From assembly GCA_943736015.1 (NCBI GenBank), contig OX031061.1, positions 12,223,290 through 12,287,289 on the forward strand: DNA of 64,000 nucleotides. The letters are read 5' to 3'. Position 1 is the first letter of the stretch; each line of letters starts with the position of its first letter. The notes beneath the pieces are model-generated. The model did not search any database and was not told the DNA's origin. It was given only the letters and a program-made list of their open reading frames with translations. Positions 1-64,000 of the stretch are shown here, one piece after another. This stretch comes from Tridacna crocea (lineage: Eukaryota > Mollusca > Bivalvia > Cardiida > Cardiidae). A program made the translations under genes and the position numbers.

Positions 1-50
1 TCATGAGTCCGACACGCTCACCACTGAGCCAACCGGGCGGGCTTCTTTGA
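1..50 (-). repeat. tRNA-like head of a SINE (family G), cut by window edge
   Basis: The first 45 bases read as the reverse complement of a tRNA-like SINE head (anticodon and D-arm side, ending in a CCGGGCGGGCTTC acceptor-like stretch). The same motif (tcatgagtccgac.cgct.accact.agc) recurs at 59430-59470. No functional tRNA is claimed. Confidence 0.5.
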
Positions 51-241
51 TTGAACGATTTCTCTGCCATTGGCGATCGAGGTAGCTTAGTTTAGTTAAA
101 GATATTTATTTTACAAGTTGTTACAATTTACAGTTTTATACCAGTCTCTTATCTTTCTCAATTCTGCTTCCTTGAAACTAACGTTACACCAGTGCTAGCG
201 CCAAGTGTGTGGGTCATTGAAAGGTCTCACAAAAATGACAC

Positions 242-441
242 CAGGTCCATATTCACCAACCATTATTAAGAACATTCTTAGTCTTATTCTTCAGAATTTC
301 GAAAGTGTGAAAATTACCGAACTTCTGACTTGCAAAATCATATGGTTAAGCTATTCAGAAGTTCTGTCTCTTTTACTGTCAGAAAATCTTGAAGAATATG
401 TCAAAGAACGATTTTTAAGAATGGTTGGTGAAAACGGGACC
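242..441. mobile_element. Family F foldback element, copy 1
   Basis: An inverted repeat of about 200 bp. The left arm starts GGTCCATATTCACCAACCAT and the right arm ends ATGGTTGGTGAAAACGGGACC. Both arms pair along most of their length around a centre near 345. Better copies lie at 31682, 41049 and 62880. It has no coding capacity; the ORFs here are arm translations. Confidence 0.8.
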
Positions 442-461
442 TGCTGATCCCAGGAAGTTCG

Positions 462-514
462 AAAAATATTTTCACTGCTATTTCTCGATATCCCACCGGA
501 AAGCATGAAATAAA
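462..514 (-). repeat. Family H fragment
   Basis: It contains the H signature (cactgctatttctcgatat, then a CCGGAAAGCATGAAATAAA block), also found at 13110-13147 and, inverted, at 42655-42690. It directly abuts the family F copy to its left. Confidence 0.55.
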
Positions 515-780
515 AGGTCAATGTTACACGATATTTACCCATGAGTAAGAGAGTCTACAGCCTTTAACTCTGATAGTAGATGACGGAAGCTGCCGAAATT
601 TGCCGAATAGCCTTCACGAAAACATCGATATTTACCGATGAGTGAGGGAATGTAGATCTTAAGCCAGAAACTGCTAGAAAGAGGTTTAAAGCATCTACAA
701 CAAGTATAGACTCACATCAACATGTGCGACACGAATCGAAACTGTTTGCTAATTGTTCGTTATTTACATGTTAAAGAACA
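515..780. other. Intergenic; weak tandem pair
   Basis: No gene is seen. A short motif (CGATATTTACC.ATGAGT) occurs twice about 96 bp apart (near 530 and 628), which suggests a decayed tandem duplication. Confidence 0.35.
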
Positions 781-824
781 ATGCTACCACATGACTTTGC
801 AGATATATTGACAGAATGGGTCTA

Positions 825-1237
825 TACATCTTCGCGAGCCAAGGTTACGATCACTACGTGGATCTCACCTTGGCTGATTGAGCCCGATTTCGAGATTCCT
901 TCGATGCGCCCTGTATTGGATGCTGGTTATTACCCCCCTTTACATCATATGTCTAAAAGCGAATGAAATATCGTTTTACAAACCGCTTACGAATACACAT
1001 GAAGCGATAAGCAGTCATCTACGTGGGTTTCCATGTTTACCTTCTATTCCAAAGGTAGCGACCTTGTTATGTTCAATTTTTATCAAAGATGAAATGCTAC
1101 GAGCGATTTCATTCGTAGCAGTTAGAGCTGGCTGCATCCAATGAAAAAGCGTATCGGGGGAATGTAAAAATCAAGCTTGATCTGCCAAGGGTAGAGTAAC
1201 GTAGTGAATCGTCAGCCTTGGCTTGCGAAGATTGGGT
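825..1237 (+). mobile_element. Family B MITE, copy 1, with 9-bp target duplication
   Basis: The element runs from CATCTTCGCGAGCCAAGG to GGCTTGCGAAGATT, about 410 bp, with imperfect terminal inverted repeats of about 33 bp. It is flanked by a direct repeat GGGTCTATA on both sides (9 bp). The interior is non-coding and matches the copies at 14297, 18574 and 37841. Target-site length suggests a Mutator-type transposase acted in trans. Confidence 0.85.
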
Positions 1238-1239
1238 CT

Positions 1240-1650
1240 ATAACGATTGACTACTTCCATGGTACAATGCATCTCGGAAACACATGTAACCTGCTTTTCT
1301 CAGAGCATCGTGCAATCGTGGATGCATCATTATAATCAATTACCTATGAATGTACGTGTGTGTTTATGTTAATAATGACGCTGTAGGTTCAGATCAGACT
1401 CTGTAAATCGTGGGATCTGATCCAGATCTACCCTGTTTGCTTTACTAAAGGAGAAATTGGTCTCCAGTATTCACTTTGTGTTTTGTTTCAGAAAATGTCG
1501 GCATGTTCCGTCTTGTAATATGAGAGTCTGGGGTTAAAATATTAAACCCTTTCGTCGCTTAACAACATAATTTCGAAATGTCTAAAAATTCTCATCGTCA
1601 CCCAGACAAATTTTCTTTATCTTATAAGACTGTCTAAAGTAGCTGATATT
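1240..1650. other. Intergenic, no gene seen
   Basis: Only short stops-interrupted frames occur, and no splice-supported exon. A TGATCCAGATCTACCCTG-like stretch near 1420 may be a fragment of family C. Confidence 0.4.
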
Positions 1651-1652
1651 AA

Positions 1653-1710
1653 GGATCTAAGATCAGACTGCACGTTCTCTGCAGTCTGATTTTGATCTTT
1701 TACCGTCCGC
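1653..1710. repeat. Family C short palindrome, copy 1
   Basis: Inverted repeat GATCTAAGATCAGACTGCAC / GCAGTCTGATTTTGATC, followed by the family tail ACCGTCCGCAAAA. It is one of about 11 copies in the window. Confidence 0.65.
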
Positions 1711-2057
1711 AAAAAAACCTGTGTTTTCTATTAAAGCTCCGAAAGGACGAAACTGTACAATCAGTTGCTCGAGTTATCGCGACATTGTATCGGTTTTCCG
1801 TTAATTCCTGAATAACGAAAAATGAAGTGTTGCACTTTGTTTTTTACTATCATTTGTTTTATGTCGTAAATGACGACCGAAAAAAATGTGGGGAAAAAAT
1901 AATTATCTGTCAAGAATATTGTAATTGATGCGGGCCAGATAATCATGCCTTTTAGGGTCACTTTTTCTCCATATACATATTTTTTCAAGTATATAAATCT
2001 GAATATGAAGGATGCTGGAGCAAAAAGGTGTTTAATGGCTTTTCGTGCTGTAATTAC

Positions 2058-2291
2058 GCTTTACCAAACGACGAAATTTTAGCCGTGTCCAAATTGAAAG
2101 CATTTGCAGACGACAAAATAAACGTGGCTCAAAAACTGAAATTTGCCTTCGAAAAGAATGATTAGAAAAAAACATTGTGGAAAAAGGAGAAAATGCTGGT
2201 TACCAGCATTTTCTCCTTTCTCCATAATGTTTTCAGAAGGCTACTTTCTCTGGGTCGTAAAACCCAGGGAATTTCTCGGTAAAAAGTTTTA
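2058..2291 (+). mobile_element. Family A MITE, degenerate copy
   Basis: It starts CTTTACCAAACGACGAAATT, has the hallmark GCATTTGCAGACGACAAAAT and the central hairpin (GAGAAAATGCTGG / CCAGCATTTTCTCC), and ends near TCTCGGTAAAAAG. The flanking TTAA is no longer intact. Confidence 0.8.
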
Positions 2292-2314
2292 CCAAGCAGC
2301 TAATCACATAAATA

Positions 2315-2496
2315 TGGGTTCATAAAATGCATTTTGTCTTACAATCGACTGAATAATGAAGAAGACTCGTCCTTGGACATGCAGAAAACTAAATCAAATA
2401 CTGGCAAACCGTATCGACCCATGTCAGCCTGCGTGGACTGTGCAGTCTGACATGAATCGGTACTTTTTGCAGATGCCTTATACCCCCTTTTTTTCA
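2315..2496 (+). mobile_element. Family D element, partial
   Basis: It carries the D palindromic core (CGACCCATGTCAGCCTGCG ... CAGTCTGACATGAATCGG) and the right-side block TTTTTGCAGATGC followed by ACCCCCTTTTTTT. The left terminal repeat is missing. Confidence 0.7.
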
Positions 2497-2581
2497 TAAA
2501 TCATGGCACATATGGCTTCGCAGAAAGTTGAAATATCTATGTTTGCTTTTAAACATATATAGTATCTGACATGAGTTGGCT

Positions 2582-2689
2582 TTTGAGATAAAAATTTATT
2601 AAACGAGTCTACAACAATGTTATTAACCGAGCCTTTGGCGAGCTTAATAACATTTTTGTGGACGAGTTTTATGATTTTTTACCTCAAAC
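2582..2689. repeat. Solitary imperfect palindrome of about 108 bp
   Basis: The arms TTTGAGATAAAAATTTATTA... and ...ATGATTTTTTACCTCAAA pair through CGAGTCTACAACAATGTTAT / ATAACATTTTTGTGGACGAG around a centre at GAGCCTTTGGCGAGC. It is not part of the other families and no second copy is seen here. Confidence 0.7.
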
Positions 2690-3364
2690 ACCAATGAGTG
2701 TCAGATTCTTTTTATCACATTAATGTATAAAAAAGAATTATTGTGTTAAACAAGGGGCATACATGTATCATGTGTAGTGAAATTTACATGAAGCCTGTGT
2801 GCTTACTTTGACAGCTACATATACATTACGAACGAAAGGATAGTTTCGAAGAAACTCGCATATTGATTTTGTTTTGAGTCTACAAATGATTAAATTAACA
2901 AATTTATCACGATTAAGAGTTTTGATCATTAATTTCTATCAGGAACCTTGGTCAGTAATGCTTTAAAATAAAGCGTATAATTTCAGCGTATTGACCAAAT
3001 ACAGCACTATTTTCTTATCTCAAACGTGTGCGGAACAATACAATTCGTAATGGTCACAGTGTATAACATTGAAAACAAGGAGAGTTATGTGATAAATATA
3101 TGTTTGCTTTTATACATAATAATTTCCAAAGCCTTCTTAATCAGAGTGACTAAAACTAGGCATAATTCTAAATGCAGAAAATTTACCAAAATAAAAAATT
3201 ACTGACCCATGACAAATTATCGTTTGGTAAAGAATTAATCATTTGGTTATTGGCTTAAGTATTGATGTCCGACATCAACCTTAATAATAATAATAATAAT
3301 GATAGTAATCATATAATATTCATTCATTCATTCATTCATTTACTTTAATACCTCCTGATGGAGA
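2690..3364. other. AT-rich intergenic DNA with two microsatellites
   Basis: No exon is supported. A short (ATA)n run lies at 3281-3300 and an (ATTC)n run at about 3319-3340. Confidence 0.5.
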
Positions 3365-3368
3365 TTAA

Positions 3369-3592
3369 CTCTTTACCAAACAACAAAATTTTAGACTGGT
3401 TCTTCTAATTGAAAGCGCTTGCAGACAACAAAATAAACATAACTCAAAAATTAGAAATTATTTTCAGCAGGGTAGAAAACATTGTGGGAAAAGGAGAAAA
3501 TGCTGGTTACCAGCATTTTCTCCTTTTCCCACAATGTTTCCGAAAGGTTTCTTTCTCAAGGTCGTAAAAACCAGGGATTGTTTGGGAAAGGG
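3369..3592 (+). mobile_element. Family A MITE, intact termini
   Basis: It is flanked by TTAA at 3365-3368 and 3593-3596. It begins CTCTTTACCAAACAAC and ends TTTGGGAAAGG. The central hairpin arms (3479-3541) are perfect for about 30 bp each around GGTTACC. Confidence 0.92.
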
Positions 3593-3599
3593 TTAATTT

Positions 3600-4551
3600 A
3601 ATTGAATAAATTACAATAAACAATATAAGAACATGCCACAAATCATTCAAAGTAATAAATTCATCCTTGCAGGATGGAAACACTGCACATAGTCTCTATT
3701 TCTGAATTAAAGTCAGTCTGTGAAAAAAAAGAGATCATTACTGTATATAAGGACCGTGGAAGCATTGATAAACGTAACATGCTGCTTTTTTCATGAACCA
3801 GGATGCTTCGTCATTTGACATAACCGAACTGCTGTTGGCACCCAACACCAAAACGAGAAATTTATCTTTTGGAGCAAGCACCAGTTCAGAAAAACTATCA
3901 TAGCTTAATTTGCTATAAAGACAACTGAATAGGCGACCTTTTATGCCACCGATAAACGGGCATTCTACCAACTTGTGCTTAATTTCGTCTAGTACTATAC
4001 GATTGCAGAATTACATACAACTGCCGTATGGGAGGGAACAGTCACACATGTGTAGCTTAGCCAAAATGCTAATTTATGTGAGGCTGTCCCCTTATCGTAC
4101 AGAGAATACAAGGAACAAGGACTGATCGACTTGTGCAACTGACTGAAACGAGAAAAGTCTGCAGCTTTCAAACGGTTAAGGAACTCATTAGTTTCCACAA
4201 AGTTGACAGAGCTATGCACAAATTGCCGCCAGACACGCTTTTGTGACAAATATCATTTATCGTTAACGTAATATTTAGCAGGAAGTTTAAATTATATTTG
4301 ATCAGGAGGCTACAAATATCGGGTATAAATCCACGTTTAGATTTGACTGAGCTATACAAATAGTGAAATAATTTTTTTTAAAAAGATTTGCTTACATATC
4401 GAACTGTAGTCAAGATTCAAAATCTTAAACAAAAACATCAGTTTCCTGTTATCTACCAAGGCTGTGATGCGATTGAGACCTAGCACTGATTCTACCATGT
4501 CTGATCGTACTCTTACATGAAATCCTTGTATTTTGTATAATGCTGATGATG

Positions 4552-4584
<33 letters not shown>

Positions 4585-5790
4585 TAACAACAACAACAGA
4601 TAACGATCAATGAATTACAATAATGATAATAGTAATAAATTAATAAATGGGTAAAAATAACAATAAAAAATTGAAAATGAAAATAAATTAACGGTAACAT
4701 AAAACAATAACAATTTTCAAACAGAAGACAAAATCATATAAAAGAATTATCGGTTAATCTATCCTGTTAAATTGTGATTATGCGTTACATACGGGTGTCT
4801 AAGTAAGACATTAAAACATACCAAATGTTAAAAAAAAGAGAGAATAATAATTAGAGATGGTAAAAAGATATGGTAATGTAAATGTTTCTTACTTTTCTAT
4901 AGTCCATCTTGGTAGAATTTCTGTTGGGATAATTTAATCTATAATCTTGTTAAAGCTGCCTCGAAATTGATAGAAACTCGAGCACAAAAGTCTATTCGAT
5001 GTTTCAATAATTTTCATACAATCTCTCCTGACGTTCAACAAACCACCAGTTAGTCTCTATTAGCCCGCAGATCTTTATTCCAATTATCCGTTTGTAAACC
5101 CGATGATTCTCAAATTTAAGCCAAACAGTGATAGTTTTCTTGTGACGTAGAGCCGACTGGAAGCTGTAGGCGAGCTGCGGACTCTCCTACCATAGCAACA
5201 GTCCGCTACAGAAACAAACAACAAAGAGCCGTATTAAAAGCCACTTCCGTTTTTCGCGACGTATTTACCACTTCCGGAATAGGAATAACTGTACTCGTCG
5301 CCTCCCTTATTTCTTGTTTACAAATGTAAAGCAGTAACCCAGTCTGCATAAATTTCGCTGAGATATTGTTCATTTGCATGGAGTAGTTTTTATTTATACA
5401 ACACGGTTCCGTCTTTCCGTGTTTTATTGTTTTTATATCGTAGGGATAAATTGCTCTTTAAAAGACCTGCCGGATAAGGTGACGTCGGACGCGTTGGAAT
5501 TCACTAGTAATGAACCTCGGTCGGAAACAGAACTACTTTTTAGCAATTAAGCCATTCTTGATAGGAAATAGAACTAAAAGCCGAAAGCGTAAGTCTGAAT
5601 GCTCGAGTGTTTCTGCTAAATGGATCGCTGTACTTGGTAGGAAAACTTGTCAAGGATAAATAATATAAGAGTAATTGGTTCTGACTCAAGTCTAAGATAG
5701 AAACACTACTTTTTTTCTCAGGACTAATTGTTGTAACGCAACTGTGCCTTTCCGGAAACACATACGGAATGACTTTAAACCGTACTGGCA
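3600..5790. other. Gene-poor AT-rich stretch
   Basis: No coding exon or structured repeat stands out. It includes an (ATA)n/(AAC)n microsatellite around 4545-4600, whose complement gives an isoleucine-rich spurious frame. Confidence 0.45.
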
Positions 5791-5794
5791 GGGT

Positions 5795-5885
5795 CCTACA
5801 TGGCTCAGTGATAAAGTGTGGAACTCGTGATCCGGAAGTCCTGGGTTTAATCTGAACTGAATCCACAGGGTTTTCCTTAGAGGTT
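5795..5885 (+). repeat. tRNA-like SINE head (family G related)
   Basis: ACATGGCTCAGTGATAAAGTG resembles an A-box and CCTGGGTTTAATCTG a decayed B-box, spaced as in a tRNA. It is probably a SINE head, not a working tRNA. Confidence 0.4.
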
Positions 5886-5889
5886 TCCT

Positions 5890-6425
5890 TGGTCAAGATA
5901 ACTCAGAGCCCTTGGGTAGTACATATGAAACCAAGGAAATACATGAATATTTTAGCTGTCGCCGTGATATGACTGCAATAGTGTTGATAGCGCCGTAAAA
6001 CACCGTTTGAAATAAACGAAAGAATAATTGGACTATGATAACCAACAATCCTAAATTGCTTCCCTAGTCCAATTTCAAATTCAGAAAGTCATACATGTAC
6101 TAATTCTGATTGGCTAAACATTTCGGTTTTAGCAAATCATAAACTAAAACTAGTATCAAGAATTGTTGGCAAATACATGCCTTGCTGGTTCCAAATCCAT
6201 CAGCGATTCTGAATCATAAATTTTAAAACTTTTAAATTTCAAAGACCAGCCATTTGAATGGCCGAGATATTTTGTCTCGGTCAATCAAATTGCTTGTCTA
6301 TGGAATCTAGAATTAGTATAATAATTTCAAAGTCTGTTCGAAGGGTGTTAACGGACTTCGGATAACATCAGTTATACACAGTTCTCATTAATATAAAAAA
6401 ATAGTTTTAGTGCGACACAATTACT
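5890..6425. other. Intergenic, no gene seen
   Basis: A small inverted motif (GGCCGAGATATTTTGTCTCGGTC, 6261-6283) is present. No exon is supported. Confidence 0.4.
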
Positions 6426-6431
6426 TTTTGC

Positions 6432-6496
6432 AGACAGTGTAGATCAAGATCAGAGTGTCCAGAAGATGAAGTATGATCTTGGACCTACATTGTCCG
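6432..6496. repeat. Family C palindrome, copy 2
   Basis: Ends GACAGTGTAGATCAAGATC and GATCTTGGACCTACATTGTC pair around a diverged centre. Confidence 0.65.
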
Positions 6497-6837
6497 TAAG
6501 GAGAGGTTTTCTCCAAAAGAAAAGCCCTAACTTTGAAATAACAGTTGGGTTTTTAGTGCATGCTGGAAAATCTCATTTGAGTTTTTAGCAGGTAAAAGGT
6601 TAACAAAAATGGTGAAGCAGAAACTAAAAGTATGCCTGTTTTTACACCATCCTTTTTACACCATCGTGACTTGTATTATTTACCCCATTATTATTATTTT
6701 TTCTAATCGTCTCGTTGGCATATTGAATAGATATCACATGAAATTTGAGCAAATCTTGGGTCTTATATTATTAGCTGTACGTTGAGGTGGCGACATGATT
6801 CACCACAGCCGTTAACAAGTTTCCAAGTCCCCTGTCA

Positions 6838-7190
6838 CTTGACCGTACAACGAATTTATTATAATACAAAGTTATACCATTGCATCGTTTCTTAAGCAAA
6901 TTTTACCTGTTTTTCATTTTTTAAAAATTGCCCCAATTCAATGAAAACAGACGTCACTAGGAACTGACAGAAACATTGGTAATATCATATGTGGTAAAAC
7001 GTGCGACTTGGGGCATAACTTTGATGTTAATCTTGATCGACGCCGCCATTTTGGATGTTGTGTTGATAGCATGGTCATGCATACGGGGCTCCCCAAAGGG
7101 AAGCTGCTTTTACGTTGGGTTTTTTTTTTGCAGTACAATAATATTTCACACCATATAAATAATATGGATGATTCGTTTTTCAGATTAGAA
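6838..7190 (+). mobile_element. Family K element, copy 1
   Basis: It starts near CAACGAATTTATTATAATAC and includes the K core (CGCCGCCATTTTGGATGTTG, then GGGGCTCCCCAAAGGGAAGC). It matches 15660-15930 (inverted) and 61420-62072. No transposase frame is seen. Confidence 0.65.
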
Positions 7191-7199
7191 CGTTAATCT

Positions 7200-7570
7200 T
7201 GTATGACGATCGACCGCACCAAATGCATGACTTAAGGATTGGTTGATTGATTAAATTATTGGTGCTGATGCGACTATTTCCACATTATTTCAGTCATATC
7301 ACACTGAAAGATCGCTTAATCATGGATGTGTTGGATTTCGCGAGTTCTATGTTAAGGTTCTTAAGTGCTTTGGTTTGTGGACACTTTCATGAAATCCCAT
7401 CGCCTCGAGAGAAAATCGAACCTGGCGTCTGCACGTTTTAAATCGAACGCCTTCATCAATGGACCACATAACTCAAGGAACTAGCTGGTCATTTGACCGG
7501 TTACGTGAGACCACTCCTTCATGTATAGCTTCATCTCGGTTTAAATACAATACCTAACTACTGTGTTAAA
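7200..7570. other. Intergenic, no gene seen
   Basis: One 64-codon frame (7247-7441) lacks any recognisable domain or splice support and is not called. Confidence 0.4.
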
Positions 7571-7576
7571 TAGAAT

Positions 7577-7652
7577 TCTCTTTAGCTCATTGGTCATGGT
7601 GTCGGCCTTTTGTCCGGGCGTTCTAATCTAGGTTCGAATCCTACACAGTCCC
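7577..7652 (+). repeat. tRNA-like SINE head
   Basis: TTTAGCTCATTGGTCATGG (A-box-like) and GGTTCGAATCC (an exact B-box match) are spaced as in a tRNA with a long variable region. The stem pairing at the ends is poor, so it is read as a SINE promoter head or tRNA pseudogene. Confidence 0.5.
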
Positions 7653-7659
7653 TGTATTT

Positions 7660-8045
7660 CTGCGATGCTTTTGTTCATTTGTTTCTTTCACACGTAGGCC
7701 TCCTTTGTTCGTAATAGACCGTGCTACCTAGATGTAGCGCTGAATGAAGACAAAAGATTGAGCCATCCGCCAATTCACCAACTGCCGTCACTTTGATCAT
7801 ACCATTACTTAAATGTACCCTGTAAGTGTTGAATGATTTACATATGGCTAGTTTTATGTATAAAGGGAGGTAAATACTCTGTATGACAAATTTGCAAGCG
7901 CTACAAGAGGAAAAAAAAAAACTAACAGAAAATATTAGCTCACCTCACTAGAAAACGGCCATCTACAACAACAACAAGAGCGACTAGCGGTTTAGCTGCT
8001 AGCATCCACCGTCAATAGTTTTCTTTTTTGACACAAAATCCGGAT
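7660..8045. other. Intergenic, no gene seen
   Basis: AT-rich DNA with short A-runs. No exon or structured repeat is supported. Confidence 0.4.
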
Positions 8046-8154
8046 TTTTAACCTCTAGGTAGCTAAGCGCGACTCACTGACCTTTTGCAAACAGTGTAGA
8101 TCCATGATCAGACTGCACAAAACGTGCAGTCTGATCTTGGATCTACACTGTCCG
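8046..8154. mobile_element. Family C element, near-complete copy 3
   Basis: It begins at TTAACCTCTAGGTAGC and includes GCGACTCACTGACCTTTTGC. The inner hairpin (8091-8152) pairs GTGTAGATCCATGATCAGAC with GTCTGATCTTGGATCTACAC. This copy shows that C has longer outer arms than the inner hairpin alone. Confidence 0.75.
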
Positions 8155-8204
8155 ATTACGAGATATCATTTCCCAAAAAGTAACTTTGAAATAGTTATAC
8201 ACGT

Positions 8205-8420
8205 ATTACGTTTTTTACCACGAATTGAAAAAAACAATTTTTTGTAGTTACTTAACCTATAAGGGTCAAAGGCTGAATAGCCATTGAAAAAAAAAAAAAT
8301 GTGGGAAATGGAAAAAGTGTTGATAACCAGCATTTTCTCCTTTTCCAACAATGTTCCTATCCATTTAAAGACAAAATCGAACGTTTGAGCCAAAGCTTAA
8401 TTTTTCATCTGCAAATGATT
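8205..8420 (-). mobile_element. Family A MITE, degenerate
   Basis: The central hairpin is GTGGGAAATGGAAAAAGTG / AGCATTTTCTCCTTTTCCAAC, with CATCTGCAAATG to its right, so the orientation is minus. The ends are eroded. Confidence 0.65.
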
Positions 8421-8607
8421 ACATTATAAGAAAGTCTGAAATTGGGTCTTCTGTTCAAGACTTAAAAAGTAAGCTATCGACCAATCAGAGAAGACTCCAT
8501 CCTTGTCTTGCTAAATGACTAAAATGAAATTCATAAATCGATTGAAAAAAATGGCAAATATTGCCATTTCAAATCTATGTGTTTGGGAAATGATATCTGT
8601 TTATAAG

Positions 8608-8710
8608 ACGGTGTAGATCAAAGATCAGACTGCACGTTCTGTGCATTCTCATCTTGATCTACACTGTCCGCAAAAGGCCAGTAAGTCGTAATTTGCAGCC
8701 TAGGTGTTAA
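8608..8710. mobile_element. Family C element, copy 4 (right side complete)
   Basis: The inner hairpin is followed by ACTGTCCGCAAAAGGCCAGT and ends CCTAGGTGTTAA. This mirrors the left end of copy 3 and defines terminal inverted repeats around TTAAC.CCTAGG. Confidence 0.7.
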
Positions 8711-8934
8711 ATGAAAATATGCCCTACCTCTTGTAAAATTGCATATTCTGGGCCATAAAAATTCTAGACAGAGTAAACGCAAAACTCTAATTTGTTGAAT
8801 ATAAATTATGCAATTATGCAGTAGTTAACGAAAAACAATGCTTTATGCAAAAACAGCTGTAGACTATATAATGTATCAAAGCTATGATTTGGTAATGTGG
8901 GCCTTAAAACATTTCAGCATTATATACTCATGGA

Positions 8935-9108
8935 TTTATAAATTTGTTTCTGTCTAAGAAGTGGCTGGAACTAGAGGTATAGAACAACTCTTAGACATAC
9001 AGAAAACTTACAATTGGCAAAACGTTTCGACCAATGTCAGCCTGCGCGGACTGCGCAGGCTGACATTGGTCTAAACTTTTTGCAGATGCGTTAAACCCCC
9101 TTTTGACA
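8935..9108 (+). mobile_element. Family D element, partial
   Basis: The core palindrome CAATGTCAGCCTGCGCGGAC / TGCGCAGGCTGACATTG is nearly perfect and is followed by TTTTTGCAGATGCG and a CCCCCTTTTGACAGAGCA right end. Confidence 0.75.
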
Positions 9109-9293
9109 GAGCAAAGTTTGATATACTGCATTATACAAAAAGAAAGATTGTTTAAAAAAAGATAGACGGCGGTGGAAGTACCGTAGTGTGAATATTAAAA
9201 TTCTTTGGTGGTTAAACATGAAGGGAAAAGATGAAAAGTAACCTCGCCAGTAATTGTCCCTTTTTCCTCATTGTTTTGCTCATGTTTTTATTG

Positions 9294-9625
9294 GCAGCCC
9301 TCATGGTTCAGTCGGTAGCGTGTAGGAATTGAAGAACATGGGGTCCAGGGTTCGATCCCTGGCTACGACCCCTAGCTCGGCTAATTTCTTTCAGAAGATT
9401 GATGATAGTCAGTTCGACAGGACTAAGTCCCCTCTCACCGCTGACCATTGTTTCCACGACCATTATGTTGAAAAGCAGCCAGTGAAAGAAGATTGTGCGA
9501 CATACTGGTCAAAGAGACTCATGGGGAGCATGGATAGGTACGCTGGCTGCCGCGATATAACTGAAATAATGTTGAAAACGGCGTTTTACACCATACACTC
9601 AATCAATTAATCAATCAATCAAACA
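9294..9625 (+). repeat. tRNA-derived SINE (family G), full-length copy
   Basis: The tRNA-like head has an A-box-like GGTTCAGTCGGTAGCG and a B-box-like GGTTCGATCCC. Next come a central domain shared with the copies at 28509, 40350, 41870, 46680 and 58020, the block CCGCGATATAACTGAAATAA, and a simple (AATC)n tail. The layout fits tRNA-derived SINEs with a conserved central domain known from molluscs. The exact family name is not determined. Confidence 0.85.
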
Positions 9626-9732
9626 TATTTTTGAATAGTGTTTTTTTTTTTTTAATTTATTGAACTAGCTGTTACTTTTTTTAACATTAGATGTCAATTC
9701 AACTCTGATTAGAAAAGTTACATTTGCTTTGA

Positions 9733-9963
9733 GTGAACACCATCGGTAATTTTTGGAAGGCGAGATTTTCATTCTCGCCTTCATTTGTCAACGCTCGGCA
9801 GCTTGCTGAAAATGCCTCTGAACAACATTATCAAAACGCCTTTCAAATAGTTCGATACTTCTCGAGTACATTAGAACAAAATAGTGTCGAGACCATTGTA
9901 AATTTAATCAGAACAGCAAGAAGAAACTTCAAGTTTCTAGAAGGAATGAAATCGAATTCGTAA
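9733..9963 (+). other. Orphan 76-codon frame beside a family H motif
   Basis: The frame opens inside a family H motif (GAACACCATCGGTAAT) and reads a hydrophilic, helix-prone peptide of ordinary composition to a stop at 9963. I recognise no domain. It could be a decayed exon or chance. Confidence 0.2.
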
Positions 9964-10665
9964 AAAGCATCGTTTTTGACAAAAGGAAAATACTTTGGAT
10001 CAGTTCATTGATATAATCACGTTGCTACAGCAAGGAATAAACCATAGCTATTATAAGCCAATCGAAAGCTACTAACATGACGTCATTCGGACCTACTTCC
10101 ACTTCACAACGCATAAACAACTAACCAGTGGGATCGTACATGTAAATTTACTATCTAAGAACTAACCAATCGGATAGCTTCTTTGAATGACGTACCGCTG
10201 ATAGACCCCTTTCCTCTGTTGGCAACCTTATTCTGTCTTTGTGAGGAGTAAAATTTCAATGAAATAAATTCCTTTGAATCATCAAGTGTTTAAACAAAAT
10301 TTTCTCTTTCAAAGAAATATTTTTCTTTTATCAAAGTCGTGCTTGACTTTATGATTAATGACTAGGTTATTGTTACGCATCGGCGTGGCCGAGTTTTGAT
10401 TCCGGAGACCCGTGAAAAGAAAAAGATAAATCGGATGAAATCACAATAGATGTGTCATTTCGAAGTAGTTGATGTACCGATGTATATAGCCTTGGTTCCA
10501 TAATTCCAGGCTGATCACTTCTTTCCTTAAATACGAGTATGATCAGATTTTACTACGTCAAAAATGACAATAACATGATCTATAACCGTTTTAACATGCA
10601 AAGAATTTTAACTTCTTTTGGTCGTCACGTTGCTTAACGTTCAGCAATTATTCATAAATATTTAA
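9964..10665. other. Intergenic, no gene seen
   Basis: Unique-looking AT-rich sequence. No exon with consistent splice signals or homology was recognised. Confidence 0.4.
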
Positions 10666-10667
10666 CC

Positions 10668-10880
10668 CTTTACCGCTCACTTGAAACGACTCTGAAAATC
10701 AAGCTTTTAAAAACATCGAGAGGAGAGGGGAAATTACAACCGAAAACCGGCACTTTTTTTTCATTTTATCACAATGTTTCTAACCTATCAAGAACAAATT
10801 TCGTCGCTAATTTGGGCCACCCTGAATTTGTCATCTGTATGAATCAGTGCTTTCAATTTCAACTTAGTCTGAAATTTCTT
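10668..10880 (-). mobile_element. Family A MITE, heavily decayed
   Basis: TTTAACCCTTTACCGCTCAC at the left and CACAATGTTTCTAACCTATC in the middle identify it. The left hairpin arm is mostly lost. Confidence 0.5.
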
Positions 10881-10889
10881 TGTCAGGTA

Positions 10890-11585
10890 AAGAATAAACG
10901 CTTATCGCAATGAATTGTTATCAAAATCACTTACCTCCGTCATTATTAGATTTGAAATATTTACCTTATATATTCCTATTTATTTTCCTCGAAAGAATTT
11001 CCTTCAACTATACATTTTTTTCCAAAACTGAATAACACCATGATAAAATTAACTTGACAGGGAGAATCCCCACTGTCCTAGAGTGCATCGGACGTGTTCG
11101 TGATTTTCTGAGAACACGGACCAAGATCTGTGTAACTGTAGGCCTAAACGATATATTGTTGTCTAACAAAGGAATAGGGTGTATCTCAATATTGACGAGT
11201 TGGCAATCATTTTGCTTTCATGTTTGCCGACAAGCTGAACGTACATTCCGGTTACCCGGGATTAATGAAAGACAAGCGTTAATGTCAATGGACCCTTAGA
11301 TCGTTTATTACGCCTGTCTCTTTTGAAGACAAGGCAGACGATTCTATAGTCTGCACAGAATATGCAATCTTATGTCGGACAAGCTATATTGTATTAACCC
11401 GACCAAAACAGCCCAGGGTAAGGTTGCAATAATTAAGCATTTTGCCCGAGATGTAAAATGCCATTTTCATCAATCTAGCACTCTAGTATAAGGGTTAACA
11501 GAGTCATAGATTACAAGAATCGTATAAACGAAGAACACCTTCCGACGTTCCTTATAGGACCTAAGAAGTCAACCGTCAAATGATG
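10890..11585. other. Intergenic, no gene seen
   Basis: One 81-codon frame (11054-11299) has no recognisable domain and is not called. Confidence 0.4.
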
Positions 11586-11589
11586 TTGG

Positions 11590-12692
11590 TTGGTTATTCT
11601 TGATAGGATGGTAAACATTGCGCAAAACGGAGAAAATGCTCGTTGCCAGTATTTTCTCATGTTCCTGCATGCTTTCAAAATACCCTTCCCTTTCTAAAAA
11701 GCCCCATTCTTTAAGGTCATTAAAACCAAGCACATGTATTATAATCTAAATGTTAAATCTCCGTTTTGAACATTGAAAGTCGTTTGTTTTGAAAGTCTTT
11801 TTCAGTCTTGCTAAAGTATATTTCAAATAAAATGGTAAACAAATAAAAAGAAAAGCCTTTTAACTGAACGACACTGAAATTTTGACAACCTCAAGGGAAA
11901 AAAAAGTTTCAAAATACTTTTGGAAAAGGAAAAAAAACGCTAGTCACGAGTATTTTCTCTTTTTACCACTATGTTTTGTACTTTTTCCCAGCCAAACGGC
12001 ACATTTTCAGCTGCTCTTAACTTATTATCTGCTAATTGCTTTAATGTAGAAGGCCCAAATTTTTTGTTATTTTCTGAAGGAAAAACATTTGGGAAAGTCA
12101 AACAAAAGGTTGATTATCATTATTTGCTACTTTTCCTACAATGCTTTGAAAAGCCTCTTCTTCAACATTGTTGAAAGTCAGTATTGTGATCTGAAAGGCT
12201 GAATCTCAGTTTCTATACTCTAAAATGTACCTTTCTAGAAACTCTTTGCTCTCTCGATAAAATTATCCATGGAGTAAACTGGTACTGACTTTCAAGAAAT
12301 TAATCATCTCATTACAGAGTTACAGTTTTAGATCTATCAAAATTGATTGCATTTTCAAGCAAAAACTATTCTTTAATCCTTTACCATACCATATCAAGTA
12401 CAGTTTTAACAACCCTGAGAAAGAGGCCATTTAAAAACTTAATTTTGAAAAGGAGAAACTTTCTTGGCTCTTTACACGAAGAAAAAAAATTCAGACTTTC
12501 CAAAATTGAATGCATTTTCAGGTAGCAACTTTTTGATCTGGCATCATTGATGGAACCTGTATGAAATAGGATGGAAGACATTTTAGGAAAAGGAAAAAAT
12601 GTCAATTAGCACCGTATTCTCCTTTTCAGACCAAAAGTTCTCAAGCCTTCCTCCTAGACCTTTTAAACTCATTATTGGGCTAATAGAGGGTT
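11590..12692. mobile_element. Cluster of three decayed family A fragments
   Basis: Hairpin-like remnants lie at about 11605-11690 (GGAGAAAATGCTCG / AGTATTTTCTC), 11910-11975 (CGCTAGTCACGAGTATTTTC) and 12555-12660 (TTTTAGGAAAAGGAAAAAATG). All have lost TTAA termini and part of an arm, so they look older than the clean copies. Confidence 0.5.
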
Positions 12693-12991
12693 AGATCTAA
12701 GTTTCTATACAATGTAAAAAACATATACGCGTAACGGTAAATCAAACCTCCTTGCCATCACATAAAACTTTTCCTTTAAATGAAATGGAAAGGAGTTTCA
12801 GAAAAGTCCATTCGTTTTATTTTTTTTTTCAACATATTTTCACAAGCCTTCTTCAAGTTTGCTAAAACTCAGGATGGTAAACTGGTCTTCATTGCACAGG
12901 AACATTGCACAACTCTATAGACTTTGCTGTATCAGGAGAGGCGATTTAAGAACAGGAAAATGTATTGCAATATGTTATGCCATTATTCTAA

Positions 12992-13148
12992 ACTCGCCTT
13001 CCAACAGTACTTTCAGTACTTTGATTTCACAAGTGGCGCAGCCACGAGTGAAAATATTACCGATGGTGTTCACGAGATGAAATAGATTTCGATCTTTCAC
13101 CGAAAAAAGATATTTCTCGATATCCTACCGGAAAGCATGAAATAAAGC
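12992..13148 (-). repeat. Family H element, copy
   Basis: It contains GTGGCGCAGCCACGAGTG, ATTACCGATGGTGTTCACGA and GAAATAGATTTCGATCTTTC, then ends with the CCGGAAAGCATGAAATAAA block. It matches 45300-45435. Confidence 0.65.
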
Positions 13149-13256
13149 TTTATAACTTCCCTTTATTCCAACTTAAAATATGCAAATAAGATAGGCCAGT
13201 GCAAGTGTTTGGAGTAGTTGTATGGATATATAAAAGTAAGCTACCATCTAAGTCAT

Positions 13257-13334
13257 GTCGTTGGTTTACTTTTAAAACCTCGTAACTACAGCTTGTTACA
13301 AGCTGTAGTTACGAGCTTTTGAAAGTAAACGGAC
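13257..13334. repeat. Family I palindrome, copy 1
   Basis: A near-perfect palindrome of about 78 bp. The centre ACAGCTTGTTACAAGCTGT is flanked by TCGTAACT / AGTTACGA and GTTTACTT / AAGTAAAC. Confidence 0.8.
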
Positions 13335-13530
13335 GAAATGTCCAATATCGCATTTCAGCTGAGCATTTACATCTATAACGAATCTACGTGTGAACCCTCT
13401 ATGGCGCTTTATTGCGAACGATTTGGGGGACACAAACACTGTCATGTGACTTCCAGATCTGCCATCACCCACCACTCTGAAGAACGCAATCTTATATGCA
13501 AGAATTTGATAAATTTTAACATTTGGGGTT

Positions 13531-14074
13531 TTAAAGGTGGGTATTTAGAATTTTCACATCTCACCAAATTAAAATAAATATATATATCGCTGAAATTCAT
13601 ATGAAAAAATAATACAAATGATCAATAATTCAGATTCATAAAATTAAAAAAAAAGAGTATGGTATTCCCTAAAAAGGCTACGTAGCCTCTCAAGCTATTT
13701 TTAGAATTCGCGCCAAAAATCAATAAAACATTGTGGGAATGTCAAGTGACTGGCACGTGACTCAAAACGCTTAAATGCCCTATCATTACGAACATATGAT
13801 AATTATTTTCCATAATGTTTTCTTCGGATGCTATGTTTGAAGCTTCTTCTGTGTATTCCTGTAAGTAAATGAGCGAATTGATCATCTAAAAATAGAATGT
13901 GTCTCCCGCTGGTGTCAACCTGGGCCGTAGTAAATCTCTCATTTCTCGTGTTGTCGGACGGTTTTCGACTACTTGGGTTTTATGAATGAAAATTGAAAGG
14001 CTTTGGGGGTATAAGGATGATTATTTTGCACTTTTGTAAAATTTTAGTCCCAAAATCTGAAAGGCCCCCTTTAA
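13531..14074 (+). mobile_element. Family E element, complete copy
   Basis: It runs from TTAAAGGTGGGTATTTAG to CTGAAAGGCCCCCTTTAA, 544 bp. It has short terminal inverted repeats and an internal signature (GGCTACGTAGCCTCTCAAG; AAGTGACTGGCACGTGACTC). Inverted copies lie at 24863-25394 and 30512-31062. Its borders contain TTAA. No protein is encoded. Confidence 0.8.
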
Positions 14075-14296
14075 GAGTCGAGATATCATGGTAAAGACCC
14101 AAGCTGGCTTGCAATATGCTGCGTATGAAAACATCAAGACAAGAGGAGACATTTGCTTATCATCTAGAAGCAATTTTTCCCTTATCACAATGATTTCATT
14201 TGTATCTGTGTAAAGAATATTTATTCATGTTGACCACCCACAGTTTCATAAGTCGTCTGCTGAAAATTTATCTGAGTTAAACTCTTTATCATTTTC

Positions 14297-14701
14297 GCGA
14301 ACCAATTTTACGATCACTACGTGGATCTTACCCTGGCTGATTCAGCCCGATTTCGAGATTCCTGCGATGCACCCTCTATTGGATGCTGGTTATTACCCCC
14401 CTTTTTATCATATTACTGAAAGCCAATGAAATATCGTTTGACAAACCGCTTACGAATACAATTATTCAACATAAAGCGGTAAGCAGACATCCACGTGGGT
14501 TTCCATGTTTACCTTCTATTCGAAAGGTCGCGACCTTATTCTATCTTTTATCAAAGATGAAATGCTACGAGAGAGTTCATTCGTTGCAGTTAGAGCTGGC
14601 TGCATCCAATGAAAAAGCGTATCGGGATAATGTAAAAATCAACCTCGATCCGCCAAGGGAAGAGTAGCGTAATGAATCGTCAGCCTTGGCTTGCGAAGAT
14701 G
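14297..14701 (+). mobile_element. Family B MITE, copy 2, inserted in a family A element
   Basis: CATTTTCGCGAACC to GGCTTGCGAAGATG is flanked by ACTCTTTAT (left) and ACTCTTTAC (right), a 9-bp duplication with one mismatch. The duplicated site is the terminal sequence of a family A MITE (TTAAACTCTTTACCAAAAG), so B inserted into an existing A copy. Confidence 0.85.
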
Positions 14702-14930
14702 ACTCTTTACCAAAAGACAAAATTCAAGACTTTAATAATTAAAGAATAAAAAAAAAACTGCAAACGACAAATTTGAGAATATACCAAATTCTGAAATTTG
14801 TCGATGGAAAGTTGGAAAATATTGTTCGAAAAAGGAAAGAAATGCTGGTTACCACCAATTTATCCTTTTTCTACAGTTGTTTTCAAAACCTCCTTTTTTG
14901 GGGTCTTTAAAACTTGGGATTATGAAGGTT
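14701..14930 (+). mobile_element. Family A MITE interrupted by family B
   Basis: Its TTAA and first bases lie left of the B element (near 14277-14296). The rest continues here with CCAAAAGACAAAATTCAAGAC, a decayed hairpin at 14820-14885 and the right block GGGTCTTTAAAACTTGGGATT. Confidence 0.7.
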
Positions 14931-14936
14931 TCAACT

Positions 14937-15168
14937 CTTTACCTAACGACAAAATTTAGACTAGTTCAAATTAAAATAATTTGCAGACAACATATTGAAT
15001 TCACCTGAAATAGTGGAAATTGTCTGTGAAATGTAGAAAACATCGTGAGAAAAAAAAAAGAGAAGAAAATGCTGGTTACCAGCATTTTCTTCTTTTTTTT
15101 TTTCTCACAATGTTTTCAAAAGCTCTTTTTTTTCGGGTTTGTAAAAGCTCGAGATTGTGCGATAAAAT
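14937..15168 (+). mobile_element. Family A MITE
   Basis: Starts AACTCTTTACCTAACGAC. The hairpin is AGAAGAAAATGCTGG / CCAGCATTTTCTTCT with lengthened A and T tracts, and the arms have co-varied. The right end is GATTGTGCGATAAAA. Confidence 0.8.
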
Positions 15169-15282
15169 TATTTTTTTAAATGTAAGTGATGTATGGCCAA
15201 TAAACGATAATAATGAATAAACGACAGTTCTGACAAACCACCGGGAATACAATATGTTATCGTTGCACTCTAGCTATTAACC

Positions 15283-15514
15283 TTTTACCACATAATTCCG
15301 ACTTTTTAACAACCCTATAAAAGAAGCCTTATGAAAACATTGTTGGAAAAGGAGAAAACGCTGGTATCCAGCATTTTTTCCTTTTCCCACAATGTTTTTT
15401 ACCCTATCATAAAAAAATTGCAGCATTTGAGCCGTATTGAAATTATCGTCTGCAGAAGTTTTCAGTTTAGACAAGGCTAATATTTTGTCGTCTGGTACAG
15501 TAATGTGTTAACCA
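15283..15514 (-). mobile_element. Family A MITE
   Basis: Left TTAACCTTTTACCACATAAT, right GTCTGGTACAGTAATGTGTTAA. The hairpin arms are GGAGAAAACGCTGG / CCAGCATTTTTTCC. Orientation is inferred from TCGTCTGCAGAAG at the right. Confidence 0.85.
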
Positions 15515-15519
15515 TAAAT

Positions 15520-15659
15520 ATTTACAGTTGTCCAAATTGAAAACCCTTACAGGCGACAATCTAAATGTGGTTTGTTTTATAAATTTTGGCTTTGAAAGAA
15601 TAGAACACATTATCGGAAAAGGAGCAATTGCTAGAAACAAGCATTTTCCAAACAAAGGC
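15520..15659 (+). mobile_element. Family A fragment
   Basis: TTGTCCAAATTGAAAACCC and a degenerate centre (GGAGCAATTGCTAGAAACAAG) are recognisable. The right end is replaced by family K. Confidence 0.55.
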
Positions 15660-15930
15660 GTTCTTATCATACTGCAAAGAAATTTTTCGTGAACTGATTG
15701 GATGACATGCCCCGAACATATATATCATGTACACTGGCAAAACCAACGTAAAAGCAATTTCCCTTTCGGGAGCCCCGTATGACTACTCTATAACGCAACA
15801 TCCAAAATGGCCGCATCGATCAAAATTAACATCAAGATTATGCATCAAGCTGCAAGTTTTAGCATGTATTACCAATGTTTCAGTGACGTCAATTCCCAGT
15901 GACGTCAGTTTTCATTGAATTGGGGGCACT
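15660..15930 (-). mobile_element. Family K element, copy 2 (inverted)
   Basis: It begins TTATCATACTGCAAAGAAAT, which is the K terminal repeat, and contains the inverted K core (CATCCAAAATGGCCGCATCG). It ends in a CATTGAATTGGGGGCA block also seen at 6930. Two TGACGTCA sites occur near 15884 and 15899. Confidence 0.7.
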
Positions 15931-15959
15931 CAGACGGGAAAATCTACTTCGTCAGCGTA

Positions 15960-16308
15960 GATCACGCAACGTAGCCTCTTGAGGTATTTTTAGATTTCGC
16001 GCCAGAAATAAAGAAAAAAAAAAACATTGTGGGAGTGTCAAGTGACTGGCACATAACTAATGACTATTAGATTCCATAACATAACAAACATATACATGTA
16101 ATTATTTTTCCATAATGTCTACTTTGAACGCTATGCTTGAAGCTTCGTCTGTGTATTTCCGGTATGTAAATGAGCGAGTCGCTCACATTAAGATAAACAG
16201 CGTTTCCCGTCGGTTGTCGACGTGGGCCGTAGGAAATCTTTAATTTCTTTCGTTGTCCGATGGTTTTCGACTACCTGGGTTGTATAAATGAATCTTAAAT
16301 TGAAACAT
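15960..16308 (+). mobile_element. Family E element, truncated both sides
   Basis: It matches E from the ACGTAGCCTCTTGAGG block to GGTTGTATAAATGAATC. It lacks the AAAGGTGG termini. Confidence 0.7.
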
Positions 16309-16343
16309 GCTGTAGTTACGATATCTTTGAAGTAAACCGACTT
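16309..16343 (+). repeat. Half of a family I palindrome
   Basis: CATGCTGTAGTTACGATATC followed by AGTAAACCGAC is one arm of family I only. The other arm is absent. Confidence 0.55.
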
Positions 16344-16401
16344 TTTAATGCATTTTGTCGCCTGCATTGTGTACTTTTAGCAGCTACTGGGTCTTTAACC
16401 C

Positions 16402-16580
16402 TTTACCACACGACAAAATTTTAGACTGGTTCAAAATGAAAGCATTTGCAGACGACAAAATAAATGTGACTGAAAAATTGAAATTGGTTCTGGGAAGGGT
16501 AGAAAGCACTGTGGGAAAAGGAGAAAATGCTGGTTACCAATAGCTCCTTTCCCTTCAATGTTTTCTGCGGGCTTTTTCCC
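16402..16580 (+). mobile_element. Family A MITE with damaged right arm
   Basis: Left TTAA (16398-16401) then CCCTTTACCACACGAC. The left arm is intact to GCTGGTTACCA, where about 12 bp of the right arm is missing. The right end is lost. Confidence 0.8.
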
Positions 16581-16730
16581 TCAGAGTCAGATTATTCAGT
16601 ATAGCTTGAAGGGACTGGTCTTGTATATCACAATTACGTATTAATGGATGTCGGGTCAGTCTTGATAATAAGACGTTTACGATGCTTCTTTTTATATTTT
16701 GACATTTATTGTGCACCGTCTCAAAGTAAC

Positions 16731-16822
16731 CGTTTACCACACAATCCCGACATTAACGACCCTTAGAAAGAAGCCTTTTAAAAACATTGTTGGAAAGGAG
16801 ATAATGCTGGTAACCAGCTGAC
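16731..16822 (-). mobile_element. Family A half element ending at the dyad centre
   Basis: AACCGTTTACCACACAATCC through GGAGATAATGCTGGTAACCAGC, then unrelated sequence. The break lies a few bases past the hairpin centre. Confidence 0.75.
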
Positions 16823-16829
16823 AGGAAGG

Positions 16830-17735
16830 CGACATTTCTCACTCTTTTTACCAAATACTACTGCTGCTGATACAGCAAAATAATAAAGAAAAAGAGGCAA
16901 TTACTGGAGTGGCTATTTTTAATTTTTAGCGAATTTGTATAACAAGTCTGCGGGAGTGCCTAATGTGTTCATTCGGACCGGAAGCAAATATATCATGCGT
17001 AACTACGCATGCGCGCTCACTCTGTACTATGTTTTCGTTTCGACCTGAACCAAGTATAGTGTCATACATGCTTGCACTCTACCCATTCTACTTTCGGTTT
17101 TAAGTTATACAACTCCACCTCGCCTTTGTCCATACCCTATAATAGTTCCACAAGTTTATACATATAGTCCGAAATCTAGTACCAGCAAAACGCTGCGTCA
17201 GATTGACAAATCAAATTACCACTCCTTATAAAGAATAATAGAATAACGCATTCTATGCGGACCGCTCGAAAGAACAACTTTGATTTTCCTTGTCCTTGTT
17301 TAAGTAATTTAATGATTTTATAGTTAATTATTATACATATGTTACATGTGATGTGTTTTCTTTTCATAAAACATGTTGTAGATTTATGCTATTCCACAAA
17401 TCTGCTTCCCAGGACCTTAAGTCCTTTGATTTCTTTTAATACAAAACCATAAAAGAGTTCCGTCATTCATACTTTAGCACCTCATTCGGAGTCTAACTTT
17501 TTTTTAACATATTTTTTTTAATGTTTATTTTGTAATTTAGCTTTTGATTTCTACATGTTAGTAATCGACATTTATGGCAATTTGTTTATCTGGCATGTCT
17601 AATAAACAATTTTACACAGACCATTAATTTTTACTCGTGATAGACGACATCAAACATTAACTAATCTCGATTCCAGACAACCGGAAGTTGAACTGCAAGT
17701 TACACACATCACGTGTCACGCCTGGTGGATTTGTT
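16830..17735. other. Intergenic, no gene seen
   Basis: A short self-complementary block ATGCGTAACTACGCATGCGCGC is present near 16995. No exon is supported. Confidence 0.4.
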
Positions 17736-17739
17736 ATAA

Positions 17740-17972
17740 ACCTGTACCACACACAATGACGACTTTTTAACGACCCTGAGGAAGAAATTTTCGAAAACAT
17801 TGTGGGAAAAAGAGAAAATGCTGGTAACCAGCATTTTCTCCTTTTCCAACAAAGTTATCTTCTCTGTCAAAGCAAAGTTGCACCATTCAAACCACTTTCA
17901 AATTGTCGTCTGCAAATGCTTTCAATTTGGATTGGCCTAAAATTTTGCCCTGTGGTAACAGCTTTTACCTTT
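17740..17972 (-). mobile_element. Family A MITE
   Basis: Left end CTGTACCACACACAATGACG. The hairpin at 17800-17858 is strong, and TTGTCGTCTGCAAATGC lies at the right. The right terminus is TGCCCTGTGGTAA. Confidence 0.85.
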
Positions 17973-17974
17973 AC

Positions 17975-18150
17975 CAAACAATCACGTGTACGAACACCCT
18001 CACAGAAGACAGCCGTTTTAAAAAAAAAATTGGACAAAAAAAACGTTGGTATCCAGCAAAAATTGGTTAAAAAATTGTAAAAACTGTGTATTGACACGAG
18101 CGGCATGGAATCCAGCATTTATACTGTTTCCAACGTCGTTTTGAGAATCT
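17975..18150 (-). mobile_element. Family A MITE, degenerate, adjacent to previous copy
   Basis: CTTTACCAAACAATCACGTG starts a second element directly after the first. The hairpin is decayed (GGTATCCAGCAAAAATTGG). Confidence 0.5.
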
Positions 18151-18179
18151 TCCTTTGAAGCAGACAGACAACATGCGGT

Positions 18180-18570
18180 CCTAGAATATTTTTTCCCATA
18201 TTTTTGAGCACTTGAATTTCTCTTGTTGACGACGAGTAGGATGGGGTACAAGTAAGTATTACTATTTCACACCATAACTGAGCACTGACCCAAAACCGAT
18301 CGTGTAGCAGTAGGAAACAGTCGGCATAACGTCCATTCCTGCGTCGGAGAGATAAAACACAGACAATAATCTCGAGACAATACAAACCTAGACCCATAAG
18401 TAAAACGTACTATCCATTGAAGATTTCTTGTCCAGTTTACGTGTCCCAATGACCAAAGCTTTCTATTATTGCAATGACGTTGCGTCAAAACCGAGCTAAC
18501 GTCATAGAAGGTCCGTTCAAACCTTATCAACTAAACGATTATGTACTGTCGGAGTAGCGATCAGCAGTAA
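18180..18570. other. Intergenic, no gene seen
   Basis: Several overlapping minus-strand frames of 77-92 codons exist, but none shows a domain or a consistent splice structure. Confidence 0.35.
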
Positions 18571-18573
18571 GAA

Positions 18574-18999
18574 AGCAATGAATCTTGCATCTTCGCAAGC
18601 CAAAGCTGACGATTCACTACGCTACTCTACCATTGGCGGATCGAGCTTGAATTTTACATCCCCCCATACGCTTTTTCATTGGATGCAGCCAGCTCTAACT
18701 CTCTAACTGCAACGAATGAAATCGCTGGTAGTATTTCATCTTTGATAAAAATAGAACAACGTCGCTACCTTTCGATTGGAAGACAAACATGGAAACCCAC
18801 GTGGATGTCTGCTTATCGCTTTATGTGTATTCGTAAGCGGTTTGTAAAACGATATTACATTGGCTTTTAGAAATATTATGTAAGGGGGGGGGGTAATAAC
18901 CAGCATCCAATAGAGGCCGCACCGCAGGAATCTCGAAATCGGGCTCAATCCGCCAAGGTAAGATCCACGTAGTGATCGTAACCTTGGCTCGAGAAGATG
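18574..18999 (-). mobile_element. Family B MITE, copy 3, with 9-bp target duplication
   Basis: CATCTTCGCAAGCCAAAG to CTCGAGAAGATG is flanked by TGAATCTTG (left) and TGAATCCTG (right). It is inverted relative to copies 1 and 2. A G-tract at 18882-18892 is an expansion of the GGGGGT block. Confidence 0.85.
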
Positions 19000-19194
19000 T
19001 GAATCCTGTCGCATTGAGCATCCTCGGAGGAAAACTTAGCCAATATGAGGACTCAAACTAGCACCCTCAGGCTCACTAGCTTCTATGGTAAGTTACAAGC
19101 CGAACTACATGGCCCCGCAAATTGAAGAGACACGACATCTACTCGCGACTCGAAACTTAACAAAAAAAAAAACGAGCCAAGCTCTGGGAAGAGA

Positions 19195-19420
19195 GGGTTT
19201 CATGCAATGCATAGTACAAAGCGAGACATAATTATGGATCCATAAAAATCCATTTCGTCTAACAACAGATTGACTCAACTGGTAGACTGGTACTCTGACA
19301 AGCAAACAATAGACCGATAGCAAAAAGTATCGACTCATATCAGCCTGCGCGGAATGCGTATGATGATATGAGTCGATACTTTTTGCAAATACATTTAACC
19401 GGCTTCTTACGGAGCAGATC
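19195..19420 (+). mobile_element. Family D element, partial
   Basis: Contains GGATCCATAAAAATCCATTT, CTAACAACAGATTGACTCAA and the core AAAAAGTATCGACTCATATC / GATATGAGTCGATACTTTTT, a perfect outer stem with a scrambled inner loop. Confidence 0.75.
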
Positions 19421-19611
19421 GCAAGTATTTTCCTTAATTGCATCATTTTTTTTTTTTAGCCTTGAAAAGAGAATTTAAAAATGTGGAAACGAAATATATC
19501 AGGACGAAAAGGAATGTGGCGACGGGAATTTAATTTGCCTCGTAATTCGTTGTCTTTACTTTCTTGCGATTCGTGACACAACACGAAAATTGCAACTAGT
19601 ATCAATGTTTT

Positions 19612-20010
19612 AGACTTTACCGAAAAGTCACTTATTTAAAAGACGCTATAGAAAAAGGCTTTTGAAAAACACCTTGGGAAAAAGAGAGAATGCTGGTAAC
19701 CAGTACTTTCTCAATGTTCCACGTTTCTTTGGCGTGTCTGAATGTGCTTGTTTTTGACCTACTTTTTGGTACTAATAACAAATGAATAAATAGAGCTTTG
19801 TGATTGGTCAAAATTGTACACAAGTTTATTTTACGGACCCCTGTTTATCAACGGGTAAATTTACTCTATCATATTTTTTGTTTGAATTGGCTTGTTTACT
19901 GTTTCTGAGATAAATCCTATCGTCTGAGACATACATGTCTTTGAATTTGTCGTCTGCAAACGCTCTAATTATGGAAAGATCTAAAGTTTTGTCACGTGGT
20001 TAAGAATTTA
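19612..20010 (-). mobile_element. Family A MITE split by unrelated sequence
   Basis: The left half (19612-19725) ends within the right hairpin arm. The far end (TTGTCGTCTGCAAACGC ... TTGTCACGTGGTTAA) lies at 19940-20010, so about 200 bp is inserted or rearranged. Confidence 0.55.
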
Positions 20011-20207
20011 ACATCTTCCTAATGGAATCCATTGGCATACCCATTATCCTATATGTAATACGATATAGATCTACTTCCCCTTAAAAAAACTGCTCCCGAA
20101 TGCATTTTGGGAGACTAGCAATGGCTTAGCGTAATCAAATGCTAATTTTTCCGAAAGATATGTTACATTTTTTTCCTCTTTTCTTTGTGAAAAGGAAGTT
20201 TGGTGCA

Positions 20208-20403
20208 TTTGCAAAAAGTATCGACTTATGTCAGCCTGCGCAGTCCGCGCAGGCTAACATGAGTCGAAACTTTTTGTGCTTTCACTGACTTTTTCTGCAT
20301 GTCTAAGGGGCCGTTTTACCTCATGATTCAATCAGTTGTTAAGCAAGATAGGTTCAATGGATCCATGATAACTTGCTTGGTGTAATGATTAACGTAAATG
20401 CAT
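20208..20403 (-). mobile_element. Family D element, inverted, partial
   Basis: The core CGACTTATGTCAGCCTGCGC / GCGCAGGCTAACATGAGTCG is followed by TACCTCATGATTCAATCAG and GGATCCATGATAAC, in the order opposite to copies on the plus strand. Confidence 0.7.
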
Positions 20404-20407
20404 TTAA

Positions 20408-20628
20408 CTCTTCACCAAAGGACATTATGTTAGGCTAGTCCGAATTGGAAACATTTGCAGAAGAAAAAGTAAAAGTGACCAAAAGTTTGAAATCTGTTTT
20501 GTGAAGGATAGAAAACATTGTGGGAAAAGGAGAAAATGCTGGTTACCAGCATTTTCTCCTTTTCCTACAATGTTTTCCAAACGCTTCTTTTTCAGGGTCG
20601 TCAAAAGTAGAGATTGTGTGGTAATGGG
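20408..20628 (+). mobile_element. Family A MITE, intact
   Basis: TTAA at 20404-20407 and 20629-20632. Ends CTCTTCACCAAAGGAC and GTGTGGTAATGGG. The hairpin at 20514-20575 has nearly complete pairing. Confidence 0.92.
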
Positions 20629-20934
20629 TTAACCCCATTTTGCAAGATCATTCTTCATTTCTTCTTCGCACTATTTCGCGGTGCCCCTGAAAATAGTCCT
20701 GCATGGTAAAGTGTAAAACCGGAACTAATCACACGATTGCATGAAGATAACGACACAGGGTCTCAGAAATATTGGACATGCTAATGTTTTCCTTTTTATC
20801 TCCAGTTTAAAGTTACATGTATTGAAACGATTAAAGGGCCGCGTAAACGTTTTGGTGCCACTAAGATAAATATGTATTAAGTGGCTTTTTTTAAAGGTAA
20901 GACCAGTGTAATGCACTTCCGGTGAACATTTAGC

Positions 20935-21165
20935 AAAAATTCTAAGTGGTTGTTAAATAAGGATAAATAAGGGTTTATGCAGAAATAATATTTTTGCACA
21001 TTTCTAACGGATCAGAAATTCCGTTTATGTCTATCTTTAAACTATTTTTTGATACTTTTGTTTGTTTTCTAAAAAGGGAGGTAATTATTATCTCTTTTTC
21101 AATTGAGAATATAGCGGTTTTAGATTTATGAATGATAATTCAAAGACGGAAAAAATGGAAGGCAT
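20935..21165 (+). repeat. Family N repeat, copy 1
   Basis: A block containing TTCTAAAAAGGGAGGTAATT and TAGATTTATGAATGATAATTC, repeated inverted at 37125-37335. No coding capacity or clear termini. Confidence 0.6.
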
Positions 21166-21281
21166 GAAAAGGTGAAAGTAGTTCAATAATACTCATTTTT
21201 GATTATGGCTAATTTTGCATGATGATATTTCGGTGGAAATAGCTGTTTTCCATTACACAGGTCTTATCTTAATTCCATGCG

Positions 21282-21505
21282 TTAGCAAACGACAAAATCT
21301 TACTTTCGTTGAATATGAAAGCTAATACGAAAGCATAGGCAGACAACAAACTAAATGTTGTCTATAGGATAGGAATTGTCTCAGAAAGGGCTGTAAACAT
21401 TGTAGAAAAAGGAACAAATGGTGCTTGCATTTTCTCCTTTTCGTAAAACGTTTTCACGAGCTTTATCTTTTAGAGTTATAAAACATTTTTATTTGGAGTA
21501 AAGGA
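21282..21505 (+). mobile_element. Family A MITE, degenerate
   Basis: AGCAAACGACAAAATCTTAC at the left. The hairpin is shortened to GGAACAAATGGTGC / GCATTTTCTCC, an asymmetric loss of one arm. The right end is ATTTGGAGTAAAGG. Confidence 0.65.
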
Positions 21506-21542
21506 TTAAAGAAGTAGTGAACGGACTCGCAGGCTTATTTAA

Positions 21543-21763
21543 CCCATTACCACACAATTCCTACCTTTGACGCCCCTGAGAAAGAAGCCTTTTGAAAACA
21601 CCGTGGGAAAAGGAGAAAATGCTGGTAACCAGCATTTTCTCCTTTTCCCACAATGTTTTCTACCCTTCCCAGAGCAAATTTCAATTTTTCATTCACCTTT
21701 TTTTTGTCGTCTGCAAATGCTTTCAATTTGGACCAGTCTAAAATTTTCTCGTGTGGTAAAGAG
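21543..21763 (-). mobile_element. Family A MITE, intact
   Basis: TTAA at 21539-21542 and 21764-21767. Ends CCCATTACCACACAATTCC and TCGTGTGGTAAAGAG. Hairpin centre GGTAACC at about 21628. Confidence 0.92.
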
Positions 21764-21769
21764 TTAAGA

Positions 21770-22920
21770 GATTGATATCAATTGAATGAATAGGACAAAT
21801 TAACTTGGAAATGTTAAAATCTGAACTTTCCTAAAAGGACAGTGACAAAAATCAAACGAACACGAAGGTCAACCATTCTACTACTTGTTACATGGGATTA
21901 CACGTACTCCTTTTTCCACATTTCTTTTGTTAAAAAATAAGAAAAGATGTGTAACACTTGAACTGTGAAAAGTCCTCATTATGGAAAGGGTTGCCAAGGA
22001 GACACTACAGTCCATTGGCGTGAAGGGAATATCTTTTGAAAGATCATTTTATTTAACGCAACAGTAGGTCACAACAAATCTGAACCATGGTCTTGGAAAT
22101 GTGAGTTTAAAGGCACGCAAGAGGCCACAATAACAAAACAGGAGTCATCATACATTTAAATCTAAATCATACCATTCAAAAGTATGGAAAATATTGTGAA
22201 GATGACAGTCTGTTATCGTATGGCCGGGCCGTAATTTTTGTGTTATTTGTCGAAGACAATACCACTATGAGTTCAAGATTGAATTTTGATAACCACGTCT
22301 CTTATTTTGTGCAAAGCCGAAGGAAATAAACCCAGTTAAACTCATTCTTTCACAAGCGAATGAGTTTTTCGGTGGCACACAGATATGTAATTTGAAATGG
22401 CATATTAAAATATATTGGGCGAGGCCATCGATCGTTGACATACTTATTTTTGATTGAAAATAGCTTCTCTCGCACATAGCCTTTTATTCACGCAATGATA
22501 CAAATTTGCCTACTGACCCTGGACTGTTTCGTTCCAAAACCAATTCGTTCCATGGCCTGTTCGTCCTATGATTGCGCGCTACTCCATTTGATTGCTCATG
22601 TATATTTATAGATCGAAGTAATTGCTTGTAATGTTGGAAATTAAATGTAAAAGGCTAGAGATATTTCAAAATTATAGTTTTAAGGTACATGAGTACTCTC
22701 CCTTCAACCGAAAAGGTATTCATTTGCTTTTAAGCCAATATTTGAACAATATGTCTCTTTTTCTTTCAAACTATTGATTCCAAGCAATGGGTTTCCTTGA
22801 CAAATACCACTTCAGCGTTCTCAACGCTTTGATTTCATTATGTTAGTCGCTGGCAGAAAAAAAAGAACTTTAAAATCAGGCAAAAAATAAACAAGACACA
22901 GCTACCTGGCAGGTTTAAAC
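21770..22920. other. Intergenic, no gene seen
   Basis: Largely unique AT-rich DNA. I see no exon with homology and none of the repeat families. Confidence 0.4.
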
Positions 22921-23045
22921 CTAGTTTTGATATTGATTTTTCTGTCAGCGACTAACACTTGGACCGATTTTACAATGAGAGATTGTCATCTTTACAATGA
23001 TTTCCATACTTTTAAATGGAATGATATAAATCTAAATGCGTTTAA

Positions 23046-23266
23046 CTCATTACCAAACGACACTATTTTAGGTTTGTCCAAATTGAAAGCATTTGCAGAC
23101 GACAACATAAAAGTGACTGAAAATTTGAAATTAGTTTTGTGAAGGGTAGAAAACATCGTGGGAAAAGGAGAAAATGCTGGTTACCAGCATTTTCTCCTTT
23201 TCCCACAATGTTTTCAAAAGGCTTCTTTTCCAGGGGCGTCAAAAGTAGGGACTGTGTGGTAATGAG
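23046..23266 (+). mobile_element. Family A MITE, intact
   Basis: TTAA at 23042-23045 and 23267-23270. Ends CTCATTACCAAACGAC and GTGTGGTAATGAG. The hairpin is perfect for 30 bp per arm. Confidence 0.93.
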
Positions 23267-23331
23267 TTAAACACCTTTTTGTTTACTTTTGGCCTTAATT
23301 GGCACTATAATGCATCTCTGTGATGCGCTTA

Positions 23332-23535
23332 GCCCTTTTCCAAATTATCCCTGGTTTCAGGATCCTTAAATCACGGGCTTGTTTGTGGTGATAACTTTTG
23401 TTTTAAAGAAAAACATTGTGGGAAAAGGAGAAAATGCTGTTTACCAGCATTTTCTCCTTTTCCCACAATGTTTTCCAAAGGACTTTCAGCTCAGGGTCGT
23501 CAAAATACGGAATTAGTTTTGATACAGGGTTTAAA
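23332..23535. mobile_element. Family A variant with two right-type halves
   Basis: Left CCTTTTCCAAATTATCCCTGG and right GGGTCGTCAAAATACGG are both right-end modules flanking a perfect hairpin (23411-23474). The GCAGACGAC left module is missing on both sides. Confidence 0.6.
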
Positions 23536-23691
23536 GTGGAATCTATCTTTTACATTCATCTATAGTAGCTTTAATGTTGTCTATTGTGATCAGAATGTGT
23601 CTATCTACGTTTTGTTTTTTTCCCAGTTACTATAGGGAATAGAGGAGTCTCTCCGTGTTGTTTGAAAACTTGACAGCTTCAGGCCTTGAGT

Positions 23692-23824
23692 GAGTGAGTG
23701 AGTGAGTGTGAATGAATGAATGACTGAATAAATGAATGTCTGCCTGTCTGTCTGTCCGTGAATGAATGAAGTAATGAATGAATATCTGTCTGTCTGTCTG
23801 TGTGTCGATCGGTCGGTCGGTCGG

Positions 23825-23895
<71 letters not shown>

Positions 23896-23932
23896 TTCTC
23901 TGTCTCCGTCTCTATGTCTGTCTCTCTCTCTC
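23692..23932 (+). repeat. Compound microsatellite
   Basis: A succession of (GAGT)n, (GAAT)n, (CTGT)n, (CGGT)n and long (TC)n. Frames through it give Leu/Ser-rich peptides that are not genes. Confidence 0.95.
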
Positions 23933-24029
23933 AATGATGATGATGGTGAATACCGGCCCAGACTGCATTTTCTGCACAGCTGCTGATAAGCCACTCCCAA
24001 CCGAGCTCCAGTACGGAAGTTGGTGCACT

Positions 24030-24405
24030 ATCTTCAGCTAGATGGCATTCTATACAAATACTCATCTATCTAATTTGGGATTCCTGGCTACAGTACCGGA
24101 CTACTTTTCTACGCGACAACCGTTAATTTGAATTTCAAATTAAAATAAACTTTTACTCAATAAAACGCTACCAGGTGCAATTCATTTAGCTTTAATCTGG
24201 AGTTTAGAGAAATGCGGAGCTGAAAACAGACCTGATTTCTCCTCAAACGCATTGATATCTAACGCCATTTTCCGCAATCCTACTCTATAGAGCGTATTGC
24301 TACAATCTCCCCAATATCGGGTAGAGTGATGCATCATATAAGACAAGGTCGAATCTTCGAAGAATACATGACATGCGCAGACAACAGAAATCGGTGGCGT
24401 GCAGG
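24030..24405 (-). repeat. Family O repeat, copy 1
   Basis: From GCTAGATGGCATTCTATAC to GAATACATGACATGCGCAGA. It matches 43855-44212 inverted and, in shortened form, 54685-54748. Confidence 0.65.
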
Positions 24406-24658
24406 ATTTGAACACAGGTGATCACTGGCTCTAACCCATAGCATTGTGAACTGCGATCCGTATATTGGCCAAAAGTCATTGCGTTAGTCATTCCTCTCTC
24501 ACCTCTTTTCAGCATTTCAACCAGGCTGTGTATGTAAGTAGGCTGTAACTTGAAAAGAATGTTGGCGTAAAGGAAAAACTGCAGAAAACTGAGGCATGGA
24601 TGTAAGTGCCCTTTGCCCAGCGATATTGCTGAAACATTTTTGAAAACGGCTTTAACTC

Positions 24659-24862
24659 TTTACCAAACGAGTTGTCCAGATCGAAAGCACTTGCAAACGA
24701 CAAAATAAATCTAACTCAAAAATTAAAATTTGTTTCCAGTAAAGAAGAAAACATTGTGGGAAAAGGAGAAAATGCTGGTAACAGCATTTTCTCCTTTTCC
24801 CACAATATTTTCAAAAGGCTATCACAGGGTCGTAAAAGCTAGGGATTGTTTGGTAAAGAGCT
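24659..24862 (+). mobile_element. Family A MITE
   Basis: Left TTAACTCTTTACCAAACGAG with a short internal deletion of the usual ACAAAATTTTAG. The hairpin centre is shortened to GCTGGTAACAGC. The right end TTGTTTGGTAAAGAG abuts family E. Confidence 0.85.
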
Positions 24863-25394
24863 AGAGGTGGCCCTTCAGATTTTGAGGCAAACATTTTACA
24901 AAAACACACACAAAAAAATAATCGTTATACTCCCAAAGCCTTATAATTTTCATTCATAAAACCCCAGTAGTCGAAAACCATCAAACAACAAGAAAAATTA
25001 GAGATTTACTACGGCCGTCGACACCGACGGAAAACACGGTCTATTTTTACATGAGCAACTTAACATACCAGAAATAATCAGACGAAGCTTCAAACATAGC
25101 GTCCGAAAAAGACATTAGTGGAAAAAAAATACATCTTTGTTATGTTATGGAATTTAAGCATCATTAGTCACTTAACATTCCCAAAAACTTTTTTTTTTAA
25201 TGTTTGGCGCGAAATCTAAAAATAGCTTAAGAGGCTGCGTAGCCATTTAGGGGAATACCACCCATTTTTTTTTTGTGTAATATTATGTTTCTTAATTATT
25301 GATGATTTTTATTGCTTTTTTTTCACATAAATTTCAGTGATATATATATTTTTTAATTTGGTGTCATGTGAAAAACCTAAATACCCACCTTTAA
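24863..25394 (-). mobile_element. Family E element, inverted
   Basis: Begins GAGGTGGCCCTTCAGATTTT and ends ACCCACCTTTAA. It sits precisely between two family A copies and shares its terminal TTAA with the one to the right. Confidence 0.8.
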
Positions 25395-25668
25395 GTCATT
25401 ACCAAGCGACAGAATTTTAGGCTTGTCCAAATTGAAAGCATCGGCAGTTAACAAAATAAAAGTGACTGAAAATTTGAACTTTTTTTGTGAAGGGTAGAAA
25501 TCATTGTGGGAAAAGGAGAAAATGCTGGTTACCAGTATTTTCTCCTTTTACCACAAAGTTTTCTACTCTTCTTCAGTCAAGTTTCAATTTTCGAATCACA
25601 TTTATTTTGTCGTCTGCAAAATGCTTTGAATTTGGACTAGTCTTGCATTTTGACGATTGGTAAAGTGT
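25395..25668. mobile_element. Family A variant with two left-type halves
   Basis: TTAA at 25391-25394 and 25669-25672. Left GTCATTACCAAGCGACAGAA and right TTGTCGTCTGCAAAATGC are both left-end modules, making the whole 274 bp element palindromic. Confidence 0.8.
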
Positions 25669-25919
25669 TTAACAGCAGTCTGTTAGTTACACGATTTAGA
25701 GGTGCACAGTGCAACAGCAGCTGTCAATTTTACTTTTAAATTAAAATGTTTAATTTTTTTTATCAATTGAATAATCAAGTATCTCAATTGGAAATCTCAA
25801 AAACTTGATTAAGAATTAATAACAACTGAAAAGAAAATCACAGAAAGATTTGAAGCTCTGAGGGCCTACATACATAGAGGATGCTGGTGTGTCCTTTTTT
25901 TTTTGTCATGCAAATCGCT

Positions 25920-26050
25920 TTTTGTTAAAAAAGACACACACAGACACAGACACACAAACAGACGGACGGACGGGCGCAGAGACGCACCGACCGATGGACA
26001 GACAGACGTAACGGAAAGACAGACGGGCAGACAGACAGAGACATGGGCGA
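25920..26050 (+). repeat. Degenerate CA/GACA-type simple repeat
   Basis: Runs of ACACACAGACACAGACAC, then GACGGACG and GACAGACAG units. No coding signal beyond composition. Confidence 0.85.
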
Positions 26051-26280
26051 GAGAAGCAGACGAACGGATAGACCTGCTTTGCACCCAGTTTGACTTTATA
26101 CTTTGCTGTTCTTGTTGTTGTTGTTCTTAAAGCTGAAATAATTAAATTTCAGTTGCTGCAAAAATTTCTAGGTTTCCACAGAGGTAGGGGAGGTAAATCG
26201 TATTTACTTATGATACCAGCATAATTGCAAAGAGTAGTTTGCCCATTTGCCTTGTCCCATAGGAATGCGACTTTTTAACC

Positions 26281-26368
26281 CTTTACTAAACAATCCCTGT
26301 TTTTTACGACCCTGAGATGGAAGCCTTTTGAAAGCATTGTGGGAAAAGGAGAAAATGCTGGTAACTGA
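26281..26368 (-). mobile_element. Family A half element ending at dyad centre
   Basis: TTAA then CCCTTTACTAAACAATCCC and one hairpin arm to GCTGGTAAC, where unrelated sequence begins. The other arm and the far end are gone. Confidence 0.8.
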
Positions 26369-26545
26369 TGTATGTACAACATACAGTATGGAAATACAAA
26401 AAATAAATGAATGTCATAGAGATAATGATGTGATTGGACCTTGAGAGTATAAAAAGAGAAAGGGTAGAAAGTTTAGAGGAAAGGTAATACATGTATTTGT
26501 CTAAAACAGGAAAATCAGTTAAAGCTTGTAACAGAAACATATCTT

Positions 26546-26632
26546 AACTCTATACCAAATGTCAAAATTTTGGACTGGTCCAAAGTGAAGGCATTTGCAG
26601 ATGACAAAATAAATGTGAATCACAACTTGAAA
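26546..26632 (+). mobile_element. Family A left-end fragment
   Basis: TTAACTCTATACCAAATGTC and TTTGCAGATGACAAAATAAA are present. It stops before the hairpin and is followed by a family F fragment. Confidence 0.75.
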
Positions 26633-26636
26633 TCAG

Positions 26637-26690
26637 GGCCCGTATTCACCAACCATTCTTAAGAACGTTCTTTGTCTTATTCTCTAGCAG
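26637..26690 (+). mobile_element. Family F fragment
   Basis: GGGCCCGTATTCACCAACCA followed by TTCTTAAGAACGTTC. Left arm only. Confidence 0.75.
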
Positions 26691-26722
26691 CAGACGGCTT
26701 TGACAGATTGTAGGGTGTTTAA

Positions 26723-26945
26723 CTCATTACCAAAAGACAAAATTTTAGGTTCGTCAAAATTGAAAGGAATTGCAGACGACAAAATAAAAGTGACTGAAAA
26801 TTTGAAATTTATTTTTTGAAGGATAGAAAACATTGTGGGAAAAGGAGAAAATGCTGGTTACCAGCATTTTCTCCTTTTCTCACAATGTTTTCTAAAGGCT
26901 TCTTTTTTAGGTACGTCAAAAGTAGGGATTGTAATGGGTAATGGG
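26723..26945 (+). mobile_element. Family A MITE, intact
   Basis: TTAA at 26719-26722 and 26946-26949. Ends CTCATTACCAAAAGAC and GGTAATGGGTAATGGG, the last block duplicated. Confidence 0.9.
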
Positions 26946-27081
26946 TTAACGCAGTTTGAAACAGAATTTCATCAGTATCACAGCAGCTGCAATGTTTTCA
27001 TAAGTGATTTGAAGGAGGACGCAAAAGCGTCTGCGTTGAAGAGAGTGGGTCATGTAATTAATGACGTGACACATTTGATCC

Positions 27082-27316
27082 TTTATCAAACGACAAAATT
27101 AATTATGCAATTGTCTAAAATTAAACACATTTTTAAGCAAACGAAATTAATGTGACTCAAATGTGATGGGATTTGTCATTGACAAAACATAAAACATTAT
27201 GGGAAAAAGGAGAAAATGCTGGCTACCAGCATTTTCTCCTTTTCACACAACGGTTTTTTTTTCAAAAGGCACTTTCTTTCCCGGACATAAAACACACGGG
27301 ATTATATTGTAAAGGC
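27082..27316 (+). mobile_element. Family A MITE, abutting the next copy
   Basis: Left CTTTATCAAACGACAAAATT, right ATATTGTAAAGGC. Its right TTAA (27317-27320) is also the left TTAA of the next element. Confidence 0.8.
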
Positions 27317-27320
27317 TTAA

Positions 27321-27541
27321 CCCATTACCACACAATCCCTACTTTTGACGCCCCTGAGAAAGAAGCCTTTTGAAAACATTGTGGGAAAAGGAGAAAATGC
27401 TGGTAAACAGCATTTTCTCCTTTTCCTACAATGTTTTCTACCCTTTACAAAACAAATTTCAGAATTTCAGTCACTTATATTTCGTCGTCTGCAAATGCTT
27501 TCGATTTGGACAAGCCTAAAATTTTGTCGTTTGGTAAAGGG
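27321..27541 (-). mobile_element. Family A MITE, intact
   Basis: TTAA at 27317-27320 and 27542-27545. Ends CCCATTACCACACAATCCC and GTTTGGTAAAGGG. Hairpin centre GGTAAACAG has one mismatch. Confidence 0.92.
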
Positions 27542-27649
27542 TTAAATTACGAGAGAGTAACGTTTATCAATAGAATCGTTTTTGCAATTCTGTGTTGCAA
27601 AACATTATTAATGATAGGCGCTTTGTATAGCTTGTGATTCAAACCTTTA

Positions 27650-27752
27650 ATGGCAAAGCGCGACTCACTGACCTATAGTGGACAGTGTAGATCAAGACCA
27701 GATTGCATAGAACGTACAGTCTGATCTTGCGTCTACACTCTCCGATAAGTAA
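27650..27752. mobile_element. Family C element, copy
   Basis: Left AAGCGCGACTCACTGACC, inner hairpin GTGTAGATCAAGACCAGA / CTGATCTTGCGTCTACAC. Confidence 0.7.
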
Positions 27753-27847
27753 ACATCTTCCTTTCCCCCCCACCCTGCTAAAATGATACCTTTGCAAGAG
27801 AGAGAAAAAAAATCCTATTTGAATTTATTTAGCAAGCAAAGAGTTAA

Positions 27848-28068
27848 CTCATTACCAAACGACAATATTTTAGGTTTGTCAAAATCGACAGCATTTGTAG
27901 ACGACAAAATGAAAGTGAATGAAAATTTGAAATGTGTTTTGTGAAGGGTAGAAAACATTGTGGGAAAAGGAGAAAATGCTGGTTACCAGCATTTTCTCCT
28001 TTTCCCACAATGTTTTCTAAAGGCTTCTTTCTCAGGGGTGTCAAAAGTAGGGATTGTGTGGTAATGGG
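27848..28068 (+). mobile_element. Family A MITE, intact
   Basis: TTAA at 27844-27847 and 28069-28072. Ends CTCATTACCAAACGAC and GTGTGGTAATGGG. Confidence 0.93.
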
Positions 28069-28283
28069 TTAACTTCTAAAATATTAATCTATCGTCCTTT
28101 GTATAGAACATCTTACTATAGCTATAGAATCTGATCGCGCTGTCCCTCTGTTGCACTGATGTTGAGTGTTGTGCGCGTGGTAGGGGGTCGGAGAAATCGA
28201 TAGGAAACTAGTGAGGAAATCCAACAATGAACTTGTATAGAGGAGCTTTACAACTGCTTATTTGATGGTTCTATTGCGTTTAA

Positions 28284-28505
28284 CTCATTACCAAACGACA
28301 GTATTTTAGGCTTGTCCAAATCAAAAGCATTTGCAGACGACAAAAATAAAAGTGACTGAAAATTTGAAATTTGTTTTTTGAAGAATAGAAAACATTTTGG
28401 GAAAAGGAGAAAATGCTGGTTACCAGCATTTTCTCCTTTTCCCATAATGTTTTCAAAAGGCTTCTTTCCCAGGGTCGTCAGAAGTAGGGATTGTGTGGTA
28501 ATGGG
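28284..28505 (+). mobile_element. Family A MITE, intact
   Basis: TTAA at 28280-28283 and 28506-28509. Ends CTCATTACCAAACGAC and GTGTGGTAATGGG. A SINE starts immediately after the right TTAA. Confidence 0.93.
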
Positions 28506-28508
28506 TTA

Positions 28509-28730
28509 ACGCCATTTTTCAACATTATTTCAGTTATATCGCTACGGACAGCGCAAATATCCAGTATCCCGCACTTTCTAAGCCACTGGCTGCTTTCCCA
28601 CATTACGGCGTCATCGAAACATTGGTCAGCGGTGTGAGAGAAACCTTCTGCAAAGACTGTCATCAATTCTCGGGACAACACTGGCGGAGCCAGTATAATG
28701 CAGAGAAATGGTCCACCCCTACAAAATGAC
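28509..28730 (-). repeat. SINE (family G), inverted, 3' part
   Basis: Starts ACGCCATTTTTCAACATTAT and TTTCAGTTATATCGC, the inverted SINE tail side, and continues through CCACTGGCTGCTTTCCCAC. The tRNA-like head is not preserved. Confidence 0.7.
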
Positions 28731-28904
28731 CCATGGTTCATTTCTGTACACGTAGAGAATAATGACCCTGGAATAGGGAATAGGGACTTAGCCCCCTCCA
28801 CACCCCCCCACCCATCCATCACTCCGGCCCTAAACGTGATGGATCAGACAGCTTATTCGCCTCAAGTCAGATTTTGATCTACTCCACAACAACAAAAATA
28901 AACC

Positions 28905-29160
28905 AGTAACCATAGTAAAAGAGGAATTAATGGATCTGTCTGGTGCATTATAGATGTACCAAGCAAGACATCACATTGTAATGGATCAGATTGTTTGTTT
29001 CAGAATTGTCTGAATTATGAGATAGAACGGTTCTTGCACATATAGAAAAATTATCGAAAGCAAAATGCTTCGACCCATGTCAGCGAAATGCGCAGGCTGA
29101 CAGGGGTCGATATTTTTTGCAGATGCATCAAGCCTCCTTTCAACAGAGCATGGGTCACGT
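28905..29160 (+). mobile_element. Family D element
   Basis: Contains GACCCATGTCAGCGAAATGC, where the inner half of the core palindrome is deleted, then TTTTTGCAGATGCATCAAGC and CAACAGAGCATGGGTCA at the right end. Confidence 0.7.
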
Positions 29161-29189
29161 TTTCGTCTATTGCGCTGTATGTCTATAGT

Positions 29190-29460
29190 TTACATAAGAG
29201 CCATGTTCTGTGAAAAGGGGGCTTAATGCATCTGCGAAAAGCATCAACCCAGGTCAGCCTACGCAGTGTGCGCAGGCTGACCTGGGCCGAAACTTTTCGA
29301 TATGGGTCAATTTTCTGTGAGTTCAGGGCATCAGTCTACCCCATGATTAATTAGGTTGTTCGTAAAGCTGCTCTTAAAGATGCTTAGTGATATGAAGACT
29401 TGAGGCGGTGTCCATGTATCACGGAGATGCCTTAAGCCTCCTTTTGCCAGGGCATGGCTT
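29190..29460 (-). mobile_element. Family D element, inverted, complete
   Basis: Begins ATAAGAGCCATGTTCTGTG and ends AAGCCTCCTTTTGCCAGGG, with a terminal GCATGGCTTA. The core (29241-29297) pairs ACCCAGGTCAGCCTACGC with GCGCAGGCTGACCTGGG. Confidence 0.8.
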
Positions 29461-29462
29461 AA

Positions 29463-29650
29463 CCCTTTCCTAAACGACGAATTTTGGACTCTTCCAAACC
29501 GAAAGAGTTTGCAGACGACTATTTTAGATTTGGAGAAAATGGCAGAAAGTTCTCAAAAGGGTTACGAGCAATTTCTCCTTTTCCCGCACTGTTTTCAAAA
29601 AAAATTTACTGCAGACACGTAAAAACCAGGGCTTGTTTGGGAAAGAGAAT
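29463..29650 (+). mobile_element. Family A MITE, subfamily 2, one hairpin arm deleted
   Basis: TTAA at 29459-29462, then CCCTTTCCTAAACGAC. The left arm is missing up to the centre, leaving GTTACGAGCAATTTCTCC on the right. The right end is TTGTTTGGGAAAGAG. Confidence 0.8.
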
Positions 29651-29654
29651 GTAG

Positions 29655-30290
29655 TGTGACGTCATTCTATATTGAGTGACGTCTTTCAATGAGTGAGTAA
29701 TTCAATGGAACATAATCACCCCTCACAACGTACGTCAGTGTGACGTCACAGGTAGTGATATCGGACCCTTGTTATAAAGTCAATGTGCGTGTTTGGTAAG
29801 ACTGTTTTTTCTTTTTTTCGTAATAGTTCCTTTAAATGATCTGAAAAAGTCTTTAGACCTCCAAAGCGTACAATGCCTAGGGGCTTTATTTTTTTTCAAA
29901 GCTTTTGTTAACTACTTATAGATAGTAGATTAATAATGGAATAGACTTCGACCAACTATTAAAACCCAATCACTTTTTGATATTTGGTCAGATCGTTTGT
30001 GCATATAGACAACTGCTTCCTTTTTAAAACACCAGAATATTAAACGTATTCATCTAATGTCTTTGATAAATACACGATAGTCTTTGTAGTCCATTTGTAT
30101 CCACCCAAGCTAGCCTCATTCTATCTTCATATCGTAGTTACTTTTCAATATGGCGGACATAAATTATGAAAATGCCCAGGTCAGATATCACTTCCTGTGA
30201 CGTAGGTTGTCACCCTTGATAATCTTCATCCGCGTTTTTACTCTAAGTTTGAACTTGTTTTCATTTCACTAAGAATTGGCCATGTTAGAA
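29655..30290. other. Intergenic, no gene seen
   Basis: Contains a TGACGTCA site near 29744 and short T-runs. No exon recognised. Confidence 0.4.
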
Positions 30291-30292
30291 TC

Positions 30293-30463
30293 GAAATAAT
30301 CTTCTTTCTATCGTGGTATATCGTTCAATAAACCGCGTTGTGAGTTATGAGGTGCAATGAATAAACCACTCGGGCTATTGCCCTCGTGGATTATTTATTG
30401 TGCCTCATAACTCACAACTGTGGTTTATTGAACGATATACCACAATAGAAAGAAGATTATTTC
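30293..30463. repeat. Family M: palindrome of about 170 bp
   Basis: The arms begin GAAATAATCTTCTTTCTATC and end GATAGAAAGAAGATTATTTC-like; they pair almost without gaps through ATATCGTTCAATAAACC / GGTTTATTGAACGATAT to a centre at GGGCTATTGCCC. Single copy in the window. Confidence 0.85.
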
Positions 30464-30511
30464 TTAAATAAAGCATCAAAACTGTGAGAGTTATGATTAC
30501 GTTTGTTGCAC

Positions 30512-31062
30512 TTAAAGGTGGCCCTTCAGATTTTGGGATGAATTTTTAACAAAAATACAAAAAATTCATCCTTATACTCCCAAGGCCTATTAATTTTCAT
30601 TCATAAACCCCAGTAGTCGAAAACCATCCGACAACAAAAGAAATTAGAGATTTACTGCGGCCTAGGTCGACACCGACGGGAACCACGGTCTATTTTTAGA
30701 TGAGCAACTTGCTAATTCACACACCGGAAATACACAAATGACGCTTCAAACATAGCGACCGAAGAAAAAATTATGGAAAATAATTACATGTTTGTTATGT
30801 TATGGAATTTAAGCATCATTAGTCACGTGCCAGTCACTTTGCATTCCCACAATGCTTCTTTTGATTTTTGGCGCGAAATCTAAAAATACTTTAAGAGGCT
30901 ACGTAGCCTTTTAAGGGAATACCACAAAAAAAAAAAAAATATTTTCGTAATTTTATGATTCTTAATTATTGATGATTTGTATAGTTTTTTCACACAAATT
31001 TCAATAATATATATATTTTTTAATTTGGTGAGAGCTGAAAATTCTAAATACCCACCTTTAAA
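30512..31062 (-). mobile_element. Family E element, inverted, complete
   Basis: TTAAAGGTGGCCCTTCAG to ACCCACCTTTAA, 551 bp. It shares GTGCCAGTCACTTTGCATTC and GGCTACGTAGCC with the 13531 copy. Confidence 0.82.
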
Positions 31063-31171
31063 AAAAAGAAAACAGACGGGTGGAATATTTCATTAGCACT
31101 TCCTACTCTTGAGTTTTGACACCTGCGAAACGCTAGCCAACCTTATGGAAAACATCTGTTTTACAGCTTAA

Positions 31172-31382
31172 CCTTTGACCAAACGACAAAATTTAAGACC
31201 TTTCAAAACTAAGAGAATTTGCAGACGACATGGAAATGTGACTTAAAACTGAAGTTTTTCTTTGGACGTGTGGAAAACATTGTGTAAAAAGGAGAAAATG
31301 CTGGTGTTGTTTCATTTTCCTACAATGTTTTCAAAAGCCTTCTTTCTTTGGGTCGTAAAACTCGGAGTAGTTTGGTAAAGGG
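31172..31382 (+). mobile_element. Family A MITE, right arm eroded at centre
   Basis: TTAA at 31168-31171 and 31383-31386. After GAGAAAATGCTGGT the sequence jumps to GTTGTTTCATTTTCC, so the inner right arm is missing. Confidence 0.88.
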
Positions 31383-31399
31383 TTAAACGCAGACGATAT

Positions 31400-31680
31400 T
31401 TACTGTGCATGTTTGATAAACAATGAACATGCAGAGAAAGTATAAGCTACGTGAGTGGTTAAATATGCTATATTTACAGCCTGCCTACATTGATATATGA
31501 TGGAGATAAGGATCAGACGGCTCATTCGTAATAACTTCCTACTTTCATATTCTAAATAAAACTCTAACTGTAAATACCACAAATAGCCATTTGATTGGTC
31601 GAGAACAGCACGTTTCGACCAATTAAATAGCTTGTTGTGATACTTAGACTAAAATTCAAAATGGTAGCTCAGTACACACA
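31400..31680. other. Intergenic, no gene seen
   Basis: Short spacer. A TTGATTGGTCGAGAACAGC / TTTCGACCAATTAAATAGC inverted repeat is present near 31590-31630. Confidence 0.4.
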
Positions 31681-31681
31681 T

Positions 31682-31888
31682 CCTGGGTCTGTATTCACCA
31701 ACCATTCTTAAGAACATGTATTCTTTGTCTCATTCTTCAGAAGTTTGTCAACGTGAAAGTAACAGAAGTTCTGATTGGCTAAACCATTTGGTTTAGCCAA
31801 TCAGAAGTTCTGCTGCTTTCACTATTAGACAATCTTGAAGAATAAGACAAAGAACGATTTGAATAATCGATAGTGAATATGGACCCTG
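31682..31888. mobile_element. Family F foldback element, near-complete
   Basis: GGGTCTGTATTCACCAACCA at left and ATAGTGAATATGGACCC at right. The centre GGCTAAACCATTTGGTTTAGCC is perfectly paired. Confidence 0.88.
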
Positions 31889-31917
31889 GTCGGTTGTACT
31901 TGGAGAACAAGCTGATT

Positions 31918-32155
31918 TCATATATGAGCCATGCTCTGATAAAAAGGGGTTTAATGCATCCTTATTGATCCATAACATCCACTTTTCTTTTAACAACCGA
32001 CTTAATCATGACTTAGACTGGTCCTTGAACATACCGACAATTGACCAATATCGAACAGTTTCGGCTCAAGTCAGCCTGGGCAGACTACGCAGTCTGACCT
32101 GAGCCTGAACTCTTCGCAGATGCATTAAGCCCCCTTTTCAAAGGGCATGACTCAT
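31918..32155 (+). mobile_element. Family D element, complete reference copy
   Basis: Terminal inverted repeats ATATATGAGCCATGCTCTG and GGGCATGACTCATATAT, inner repeats GTTTAATGCATCC / AGATGCATTAAGCCCCC, and core CAAGTCAGCCTGGGCAGAC. About 240 bp, non-coding. Confidence 0.88.
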
Positions 32156-32361
32156 ATATTATGTTGATTTTTTTTTTATAAAAGTGAACATAACGAATTT
32201 GCAGACATTACTCTTCCAGTCGCCTGTAGATAACTTACATATCGAGGGGTACATGCAAGGCTATTGTAAGTGCATATACATTGTAAATGCACTTATAATA
32301 GTCTTGCACTAACCCCGTGCTATATATATTCAAGAGTGGTTCTCTGTGACGAAGGTATTAA

Positions 32362-32581
32362 CCCTTTCCCAAACAAGCCCTGGTTTTTACGTGTCTGCAG
32401 TAAAAGTCTTTTGAAAACACTGTTGGAAAAGGAGAAATTGCTCGTAACGAGCAATTTCTCCTTTTCCCACAGTGTTTTCAACCCTTTTTGAGAACTTTCT
32501 GCCATTCTCTCAAAACCTAAAATTGTCGTCTGAAAACTCTTTCAGTTTGGAAGAGTCCAAAATTTGTCGTTTGGGAAAGGG
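32362..32581 (-). mobile_element. Family A MITE, subfamily 2, intact
   Basis: TTAA at 32358-32361 and 32582-32585. The hairpin carries the subfamily-2 sequence GAGAAATTGCTCG / CGAGCAATTTCTC. Ends CCCTTTCCCAAACAAGCC and GTTTGGGAAAGGG. Confidence 0.93.
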
Positions 32582-32587
32582 TTAATG

Positions 32588-32803
32588 ATATATAGTGCAC
32601 CCTAATTGGATTGGTATAACATCGTCTTTCATCGCCGAAAAAAACCGGACGCACTCGGCTAGAACTCGGGTAATGCGTAATCGTTCGGCCGATAGACACT
32701 GGTTCCCTGCATCGATTACGGATTACCCGAGTCATGGCCGAATCCGCACGATTTTTTGCGATGATAGACGATGTTACTCGAATCCTGTTAGGATGCGCTA
32801 TCT
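32588..32803. repeat. Imperfect inverted repeat flanked by family A copies
   Basis: CATCGTCTTTCATCGCCGAA and GCGATGATAGACGATGTTAC form the outer arms, and GACGCACTCGGC and GCCGAATCCGC the next. The centre holds CGTAATCGTTCGGCCGATAG. Imperfect foldback, about 190 bp. Confidence 0.6.
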
Positions 32804-32807
32804 TTAA

Positions 32808-33028
32808 CTCATTACCAAACGACAAAATTTTCGGCCTGTCCAAACCGAAAGCATTTGCAGACGACAAAATAAAAGTGACTGAAAAATTGAAATTTGTTTT
32901 GAGAAGGGTAGAAAACATTTTGGGAAAAGGAGAAAATGCTGGTTACCAGCATTTTCTCCTTTTCCCACATTGTTTTCTAAAGACTTATGTCTCATGGTCG
33001 TCAAAAGTAGGGATTGTGTGGTAATGGG
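32808..33028 (+). mobile_element. Family A MITE, intact
   Basis: TTAA at 32804-32807 and 33029-33032. Ends CTCATTACCAAACGAC and GTGTGGTAATGGG. Confidence 0.93.
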
Positions 33029-33032
33029 TTAA

Positions 33033-33960
33033 GGCATGTTCGTAATACATGATATCTTGTAATTGTTGTTGCATTATATTGAATTAATTTTGGCTGAATT
33101 ATGCGGTAGAATTATCTTATGCAGAATGATCTTTTGCAGAAAAGTTACCGGTATCAAACAGTTTCGCCGACTGCGTTTGCACCTGAAAATAGGTCAAGAA
33201 TTTTTGCACAAGCCAATTAATGATATTAAACCTCGTTCCATAGATAATTATCTCAGATTTTATTGATGATTACGATACGGGTTGTAATTTTGAGCGTTTG
33301 GATTTGAATAAAAAAGATGATTTTAAACAGAAGGAACAATAAAACTCTTTGAAGTAATTTTTTTCATTCTCATCAAAATAATTTCGCTACCATTTGTAAT
33401 CTGCAAATAGGACAAAAGCAGATTTATGCGAGCAAATCTCACGAATCAATTTTGCTTTTTTTCCCCACCAAATTCTAATGAAAGCAACGATAAAAATCAG
33501 ATTATGACCTGGATTCACGTACTTTTAGAACAGCCCTTTAATAAAATGACATCGGTATTAAAACAAAAGTCCAATTCGAATCGAATATCTGATTAAAATT
33601 CGATCGTAACCGAAGTCTCCGTACTTTTGGAACAGCCCTGTAGGAACGAAAAAGGCTCAGCATGTCCTTTGTTAAAATTCTGATTAACTGGAACATTTAG
33701 TTGTTACCAGTGCTTTTTGAACATCCCTGGGAAAAAAAGTGAAACTGACAGTAGCATGATGATTAACATGTAATATTACATGTGGGAAACACTTCTATTT
33801 TTATTATAACTAAAACAGCTGTGTGAGAACGAGAGGGTATTAGTGATAGTGTACATTCGAAGTGCATTGCGGGATATGTGTTTTTGTTGTTGTTGTTGAT
33901 GTTAATTGTGCATAATTAATAAATAACTCCGTGTGCATGATTTTCGTCCGAGAGCAGACG
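33033..33960. other. Intergenic, no gene seen
   Basis: Unique AT-rich DNA. A short direct repeat (GTACTTTTAGAACAGCCCT / GTACTTTTGGAACAGCCCT) lies near 33519 and 33622, about 103 bp apart. Confidence 0.45.
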
Positions 33961-33965
33961 ACTTT

Positions 33966-34022
33966 TGAAAACATTTAGGTAACAGGAGAAATCTCTCCTT
34001 ATCCTGTTACCAAAATGTTTTA
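33966..34022. repeat. Hairpin unrelated in sequence to family A core
   Basis: AAAACATTTAGGTAACAGGAG and its near complement CTCCTTATCCTGTTACC-AAAATGTTTT form a stem of about 25 bp. The AAAACATT / AATGTTTT ends resemble the family A stem base, so it may be a distant variant. Confidence 0.65.
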
Positions 34023-34355
34023 GTATGTATTTGGGGTATAGAACTTTAAACTCCAATAGTATATAATAAAAAAGAAAAGCTATGCATGTGTTAAAATGCA
34101 TATAAATTTAAAAGCAAACCATTCAAACGTATAAAAAGTAATGTGAAGATAAGAACCTCTTACTGTGTGGTAAGTCCAAGTTTTAGTAGTTGGCCGAAAA
34201 ATGAATTTAAAAATCAGGATACAAATTAAAATAAACTGTAGATATAGTATCCCGGCAATGTTGGACCTAGTTTTGAAATCAAATGTTTATACCTGGATTG
34301 ACCATACAAAAACTCATTTTCATCTTCACAATACTTGAAATGCCCTTACCTTTAA

Positions 34356-34585
34356 CCCTTTCCCAAACGACAAACTTTTGGACAAGACCAAATTGAAAGC
34401 ATTTGCAGACGTCAATTCAACTCTTGCTGAAAAGATGATTTCTGTCTATGATAGGATAGAAAACATTTTGGGAAAAGGAGAAAATGCTGGTTACCGGCAT
34501 TTTCTCCTTTTCCCACAATGTTTTCAAAAGGCTACTATTCCAGACCCGTAAAAACTAGGGATTTTTTGGATTTTTTTGGAAAGGG
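34356..34585 (+). mobile_element. Family A MITE, intact
   Basis: TTAA at 34352-34355 and 34586-34589. Ends CCCTTTCCCAAACGAC and TTTTTTTGGAAAGGG. The hairpin has a single GCTGGTTACCGGC mismatch. Confidence 0.92.
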
Positions 34586-34785
34586 TTAAATAGTATATGA
34601 TTCCAACTTAAATACAGTATTTAAACCCAGTTTGTTTACTATTGGCAGCTGTTGTTACTTTAATTCTGGGGGATAATACTTTTTATGAGTTCCAGAGAAT
34701 GATGAAAAGCGAAAGGCAAATTTTGATATGCTTAAATTAAAAAGCACATGTAGAGAAATAAGATATAACACGATTGATGATTCCT

Positions 34786-34912
34786 TTACTTAACAATCCC
34801 TGGTGTTTTACGACCCTGTGATAGAAAACTTTTTTAAAATATTGTGGGAAAAGGAGAAAATGCTGGTAACCAGTATTTTCTCCTTTTCCCATAGTGTTTT
34901 CTACCCTGTAAT
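34786..34912 (-). mobile_element. Family A MITE, truncated by microsatellite
   Basis: CTTTACTTAACAATCCCTGG through the full hairpin to TTTTCTACCCTG, where a (TCTG/TC)n tract replaces the right end. Confidence 0.8.
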
Positions 34913-35307
34913 TTTTTTTCTGTCTCTCTCTCTGTCTCTCTGAGTGGCTCTGTCCCTGTCTGTCTCCTGTCTCTGCCTCTGCCTCTGTCTCTGTCTCTGT
35001 CTCTCTGTCTGTCTCTCTCTCTCTCCCTCTCTCTCTGTCTCTATATATATATCTCTCTGTCTGTCTCTGTCTCTGTCTCTCTCTCTCTGTCTGTCTCTGT
35101 CTCTCTCTCTGTCTCTCTCTGTCTCTGTCTGTCTCTGTCTGTCTCTGTCTCTCTCTGTCTCTCTCTGTCTCTGTCTCTCTCTCTCTGTCTGTCTCTGTCT
35201 CTGTTTCTCTATCTCTGTCTCTGTCTATCTCTTTTTCTCTCTCCATCTCTGTCTCTGTCTCTCTCTGTCCCTGTTTGTCTCTGTCTCTGCCTCTTTGTCC
35301 CTCTCTG

Positions 35308-35338
<31 letters not shown>

Positions 35339-35372
35339 GTCTCTGTCTCTCTCTGTCTGTATGTATGTATTG
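34913..35372 (+). repeat. 460-bp TC/TCTG compound microsatellite
   Basis: Almost pure pyrimidine-strand repeat of TC, TCTG and TCTCTG units with a (TA)n island at 35043-35052. Long frames on both strands here (Leu/Ser/Cys-rich plus, Arg/Glu/Thr/Asp-rich minus) are artefacts of the repeat. Confidence 0.95.
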
Positions 35373-35779
35373 CTTTCATGTGATCTGTTTGTAATTATTA
35401 TATGTGCGTTTATTTCGTTTGTACTGTATTTTCTTTGTGAATCTTCTACAAAAGGAGGTATAAAGAATATCATCATCATCATCACCTGAACTTATGTGCC
35501 TCGAAACTGGAGTGTATCGTTTTTTTTAATCCTTCTATATGAGTGTCTGTCTGCGTCTTTGTCTTACTTTTTCTATTGTCTATTTTCGGTCTGTCTTTTT
35601 ATCTATCTTTTTGCCTTCCTGTTTTTATCTTTTTGTCTGTTTTTATGTCTGTCGGTCTGTCTGTCTCTTTGGATAATAAACAATTTTTTTTCATAGAATC
35701 ATAACACTATGATGTTGAACTAAATGCATACCCTAGAGAAATTTAGACTGTTTCTTTCCGCTGCTGCTCTCCTCTTTTA
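35373..35779. other. Intergenic with short simple repeats
   Basis: (GTAT)n, (ATC)n and (CTGT)n tracts. No gene seen. Confidence 0.5.
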
Positions 35780-35783
35780 TTAA

Positions 35784-36004
35784 CCCTTTCCCAAACGACA
35801 AACTTTTGGACTACACCAAATTTAAAGCATTTGTAGACGACAATTCAACACTTGCTGAAAAGATGATTTCTGTCTATCACAGGGTAGAAAACATTGTGGG
35901 AAAAGGAGAAAATGTTGGTTACCAGCATTTTCTTCTTTTCCCACAATGTTTTCAAAAGGCTACAATTCTAGACCCGTAAAAACCAGGGATTGTTTGGGAA
36001 AGGA
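35784..36004 (+). mobile_element. Family A MITE, intact
   Basis: TTAA at 35780-35783 and 36005-36008. Ends CCCTTTCCCAAACGAC and GTTTGGGAAAGGA. The arms carry GAGAAAATGTTGG / CCAGCATTTTCTTC, with two mismatches. Confidence 0.92.
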
Positions 36005-36264
36005 TTAATCATGACCTAGTTTTCGGCCACAGTTTGTTCCGGCTATTGTATAAGTCAAGATTGAACAAATACTTTCAATGGGCTTGATTTTAAAACAATA
36101 ACTCTATTAATTTTAAGAGTACTACATGTGAACAGTGATTTCCGGATCTGAAGTGCACATTGTACTGATTGTCCGGTATCTTTTCAGTAAACGGACTATT
36201 GAACGGTGACTATTTGGATTCTTTAAATAGGTAAACTGCGTCGGTATATGGTTTGAAAGGGGCA

Positions 36265-36320
36265 TTCGGACATTTGCGTAAAATGTCGTCTCGGATCAGC
36301 CTGCGCAGTCAGCATTCGAT
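36265..36320 (+). repeat. Fragment resembling the family D core
   Basis: CATTTGCGTAAAATGTCGTC followed by GATCAGCCTGCGCAGTCAGC, a relative of the D central palindrome in which only one arm remains. Confidence 0.5.
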
Positions 36321-36571
36321 TTCGTCCTAGAGTAGACTCGCCTAAAACAGAAAATAACTTAAGAACGGAAAGAAACTAATCGGGACAAATTCGAACTTTC
36401 TATAGTTCTCCCTACATGGAAAAGTAGATCTAGCACCAACTTAATTTATATAATTTAAAATCGTAATACTTATTATAAACAGGGGAAGTAGTGGAATTTA
36501 TTGTTTTTTTTTCTTCAGTAGTTACTTCATACCAAAAATAGTACAAATTGTTCTAATAATAGACACACATG

Positions 36572-36579
36572 TGACGTCA
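36572..36579. promoter_or_regulatory. Palindromic CRE motif upstream of ACE start
   Basis: TGACGTCA lies 24-31 bp before the ACE start codon. TATAAAC follows at 36590, too near the ATG to be a conventional TATA box for this exon unless the start site differs. The same 8-mer also occurs inside families H and K, so chance or transposon origin is possible. Confidence 0.35.
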
Positions 36580-36602
36580 CAATATCACGTATAAACAAAG
36601 AA

Positions 36603-36800
36603 ATGAGGGTTGCAGTACACAGTGTAACAGTGTATTTGTGTTACGCCCTGATATGCTTTCCAAGTAAAGCTGATGAAGAAGATCGAGTGTGGGAGTTTGT
36701 TCAGGAGCAAAGTAATATACTACAGGCGGTGAAAAGTAAAGCCTACCAGGTGTCTTGGAATTACTTCACAAATATCACGGATCATAATGAGCGACTTATG
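36603..36800 (+). CDS. ACE: ACE exon 1
   Basis: 66 codons, phase 0 end at GTAAAA. It encodes the signal peptide (cleavage likely after the alanine at residue 23, in SKADEE) and the first helix, ending NERLM. One N-glycosylation site (NIT). The ATG is the first in frame and directly precedes the hydrophobic leader. 5' UTR extent unknown. Confidence 0.9.
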
Positions 36801-36904
36801 GTAAAAACTATTTGATATTACGCCTACTATATTCCTTCCAGCAGCAAAGATGATAAATGAGGCTTTTCTTGAATACGTAGATTCAAGATCGGTGTCTGAG
36901 ATGG

Positions 36905-36948
<44 letters not shown>

Positions 36949-39900
36949 CAAGGTTCCATGTGACGGTGCTATACACCGAGCACGTTCAGGTGGCACCATT
37001 CTAATGAAAAACAGTTATTTCCACAATGTTATTACCCTAAAAAAATGCTTTGGTTGAAAGTGAGTATTATTGTAATGCTTTGACCGAGCCACTTTTTCCA
37101 TTTTTTCCTCCTTAGAATTATCATTTATAAATCTAAAGCCACTCTATTCTCAATACAAAAAGAAATAGTAATTACCTCCCTTTTTAGAAAACTAACAAAA
37201 ATATCATCATATAATTTCAAGATAGACAACAAATAAATATCTGGTCGATCAGAAATGTGCAATAATATTATATCAGTATAAATCCTTATTCATCAACTAA
37301 TCAGAAATTTTATCCCATGTTGCGCTTAAAGCGTTAGGAGGGTAATATCTTAAAGAATGAGGTGTAACTTAGGACTGGTTTTGGCCTGTATCTGCACTAT
37401 CCCCCGTAACTATATACTAACAGCCTTTACCGGATGCATCTCCTAAAAGGGCAGCCCGTGGCGCCGACAGATAAACGAAAATTCAATCAAGCAATGGATT
37501 TCATCCAGTATCTTGCACTTACCCCTGCGAGAAAGAATGATTTACAGCCTTTTTGACTTGTCACCCATATTGGTCAACCGGCGGCGACGACATAAAAGCG
37601 CTAATACTAAATCATTTGACATTTGAGCCATGATCAGTGTGATGCAGGCTTAAAGCACCTGCGGAAAGTATCGGCCAAGGTCAGCCTGCGCAGTCCGCGC
37701 AGGCTGACCTTGGCCGAAACTTTTCGCTTTACGTCAAAGTTCTTTACGCCCAAGGACCTGTCTATCTCATAATTAGGTTTGTTGTTACAAAAAGTAGATA
37801 TCATGCCTCAGTGAGTATTTGATGGCTTCCTTGGTACCACATCTTCGCAAGCCAAGACTGACGATTCACTACGTAAATCTGCCCTTGGCGGATCGAGCTT
37901 GATTTTTACATTCACCCGATACGCTTTTTGATTGGATGCAGCCAGCTCTAGCTGCAACGAATGAAATCACTCGTTGCATTTCATCTCTGATAAAAATAGA
38001 ACAAGGTCTCTACCTTTCGAATAGAAGGTAAACATGGAAACCCACGTGGATGTCTGCTTATCGCTTCATGTGTATTCGTAAGCGGTTTGTAAAACGATGT
38101 TTCATTGGCTTTTAGAAATATGATGTAAAGGGGGGTAATAACCAGCATCCAATAGAGGGCGCATCGTAGGAATCTCGAAATCGGGCTCAATCAGCCAAGG
38201 TAAGATCCATGCAGTGATCGTAAACTTGGCTCGCGAAGATGTTGGTACCATGGATCACGGAGATGCATTAAGCCCCCTTTTGTCAGAGCATGGCTCATTT
38301 CTATGGACTTGTCGGAGTCTGTCTGTTTTATGTGCATCAGGTGGCGAAGCTAAACCATTTCGCTGTACATATCTAACGATGTCTTTTGCTGTTGGTCGAG
38401 ACATTCCCGTCGTTACAGTGACTCGTATCTGAGATCTGGTACAGCGGTTTCAATTCTTTACTATAACAACAAAATTGTAGACTTGTTCAGATTGAAGGCA
38501 TCTGCAGACGACAGTATTGATATTGTCAATATGATGGAATTTGTCTTTGTAATGGTACAAAAAATTGTGGGAAAAGGAGAAAATGCTGGAAACAGCATTT
38601 TCTCCTTTTCCCACAATGTTTTCAAAAGGGTTCTTTCTTTGGGTCGTTAAAACTAAAGATCATAGGAGAAAGTGTTACTACAACTCTGTGGTGTGGTGTG
38701 AGGTGGAGCGTCGGCCTTGTAACCATAAGGTCCTAAGTTCAATACTCGGGAGCGAGTATCAACTTTGGGATTTTTCATTGGCCCACACATCAGCGCGAGT
38801 ACTGGTGTAGTTCCCAGGAATCAGAATCGAGAGAGATTAGTATAAGTTGTAAGAACTTGTCCTCAATTGATGTTTTGATAAATATGTTTATTATATATCT
38901 AGCAGTGAAATCCTGGAATTTTCCAGTGTAATAAATTTTGATATCATCACTAGTGACGATATCAACTTTCACTTTCACTTCCTGCCGTAATTTAGAAACT
39001 ACTTTTCATTAAGCACTTATAGATAGTGTTGATTGTAAGTTCTATATTTTCAACCAGTAGTCTCGTTTTGTTCTTTTAAATTATGTATTCATCCGCACTA
39101 TGTTCCTGATTTCTTCTCTCTATCCAAAGTATTGATTTCGACTTTCAAACGAAAAATTAAAAATAATGGTGTTAATAAAGTATATAATAAATAGAATAAT
39201 CAACTGGTTATTTTTTAAATGAAAAAAATCTCACTCGGATGCGTCGTAAGGCTTTAAAAAACCTCGTGCTGCGCACTGGTTTTTTTCAACGCCTAACAAC
39301 GCATCCTCGTGAGATATTTTTCATATCAGAAATATCCAGTTGATTATCCTCTACATATTATATTTCATGTATCTATTTTTAGAAATTTTATGGGTAAAGA
39401 AATGACGTCATTTAAGCTGGGTGGAATTATTTCCCCGTCACAGTGAATAATTTCCTCCTACTGAAAATCTGGTTTATTAACTTGAGATCAATAGTTTAAA
39501 AATTAGCATTCTTCGTAAAAATAATCAGATGGAATATAATATCTAATTTATTTGATCAGCTTATGGTTAATATGGGGAAATATTTGCCTCAAAAGGGAAA
39601 GGTCAGCGAAAATAACTCGTGCCTTACGCCACCTGTTATTTTCGCATACCTTCCCCTTTTTAGGCAAATATTTCCTCATATTAACCACAAGCTGATCAAA
39701 AGGGAAAGGTCAGCGAAAATGACTCGTGCCTTACGGCACTCGTTATTTTCGCATACCTTCCCCTTTTTCGGCAAATATTTTCCCATATTAACCACAACCA
39801 TCAAACAAACTGTATTTAAACAAAACAACTCCGTAATAAGGTAAACCGGTCCTTTGACAAGCAGAACAATGACTGCGAAGGCTGGCCCAGGTCAATACCG

Positions 39901-42900
39901 TTTGCAGATGCACCAAATCCCTTTTCCACAGAGTATGGTTCGTATTTATTTCAGGGTGAGGAGAATGGAGTACTTGCCAAAATGGAACAAAAGGCCGCAA
40001 AGGCAGCTCGAAGTTTTGATTTGTCCAGAATTTCCAACTCGACGTTACTGCGCATGCTCGAGGAATTAATGGACGTCGGTTATGTCGACGATCCGCACTT
40101 AATGAACAAGGTACTCTTTTAACCCTTTCCCAAACGACAAATTTTATACTCTTTGAAACTGAAAAAGTTTGCAGACAATAATTTCAAATTTGGTAAAGAT
40201 GACAGAAAGTTTTCCAAATGAGTAGAAAACACTGTGGGAAAAGGAGAAATTGCTCGTTACGAGCAATTTCTCCTTTTCCCACAGTGTTTTCAAAAGACTT
40301 GTACTGCAGACACGTAAAAACAAGGGCTTGTTTGGGAAAGGGTTAAGGTTTTTATTTATGACTTTGCCGAGATGGAAGCTCAGTCGCGAAGGGACGGTCG
40401 GGGGTTCGAATCTTCACTCTGCCCGATTTCATTCCTAGGAATTGATGATAGTCACTGTGTCAGTTTTCATTCTTCTTCCACCGCAGACCATAGTTCGATG
40501 ATGGTAATGTGGGAAAGCAGCCAGTGGCTTGGAAAGAATATTGTGCGGAGTACTGGTAAAAGGGACTCCAGGAAAGCATGGATTGGTGCACTAGCTGCCG
40601 CGATATAACTGAAAAAGTTTTGAAAACACGGCGTTAAACACCATACGATCACCAGTCCGTCTCCTTGTCACTGCTCTTTCCTCACTGTTATTACATGAAA
40701 CTCTCTATTTCTCAATGTCGTACTTGCAGAAGAACTCAAAAAATTGAAAGGTTGAACACAAGCTCAGTCAATTCTTTACCAAACGACAAAATGTTACACT
40801 TGTACCAAATTTGAAGAATTTACAGACCTCAATTGATCTCTGTCTCAAATCGTGGAATTCGTTTATTACAAGATAGAAAACATAGCGGGAAAAGGAGAAA
40901 ATGCTGGTAACCAGCATTTTCTCCTTTTCCCACTATGTTTTCAAAAGCTACTTTTTCTTTGGAAGTTAACTCCGAATCATGCAGCAAAGAATTAAATCCA
41001 ACGTGCTTTTGCATGCAGACAGTACGGATAAAGATCAGCTGCCAGCACAGGACCCGTATTCACCAACCATTCTTAAGAACGTTCTTTGTTCTAATTCTCC
41101 TGAATTTTCTACATTTGTAAGTAACATAACTTCTGACTGGCTAAACCATTCGGTTTTACAAATTTGGAAAACCTTGGAGAATATGGCAAAGAATATTCTC
41201 AAGAATGGTTGGTGAAATAAGGGCACATTCTGATTTTTGTTGTTGTTGTTGTTCTTTCCTATCTTCCTTTCTTCAGCTATCTCGCATTCAAGCCAAGATG
41301 ATAGAGGTCTATAGTTCGGCAGAATGGTGCAGAACAAAAAACGACTGTAAGCCAATGTATCCAGGTAATATTAATGCGCAGTAACAGCGTAAACCCATTA
41401 CCACACAATCCCTACTTTTGACGCCCCTGAGAAAGAAGCCTTTTGAAAACACTGTAGGAAAAGGAGAAAATGCTGGTAACCAGCATTTTCTCCTTTACCC
41501 ACAGTGTTTTCTACCCTTCCCAAAACAAATTTCAATTTTTCAGTCACCTTTATTTTGTCGTCTGCAAATGCTTTCAATTTGAACCAGTCTAAAATTTTGT
41601 CGTGTGGTAAAGAGTTAAACACTTTACCAAAGGACAAAAGTTTTAGACTTGTCCAAAATCAAAGAACTTGCAGACAACATGTTGATTGATTGATTTGAAT
41701 GGTGTTTAACGCCGTTTTTAACATAATTTCAGTTATACCGCGGCGGCCATTGCATCGGTCCATGCTTTCAGGGAGTTTCTTTTACCAGTGTCCCACACAC
41801 TATTCTTTCCAATCCGCTGGCTGCTTTTCCATAAAACCATTGTCGATTATTACTTGATTGATAGTATAGTGCTAAACGCGGTTTTCAGTATTATTTCAGT
41901 TATATCGCTGCTGCAAGTGCACCTGACCATACTTTCCTCAAGTTTCTCTTAACAGTCTTCTGCCTAACATTCTTTCCAAGCCACTGGCTACTTTCCCACA
42001 TAACCATGATAGAAACGTTGGTCAGCAGTGAGAGAGGAATGAATTCTGTCGTAATAATTCTAATCAATGCTCGGAAAGAAATTGGCTGTGTCGGGGATCG
42101 AAGCCAACAACCCCCCTGTTCTCAGGTCCTGAACGCTACATACTGAGCTACCGGAAAACGATATTATAAAAGAAGCTTGAATTGATAGATTTGGCCTGTG
42201 AAAGGTTAGAAAACGTCGTGGGAAAAGGAGAAAATGCTGGTAACCAGCATTTTCTCCTTTTTTCCACAACGTTTTGCAAAGGCTTTTGTATCAATGTTGT
42301 TAAAATCCGGGAATGTAAAAGTAAAAGGCTTCCCCTTATATTGCCGAATGACCATCAAACATTTTTAGTCTAGCAATAAGACCAAGATACTTGCACATTT
42401 AAGATTACTATCGTCCAGAAAGCTGACAGTGAAGATGAAAGATGAAACTGCATGCTTCGTGCAGTCTGATCTTGATCTACACCAGCTGCAAAGCCAACTA
42501 TGATTGTAAAAGGCGCTATGAGAGTTTACATTATCAATCATGACAAGCTTTGAAAAAAAAACATGGCGTGAAGCACAACTGCGTAATATCTACAAAGCCT
42601 ACTGGAAGATTTTAACCAGGAAAAAAGGAGACAAAGAAAAAATAACAGCGTTTATTTCATGCTTTTCGGTAGGATATCGAGAAATAGCAGTGAAATTTTT
42701 TTTCGATCTTACACTGGTACCACCCGTGAAAATACCGATTTTCACGTTCTTGTTGCCTAGGTAAATTGCGCGAGCCTCACAACCAGATGGGAAATATGAC
42801 GTCATATACCTTACATTTCTCGTGAAAGTTACAATTAAAAGATATTTATCGTCGCGAATGACATTAAGAACTAATTTTCAAAGCAGCAATACACTTGCTA

Positions 42901-42948
42901 GTTGTAATGCAACTTTAACTTCCGGTTGAACGTAGGAGAGCCGAAAAC

Positions 42949-42989
<41 letters not shown>

Positions 42990-45900
42990 TGGGGGGTGGG
43001 GGAAAGAGAGGCAGGGAGAGAAATGGGGACATGTGAACAAAATCCTTTGTCATTTTTATAACCATGATTCAGAGCTCAGTCTGTATTTCTTTCTGTGTAC
43101 TACTCCTATTCGAGTAATAGCGATTTTCATTTTCTATTTCCTTGTTATTTTACACACAGATCTCGAAGAATCAATGGCAGTTACTAGGGATTACAACGAG
43201 CTTTTAAAGATGTGGATCGGATGGCGGGAAGTTAGCGGGAACAAACTGAGGGATCTTTATAAGGACTTTGCCAACTTCACAAACATTGCGGTACAAGCTG
43301 TCGGTAATTAGGATTTACTGCAGGACTACACGTGGGCAGGGGAGCGAAATTCTGGGTTTGGGGATGGGGTGGGGGAGGGTTATATACTATCATACTATCA
43401 AAGTCTTCTAGGGTTTCGTTAGCTTCTTTTAGCTTTATCTTCATAGTCTTCTTCTCTTTTTCTTCGTGGTCTTCTTCTTTGTGTTCTCAATCTTATTATT
43501 ATCATTGTCGCTTGAAGAAGCTTATTTTTCTTTCTTTTTTTTTTTTATCTTTTTTTTAAAAACATTTTGGGGAACCTTTTCTTTTTAAGGTAAATATGAA
43601 GACCGGGGTGCTTACTTAAGGTCCTGGTATGAATCTCCGACGTTTGAGGAAGATGTCCGTCAGTTGTTTGTAGAGTTACGTCCCTTATACGACCAACTTC
43701 ACGCCTATGTTCGCGGAAAACTAAAAACGTACTACAAAGAGTACAAGTTCCCGGCAAGCGGACACGTTCCTGCCCATATATTTGGTAAGTCATGGATTTC
43801 TCTGTCCCGATTAGATTTAATATTGGTAGAGTTACGTCCCTTGTACAACCAGGCAACATTTAACACACCATTGTCTATGCATTTCATATTCTTCGAAGAT
43901 TTGACCCGTCTAATATGACGCATCACTCCCCCAATATTGGAGTATTGCAGTAATACGCGCTATACAGTAGCAATGGAGAAAATGGACTTTATCAATGTGT
44001 TTGAGGAGAAATCAGTCCTGTTTTAGTTCCAGATTTCTCTAAATTGCTGACCAAGGCTGAATAAATCGCACCAGGTAGCGTTTTACAGAGTAAACGTTTA
44101 TTTAGTTTGAAATTTAAAGTAACGGTTGTCGCGTGGAAAAGTAGTCCTAATTAGATAGCTGTGTTAGGATGCCCTAATTAGATAGCTGTGTTTTTGTAGG
44201 ATGCCATCTAGCGGGAGATAATGTTAATACACAGACCCCAGTTTTAACGAACCTTAAAAGAGAAGGCTTTTGTAAACATTGTCGAAAAAAGAGATAGTAA
44301 ATGGAACATTTTCAAGTTCCCCTTATTTTCTTCTTTTTAATCCAGGTAATATGTGGGCACAAAGATGGACAAATATTTACGACATTTTGGCGCCATTTCC
44401 GAACAGAGAGCAACAATCACTTACAGACAAGATGCTACAACAGGTCTAACTTACGTTGTTATACCTCAGGTTCTTCTAGGTCATAAAATCGGTAGTCGGT
44501 CCATTTTTTCATTTTTTTTCGTCTGTATATTCTTAACTCTTTACCACACAACAAAATTTTAGATCGGTCCAATTTGAAATAGTTTTGCATACGACGATTT
44601 AAATGTGCCTTACATAGAATTTGTTTCTGAAAGATCAGAAAACGTTGTGGGAAAAAGGAGAAAATGCTGGTTGCCAGCATTTTCTCCTTTTCCCACAATG
44701 TTTTCAAAGGATTTTTCCTCAGGGTAGTGAAAATCCCGTGATTGTGTGATTAAAACATTTAAGCCCCCTCTATCATGGGTCTTGTTCACATTCCGTAACA
44801 AAGATCGGTCAGTGGTGAAGAGGCAGGATTCTTAGAGCTAGTGATCCTGTGTTCGATTCTCGCCCGAGCCGATGGATCTTGCGAGGAGTGTCCTTTGGTG
44901 AAGCACTTAAAAGCTCTAGCCTAGTACTGATGTAACCGGAGACTGTCATAAATAAGCGCGCTGCCACCATGATATAACGTAAATAATTTTGAAAACACCG
45001 TAACACTATACATTTAATGAATAACAGCAAGAAATAGCAGTGAAAACATTTTTCGATCTTACACTAGTACCACCAGTGAAAATACTGATTTTTAAGTTCT
45101 TGTTGCCTAGGTAAATTGCGCGTGCCTCACAACCAGATGGGAAATATGACGTCATATACCTTACATTTCTCGCGCTTGACGTAATATTGTAATGCGTTGC
45201 TATACGGGAGGGGTACGCCACGGGGAATGACGGAAAAGAATTGTACTGGATTTTGATAAAGCTCCACCCAGAAAGGGTTAAAAGCATGAAATAAATAGAA
45301 TATTTGTTTTTTTCGGTGAAAGATCGAAATTTATTTCATCCCATGAACACCATCGGTAATATTTTCACGAGTGGCTGCACCACGTGTGATGGTGTTCACG
45401 AGATGAAAAAAAATTCGATCTTTCACCGAAAAAAACACATATTCTCTATGTATTCCATGCATCGATGGTCGGAGACAATAGGGTTACCAGTAATCTTATA
45501 TTTCAGTCAACCTCTGGCTAGAGGTTGCTTAATGCATCTCCGTGGCGGAGGATACCAAATTAGTCATCACATCATCACCACGTGATCATGGATCTGTAAA
45601 TCTACTTTGGTTAACAATCAACAAAATCATGAGGCAGACTCGTCCTTTTTCATACAGAAAATTGACCAATAGCGAAAGGTTTCGGCCCAGGTCGGCCTGC
45701 ATGGGCTGACCTGGACGATACTTTTCGCAGATGCATTAACTCATTACCAAACGACAATATTATAGACTTGTCCAAATTGAAAGCATTTGCAGACGACAAA
45801 AAGAAATGATTGAAAATTTGAAATTTGTTTTGTGAAGGGTAGAAAACATTGTGGGAAAAGGAGAAAATGCTGGTTACCAGCATTTTCTCCTTTTCCCATA

Positions 45901-48900
45901 ATGTTTTCTAAAGGGTTCTTTCTCAGGGGCGTCAAAAGTAGGGATTGTGTGGTCATGGGTTAAGTCCCCTTTTCACAGAGCATGGCTTATATATCTGAGC
46001 CATGCTTTGGCAAAACGGGGCTTAATACATCTCCGTGATGTATGATACCATCAAGCCATCATAATCATGGATCCATGATAGCCACTTTTTCTACCAACCG
46101 ACTTAATCATGAGGTAGACCGATCCTATGGCATACAGAAAAATGAAAAATAGCAAAAAGCTGAGGCCCAGGTCAGCCTGCTCGGACTGTGCAGGTTTATC
46201 TGAATCGATATTTTTCGCAGATACATAAAGACTCCTTTTTCACCGATCATGCTTTTTTTATTATTTAAAATACTCACAGACCTTTTTGCTTGCAGGGTTA
46301 CAACGTCACCTATATGTACCAACTGGCACACGATTTTTACACATCGCTGGGATTCGAACCTTTACCAGCCTCGTTCTGGGAGAAATCCATGTTGGTCAAA
46401 CCGGAAGACGGTCGCCAAGTCGTGTGTCACGCCTCCGCCTGGGACATGAACACTGGCAATGACTTTAGGTATAGTTATAATAATGATACTACAGGCATCC
46501 CATGGACTATTCTTCCATTACCAAAACGTCTCGAGTTTCCAACGAAACTCACAGAAAAAGCATTTGAAAATATCGTGGGAAAAGGAGAAAATGCTGGTAA
46601 CCAGCATTTTCTCCTTTTCCCACAATGTTTTCTACTTTTTCAGAAACTAACTTATATTATTGTAACCATTTTTTATTGCACCTTTCAGTGCTGTCCTGGA
46701 TTTTCTTTTATTAGTTCTCTGCACAATTATTCTTTCCAAACCACTGGCTGCTTTTCCACATAACCATCATCGAAACAAAGGTCAGCGGTAAGAGAGGAAT
46801 GAATCCTGTCTCAATGATTATCATCAATCATCTAAAAGAAATTGGCTGTGCCGGAGATCGAACTAGCAACCACCTGTTTTTAAGTCCGATACGCTATCGA
46901 CTGAGCTACCAGGGATATTTAAATGAAATTAAATAAAAAGAACAAAAAGAATATAGGAAGGCATTGTTTCACATTTCTGCTTTGCATATATTGCATCCAA
47001 AACTATGTCACAAGGATAAATTTATGTCTTTTAACTGTGCTTTAAATAGCCTGCTAATCAAAGGGGTTTAACCGGAAGTGCAGTCGCATTATTAACCGCC
47101 ATTGACATGTATCGACGCCATAAAAAAGTAGATCTTAAAAAGCCTTCATGGAACTTAATATGTTTGTGTACTCTAGTTTGCAAGCAGTAAATATTTTACC
47201 CATCTTAAGATAGCACTAAACAACACTGAGTTTCATTTATCTTTTGGAAGAAATCCTTTGAAAACATCGTGAGAAAAAGAGGAAAAATACGGATGAAAAG
47301 ATTTCTTGTCTTTTTCATTTAATGTTTTCTACTTCCTCTAATTTCATCTTTTGAGTAACATCCATGCAGGCTAAAGTTGGTCGACACTTTATGCCATTTG
47401 AATTTTCTGCATGTTATATGTCACAGAGATGCCGTAAACACTTTTTCGTCAAGGTGCTGGTCAAACGTTTCCAGTTTGGACAAATCTAAAATCTGGCAAA
47501 AAGAGAGTATACCGATTTAGCTCACTTTTTGTCAGTTTTCCTACTTGGTAAGGAAAAGAGTTGCAGAAATTTGCTGTTTAATTTCATTCTCCCTTCTAAC
47601 CAGGATCAAACAATGCACCACTGTGACAGGTGACCAGTTGATGACAGTTCATCATGAAGTTGGGCACCTGTTTTATTACAGCGCGTACTCTAAACAACCC
47701 TTTCTGTTCAGAAATGGAGCAAACCCAGGTTGGTATACAATATACGAAATTTTTACCTTAACCCTTATCCTGCTATATAACTAAGATTAAATTTTCAATT
47801 CGATATTGATTACCATATAGTGCTGCCTCGAATTTATGTTTGGGGAATAGTATCTCCTTCAAAGATCAGACTGCATGTTCTTTGCGGTCTGATCTTAATC
47901 TACACTGTCCGCAAGAGGCCAATGAGTTGCGCTTAGCAGCCTAAGGGTAAGAACAAGACTTTTGAAAATATTACGAGAATTGGATAAAATGCTGGTTTTT
48001 CTACCCGCTCTGAAATAAAAAAAATTCAGGTTTTGTCTGGCTTGTTATTTTGTCATCTGCTAAAGCTTTCGATTTGGTCAACACTAAAATTTTGTTGTTT
48101 GGTAAAAGAGTTTACTAATATTTCTAGGTTTTCATGAGGCGGTAGCAGACATAGCTTTGTTGAGTTTCCAAGCCCCCAAGTACCTCAATCAAATTGGCCT
48201 GCTCGACAGCATACCAAACAGCATGGAAGATGACATCAACTTCCTGTTTAAAACGGCCCTAGACAGGGTCGCCTTCCTGCCATTTGGATACCTGATAGAT
48301 CAGTGGAGATGGAATGTATATCGAGGAGTTATCACCCCTGATAACTATAACAAGGAATGGTGGAAACTAAGGTTGGTTCTTTATCTACTGTTAACTACTA
48401 CCCGATTGAACTATTATCGAAATCATCTGCTAGTTCTCGAAAAGATAAGATCTAGAAAAAATACTAAGGCTTGTTAGATTTTTTCATTTACTTGGTTTGT
48501 CCATTAATTAGATGTATATGTCATAATCTGAACTGGCATCTAGGCAGATCCGGAATCTGCCCAGACCAGACTGGAATTCTGTCTAGACCAAATTAGGATT
48601 CCGGTTTTGCGAAGCAGCTCAACAATCTGCCTAAGCTAAATTGGAGTATTTTCTCGTTGAATATAGTGCAACTACCTATGAATAGAGTTTATTTCATCAG
48701 CTTGTGGTTAATATGGGGAAATATTTGCCGAAAAAGGGAAAGGTAGACGAAAATATCGAGTGAAGTAAGGCACGAGTTATTTTCGCGGACCTTTCCCTTT
48801 TGAAGCAAATATTTCCCCTTATTAACCACAAGCTGATGAAATAAATTTTATATTATATTTCCTCTGATTATTTTGTCAACGAATGCCACTTTTAATACTT

Positions 48901-51900
48901 TTAACAGTAGAACAAAAAAAGTAGTTCAAGATTTTCGGCAGGCGTAAAATATTCACTATTACGGGGAAATAATCCCCCCCCCCCCGCTTCATTTACGACA
49001 TTTCTTTGCCCATGACAATTCTAAAAATTGACACATGAAATCATTGACTTAAACCCAAAAATAAAAGAAGTTTTCACCAGAAATTCAGAGTACAAATAAA
49101 TTTTGAACGATTTGCACTTTAGTGAGAAAAAATGTGGAAAACGGAGTAATTGAAAATAACCTCTCATTTGTAAAAATATGTGGATTGTTAAAATTAGTTT
49201 TTTAGGAAAACAAACTATTTTGGTCCAGAAAAAACTGTAATTCTAATTTGGTCTGGGCAGATTCCGGACCTGCCTAGATTCTAATCTGGCCTACGACATA
49301 TACATCCAGTATATTCAACCATGTGACAATTTGTTTTGTATTGTAAATTTTTGACAATGAGCTTATGTACTTAATTAAAGAATAAAATGTTATTTCTTTT
49401 ATCCCCGTTAGTTGCCTATTATTCTTCAGAAGGAAAAGGGTGCCCTCATTGCAGTTGAAAGCACCTGGAGAGGAAAATCAACATCGATTAAATGAGTAAA
49501 TTTGTCCTTATCACAGTAGGAAAACATTGTGGGAAAAAAGACAAGATTCTGGTTACCAGCATTTTGTCTTTTTCCCATGATGTTTTCAAAAGGTTTAATC
49601 AGATTGAATTCTTTATACAGATGTCACTACCAAGGCGTCGCCCCACCAGTTGAACGCACTGAGGAGATGTTTGACCCAGGGGCAAAGTATCATATACCTG
49701 GGGACTACCCTTATATCAGGTAAATCTTATGTATGTTTTAGTGGTGTCTGTGGGTTGAAAATGCTTAATAGTTCAGGTATTTAACTCCGTTTTTGTCAGT
49801 ATTTCGATAACGGCAAGGTGGCAAACGAGACCTATCCTTGCATTGCTTGAGCTTGAAATTTGAATTAAACCGTTTAAAGGTATAAAATTATTATGAAGAG
49901 AACAGTATGTTACTTTATGGTCCGTCTGAGCGTAAGTGGCTGTCAGAAAAATATATTTTAAAACTCGGTTAAAAGTTGTCAAGTGGCTCTGTCTTTCCTT
50001 TGCTGTCATTTTAGTTGGTTTTGACGATATTTTTTTCTGCAAGCTACTAATTGTCTGGGCCCATAAGTGTTTTTTCATTTGCAGCATGACACTTGATGCA
50101 TGATATATGAGATTTTACTGATGACTAGCAAAATTGACAGGAAATGCAGATAGTTTTATTTGTACGAGTTATCTGCTCGTTATTTGGCATCACCAAAACT
50201 CGTATTATTCGGTGACCAGTTTCATTCAGTTGAACAGGTTAGAATCAATATCAAAAGGCGGTATGATTCAGCGATTAGGCTCCCCTTTGTGCTTTTTCAG
50301 TGTGTCATATCATTGCTATATGCCGCTCACCAAATCCGCTTTTCAGGATTTCCAGTCCTTTGATTTTTAACAAAAGCATGCCCATCCTCCAACCCTTTAC
50401 CAAACAATCCCTTGTTTTCACTAACCTGAAGGAAACCCCTTTTGACAATATCGAAGGAAAAGGAGAAAATGCTGGTAACCAGCATCTCACCTTTTCTCAC
50501 AATGTTTTCTGTCCTTCCCAGAATAAGCTGCAAATTTTGAGTCACAATAACTTTGTTGTCTGCAAACACTTTCAATTTGGACAAGTCTATTTTTTTGTCG
50601 TTTTGTTGAAGAGTTAACGTGGAATCTCATTACAGAGAACTAACTTGTTCTGTCATGTTTTCCAGGTATTTTGTGAGCTATGTCACGCAGTTCCAGTGGC
50701 ACAAAGCTCTGTGTGAAGTGAGCGGCCATCGGGGACCCCTGCACAGATGTAGCATCTTCAAGAACAGGGCGGCAGGTGATAGGCTCGGGTATAAGTTTTG
50801 TTTATATTTGCAATAACACAGATTGTTTGAGATCAGTTTTCGTTGACCAATCATATTTTGTTTGCAGTTGCCGTTGATATAACTCTTTACAAAACGACAA
50901 TATTTTAGGTTTGTCCAAAATCGAAAGCATTTGCAGACGACAAAATAAAAGTGGCCGAAAATGTGAAATTTGTTTTGGAAAGGATAGAAAACATTATGGG
51001 AAAAGGAGAAAATGCTGGTTACCAGCATTTTCTCCTTTTTCCACAATGTTTTCAAAAGGCTTCTTTTTCAGGGTCGTCAAAAGTAGGGATTGTATGATAA
51101 TTGCTTAATTACTTAATAAGACAACCGAGTTTCGAAATGGTCTAAATTTTACTATAAAATATATCAAAATGGTCTTAAAATGTCTATATTTGTTTTTGAA
51201 GGACAAAAAGCATTGTAGAGGGAGGAATATGATTGTACTTTTTGTACTGCCGTTAAATAATAATTAGTGTTACCGAAACAAAACTAAAGGTACACCAGTG
51301 AGTCTTTGAACGGGCTCTTCAGTTACAAATATTTCTGATTTTGTAAATTAACGGAATTTTTACCTGTCGAGTGAATTATGCGTATGTGTCCTATCTGTTT
51401 TCTATTGCAGCTCCATGTTACGTATGGGTTCGTCCCGACCCTGGAGCGAAGCTATGAGGGTTTTAACACGTGGTACATCAGGGGAAACTGACAAGCTTAG
51501 TACACGTGCACTTCTAGATTACTTCAAACCTCTGCAGGTATGTGAACCATGGACCCTCAAAAGAGAGCTTAATCTTTTACCAAACAATCCCTGGTTTTAT
51601 AGCCCTGAGATAGAAGCCTTTTGAAAACATTGTGGGAAAAGGAGAAAATGCTGGTAACCAGCATTTTCTCCTTTTCCCACAATGTTTTTTACCATGCTGG
51701 AAACAAATTTCAATTTTTTGGTCATGTTTATTTTGTCGTCTGCAAGCGCGGTCAATTTGGACTGGTCCAAAATTTTATAGTTTGGGAAAGGGTTAATGCA
51801 TGCAAGAAATGCATCATACCAAGATAGTCATAATTGTGAATCCATAAAAATCATTTCGTCTAACACACGACTGGTAATGAGGTAGAATGTTTCTTAAACA

Positions 51901-54900
51901 TGCACAGAGTTGACCAATTTGACATAGGGACAATAAACGAAACTTTGATTATTTGAAAGAAAAAGAGAAATATTATTTAAATACTGGCATGAAAGTTAAC
52001 CTTCAGAGCAAATGAATAACTTTTTGCTTGAAGGGAGAGTACTCATGAAAAGTTGCTATTAATTATGTATTGGTGGTCTAGGATATGTCAGTAGTAACGT
52101 CCCTTGACAGTGGGTTGCATCAAGGCTAGAGAGAGAAACCATGTAAATATATCGAATAGAATTAAGTTTGTACCTGAAAACAATGATTTTGAAATATATT
52201 TGGTCGTTAACATTAAATGCCTAACATTACAATAAATTATTTCGATCTATAAATATCCATGCCCTATCAAATGGAGTAGTTTCAATCATGGAGTGGACAA
52301 GCAACGGGACGAACTGGGTTTGGAACGAAAAAGCCCAGGACCAAGCTATCGGTAGACAAACTTTGTATCATTGTGCGAACAGAAGGCTACAAGAGAAAAA
52401 GAAGACGCAAGAGCGTCAAAGGTCGCCCGAAAATGAATTGTTTTTTCCATTATTAAACAAATATGCAGAGATATGAGTACGAGTACACACGTTTGAAATC
52501 ATACATACAGTAGTCACTTTATAGTAACAAATATATACATTGTAATATATTTCCATTGCGTACTTTCTTTTCCATTGCACCAGTCCCGCACAAAGGAAAT
52601 TTAAAGGGTGTTAACATTTGTACTTAAAAGCATAAAGAAATTCCAATAAATTTCTTCAATTAATTACCCATAAGAAAAAATTTGATAGTATTGGCGTATC
52701 ATGCGATTAAGCTTGGGGAGGGGAACTATATAAGCAATATGCTTTCGTCCCGATCCTTTCTCATTTATTTCTTGTATTATCTATGTATAACCAATACAAA
52801 ATACAGTTTAACAAGATATGCAAGACATGAGAACTGAGACAAAAATGCATGTATATCAGTATAATTTGGAAAAAATAAGTGTGTGTCGGCATTACATGAA
52901 ATACTTCATGTTTTCCGAAGGAATAATGGAAAAGATAATTACAAATTACGTTGTTTACGTTGAAAAACCAAAAACCGTTGACATACAAGAATTCAAACAT
53001 CACCAAAACTATCTGCTGCTGAGCGCGCCTAAATATGGTATTGCAAATGTTGTGCATCAGGACCAGACAGCACGCAGTGTGCATTCTGATCACTAATCCA
53101 CAAAGTCTGAAAATTAACGGTTCGAACTACTCAATCTTCAGCTTTTCTTTCCTGAAAAATTTTCAGTTACATTCATAAATACGAGGAAAGTCTGATAACA
53201 TTTCGAATATCTGAAATTAAAAAAAAAAAAGATTTCATGTACATTTGTACAAATAATCAACTGCGAATGATAAAAAATATACATGTATACTGATAATTGC
53301 AACCAAATTCTGTAGGTGAAGTTTCTGAGGACAGTGTAGATTAAGATCAGTCTTACAAGAAATGCTCTCTGATCCTAGATCTACACTGTCCAATACACTG
53401 ATCAACATGCTGAACTACGTACATGTATAATGAATTCATATATAACCTGACAAAATAAGTAATAATTACGGATATTGCTAAACATGTAAGCTGGCATGTA
53501 AACTGATTAATGTAACCAAAGCCAGTCAGTGAAATATCTGAGGACGGTGTAGATCAAGATCAGACTTACCAAAATTACAATCTGATCCTAGATTCACGCA
53601 ATCTAATGTATATAAGATGATACATGTGATCAAAGCCGACCAGTGAAATATCTGAAGAGGGTGTAGATCAAGATCAGACTTACCAAAATTGAAGTCTTAT
53701 CCTAGATTCACGCAGTCTAATGCATGTAAGCTGATATTTAAATCAAGTTATTATCCATTTTAAAATTCAATCTGAACTTTAAGACCTGTGTTGGGTGCAT
53801 TATATTGTACTTGTTTGAACTTGGTAATTTTTCAATTTCCCCTTCTGAGATTACCTGCTTAAACATGGAAGGAAATATTGCTACAAATATATATTTTTAA
53901 CAGTAAAAACTTTATTTTTCAATATTCCTGTAGATATACCCTAGGAAAGATATATGAGTACAAATACACACGTTTGAAATCATACATATTTACTTTATAT
54001 AGTAACAAATGTATAATGTCTATTGCGTACTTTCTTTTCCATTGCGCCAGTCCCGCACAAAGGAAATTTAACCCTTTCCCAAACAATCCCTGGTTTTTAC
54101 GGATCTAAAATAGTAGTCTTTTGAAAACATTGTAGGAAAAGAAGAAAATGCTTGTAACCAGCATTTTCTGCTTTTCCCACAATGTTTTCTACCCTATTAT
54201 AGACAGAAATCATCTTTTCTGTAAGAGTTGAAATTTCGTCCGCTAATGCTTTCAATTTGGTCTAGTCCAAAAGTTTGTCGTTTGGAAAGGGTTAAAAGGT
54301 TTTAACATTTGTACTTATAATCATAAAGAAATTCTGATCATTTTCTTCAATTAACTACCCATAAGAAAATACATTAAAGACCTGTAACACTTTAGGTACA
54401 ATATACTGTTGGTAAATTTTTCATTTCGCCATCTAGGAATACGTGCATAAAGGAAAAATATCACTACAAGTACATTTTTTTCAGCGGTACAAAAACATAA
54501 TTTTTGGTTTTTACTTGTAAATTACCTTTAATGGGTAAAAAAATAACATGTTTCAAATCATTATTGTTATTCTATTTAATAAACAGGCATGATATATTTC
54601 CATGCGTATTTTCTTTTCCATTCCGTCCATTGCTCTAAAATATTTCCATTCCGCTCTTTAGGCCTACCGGTAAAGAGTCATTATCTCCCGCTAGATGGCA
54701 TTCTATAAAACTCGAATCGTCGAAGAATATGACATGCGCAGACAACGGTAAAGAGTAGGAGCAGTTCTGCATTTTCATTGGTTCCTAAGATCATGTGACT
54801 GGACGAGTTCATTTGCGTTAAAAATAGATGCATTCTGCACAAGAACATTAATTGTTTCACAAAATGTTTCGCAGCAGACCGTTAATAATTCTTTCACGAT

Positions 54901-56845
54901 TCTTTATCGGTTTAAAAACAAGTAAACAACCTCAAAAAAGGTGAAGAAAATCCCACACAACAATTTCACAAACATTCACACCTATTTTACCAAATTAAAC
55001 CTGGGGAATATGATGAAAGATTTCAACCGGAAGTACCTACACTCTCCATGAACATCTCTTCTGAACTATATTAAATATAAGGTCGCCGGCTTCTGCCGGG
55101 CGACCAATGAGTGAGTAAAGCCATTTCCGAATTAGTATTTCCACGATCGATGGCCTCACCCAGTGTATTTTAACATGCCATTTCCAATTACATATCTGAA
55201 TGCTACCGAAAAATTCATTTTTCTGTGAAAAATGAGTTTAATTGGGTTTATTTCCTTTCGGTTTTGCACAAAATACGATACATAGTTTTCAAAATTCAAT
55301 ATTGAACTCATAGCGGTATTGTCATCGACAAATACCACAAAAATGGACAAAAATCTAACATTCAGCACTTTTTTCCACATTCATAACTACAACGAAATAC
55401 GCTAAAACAATACTATCACATGTGAAATCATTAATCTGCCTGCATGCCTGCCTACCTGCCTGCCAAGCAACAGCCTTGGCCGACTGCAGCCGCAATACTA
55501 CTAGTAATTATCGCGAGTCTGATAGAGTTATCTCTCTTTGAACACTCTTGTGCACGTATGGTAAGAAAATTAACAAGTCTCGCGAGCCAACATGATATTA
55601 TTGGAACCAACACAGTATCTGCAACGTAGTCAAATAGTTATGTTAACCATCACAGGAAAAGAAAATGGAAAAAGAGAAAGTCATATTCTTATTTGACAGT
55701 ACATCACAATGAAATGTGCCTCCGATTGTACAGAAAGATGCATTTGATTGTATTTTTGTATGCTGCAATTGAGTTTTGTTTACGCCGGGTACCGATAATA
55801 GCTTTAAACGCCATTTAACTTGACGAGTCAAATTAAAGCCCCCATCACATAAAACTAGATCTGAGAACGGCTTACCCTGTCTTGACATGATCGGAAAACG
55901 GGTTGCGGTCAGGGTAGAACATGTAATTTTGGCCTGATAATGCCTGAAGCCCCTGTCTCACCAAACCTGGTCTTAGAAAGTCTTACCCCGGTCAACGAAA
56001 TCGTAAAACGGGCTGCGGCCGAGTTATGACGTGTAATTTCAGCCGGTGCAAAACAAGCGCACACTAAGTTGATGCCCAACCGCAGGTTCGAGGTATGATA
56101 GTTCCATTTGTAGTACGTCAATCTCGTTTTAAGTTGCCTACGTTGTCACTCCGTCTGATTACAGGACGGGACCGACTGCAAGAAGTTTAGAGCAGGATCA
56201 ACGTTCTTGAGCACACTTTCCGCTCTAACCCGTCCACTAAGTTCGAAAACAGATCATAGGAGGTTTACTAATACGTCCACTCCGTCTGAAAACCGTTTAA
56301 ATCCGCTCGGCAAATTTTTTCGGAGCAGAATGGGGACGATTTTGGTGTAACGTAGGTATAATGGAAAGTATTTGAAACAGGATTTCCTTACTGCAAATAG
56401 AACGCCATAATTATCTACCAAACGACAAAGCTTTTTATGTATCCAAATTGAGAGTGTTTGCGGATGGCAAAATAATCCATTTTTTTAATGTAGTAATGTA
56501 GATAATAGTGTGAAAAGAGTGTGGTCGTATTACGAAAAATAAATAAAAAAAAGATTATCGTCGGTTTACTTCAAAATCCTTGTAACTACAGCTTGTTTCA
56601 AGCTGTAGTTACGAGGTTTTTTTAAGTAAACCGACGGCATGCGTTATACCAGCGGTAAATAAATTTCGTTCAATCTGATGTTTCAGGAATGGTTGACAAA
56701 GGAAAATATTCGGACAGGACAAGTTGTCGGATGGGATAGAAGTTTTTGTCCAAATATTGGTGAAAACAAGGTTTCATCTAGTAACAGACTCGCAACGAAT
56801 GTGTTGCTTATCGTGTTTTTCACCCTCGTACAATTCATTTCATGA
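36603..56845 (+). CDS. ACE: Single-domain angiotensin-converting enzyme (M2 peptidyl-dipeptidase), 13 exons, GPI-type C terminus
   Basis: The spliced product is 642 residues, the normal size of a one-domain ACE (like testis ACE or insect AnCE). ACE removes C-terminal dipeptides outside the cell. Residues 1-23 form a signal peptide. The zinc site is H368-E369-V-G-H372 plus E396, 28 residues after the first His as in human ACE. H338, K496, H498 and Y508 (substrate contacts) and R507 (chloride site) are present, each exactly 15 below human testis-ACE numbers. The [10 protein letters not shown] and DQWRW blocks are conserved. Residues 629-641 are hydrophobic and end the protein without a cytoplasmic tail, after a Ser/Asn-rich stretch; this looks like a GPI signal rather than a stop-transfer segment. 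All 12 introns are GT-AG and phase-consistent. Introns are packed with family A, D and G elements. An active, surface-held enzyme is predicted. Confidence 0.95.
36911..36949 (+). repeat. (GA)n microsatellite in ACE intron 1
   Basis: About 19 GA units following (GATA)n. Its complement gives a Leu/Ser repeat frame. Confidence 0.95.
37125..37335 (-). repeat. Family N repeat, copy 2 (inverted)
   Basis: GAATTATCATTTATAAATC and AATTACCTCCCTTTTTAGAA match 20935-21165 in reverse. Confidence 0.6.
37630..38297 (-). mobile_element. Family D element interrupted by family B
   Basis: Left ATTTGAGCCATGATCAGTG, core CCAAGGTCAGCCTGCGCAG, then the D body is split at TTGGTACCA by the family B insertion. It resumes with CATGGATCACGGAGATGC to AGAGCATGGCTCATTT. 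Confidence 0.8.
37841..38241 (-). mobile_element. Family B MITE, copy 4, with perfect 9-bp target duplication
   Basis: CATCTTCGCAAGCCAAG to CTTGGCTCGCGAAGATG, flanked on both sides by TTGGTACCA. It sits inside a family D element in ACE intron 1, so it post-dates that element. Confidence 0.9.
38455..38672 (+). mobile_element. Family A MITE
   Basis: CTTTACTATAACAACAAAAT at left and GGGTCGTTAAAACTAAAG at right. The hairpin centre is contracted to GCTGGAAACAGC, and terminal TTAA is not preserved. Confidence 0.8.
38688..38812 (+). repeat. tRNA-like SINE head in ACE intron 1
   Basis: TGGTGTGAGGTGGAGCGTC and AAGTTCAATACTCGGGAGC resemble diverged A- and B-boxes, followed by SINE-body-like sequence (TGGCCCACACATCAGCGCG). 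Not a functional tRNA. Confidence 0.4.
38815..39190. other. Intronic DNA, nothing recognised
   Basis: AT-rich part of ACE intron 1 without a listed repeat. Confidence 0.4.
39196..39349. repeat. Family L: palindrome of about 154 bp in ACE intron 1
   Basis: ATAATCAACTGGTTATTTTT at left and ATATCCAGTTGATTAT at right, pairing through ATCTCACTCGGATGCGTCGT / ACAACGCATCCTCGTGAGAT to a loop at GTGCTGCGCAC. Confidence 0.8.
39554..39697. repeat. Family J palindrome, copy 1
   Basis: GATCAGCTTATGGTTAATAT and ATATTAACCACAAGCTGATC form the outer arms, with GGGAAAGGTCAGCGAAAATA / TATTTTCGCATACCTTCCCC inside. Confidence 0.85.
39698..39800. repeat. Tandem partial duplicate of family J inner hairpin
   Basis: It repeats the inner J hairpin and right arm once more (AGGGAAAGGTCAGCGAAAAT ... 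CATATTAACCACAACC), giving a three-arm structure. Confidence 0.75.
39840..39944 (+). mobile_element. Family D right-end remnant abutting ACE exon 2
   Basis: GTAAACCGGTCCTTTGACAA, GCTGGCCCAGGTC, TTTGCAGATGCACC and the terminal CACAGAGTATGGTTCGTAT follow the D consensus in order. It ends only 10 bp before exon 2, so the D terminus holds the likely branch point and pyrimidine tract region. Confidence 0.7.
39955..40110 (+). CDS. ACE: ACE exon 2
   Basis: 52 codons, phase 0/0. Acceptor TTATTTCAG, donor AAG|GTACTC, which is unusually weak at +4 to +6. Encodes the helical lid region ([10 protein letters not shown] ... PHLMNK) with one N-glycosylation site (NST). Confidence 0.9.
40123..40342 (+). mobile_element. 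Family A MITE, subfamily 2, 12 bp into ACE intron 2
   Basis: TTAA at 40119-40122 and 40343-40346. Ends CCCTTTCCCAAACGAC and GTTTGGGAAAGGG. The hairpin carries GAAATTGCTCG / CGAGCAATTTC. It inserted within 8 bp of the exon 2 donor without destroying it. Confidence 0.95.
40350..40645 (+). repeat. SINE (family G), plus strand, in ACE intron 2
   Basis: The head has GCCGAGATGGAAGCTCAGTC and GGGGGTTCGAATCTTCAC (B-box-like), then CTGCCGCGATATAACTG and GGCGTTAAACACCATACGAT at the tail. Confidence 0.85.
40772..40970 (+). mobile_element. Family A MITE
   Basis: TTCTTTACCAAACGACAAAA at left and the hairpin at 40878-40942. The right end is replaced after TTTTCTTTGGAAGTTAACTC. Confidence 0.75.
41049..41224. 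mobile_element. Family F foldback element in ACE intron 2
   Basis: GGACCCGTATTCACCAACCA at left and AGAATGGTTGGTGAAATAAG at right. It ends 52 bp before exon 3. Confidence 0.82.
41277..41364 (+). CDS. ACE: ACE exon 3
   Basis: 88 nt, phase 0 to 1. Acceptor TTTCTTCAG, donor CCAG|GTAATA. Encodes [14 protein letters not shown] and the cysteine pair region ([10 protein letters not shown]), matching the first ACE disulphide. Confidence 0.92.
41395..41614 (-). mobile_element. Family A MITE, 30 bp after exon 3 donor
   Basis: Left GTAA (a mutated TTAA) then CCCATTACCACACAATCCC; right CGTGTGGTAAAGAG then TTAA (41615-41618). The hairpin is nearly perfect. Confidence 0.92.
41619..41682 (+). mobile_element. 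Family A left-end fragment sharing TTAA with previous copy
   Basis: ACACTTTACCAAAGGACAAA through AACTTGCAGACAAC, then a SINE begins. Confidence 0.75.
41692..41860 (-). repeat. SINE (family G), inverted, truncated
   Basis: Tail side GGTGTTTAACGCCGTTTTTA, then CAGTTATACCGCGGCGGCCA and the GCTGGCTGCTTTTCCATAA block. The head is missing. Confidence 0.78.
41870..42165 (-). repeat. SINE (family G), inverted, full length
   Basis: From GTGCTAAACGCGGTTTTCAG to the tRNA-like head (GGGGATCGAAGCCAACAACC, ACTGAGCTACCGGAAAAC). Second of two SINEs in the same orientation. Confidence 0.83.
42172..42330 (+). mobile_element. Family A MITE, left end lost
   Basis: GTTAGAAAACGTCGTGGG opens a good hairpin (to 42274). 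The right block TTGTTAAAATCCGGGAATG is diverged. Confidence 0.75.
42425..42505. repeat. Family C palindrome
   Basis: GATGAAACTGCATGCTTCGT and GCAGTCTGATCTTGATCTAC. The left outer arm is decayed. Confidence 0.6.
42655..42832 (+). repeat. Family H element, copy
   Basis: TTTATTTCATGCTTTTCGGT, ATATCGAGAAATAGCAGTG and CACAACCAGATGGGAAATAT match 45029-45180 almost exactly. Confidence 0.7.
42953..42986 (+). repeat. (GA)n microsatellite in ACE intron 3
   Basis: About 16 GA units followed by a G-rich stretch. Confidence 0.95.
43160..43303 (+). CDS. ACE: ACE exon 4
   Basis: 144 nt, phase 1/1. Acceptor TTTTACACACAG, donor GTCG|GTAATT. Encodes [20 protein letters not shown] and the GWRE...R.LY..F block with an N-glycosylation site (NFT). 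Confidence 0.93.
43590..43784 (+). CDS. ACE: ACE exon 5
   Basis: 195 nt, phase 1/1. The acceptor follows a long T-tract (CTTTTCTTTTTAAG); the donor TTTG|GTAAGT is a perfect consensus. Encodes the [15 protein letters not shown] block, [15 protein letters not shown] and the GHVPAHIFG motif. Confidence 0.95.
43826..43852 (+). pseudogene. Partial duplicate of ACE exon 5 in intron 5
   Basis: A 25-base stretch encoding VELRPLYNQ repeats exon 5 (VELRPLYDQ) with two or three changes, 158 bp downstream of the original. No splice sites frame it, and the frame does not continue the domain. Confidence 0.65.
43855..44212 (+). repeat. Family O repeat, copy 2, in ACE intron 5
   Basis: Inverted match to 24030-24405. 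Ends GGATGCCATCTAGCGGGAG, with a 21-bp internal direct repeat (GCCCTAATTAGATAGCTGTG type) near 44145-44190. Confidence 0.65.
44232..44312 (-). mobile_element. Family A remnant near exon 6
   Basis: CCCCAGTTTTAACGAACC, AGAAGGCTTTTGTAAACATT and a ruined left arm. It ends about 30 bp before the exon 6 acceptor. Confidence 0.5.
44346..44443 (+). CDS. ACE: ACE exon 6
   Basis: 98 nt, phase 1 to 0. Acceptor TTTAATCCAG, donor CAG|GTCTAA. Encodes [18 protein letters not shown], the signature block after the HVPAH motif. Confidence 0.95.
44537..44752 (+). mobile_element. Family A MITE in ACE intron 6
   Basis: TTAA at 44533-44536, then CTCTTTACCACACAAC. Hairpin GGAGAAAATGCTGG / CCAGCATTTTCTCC with a GGTTGCC centre. 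Right end GATTGTGTGATTAAAA. Confidence 0.9.
44812..45020 (+). repeat. SINE-like element (family G variant)
   Basis: GTGGTGAAGAGGCAGGATTC and TGTTCGATTCTCGCCCGAGC resemble a tRNA-like head. CCACCATGATATAACGTAAA and GAAAACACCGTAACACTATA form the SINE tail. Confidence 0.65.
45029..45435 (+). repeat. Family H element, longest copy
   Basis: Spans AGAAATAGCAGTGAAAACAT, AACCAGATGGGAAATATGAC (with a TGACGTCA site), the block CACCATCGGTAATATTTTCA / CACGTGTGATGGTGTTCACG (a local inverted repeat) and TTCGATCTTTCACCGAAAAA. Non-coding. Confidence 0.7.
45527..45996 (+). mobile_element. Family D element split by a family A insertion
   Basis: The D body (TGCTTAATGCATCTCCGTGG ... CTTTTCGCAGATGCATTAA) is interrupted at its TTAA and resumes TTAAGTCCCCTTTTCACAGA to GCATGGCTTATATA. 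Confidence 0.85.
45740..45959 (+). mobile_element. Family A MITE nested in family D
   Basis: TTAA at 45736-45739 and 45960-45963. Ends CTCATTACCAAACGAC and GTGTGGTCATGGG. Removing 220 bp plus one TTAA restores the D consensus ATGCATTAAGTCCCC. Confidence 0.95.
46003..46255 (+). mobile_element. Family D element upstream of ACE exon 7
   Basis: CTGAGCCATGCTTTGGC, CTTAATACATCTCCGTGATG, core GCCCAGGTCAGCCTGCTCGG and right end TTTTTCACCGATCATGC. It ends 40 bp before exon 7. Confidence 0.8.
46296..46468 (+). CDS. ACE: ACE exon 7
   Basis: 173 nt, phase 0 to 2. Acceptor TTTTTGCTTGCAG, donor TTTAG|GTATAG. Encodes [20 protein letters not shown] (N-glycosylation site NVT) and [14 protein letters not shown], including the substrate-binding His338 and Ala339. 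Confidence 0.96.
46512..46650 (-). mobile_element. Family A MITE, shortened, 45 bp after exon 7
   Basis: TTCCATTACCAAAACGTCTC at left, intact hairpin 46565-46627 and TTTTCTACTTTTTCAGAAAC at right. The distal end is lost. Confidence 0.75.
46680..46916 (-). repeat. SINE (family G), inverted, in ACE intron 7
   Basis: CAAACCACTGGCTGCTTTTC, AAGGTCAGCGGTAAGAGAGG and the inverted tRNA-like head (GCCGGAGATCGAACTAGCAA, CTGAGCTACCAGGGA). Confidence 0.8.
46920..47600. other. ACE intron 7 remainder
   Basis: Mostly unrecognised AT-rich DNA. A weak hairpin remnant of family A type (GAAAACATCGTGAGAAAAAG ... TTTAATGTTTTCTAC) lies at 47258-47332. Confidence 0.45.
47604..47728 (+). CDS. ACE: ACE exon 8 (zinc-binding HEVGH)
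   Basis: 125 nt, phase 2 to 1. Acceptor TTCTAACCAG, donor CCCAG|GTTGGT. Encodes [20 protein letters not shown] followed by H and the FRNGANP block. HEVGH (residues 368-372) supplies two zinc ligands and the catalytic Glu369. Val replaces the usual Met, a conservative change. Confidence 0.97.
47862..47947. repeat. Family C palindrome in ACE intron 8
   Basis: AAAGATCAGACTGCATGTTC and GCGGTCTGATCTTAATCTAC, then CTGTCCGCAAGAGGCCAATG and GCGCTTAGCAGCC, the C right end. Confidence 0.7.
47948..48112 (-). mobile_element. Family A MITE lacking one hairpin arm, 15 bp before exon 9
   Basis: The left arm to AAAATGCTGGT is followed directly by TTTTCTACCCGCTCTG, so the right arm is cleanly missing. The right end TTGTTTGGTAAAAGAG stops 15 bp before the exon 9 boundary. 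Confidence 0.75.
48128..48371 (+). CDS. ACE: ACE exon 9 (third zinc ligand)
   Basis: 244 nt, phase 1 to 2. Acceptor TTTCTAG, donor CTAAG|GTTGGT. Encodes [20 protein letters not shown] with Glu396 as third zinc ligand, then [19 protein letters not shown] and WWKLR, the most conserved part of the family. Confidence 0.97.
48511..49306. mobile_element. Family P: 796-bp TIR element in ACE intron 9
   Basis: Terminal inverted repeats GATGTATATGTC / GACATATACATC extend inward about 80 bp with AATCTGCCCAGACCA / TGGTCTGGGCAGATT. The interior is AT-rich and non-coding and hosts a family J palindrome. Confidence 0.8.
48688..48846. repeat. Family J palindrome, copy 2, nested in family P
   Basis: TTTATTTCATCAGCTTGTGG and CCACAAGCTGATGAAATAAA form the outer arms, with a GGAAAGGTAGACGAAAATA / TATTTTCGCGGACCTTTCC inner stem. 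Confidence 0.85.
49503..49600 (+). mobile_element. Family A hairpin remnant 20-30 bp before exon 10
   Basis: GAAAACATTGTGGGAAAAAA and the variant centre GATTCTGGTTACCAGCATTT with right arm TTTGTCTTTTTCCCATGATG. Both element ends are gone. The exon 10 acceptor follows at 49620. Confidence 0.75.
49621..49719 (+). CDS. ACE: ACE exon 10
   Basis: 99 nt, phase 2/2. Acceptor CTTTATACAG, donor ATCAG|GTAAAT. Encodes [20 protein letters not shown] and [10 protein letters not shown], including Lys496 and His498 (substrate carboxylate and transition-state contacts). Confidence 0.95.
49730..50390. other. ACE intron 10, no repeat recognised
   Basis: Short frames of 61-104 codons on both strands lack domain features. 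No exon is supported. Confidence 0.4.
50394..50613 (-). mobile_element. Family A MITE in ACE intron 10
   Basis: CCCTTTACCAAACAATCCC at left, CGTTTTGTTGAAGAG then TTAA (50614-50617) at right. It ends 48 bp before exon 11. Confidence 0.88.
50666..50788 (+). CDS. ACE: ACE exon 11
   Basis: 123 nt, phase 2/2. Acceptor TGTTTTCCAG, donor CTCGG|GTATAA. Encodes [20 protein letters not shown] and [10 protein letters not shown]. Arg507 (split codon) is the chloride-site arginine and Tyr508 the catalytic tyrosine. Confidence 0.95.
50885..51105 (+). mobile_element. Family A MITE in ACE intron 11
   Basis: AACTCTTTACAAAACGACAA at left, hairpin 50990-51050 and GATTGTATGATAATTGCTTAA at right. Confidence 0.88.
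51411..51537 (+). CDS. ACE: ACE exon 12
   Basis: 127 nt, phase 2 to 0. Acceptor TTCTATTGCAG, donor CTGCAG|GTATGT. Encodes [20 protein letters not shown] and [10 protein letters not shown], the penultimate ACE block (S.PW...L...G...L....LL.YF.PL). Confidence 0.95.
51573..51792 (-). mobile_element. Family A MITE, intact, 31 bp after exon 12 donor
   Basis: TTAA at 51569-51572 and 51793-51796. Ends TCTTTTACCAAACAATCCC and AGTTTGGGAAAGGG. Confidence 0.93.
51795..51925 (+). mobile_element. Family D left-half fragment
   Basis: AAATGCATCATACCAAGATA, AATCCATAAAAATCATTTCG and GAGGTAGAATGTTTCTTAAA. It stops before the core. Confidence 0.65.
52281..52347 (+). pseudogene. Possible decayed alternative last exon of ACE
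   Basis: After ATGGAG TGG, one frame reads [11 protein letters not shown] and a second reads on to 52476 without a stop. The pattern W..(5-6)..E.LG resembles the C-terminal ACE motif that exon 13 supplies ([16 protein letters not shown]), but a frameshift separates EW from the rest and the acceptor is poor. Low confidence; chance similarity is possible. Confidence 0.2.
52480..52690 (+). repeat. Unit 1 of a dispersed roughly 400-bp duplication; carries the empty TTAA site
   Basis: It shares ATGAGTACGAGTACACACG, ACGTTTGAAATCATACATAC, CCAGTCCCGCACAAAGGAAA and TTACCCATAAGAAAA with 53940-54370, but has only a single TTAA (52601-52604) where the other copy has a family A MITE. Confidence 0.88.
53330..53720. 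repeat. Three family C hairpins, two in a roughly 116-bp tandem
   Basis: Hairpins at 53330-53390, 53543-53602 and 53658-53720. The last two share flanks (CAGTGAAATATCTGA.GA before, ATTCACGCA.TCTAATG after), so the hairpin and its surroundings were duplicated in tandem. Confidence 0.75.
53780..54370 (+). repeat. Unit 2 of the duplication, filled site
   Basis: Homologous to 52480-52690 on its right side and to 54380-54660 on its left side, with the MITE 54072-54291 inside. Confidence 0.8.
54072..54291 (-). mobile_element. Family A MITE at a proven insertion site
   Basis: TTAA at 54068-54071 and 54292-54295. Ends CCCTTTCCCAAACAATCCC and GTTTGGAAAGGG. The paralogous sequence at 52591-52620 has GGAAATTTAAAGGG with one TTAA and no element. 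Confidence 0.96.
54380..54660 (+). repeat. Unit 3 of the duplication, diverged
   Basis: AGACCTGTAACACTTTAGGT, ATTTTTCATTTCGCCATCTA, then a TTTCAAATCATTATTGTTAT and TTTTCTTTTCCATTCC order as in units 1 and 2. Confidence 0.65.
54685..54748 (-). repeat. Family O, internally deleted copy
   Basis: Left end CCCGCTAGATGGCATTCTAT is joined directly to the right end AGAATATGACATGCGCAGAC. Confidence 0.65.
54750..55830. other. ACE intron 12, unrecognised
   Basis: A small perfect hairpin GGTCGCCGGC...GCCGGGCGACC lies near 55081. No exon is supported. Confidence 0.4.
55836..56050 (+). repeat. Diverged tandem duplication, period about 107 bp
   Basis: Unit 1 (about 55836-55942) and unit 2 (about 55946-56050) align through AAAACGGGTTGCGGTCAGGG / AAAACGGGCTGCGGCCGAG and CATGTAATTTTGGCC / CGTGTAATTTCAGCC. 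Confidence 0.7.
56415..56482 (+). mobile_element. Family A left-end fragment
   Basis: ATCTACCAAACGACAAAGC and GTTTGCGGATGGCAAAATAA. The hairpin is absent. Confidence 0.65.
56559..56636. repeat. Family I palindrome, copy 2, 50 bp before ACE exon 13
   Basis: CGTCGGTTTACTTCAAAATC / TTAAGTAAACCGACG outer arms; TGTAACTACAGCTTG / CAAGCTGTAGTTACG inner arms. Confidence 0.88.
56687..56845 (+). CDS. ACE: ACE exon 13 (terminal, GPI-type tail)
   Basis: 159 nt including TGA. The acceptor is GATGTTTCAG. Encodes [16 protein letters not shown] (the conserved last ACE block), a cysteine, a Ser-rich stretch (KVSSSNR) and a final hydrophobic run ([14 protein letters not shown]). Ending directly after the hydrophobic run favours GPI attachment over a membrane-spanning anchor. 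No AATAAA is seen soon after the stop. Confidence 0.9.
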   Translation, partial: EWLTKENIRTGQVVGWDRSFCPNIGENKVSSSNRLATNVLLIVFFTLVQFIS

Positions 56846-57030
56846 TATTCGGGTAGCAATCGGTGTCATGCTGCTTATAGACAATAGTATACTCAGAATT
56901 ATTCAACTGGAGATCTTCTCTTGTATCTATGATACAGATTTGTAAATACCGTGTCTGTCTGTCTGTCTGACGAATATGTACATTGCTGTTGTTATGTTTG
57001 CTTTTTTATGATGTTTAACATTATTTTTAA

Positions 57031-57253
57031 CTCTTTACCACACAATGACGACTTTTAACACCCCTGAAAGAGAAGGCTTTTGAAAGCACTGTGGGAAAAG
57101 ATGAAAATGCTGGTAACCAACATGTTCTCCTCTTTTTTCACAATTTTTTCTTCCCTTTCAAAGAAAATTGATTTCATATGAGCCATATTAAAACTGTCAT
57201 CAGCAAATGCTTTAAATTCGGACGGGTCTAAAACCTTGTGGTGTGGTAAAGGG
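57031..57253 (-). mobile_element. Family A MITE, intact, 3' of ACE
   Basis: TTAA at 57027-57030 and 57254-57257. Ends CTCTTTACCACACAATGACG and TGTGGTGTGGTAAAGGG. The arms have several mismatches (GGTAACCAACATGTTCTCC). Confidence 0.9.
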
Positions 57254-57264
57254 TTAAAGTAATT

Positions 57265-57400
57265 TCATACCGGTGCTTTCATGAAAAGTAACCCAGCGTA
57301 ATATTCTTTCCGAGCCACAGGCTGCTTTCCCACATAACCACTGTCGGAACAATAATTATCGATAAGAGAGGAGAGAATTTCGTCACATTGGCTAACGGCA
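57265..57400 (-). repeat. SINE (family G) fragment
   Basis: CCGAGCCACAGGCTGCTTTC and CACATAACCACTGTCGGAAC are SINE central-domain blocks. Confidence 0.55.
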
Positions 57401-57460
57401 AACTTTGGAAAAAAATTGACGGAGCTGAGGCAGATTTCTGATGGGTAACGTCTTTGCATT

Positions 57461-57544
57461 CGTCGGTTTACTTTAAAAACCTCGTAACTATACAGCTTGT
57501 TTCAAGCTGTAGTTATGAGGCGAGGTTTTTTAGGTAAACCGACG
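57461..57544. repeat. Family I palindrome, copy 3
   Basis: CGTCGGTTTACTTTAAAAAC / TTTTTAGGTAAACCGACG, with a duplicated GAGGCGAGG block on one arm. Confidence 0.85.
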
Positions 57545-57849
57545 ATTATTAGTCTTGCAACAAAAGAGCAATGTCGAGGAGATTTATTTAGTCTGATCTT
57601 GATCTCCGCCTCCCACGAAAGCAATACCAATCACAAGTAGTACCATATATGTGTTTTTCCCGATTTTCTTATATGTCCTTTTTCTGCAATATTTTCTAAG
57701 CATCGATAGATACGCTATATGAATACTCATTCTGGCCAGGATACCGAGGAATCCGTTGATCAATTCGACGTAGTTACGGAATCGGCCGAATTATGACGAG
57801 TGTGACCTATACCTTTCTCAGTCATTAATTTTATACTTGTGCCAGTAAC

Positions 57850-58000
57850 TCTATCCCAAGCGACAAAATAATGGACTTGTCCATTCAAAAAGGATATGGG
57901 GAAAAAGTAAGATTTGTAGGCGAAACAGTAGCAAAAATGTGGGAAAAGGAGCATGTTCTCCTTTTCTCACATTTTAATACCTATCTCGTCAGGGCCGTTA
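57850..58000 (+). mobile_element. Family A MITE, shortened
   Basis: TCTATCCCAAGCGACAAAAT at left. The hairpin is reduced to GTGGGAAAAGGAGCATG / TCTCCTTTTCTCAC. Confidence 0.65.
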
Positions 58001-58019
58001 TGGTATATTATTTTATGTT

Positions 58020-58310
58020 TTTAAAGCTGTTTTCAACATTATTTTAGTTGTTGCACGGCGGCCAGTGCACCTATCCGTATTTTCTTGGAGTTTCTGTTAC
58101 CAGTGCTTCTCTAAATATTTCTTTCCAAGCCACTGGCTGCTTTCCCAACATAACCATCGTCGAAACAATGATCAGCTGTGAAAGGAATGAATCCTGTCGC
58201 AATGACTTTCATCTATTCTCCAAAGAAATTGGCCGAACTGGGGGTCGAACCAGTGACCTGTACTTAAGTCCTAAACAACGGACTGAGCTACCAGGACTAG
58301 GACTCCGGGC
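58020..58310 (-). repeat. SINE (family G), inverted, full length
   Basis: TTTTCAACATTATTTTAGTT at the tail side, CAAGCCACTGGCTGCTTTCC, and a tRNA-like head (GGGGGTCGAACCAGTGACC, ACTGAGCTACCAGGAC). Confidence 0.83.
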
Positions 58311-58342
58311 CGTTAAAACAAGGAATTAATGATAAAGATTTA

Positions 58343-58594
58343 ATCCTTTATCACACAATGCGGAATTTTAAATGCCACGAGGAAGAAGCCTTTTGAAAAC
58401 ATTGTTGGAAAAGGAGAAAACGCTGGTAACCAGCATTTTCACCTTTATCCACAATCTTTTCTACTATTTAAGAACAAGTACTATTTTTATTTACTTTATT
58501 TGTTTTATCCTTTTTTTAATATTTAATTATTGTCTCTCTTTTTTTTTTCCTTCAGTACGTATGAGTCTAAAATTTTTCCAGTGTGGTAAAGGTT
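58343..58594 (-). mobile_element. Family A MITE, with T-rich expansion
   Basis: CCTTTATCACACAATGCGG at left and TCCAGTGTGGTAAAGG at right, good hairpin at 58396-58455. The inner right side is replaced by a T-rich tract. Confidence 0.75.
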
Positions 58595-58598
58595 TCAC

Positions 58599-58824
58599 CC
58601 TTAATCAAACGACGAAATGTTAGACTTGTCCAAATTGAGAGCACTTGCAGACGACAAACTAAAAGTGACTGAAAATTTAAAATTTGAAAATTGTGAAGGG
58701 TAGAAAACATTGTGAGAAAAGGAGGAAATGCTGGTAACCAGCATTTTCTCCTTTTCCCACGATGTTTTCTAAAGAATTCTTTCTCAGGGTCGTCAAAACT
58801 ATAGATTGTGTGGTAATGGATTGA
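58599..58824 (+). mobile_element. Family A MITE directly after the previous copy
   Basis: CCCTTAATCAAACGACGAAA at left, GTGTGGTAATGG at right, hairpin at 58706-58765. Confidence 0.88.
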
Positions 58825-59003
58825 GGAAAAAATAAAGTTAATCAAAACTCTGTAGTTTAAGTCAATCATGTATTTATGTATTCTATTTTTTCTAAACCGG
58901 ACTTTTCAAAGGGTCAAATATTTGCAGTATATACACGTCTGTACAATGCGAGTAAAGTAAAGTGTTTCAAGTTCCATAATTGGACAGTAATTTCAAACCT
59001 TAA

Positions 59004-59229
59004 CCTATTACCTACCACATGACAATATTTTAGGCTTGCCTAAATCGAAAGCATTTGCAGACGACAAAATAAAAGTGACTGAAAATTTGAAATTTTGCTT
59101 TGTGAAAGGTACAAAACATTTTTAGAAATGGAAAAAATGCTGGTTACCAGCATTTTCTCCTTTTCCCAAAATGTTTTCTAAAGGCTTCTTCCTTAGGGTC
59201 GTCAGAAGAAGGGATTGTGTGGTAATGGG
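59004..59229 (+). mobile_element. Family A MITE, intact termini
   Basis: TTAA at 59000-59003 and 59230-59233. The left end reads CCTATTACCTACCACATGAC and the right end GTGTGGTAATGGG. The left arm is decayed (TTTTTAGAAATGGAAAAAAT). Confidence 0.88.
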
Positions 59230-59239
59230 TTAATCGTAT

Positions 59240-59475
59240 GATATATGTGTGAGTTGGTTGGCGGTCTGTGACGCACATGTGTTTCCTGGCTTTCTCACAC
59301 CAGTACTAATACAACTTTCTTTCCAAAGCCACCGACTACTTTTCTCACATGCTTCAGGAGAGGTGAGAGGCGAAAATACACCGGAAATAAAGTTCGCCTC
59401 AACCGGGTATCGAACTCACAACCACCAGGTCATGAGTCCGACGCGCTTACCACTAAGCTACCCGGGCTGGCTACG
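59240..59475 (-). repeat. SINE-like element, inverted, distinct body
   Basis: The tRNA-like head at the right (CGGGTATCGAACTCACAACC, CACTAAGCTACCCGGG) matches the window-start fragment. The body (CTTTCCAAAGCCACCGACTA) differs from the main SINE. Confidence 0.6.
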
Positions 59476-59499
59476 TGTGTGAGTACGGCCCACTTTAAG

Positions 59500-59672
59500 A
59501 AAATTTTAAAACATAGTGGGAAAAGGAGAAAATGCTGGTTACCAGCATTTTCTCCTTTTCCCACTGTGTTCTACCTTACCAAACACAAATTTCATCATTT
59601 CAGCCATATCTTATTTGTCGTCTGCAAATTCTTTGAATTTCAAAGAATCTAAAGTTTTGTCGTCCGCTAAAA
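59500..59672 (-). mobile_element. Family A MITE, left end lost
   Basis: Hairpin from ACATAGTGGGAAAAGG to CCTTTTCCCACTGTGT, then TTTGTCGTCTGCAAATTC and TTTTGTCGTCCGCTAAAAG. Confidence 0.8.
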
Positions 59673-59949
59673 GAAATAAAATCACCCTACGTGTGTTATG
59701 TGGACATTTATGTTATACCCGTTTGTAAAGTAGATCTTCTTTACATAATGTCATGTAAACATACAATTTCTGTTATTAACGTGTTTTTCGTTATTATAAC
59801 ATTAAATCTAATGGAATTAATACGAGCAGGTAATATTTTCCTTTTTTCCACTCTGTTCACGTGACTCATTATCAATGGACAAAATTAAAGAATCTATACA
59901 CTAATAGAAGAATTTTTACAAACGATAAATTCAACGTCACTTTACACTT

Positions 59950-60110
59950 AGCCATACAGTCCCAACTTCCAACTACTCTTGGGGGTTGACGAATTTTCAA
60001 AACATTGTGGGAAAAGGAGGAAATGCTGGTAACCAACATTTTCCTCTTATTGCCAAAATGTTTTCAAATGAATCGTGAAAACTCTTAATTGTGGTAGATC
60101 TATAAAGAGT
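59950..60110 (-). mobile_element. Family A MITE, degenerate
   Basis: AAACATTGTGGGAAAAGGAGG and CCAACATTTTCCTC, with GGTAGATCTATAAAGAGTTAA at the right. Confidence 0.65.
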
Positions 60111-60129
60111 TAAACAAGAAATCGGAGAG

Positions 60130-60195
60130 TGGAGATAAAAGACTAGACTGCACGTTTTGTTTGGTCTGATCTTGGTCTATGTAGACAGTCTGCTA
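60130..60195. repeat. Family C palindrome
   Basis: GACTAGACTGCACGTTTTGT and TTGGTCTGATCTTGGTCTAT, then GACAGTCTGCTAAGCAATAG. Confidence 0.55.
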
Positions 60196-60242
60196 AGCAA
60201 TAGCAGTAACTGTTGTGATCGGATCATCTCGGTTCTCGACCA

Positions 60243-60445
60243 CAATATTTTTGGCTTGACTGATATGAAAGTATTTGCCTTCAGCAATTTTGAAGACAAA
60301 TCTCGAAAAATCATGAAAGGGAAAGGAAAGAGTTGAAAACATCATGGAAAAAGGAGAAAATGCTGGTAACCAGCATTTTCTCCTTTTCCCATTATGTTTT
60401 CAAAGACTTCATGTTAAGAATCTGGATTGTTTGGAAGAGTATTAT
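60243..60445 (+). mobile_element. Family A MITE, degenerate flanks, intact hairpin
   Basis: Flanks are diverged (TTTTTGGCTTGACTGATATG), but the hairpin 60336-60402 remains almost perfect. Confidence 0.75.
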
Positions 60446-60679
60446 CGATATTTAAGCTTACTGATATATTTTGTGGACAGTCTATTTATGTATCTTCTAT
60501 TGTCAAACAAGGAAGTAAATTCCGAAAACATATACAGCTTTACACAGTCTTTCTTGTAATGATCACACAAAATCGTTTAATTTTTTTTTAACTTATTTCT
60601 CTGTTATTATTCTCTATCCCTATTCACTATTACTGTGGCGCCGCATGAGTGGCGTCACTATATTTCGATTGGCTTTTGA

Positions 60680-60850
60680 AAAGTACCTATGGAGGCAGCA
60701 ATATTGTTTACTTGGCTTCAAGTCATTTCTTAATTTGGCCATGTCGTATCTAGGCCATTTTGTTTAATTTTGGTCATTTCGTATACACCTATTCTTTTTA
60801 TTTTGGTCATTACGTACTGATTTCGATCATTTCGTACCAACTTTGGGCTA
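60680..60850 (+). repeat. Short degenerate tandem with GGTCATTTCGTA motif
   Basis: At least five spaced matches to TTTGG(T/C)CATTTCGTA occur between 60730 and 60850. Spacing is irregular. Confidence 0.6.
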
Positions 60851-61031
60851 TTCATATCCAGTTTTCAATATCAATTTGGTAATTTGGAAATTAGTTTTAA
60901 TACTATTTTCTTGTGCTGTTTCTCAAATGACTGCTGCTTTTGTACATATAGCTCCAATTGAAATTATGTCAAATCTCGCTGAAGAATGGCTACGATTGTG
61001 TCTTACTATTTTTGGCTCTTTCAAGTTTTAA
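60843..61031 (+). other. 62-codon frame with hydrophobic start
   Basis: The reading has a hydrophobic stretch (LVIWKLVLILFSCAVSQ) that looks like a signal peptide and lies upstream of the Ly6 exons. No good donor of the needed phase was identified, so it is only a weak candidate for the missing first exon. Confidence 0.15.
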
Positions 61032-61164
61032 GTTGCGTTCTAATGATTGTTTAGGACTTCTTAGTTCATTTCTCACCGAGTTCTGCAAAAATTACTTTGG
61101 TCAATTTAAAATGCTGTAATGTGCCCCTCTTTTTCTAGAAACAACTGATTGCGGCGCCATTGAT

Positions 61165-61370
61165 GCTATGCATCAATATTTTCTTGTTACAGAAATTTTC
61201 AGGCATATCCCGGCGGCAAGTGCTTCTATCCATTCGCTTCCGGAATTCCTCCTGTCAATACATGACACCAGATTCTCTTTCCAAGCCACTGAGTACTATC
61301 TTACAGTAAACATCGTCGAAAAAAAATGTTGCAGCTATCTTAAGCGGTAAACGTGAGGATTTGATCCTGG
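61165..61370 (-). repeat. SINE (family G), inverted, old
   Basis: ATATCCCGGCGGCAAGTGCT, TTTCCAAGCCACTGAGTAC and AAACATCGTCGAAAAAAA are diverged SINE blocks. Confidence 0.6.
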
Positions 61371-61419
61371 GGCAAGGACCATTATAAGACACCACAATTT
61401 TCAAGTCCCCAGCCCTCTG

Positions 61420-62072
61420 ACCATGCAACGAATTTATTATACTGCAAAGTTTTACCACTCAAATATGTATTCAGCGAAATTTTCCCGTTTATGTACTCAT
61501 GAATTGAGTACACTGGCGACATAGAATTTCCCTTCAATTCATTTTCACTGCCATGAAAATGGTTGGTGTTTTTTTTTTTTTTTCTTCTTCATAAAATGGA
61601 TTTAATCAACTTAACATTACATCAAGTAAAGCATTAAAAATTAGTTACCATAAAAGACAATTTGGTTATCATTTTATCATTACAGTGGATGAGTATCGAC
61701 ACTTCACAGTGTTTTCTTGACGAAGGGATAGCTGTTTTTTACCCCATTTATTTATTTTAGAATGACTACAAACTATAGTTCTGTAACTACACTCATTTAT
61801 TATAAAAAATAATCCATTCTTCCTGTTCTAATGCCAATCATCTAGGGAAACTAGAAATATTACAGTGCAGACTACTCATTATGTTTGTCTTATGGGCGGC
61901 TTGTATCGGTCGACGACGCCACTTTGGTTGTTGTGTTGGAAGTGTGGTCATGTATTCGGGGCCGTCAAAGGGGAAACTACATTTACGTATAATTTGCCAT
62001 TGTACACGACTTGTATGTACGGGGCATATCATCCAATCAGATAGCGAGAAATTTCTTTGCAGTATAATGAAA
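61420..62072 (+). mobile_element. Family K element, longest copy
   Basis: Termini TTTATTATACTGCAAAG and CTTTGCAGTATAATGA are inverted repeats about 640 bp apart. The core (CGACGCCACTTTGGTTGTTG, GGGGCCGTCAAAGGGGAAAC) matches copies 1 and 2. No transposase frame. Confidence 0.7.
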
Positions 62073-62224
62073 CTGACCGTCTATAAAACTACGCTTATTA
62101 CTTATGCACATACACTAAATCACATATGAATCATACTTTGTGAAAATGTGCTTGAATAATTTCCAAAATTTTAGACTCTGGTCAACTTGAGCATTTCGCA
62201 TTCCGACCTCGGGCTATCCATTTT

Positions 62225-62445
62225 AACCCTTTATCTGATCTGCCAATTTGAGGCTCTTCCATTTCAGCAGCAAAAAAAGATATGATGTCAAAAATATCGA
62301 CAAATGAGGGTACAAATATCTGACTGAGTGGAAAACATTGTGGGAAAAGGAGAAATTGCTCGTTACGAGCAATTTCTCCTTTTCCCACAATGTTTTCAAA
62401 ATCTGTCTGTCGTTGATGGGTCAAAATGAGTATCTGTGGAGTAAT
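62225..62445 (+). mobile_element. Family A MITE, subfamily 2 hairpin
   Basis: TTAACCCTTTATCTGATCTG at left. The hairpin at 62335-62398 is perfect with GAGAAATTGCTCG / CGAGCAATTTCTC. The flanks differ from other copies, so this is a separate lineage. Confidence 0.85.
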
Positions 62446-62560
62446 GTTGCCATGTTATGGAACAAAACTGCCGCATGGTTCGCCCAGTTTTTAGACGAAA
62501 TGGATCCAAAGTAGTTTTATATCGTGCGACAATCTGCATGGTGTAACGATCTAAGAAGAC

Positions 62561-62596
62561 GGACTAGCCCTTTTTATCCAAGACTACGGCTCATAT
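62561..62596 (+). mobile_element. Probable family D terminal remnant before Ly6 exon
   Basis: CTAGCCCTTTTTATCC and GACTACGGCTCATAT follow the D right end (AGCCCCCTTTTCACAGAGCA, then TGGCTCATAT) with several changes. It ends 11 bp before the exon acceptor. Confidence 0.45.
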
Positions 62597-62607
62597 CATT
62601 TTTACAG

Positions 62608-62751
62608 ATAACTTCAGCTGCTACACGTGCACATATACGAGATCTGCTGATCCATCAGTAGGCTATGAGTGTATAACAAGTGTTGGCATGGTATACCAAG
62701 TCGATTGTGAACCACCAGACGTATGTAAAACAGTTACCTTATTTCAGACCA
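62608..62751 (+). CDS. Ly6/uPAR-type protein, first visible domain exon
   Basis: 144 nt, phase 1/1. Acceptor ATTTTTACAG, donor CCA|GTAAGT (perfect consensus). It encodes the first half of a three-finger domain: NFSCYTCTYTRSADPSVGYE, then a Cys, and DCEPPDVCKTVT. CYTC at the start is typical of Ly6/uPAR domains, which are secreted or GPI-linked. The signal-peptide exon upstream was not found. The phase-1 exon boundaries are typical of this family. Confidence 0.85.
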
Positions 62752-62879
62752 GTAAGTTGAACAATGTTGTCTTTATGAAACGATCTGGTGCTTTATGTTC
62801 CAATATCCCATGCCGGATAGCTGCAGCCAATGAGCCCAACCGCGGTAGCTAAATCGTTCGTATACAAGACTTGAGAACA

Positions 62880-63077
62880 TGGTCCGTATTCATCAAAAAT
62901 TCTTAAGTACATTCTTGGTCTTATTCTTCAGAATTTTGTCAATGTGAAAGTAACTGATCTTCTAATTGGCTAAACCAAATGGTTTAGCCAATCAGAAGAT
63001 CTGTTACTTTCACAGTCGGGAAATCTTGAAGAATAAGACCAAGAACGCTCTTAAGAATGGTTGGTGAATACGGACCT
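62880..63077. mobile_element. Family F foldback element, near-perfect
   Basis: GGTCCGTATTCATCAAAAAT at left and GGTTGGTGAATACGGACC at right. The centre is GGCTAAACCAAATGGTTTAGCC. It lies in the Ly6 intron. Confidence 0.9.
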
Positions 63078-63084
63078 CGGAGTT

Positions 63085-63172
63085 CGCTAGAATCCAATGA
63101 CACAATCCTCGGAAACCATCAACCTCTTGTTCTTAAGACCTGTACGCTACCGACTGAACTACTCGGCTGCAT
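63085..63172 (-). repeat. tRNA-like SINE head
   Basis: CTTGTTCTTAAGACCTGTACGC and ACCGACTGAACTACTCGGCTG read as an inverted tRNA-like head. Confidence 0.45.
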
Positions 63173-63384
63173 AGTATATACCCATAATATACAAATACAC
63201 AAATACGAAATTTACCGCACATACACAGATTTAGATTTGGACAGTTTTTCTTCGAAAAGGAGAAATAAATCAACTGCACTTGCATTGATCCTTTTCTAAA
63301 CATGCCTTCTACACTATTGAACCATTACTTTTTCCTGTCATCAACATGGTTTTCCTATATAAATTTCGATAGTGTAGGGCTGAT

Positions 63385-63602
63385 TGGAATAGCCCCTATT
63401 CTTTTTTTAAAGAAAGAAAGCTTTTGAAAAAAAATGTGTTAAAAAGCAGAAAATGATAGTTACCAGCATTTTTTTTTCCCGATAATAATTCTTAAACTCT
63501 TCAAAGTAAATATTCATCTTTTGTGCCACATATAATTTGTCATCTGCAAATGTTTTAAATTTGGACAAGTCCAAAATTGTGTAGTTTGGTACAGATTATT
63601 TA
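63385..63602 (-). mobile_element. Family A MITE, degenerate, in Ly6 intron
   Basis: Remnant hairpin (AGCAGAAAATGATAGTTACC, CCAGCATTTTTTTTTCCC), TTTGTCATCTGCAAATG and GTAGTTTGGTACAG, then a TTTAA. Confidence 0.65.
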
Positions 63603-63661
63603 ACATTCGATGATTGGTTTCGTTAGGATTCACTTGAACATTTCATTTGACTTTCTCTTAG

Positions 63662-64000
63662 ATATGACGTATATCCGGTCTGTAACGAGAGACTGCCTAC
63701 ACAGGGGATCTAACTGTGTTGGAGATATCTGTTGCAACACGGCCGGACCCTATCCACTTTGTGAGGAGAAATGTGAACATTCATTGTGCAATAACATCAA
63801 CCCAGAGACGTGGCTCTCACCTGGTCAAGGTCAAACTACGACACTAACGAACGAAGTAACGGACTCGAGCCATGAAAATAATACTGGCACTTCATCGCAG
63901 GATTCAGTAACTAATATTACAGTACCAGCACATTTGTTCGATGTGAATGCATCTTGTTATACTGACACGGTCGGCGTTTACAACCTAATAAGCGTGTTTT
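63662..64000 (+). CDS. Ly6/uPAR-type protein, second exon, continues past window
   Basis: Acceptor TTTCTCTTAG. It joins the previous exon in phase 1 to make an Asn codon. Encodes MTYIRSVTRDC, CVGDICC, CEEKCEHSLCNN, completing a three-finger domain whose LCNN end is the family hallmark. It is followed by a Ser/Thr/Asn-rich linker with N-glycosylation sites (NNT, NIT, NAS) and a new Cys near the edge. The frame is open to base 64000. It may be a multi-domain or stalk-bearing surface protein. Confident on fold, no claim on ligand. Confidence 0.85.

Follow-up and report, generated by a model that had tools for sequence, protein, structure and literature searches.

A TTAA-flanked MITE of Tridacna with a conserved palindromic core and candidate piggyBac partners in the same genome

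Hallmarks of the piggyBac superfamily are short TIRs of about 12-19 bp that start with CCY; the TTAA target site is also duplicated by other superfamilies, e.g. Kolobok and Sola3. Among the piggyBac MITEs described so far are the CMITEs of the coral Acropora (Wang et al. 2010, PMC2872659), which are short, duplicate TTAA and mostly have CCCTTT termini. CMITEs are about 100 bp long, and their number in A. millepora has been estimated at 1,600; from family to family the internal region is better conserved than the TIRs, and one family has its TIR in common with an autonomous piggyBac, the interior otherwise being hardly shared. The text of the paper does not contain the words "palindrom", "hairpin" or "compensat".

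Copies in the window and in the genome

By means of a profile built from 14 copies, we found 67 non-overlapping MITE copies in the window, i.e. the whole 64-kb stretch of DNA that was analysed (Table 1). These amount to 1.05 copies per kb and 20.1% of the bases, and 46 of the 67 cover at least 180 model columns. The same profile gave no match in two block-shuffled windows and none in the reversed window; a refined profile found 68 copies, 39 on the plus and 29 on the minus strand. The element measures about 221 bp between the TTAAs, in agreement with an earlier note on this DNA, which had reported about 60 TTAA-flanked MITEs of about 220 bp. It is short, uniform and probably non-coding, exists in many copies, and has TIRs and a target-site duplication, as is required of a MITE.

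The earlier note had also proposed a local burst. In 20 random 5-kb stretches of the genome, 92 copies per 100 kb were found; the density in the window is therefore near the genome average, and the cluster is no local burst. Extrapolation from these 20 stretches gives a total of about 10^6 copies, corresponding to 15% of the 1.05-Gb genome. Genome-wide, the exact 13-mer TTAACCCTTTACC occurs 66,634 + 66,849 times, compared with 28 + 20 occurrences of the reversed pattern. ORFs of at least 130 aa number only four within the 64-kb window.

Table 1. MITE copies in the window. Basis "profile" denotes a search with the profile from 14 window copies; for family F, matches of at least 47 bits are given and weaker ones left out.
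Feature	Positions	Strand	Basis
MITE copy	2056..2283	+	profile
MITE copy, TTAA both ends	3365..3596	+	profile
MITE copy (partial)	8294..8464	-	profile
MITE copy, diverged	10662..10894	-	profile
MITE fragment with core	11594..11683	+	profile
MITE copy	11879..12072	-	profile
MITE fragment	12373..12460	-	profile
MITE copy	12468..12654	+	profile
MITE copy	14702..14924	+	profile
MITE copy	14932..15164	+	profile
MITE copy	15277..15500	-	profile
MITE fragment	15517..15648	+	profile
MITE copy	16395..16586	+	profile
MITE fragment	16727..16818	-	profile
MITE copy	17741..17959	-	profile
MITE fragment	19615..19727	-	profile
MITE fragment	19901..20007	-	profile
MITE copy, TTAA both ends	20404..20632	+	profile
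MITE copy	21280..21482	+	profile
MITE copy, TTAA both ends	21539..21767	-	profile
MITE copy, TTAA both ends	23042..23270	+	profile
MITE fragment	23401..23531	+	profile
MITE copy	24652..24862	+	profile
MITE, A arm on both sides of core (A-core-A', to 25669)	25391..25576	+	
MITE fragment	26275..26365	-	profile
MITE fragment	26544..26634	+	profile
MITE copy, TTAA both ends	26719..26949	+	profile
MITE copy	27078..27319	+	profile
MITE copy, TTAA both ends	27317..27545	-	profile
MITE copy, TTAA both ends; perfect palindrome core 27951-28017	27844..28072	+	profile
MITE copy, TTAA both ends	28280..28509	+	profile
MITE copy; C-type right core arm left	29459..29647	+	profile
MITE copy	31168..31386	+	profile
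MITE copy, subfamily C (core ..AAATTGCTCGTTACGAGCAATTT..), TTAA both ends	32358..32585	-	
MITE copy, TTAA both ends	32804..33032	+	profile
MITE fragment	33951..34021	-	profile
MITE copy	34352..34589	+	profile
MITE fragment	34783..34909	-	profile
MITE copy	35780..36008	+	profile
MITE copy	38452..38676	+	profile
MITE copy, subfamily C, TTAA both ends	40119..40346	+	
MITE copy	40770..40955	+	profile
MITE copy	41391..41618	-	profile
MITE fragment	41618..41684	+	profile
MITE fragment with core	42158..42316	+	profile
MITE fragment	44229..44313	-	profile
MITE copy	44533..44749	+	profile
MITE copy, TTAA both ends	45736..45963	+	profile
MITE fragment, core nearly intact, adjoins probable gene exon	46515..46652	-	profile
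MITE fragment	47246..47365	-	profile
MITE fragment	47950..48111	-	profile
MITE fragment; core pairs 19 and 22 show mirrored changes	49445..49596	+	profile
MITE copy	50391..50617	-	profile
MITE copy	50880..51106	+	profile
MITE copy	51570..51796	-	profile
MITE copy	54068..54295	-	profile
MITE fragment	56415..56475	+	profile
MITE copy, B-end type D, TTAA both ends	57027..57257	-	profile
MITE fragment	57846..58000	+	profile
MITE copy	58341..58592	-	profile
MITE copy	58595..58822	+	profile
MITE copy, TTAA both ends	59013..59233	+	profile
MITE fragment with core	59498..59670	-	profile
MITE fragment with core	59944..60067	-	profile
MITE copy	60235..60436	+	profile
MITE copy, C-type core at 62331-62397	62223..62446	+	profile
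MITE copy	63411..63595	-	profile
Family F MITE (different palindrome; length and position similar)	6409..6598	-	
Family F MITE	8049..8232	-	
Family F MITE	8500..8709	+	
Family F MITE (partial)	27650..27757	-	
Family F MITE	47759..47949	+	

Ends, insertion sites and candidate autonomous partners

The MITE ends read CYC[A/T]TTACC..., and of the 32 copies in the window that extend from one end of the model to the other, 18 have TTAA at most 11 bases from each of their two ends, compared with about 0.5% expected by chance; this bears out the CYCATTACC-type termini with TTAA on both sides that had been claimed before. Among end-to-end copies from random genome stretches, TTAA is found at both ends in 22 of 34 (chance again about 0.5%), and for one copy an exact TTAA empty site is present in the genome. 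The element has the TTAA target-site duplication of the piggyBac superfamily. Two outcomes had been named in advance as speaking against this assignment, namely flanking TTAA no more frequent than chance and termini matching a non-piggyBac transposase source; since TTAA flanks are much commoner than chance predicts and an exact empty site is known for one copy, neither has come about, the partner comparison having covered piggyBac families only.

The same genome contains two candidate autonomous piggyBac lineages, both with open DDE_Tnp_1_7 frames. In lineage 1, four copies (C5, C3, C15, C18) have TTAA at both ends and differing flanks, two further ones (C9, C10) have one imperfect end, and homology among independent copies ends at the TTAA-bounded termini. 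The transposase, an open frame of 486 aa with 297 bits to PF13843, is 100% (rounded) identical in protein in five genomic copies; it matches piggyBat (9c0f) with an E-value of 9e-40, the aspartate motifs lining up in the alignment, and, among the matches listed, 6x67 with 4e-36. Lineage 2 is a single locus without stops, 80% identical to lineage 1 in protein.

Over 38-39 bp, both lineages have B-ends that match that of the MITE. Of the seven MITE end types, the one closest to lineage 1 agrees with it at 29/39 positions, and none of 2,000 shuffles was as good; five further piggyBac families from this genome, the ends of one being tentative, reach 19/39 at best. In addition, the autonomous B-ends carry further inward repeats of a motif resembling the MITE B-end. 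The A-ends match weakly (16/39), shuffles being as good in 3 of 300 cases for lineage 2 and in 19 of 300 for lineage 1. The MITE B-ends mostly start with CCC and many of the A-ends with CTC; CTC ends are also found in both autonomous lineages. The earlier note had suggested a search for an autonomous piggyBac whose terminal 15-20 bp agree with those of the MITE: at the B-end this search was successful, with 34/38 for lineage 2 including TTAA (30/39 without it), and at the A-end the agreement is weak. These comparisons point to an autonomous partner with a piggyBac DDE/D transposase and shared ends, clearly so at the B-end and weakly at the A-end. The B-ends of same-genome piggyBac elements, the TTAA flanks and the empty site support the non-autonomous piggyBac-type family that had been proposed, which would be moved by a piggyBac-type transposase encoded elsewhere in the genome.

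On a partner comparison that covered piggyBac families, it is very improbable that the elements are members of a different superfamily with TTAA targets, Kolobok or Sola3, and owe their likeness to piggyBac to chance. Such an assignment would accord with the TTAA duplication of those superfamilies, with the many A-ends that start with CTC and with the weak A-end match to piggyBac elements, but not with a B-end common to the MITE and the piggyBac elements of the same genome. In the accessible part of a survey of piggyBac elements (PMC10813416), CCCTT and CCCAT are among the published termini, which likewise speaks against Kolobok or Sola3.

The palindromic core

The main-group consensus contains a perfect palindrome of 67 bp, which lies off-centre at model columns 108-174 of 229. 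Of the 62 bp hairpin in the middle of the element that had been described before, the palindrome stands, the length and the central position do not; flagging such a core as unusual for piggyBac MITEs was right. No match to the palindrome was found in the ends of the autonomous elements, the parts that were compared; it is thus not needed for transposition as such. In the consensus sequences the palindrome is more conserved between MITE lineages than the flanks or the termini: main group and subfamily E are identical at 57/67 positions of the core, 34/87 of the A arm, 17/35 of the B arm, and 10/16 and 11/16 of the TIRs.

Between lineages the two palindrome arms have changed together, whereas individual copies, at the one pair counted genome-wide, have mostly changed one arm. 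In the core of subfamily E, four of five changed pairs are mirrored and one is one-sided; in one copy of the distant family F, whose core has the same length and a sequence that differs by about 45%, 14 of 18 are mirrored and four one-sided. Among 160 cores we counted 122 mirrored double changes, compared with a shuffle mean of 27.8 and a maximum of 44 in 300 shuffles. Rare mirrored types in the sample (at most two copies) number 28 versus 14.4 expected, none of 2,000 null draws being as high; for types seen once, the values are 18 versus 10.5 for mirrored and 17 versus 10.6 for non-mirrored doubles. Pair 29, the sole pair counted genome-wide, was selected for its lack of mirrored variants in the sample; it has 2,097 + 2,143 (4,240) one-sided and 110 mirrored changes, the latter being 4.5-fold above the 24.5 expected under independence. 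A non-partner control double gave 90 versus 34.3 (2.6-fold), which leaves a residual of about 1.7-fold; both expectations are our own arithmetic.

Divergence of the core is about half that of the flanks at all flank distances, the closest pairs included. Within tight clusters, private changes are 17/1070 in the core versus 78/2201, a deficit also seen outside CpG-like sites; for group E the values are 4.7% versus 5.3%, core and flank decaying about equally.

From these comparisons we consider it likely that the MITEs were moved by this piggyBac clade and that pairing of the palindrome was selected during amplification. The transposase would recognise the shared end, excise the MITE and reinsert it at other TTAA sites, and the MITE may have reached about 10^6 copies during a long residence of the clade. 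Elements with an unpaired palindrome would have amplified less, which would make the palindrome a cis-acting trait for amplification, probably by forming a hairpin or cruciform in the DNA or by offering a protein a site with two-fold symmetry. The selection on pairing, which we infer, is unproven and fits some results poorly: uniform post-insertion decay predicts neither the core/flank ratio of about 0.5 nor the fewer private core changes, a deficit not shown by group E, and the excess of rare mirrored doubles would also fit arm-to-arm copying. The lack of the palindrome in the autonomous ends, the weak A-end match and the many A-ends that start with CTC instead of CCC likewise count against the reading as a whole. 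More tentative, quite possible if somewhat short of probable, is the specific proposal that a selected cis-acting palindrome, absent from the partners' ends, raises amplification to about 10^6 copies, with pairing conserved more than sequence and hairpin or cruciform DNA acting in replication or excision.

Instead of selection, templated correction from arm to arm, by hairpin-templated repair or template switching during replication, could keep the palindrome perfect and generate mirrored changes as a by-product. We regard this as unlikely, although the residual excess at pair 29, the rare mirrored types and the existence of copies with two A or two B arms (one each of 165) would be in line with it: thousands of single-arm changes persist at pair 29, once-seen mirrored doubles are not clearly above non-mirrored ones, and templated correction alone leaves the conservation of the core sequence between lineages unexplained. 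Selection of the palindrome as RNA, in the form of a transcribed hairpin that would be either a precursor of small RNAs or a structured RNA, has a low probability. No Rfam family reached its gathering score in the window, and many of the mirrored changes are transversions, which are impossible via a G-U intermediate, even though the RNA of an inverted repeat with 67 perfectly matched nt would fold and two-arm changes would keep the fold. Nor is there an excess of single changes by which one strand retains G-U pairs (172 versus 154), a test that is weak because most changes probably arose after insertion.

Similarly improbable is a core that is not under selection but forms a module of younger age or one subject to continual homogenisation, such as a gene conversion hot spot between copies. 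The halved core divergence and the fewer private core changes within tight clusters would agree with such a module; however, pure palindrome types number 183,553 and 9,565 genome-wide and mixed-arm forms only 4 and 6 (10 in total), which indicates that one-arm conversion tracts between these types are rare. The roughly equal decay of core and flank in group E argues in the same direction, as do the arm combinations around one core (A-B 95, AE-BE 9, A-BE 1), main and E arms being seldom joined.

Significance and comparison with known systems

It is an open question why some few MITE families expand massively and the majority remain small. Here, one genome unites a MITE, two candidate source transposases (several near-identical copies exist of one of them) and an internal trait seemingly kept during amplification. 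The copy number offers natural statistical power for comparing core changes tolerated in copies with those passed on by sources, and the hypothesis that the palindrome boosts MITE amplification is open to a direct transposition assay.

Lineage 1 matches the transposases of piggyBat and 6x67/6x68 across 433 and 464 residues. The solved transposase PDB 6x67 is the piggyBac of the cabbage-looper moth, and we know of no palindrome in the piggyBat or 6x67/6x68 elements. The piggyBac elements of small animal genomes (PMC10813416) have TTAA duplication and CCCTT or CCCAT termini, as does the Tridacna MITE apart from its many CTC A-ends; in its accessible part, this survey mines transposase-bearing copies, and a million-copy MITE is undescribed there. 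In Daphnia, the autonomous element Pokey shares the genome with MITEs of its own, mPok (PMC4912750), an arrangement like the one proposed here; insertion is reported at an rDNA site and elsewhere, and the summary of that work does not mention a palindromic core. Judged by their description in the accessible part of PMC2872659, the coral CMITEs are the nearest precedent. Like these, the Tridacna MITE duplicates TTAA and has an interior that surpasses the TIRs in conservation, and, as one CMITE family does, it has an end in common with piggyBac elements that are candidate autonomous partners; unlike these, again by description, it is about 221 bp long, is present in about 10^6 copies, and has as its conserved interior a palindrome whose arms have changed together.

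Abundance of the MITE in the window and in the genome

A profile built from 14 window copies detected 67 copies of the MITE, an element of about 221 bp, in the 64-kb window, i.e. 1.05 per kb and 20.1% of the bases; the same profile found no copy in two block-shuffled windows and none in the reversed window. With a refined profile, 68 window copies were obtained (39 on the plus and 29 on the minus strand; 12,989 bases in sum), so that the roughly 60 dense, TTAA-flanked elements claimed in the earlier note were recovered. The typical copy has the A-end CTC[A/T]TTACCAAACGACAAAATTTTAG and the B-end CCC[A/T]TTACCACACAATCCCTACTTTTGACG. Among end-to-end copies, TTAA lies at most 11 bases from both ends in 18 of 32 from the window and in 22 of 34 from random stretches, where chance predicts about 0.5%; the asserted excess of flanking TTAA thus holds.

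The window covers positions 12223290-12287289 of contig C6; the genome comprises 1,048,827,098 bases in 31 contigs. Sixteen contigs have lengths of 40-77 Mb, C14 and C16 show matches beyond 40 Mb, and C19 measures 57 kb, which makes a total of 18 large contigs likely. Random 10-kb places were drawn in three sets of 20 on 14 of the likely 18 large contigs, and the first 5 kb were used of ten places from set 1, of the first ten of set 2, and of none from set 3. On average, each of these 20 stretches carries 4.60 copies (SE 0.50), equal to 92 per 100 kb and covering 15.5% of the bases; the local burst that had been proposed for the window is not supported by this sample. Extrapolation by arithmetic from these stretches gives about 965,000 copies in the genome (SE about 105,000). 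An exact 31-mer of the core occurs 91,934 + 91,619 times genome-wide, its reversed controls 0 times. For the window and the random stretches together, 36 occurrences compare with 28.7 expected from the genome count; with the window's 18 taken off, 18 fall in the random stretches, against about 17.5 expected. Compared with expectations calculated from the genome counts, the window is somewhat enriched in the 31-mer (18 versus 11.2) and poor in a 13-mer (5 versus 8.1).

Conservation and paired changes of the palindrome core

The hairpin described earlier is present; it is, however, a palindrome of 67 bp at model columns 108-174 of 229, and not one of 62 bp in the middle. Copies of the main group (78 of 79, duplicates removed) differ from their own consensus by 6% in the core, by 20-21% in the flanking arms, and by 15-16% in the TIRs. 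As finding copies via the core could bias its conservation, copies were also collected by the A arm alone; for 117 of these 122, the differences were 8.7% (core), 18.7% (A arm), and 20.0% (B arm). Between the consensus sequences of the main group and subfamily E, 57/67 core positions are identical, compared with 34/87 in the A arm, 17/35 in the B arm, and 10/16 and 11/16 in the TIRs. Judged by these consensus sequences, the interior is conserved between MITE lineages, with the proviso that the E copies were found via a core-containing model, which could miss unrelated cores on similar flanks.

Changes in the two core arms were analyzed for 160 of 202 core matches, which were near full length and had at most 4 gaps. 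In the locus set as a whole, the overlapping loci L006-L008 and the near-identical loci L025-L029 were thinned. The 160 cores contain 122 mirrored doubles, in which both arms changed so that pairing stays, alongside 51 doubles of other kinds. When right arms are shuffled between copies, 27.8 mirrored doubles are expected (SD 4.8, maximum 44 of 300 shuffles). In subfamily C, the mirrored changes affect pairs 26 and 31, and subfamily E has four mirrored pairs and a single one-sided change. Genome-wide, the exact main 31-mer was counted 183,553 times and the C type 9,565 times; the two mixed-arm forms, comprising only those with pairs 26 and 31 both switched on one arm, were found 4 and 6 times.

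Constant copying of one arm onto the other would leave mirrored changes in individual copies as well. At pair 29 (C-G to T-A), picked since the 160-core sample held no mirrored variant there, the change is found on the left arm only in 2,097 genomic copies, on the right arm only in 2,143, and mirrored in 110, and independence predicts 24.5 of the latter. As a control, a double change at neighbouring sites that are not partners occurs 90 times versus 34.3 expected from 2,097 and 3,006; provided that differences in copy age explain this 2.6-fold excess, the mirrored excess surpasses it about 1.7-fold. In the local sample, types present in at most two copies show 28 mirrored doubles versus 14.4 expected (0 of 2,000) and 23 other doubles versus 17.5; for types seen once, the values are 18 versus 10.5 (22 of 2,000) and 17 versus 10.6. 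Copying between arms may occur to some extent, or there may be small mirrored lineages. Most single-arm changes remain uncopied and amplified lineages differ mostly by mirrored changes, which we read as selection for pairing while the elements amplify, possibly with a weak contribution of copying.

The low core divergence could also mean that the core is protected after insertion, or that subfamilies were not separated. In line with this, the core/flank distance ratio is near 0.5 down to the closest pairs, and in tight clusters private changes are fewer in the core (17/1070 versus 78/2201 at the strictest and 76/3404 versus 201/6962 at the loosest threshold), a deficit that persists without CpG-like sites; group E, in contrast, has hardly any core gap (25/535 versus 67/1256). 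The low ratio and the fewer private core changes count against selection during amplification. A G-U asymmetry that would indicate pairing at the RNA level was absent (172 versus 154), and Rfam gave nothing at gathering score within the window; an RNA function of the palindrome was set aside on these grounds. Two further proposals were rejected. Core arms could be hidden TIRs: A resemblance of the CCTTTTCC-CACAATG arm to one B-end type (p 0.0055) was the top result among 20 comparisons, and the arm does not match the autonomous ends. An origin of the fold-back through arm swapping is at odds with only one A-A and one B-B form among 165 classified cores.

piggyBac elements and the ends of the MITE

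The piggyBac domain PF13843 has 118 genomic matches, many in open frames. Four piggyBac families with clear ends and one with tentative ends were delineated, all of them unlike the MITE ends. Ends such as CCCTTTATATAC and CCCTWGTCATGC belong to these other families (loci L013-L019, L021-L023, L030, L032), in which several copies are more than 99% identical, suggesting recent activity. At locus L031, a MITE is inserted in a copy of the CCCTTTATATA piggyBac; L033, L015, and L013 present the insertion-free version of this site with a single TTAA.

Lineage 1 (L025-L029, L034, L037) is a further family, set apart from those five. Homology between its copies on contigs C5 and C10 breaks off at TTAA-CCCATTACCGTTCAATAACGCCTTTTGACGCCCCT and TTAA-CTCATTACCACTCAGAGAGG, the C10 copy lacking a few terminal bases of the former end. 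The copies on C3, C15, and C18 have the same ends with TTAA on both sides and differing flanks; on C9, TTGATT replaces TTAA at the A-end, and on C17 the B-end is present and no A-end was found within the fetched stretch. The C5 element measures 7,203 bp, both TTAAs counted. The 486-aa frame of lineage 1 scores 297 bits against DDE_Tnp_1_7 and matches piggyBat (9c0f) as well as 6x67; three aspartate motifs, which we take to be catalytic, line up in the alignment with 9c0f. Five genomic copies of the protein are 100% (rounded) identical and two more 98% and 96%; relatives range down to 57% or less, and many of them contain stops. Lineage 2 is one stop-free locus (L024), 80% identical to lineage 1 in protein; the element on C7 spans 6.4 kb with the ends TTAACTCTTTCCCACACAATCCCGACTTTTTACGACCC and TTAACTCTTTCCCACACAGACAGG, borders set by motifs and by alignment to lineage 1.

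At its B-end, the MITE agrees with lineage 2 at 34/38 positions with TTAA and 30/39 without, and with lineage 1 at 29/39, the highest value among seven MITE end types, which none of 2,000 shuffles equalled; in the other five families, at most 19/39 positions match. The A-end match to the autonomous elements is weak (16/39; 3 of 300 shuffles do as well for lineage 2 and 19 of 300 for lineage 1). An autonomous piggyBac sharing terminal bases, which the earlier note had envisaged, is thus found for the B-end, and by sequence the MITE is a piggyBac element. Both autonomous B-ends run on with repeats of the same motif, plausible transposase-binding sites. Seven MITE matches (E 0.001 or better) lie within the lineage 1 element, about as many as genome density predicts, which indicates that the lineage has probably lived alongside the MITEs.

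Related palindromes and known systems

A covariance search identified family F, elements of about 207 bp with TTAA-CCC ends, whose palindrome has about the length and position of that in the MITE and is followed by the same AAAAGG. One copy (L041), itself 29/33 palindromic, differs from the main core by 14 mirrored and 4 one-sided changes among 33 pairs. Its left arm is identical at 18/33 positions, a value reached by only 34 of 20,000 shuffles, which makes common descent of both cores likely but not certain. Six further family F matches in the window (22-33 bits) lie outside the parts list. Because the search reports most palindromes on both strands, its alignment A3 served just to find divergent cores and was kept out of the counts; alignment A2, picked for variety and with one A1 row left out (insertion), contributed no statistics. 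Among 114 palindromes in 164 kb, 35 fall outside both the MITE core (lenient cut) and family F; shuffled sequence contained 0.

Location of individual features
Sequence	Positions	Feature
Window	9018-9082	Other palindromic repeat family
Window	15036-15106	MITE core; arms seem to hold A/T runs at corresponding places, perhaps a hairpin-templated expansion
Window	19321-19385	Other palindromic repeat family
Window	20212-20276	Other palindromic repeat family
Window	25391-25669	A-core-A' MITE; A arm at each side of the core, palindrome lengthened
Window	31756-31819	Other palindromic repeat family
Window	34737-35489	Simple repeat array yielding long low-complexity ORFs on both strands
Window	37662-37726	Other palindromic repeat family
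Window	39594-39657	Other palindromic repeat family
Window	46290-46632	ORF passing directly into a MITE core (46566-46632); presumably like an angiotensin-converting-enzyme-like peptidase exon
Window	48682-48851	Further palindromic repeat
Window	62947-63010	Other palindromic repeat family
L031	844-1070	MITE inserted in piggyBac copy
L047	3258-3324	B-core-B form
Lineage 1 element (L049/L027/L050)	2890-3258 and 4210-5670	May be a putative acidic first exon and an intron with nested MITE
L073 (C31, 29,009 bp)	First 3 kb	ORFs like nad4L, nad3, and nad5 (labels assigned by eye), all on one strand; C31 is probably the mitochondrial genome, rather large

Published piggyBac termini include CCCTT and CCCAT (PMC10813416), and in bivalves MITEs left unclassified are described as filling a considerable share of the genome (PMC10294476). 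Searches of an open-access library turned up no report of a million-copy palindrome MITE like this one. Coral CMITEs are piggyBac MITEs whose 75-base interior is better conserved from family to family than their TIRs are; the authors suggested a role of this interior in transposition and put the copy number in A. millepora at about 1,600, and their text contains none of the words palindrom, hairpin, or compensat (PMC2872659). Features of the Tridacna crocea MITE that go beyond these coral elements are its scale, the resolved palindrome, the paired changes, and the presence of autonomous elements that match it.
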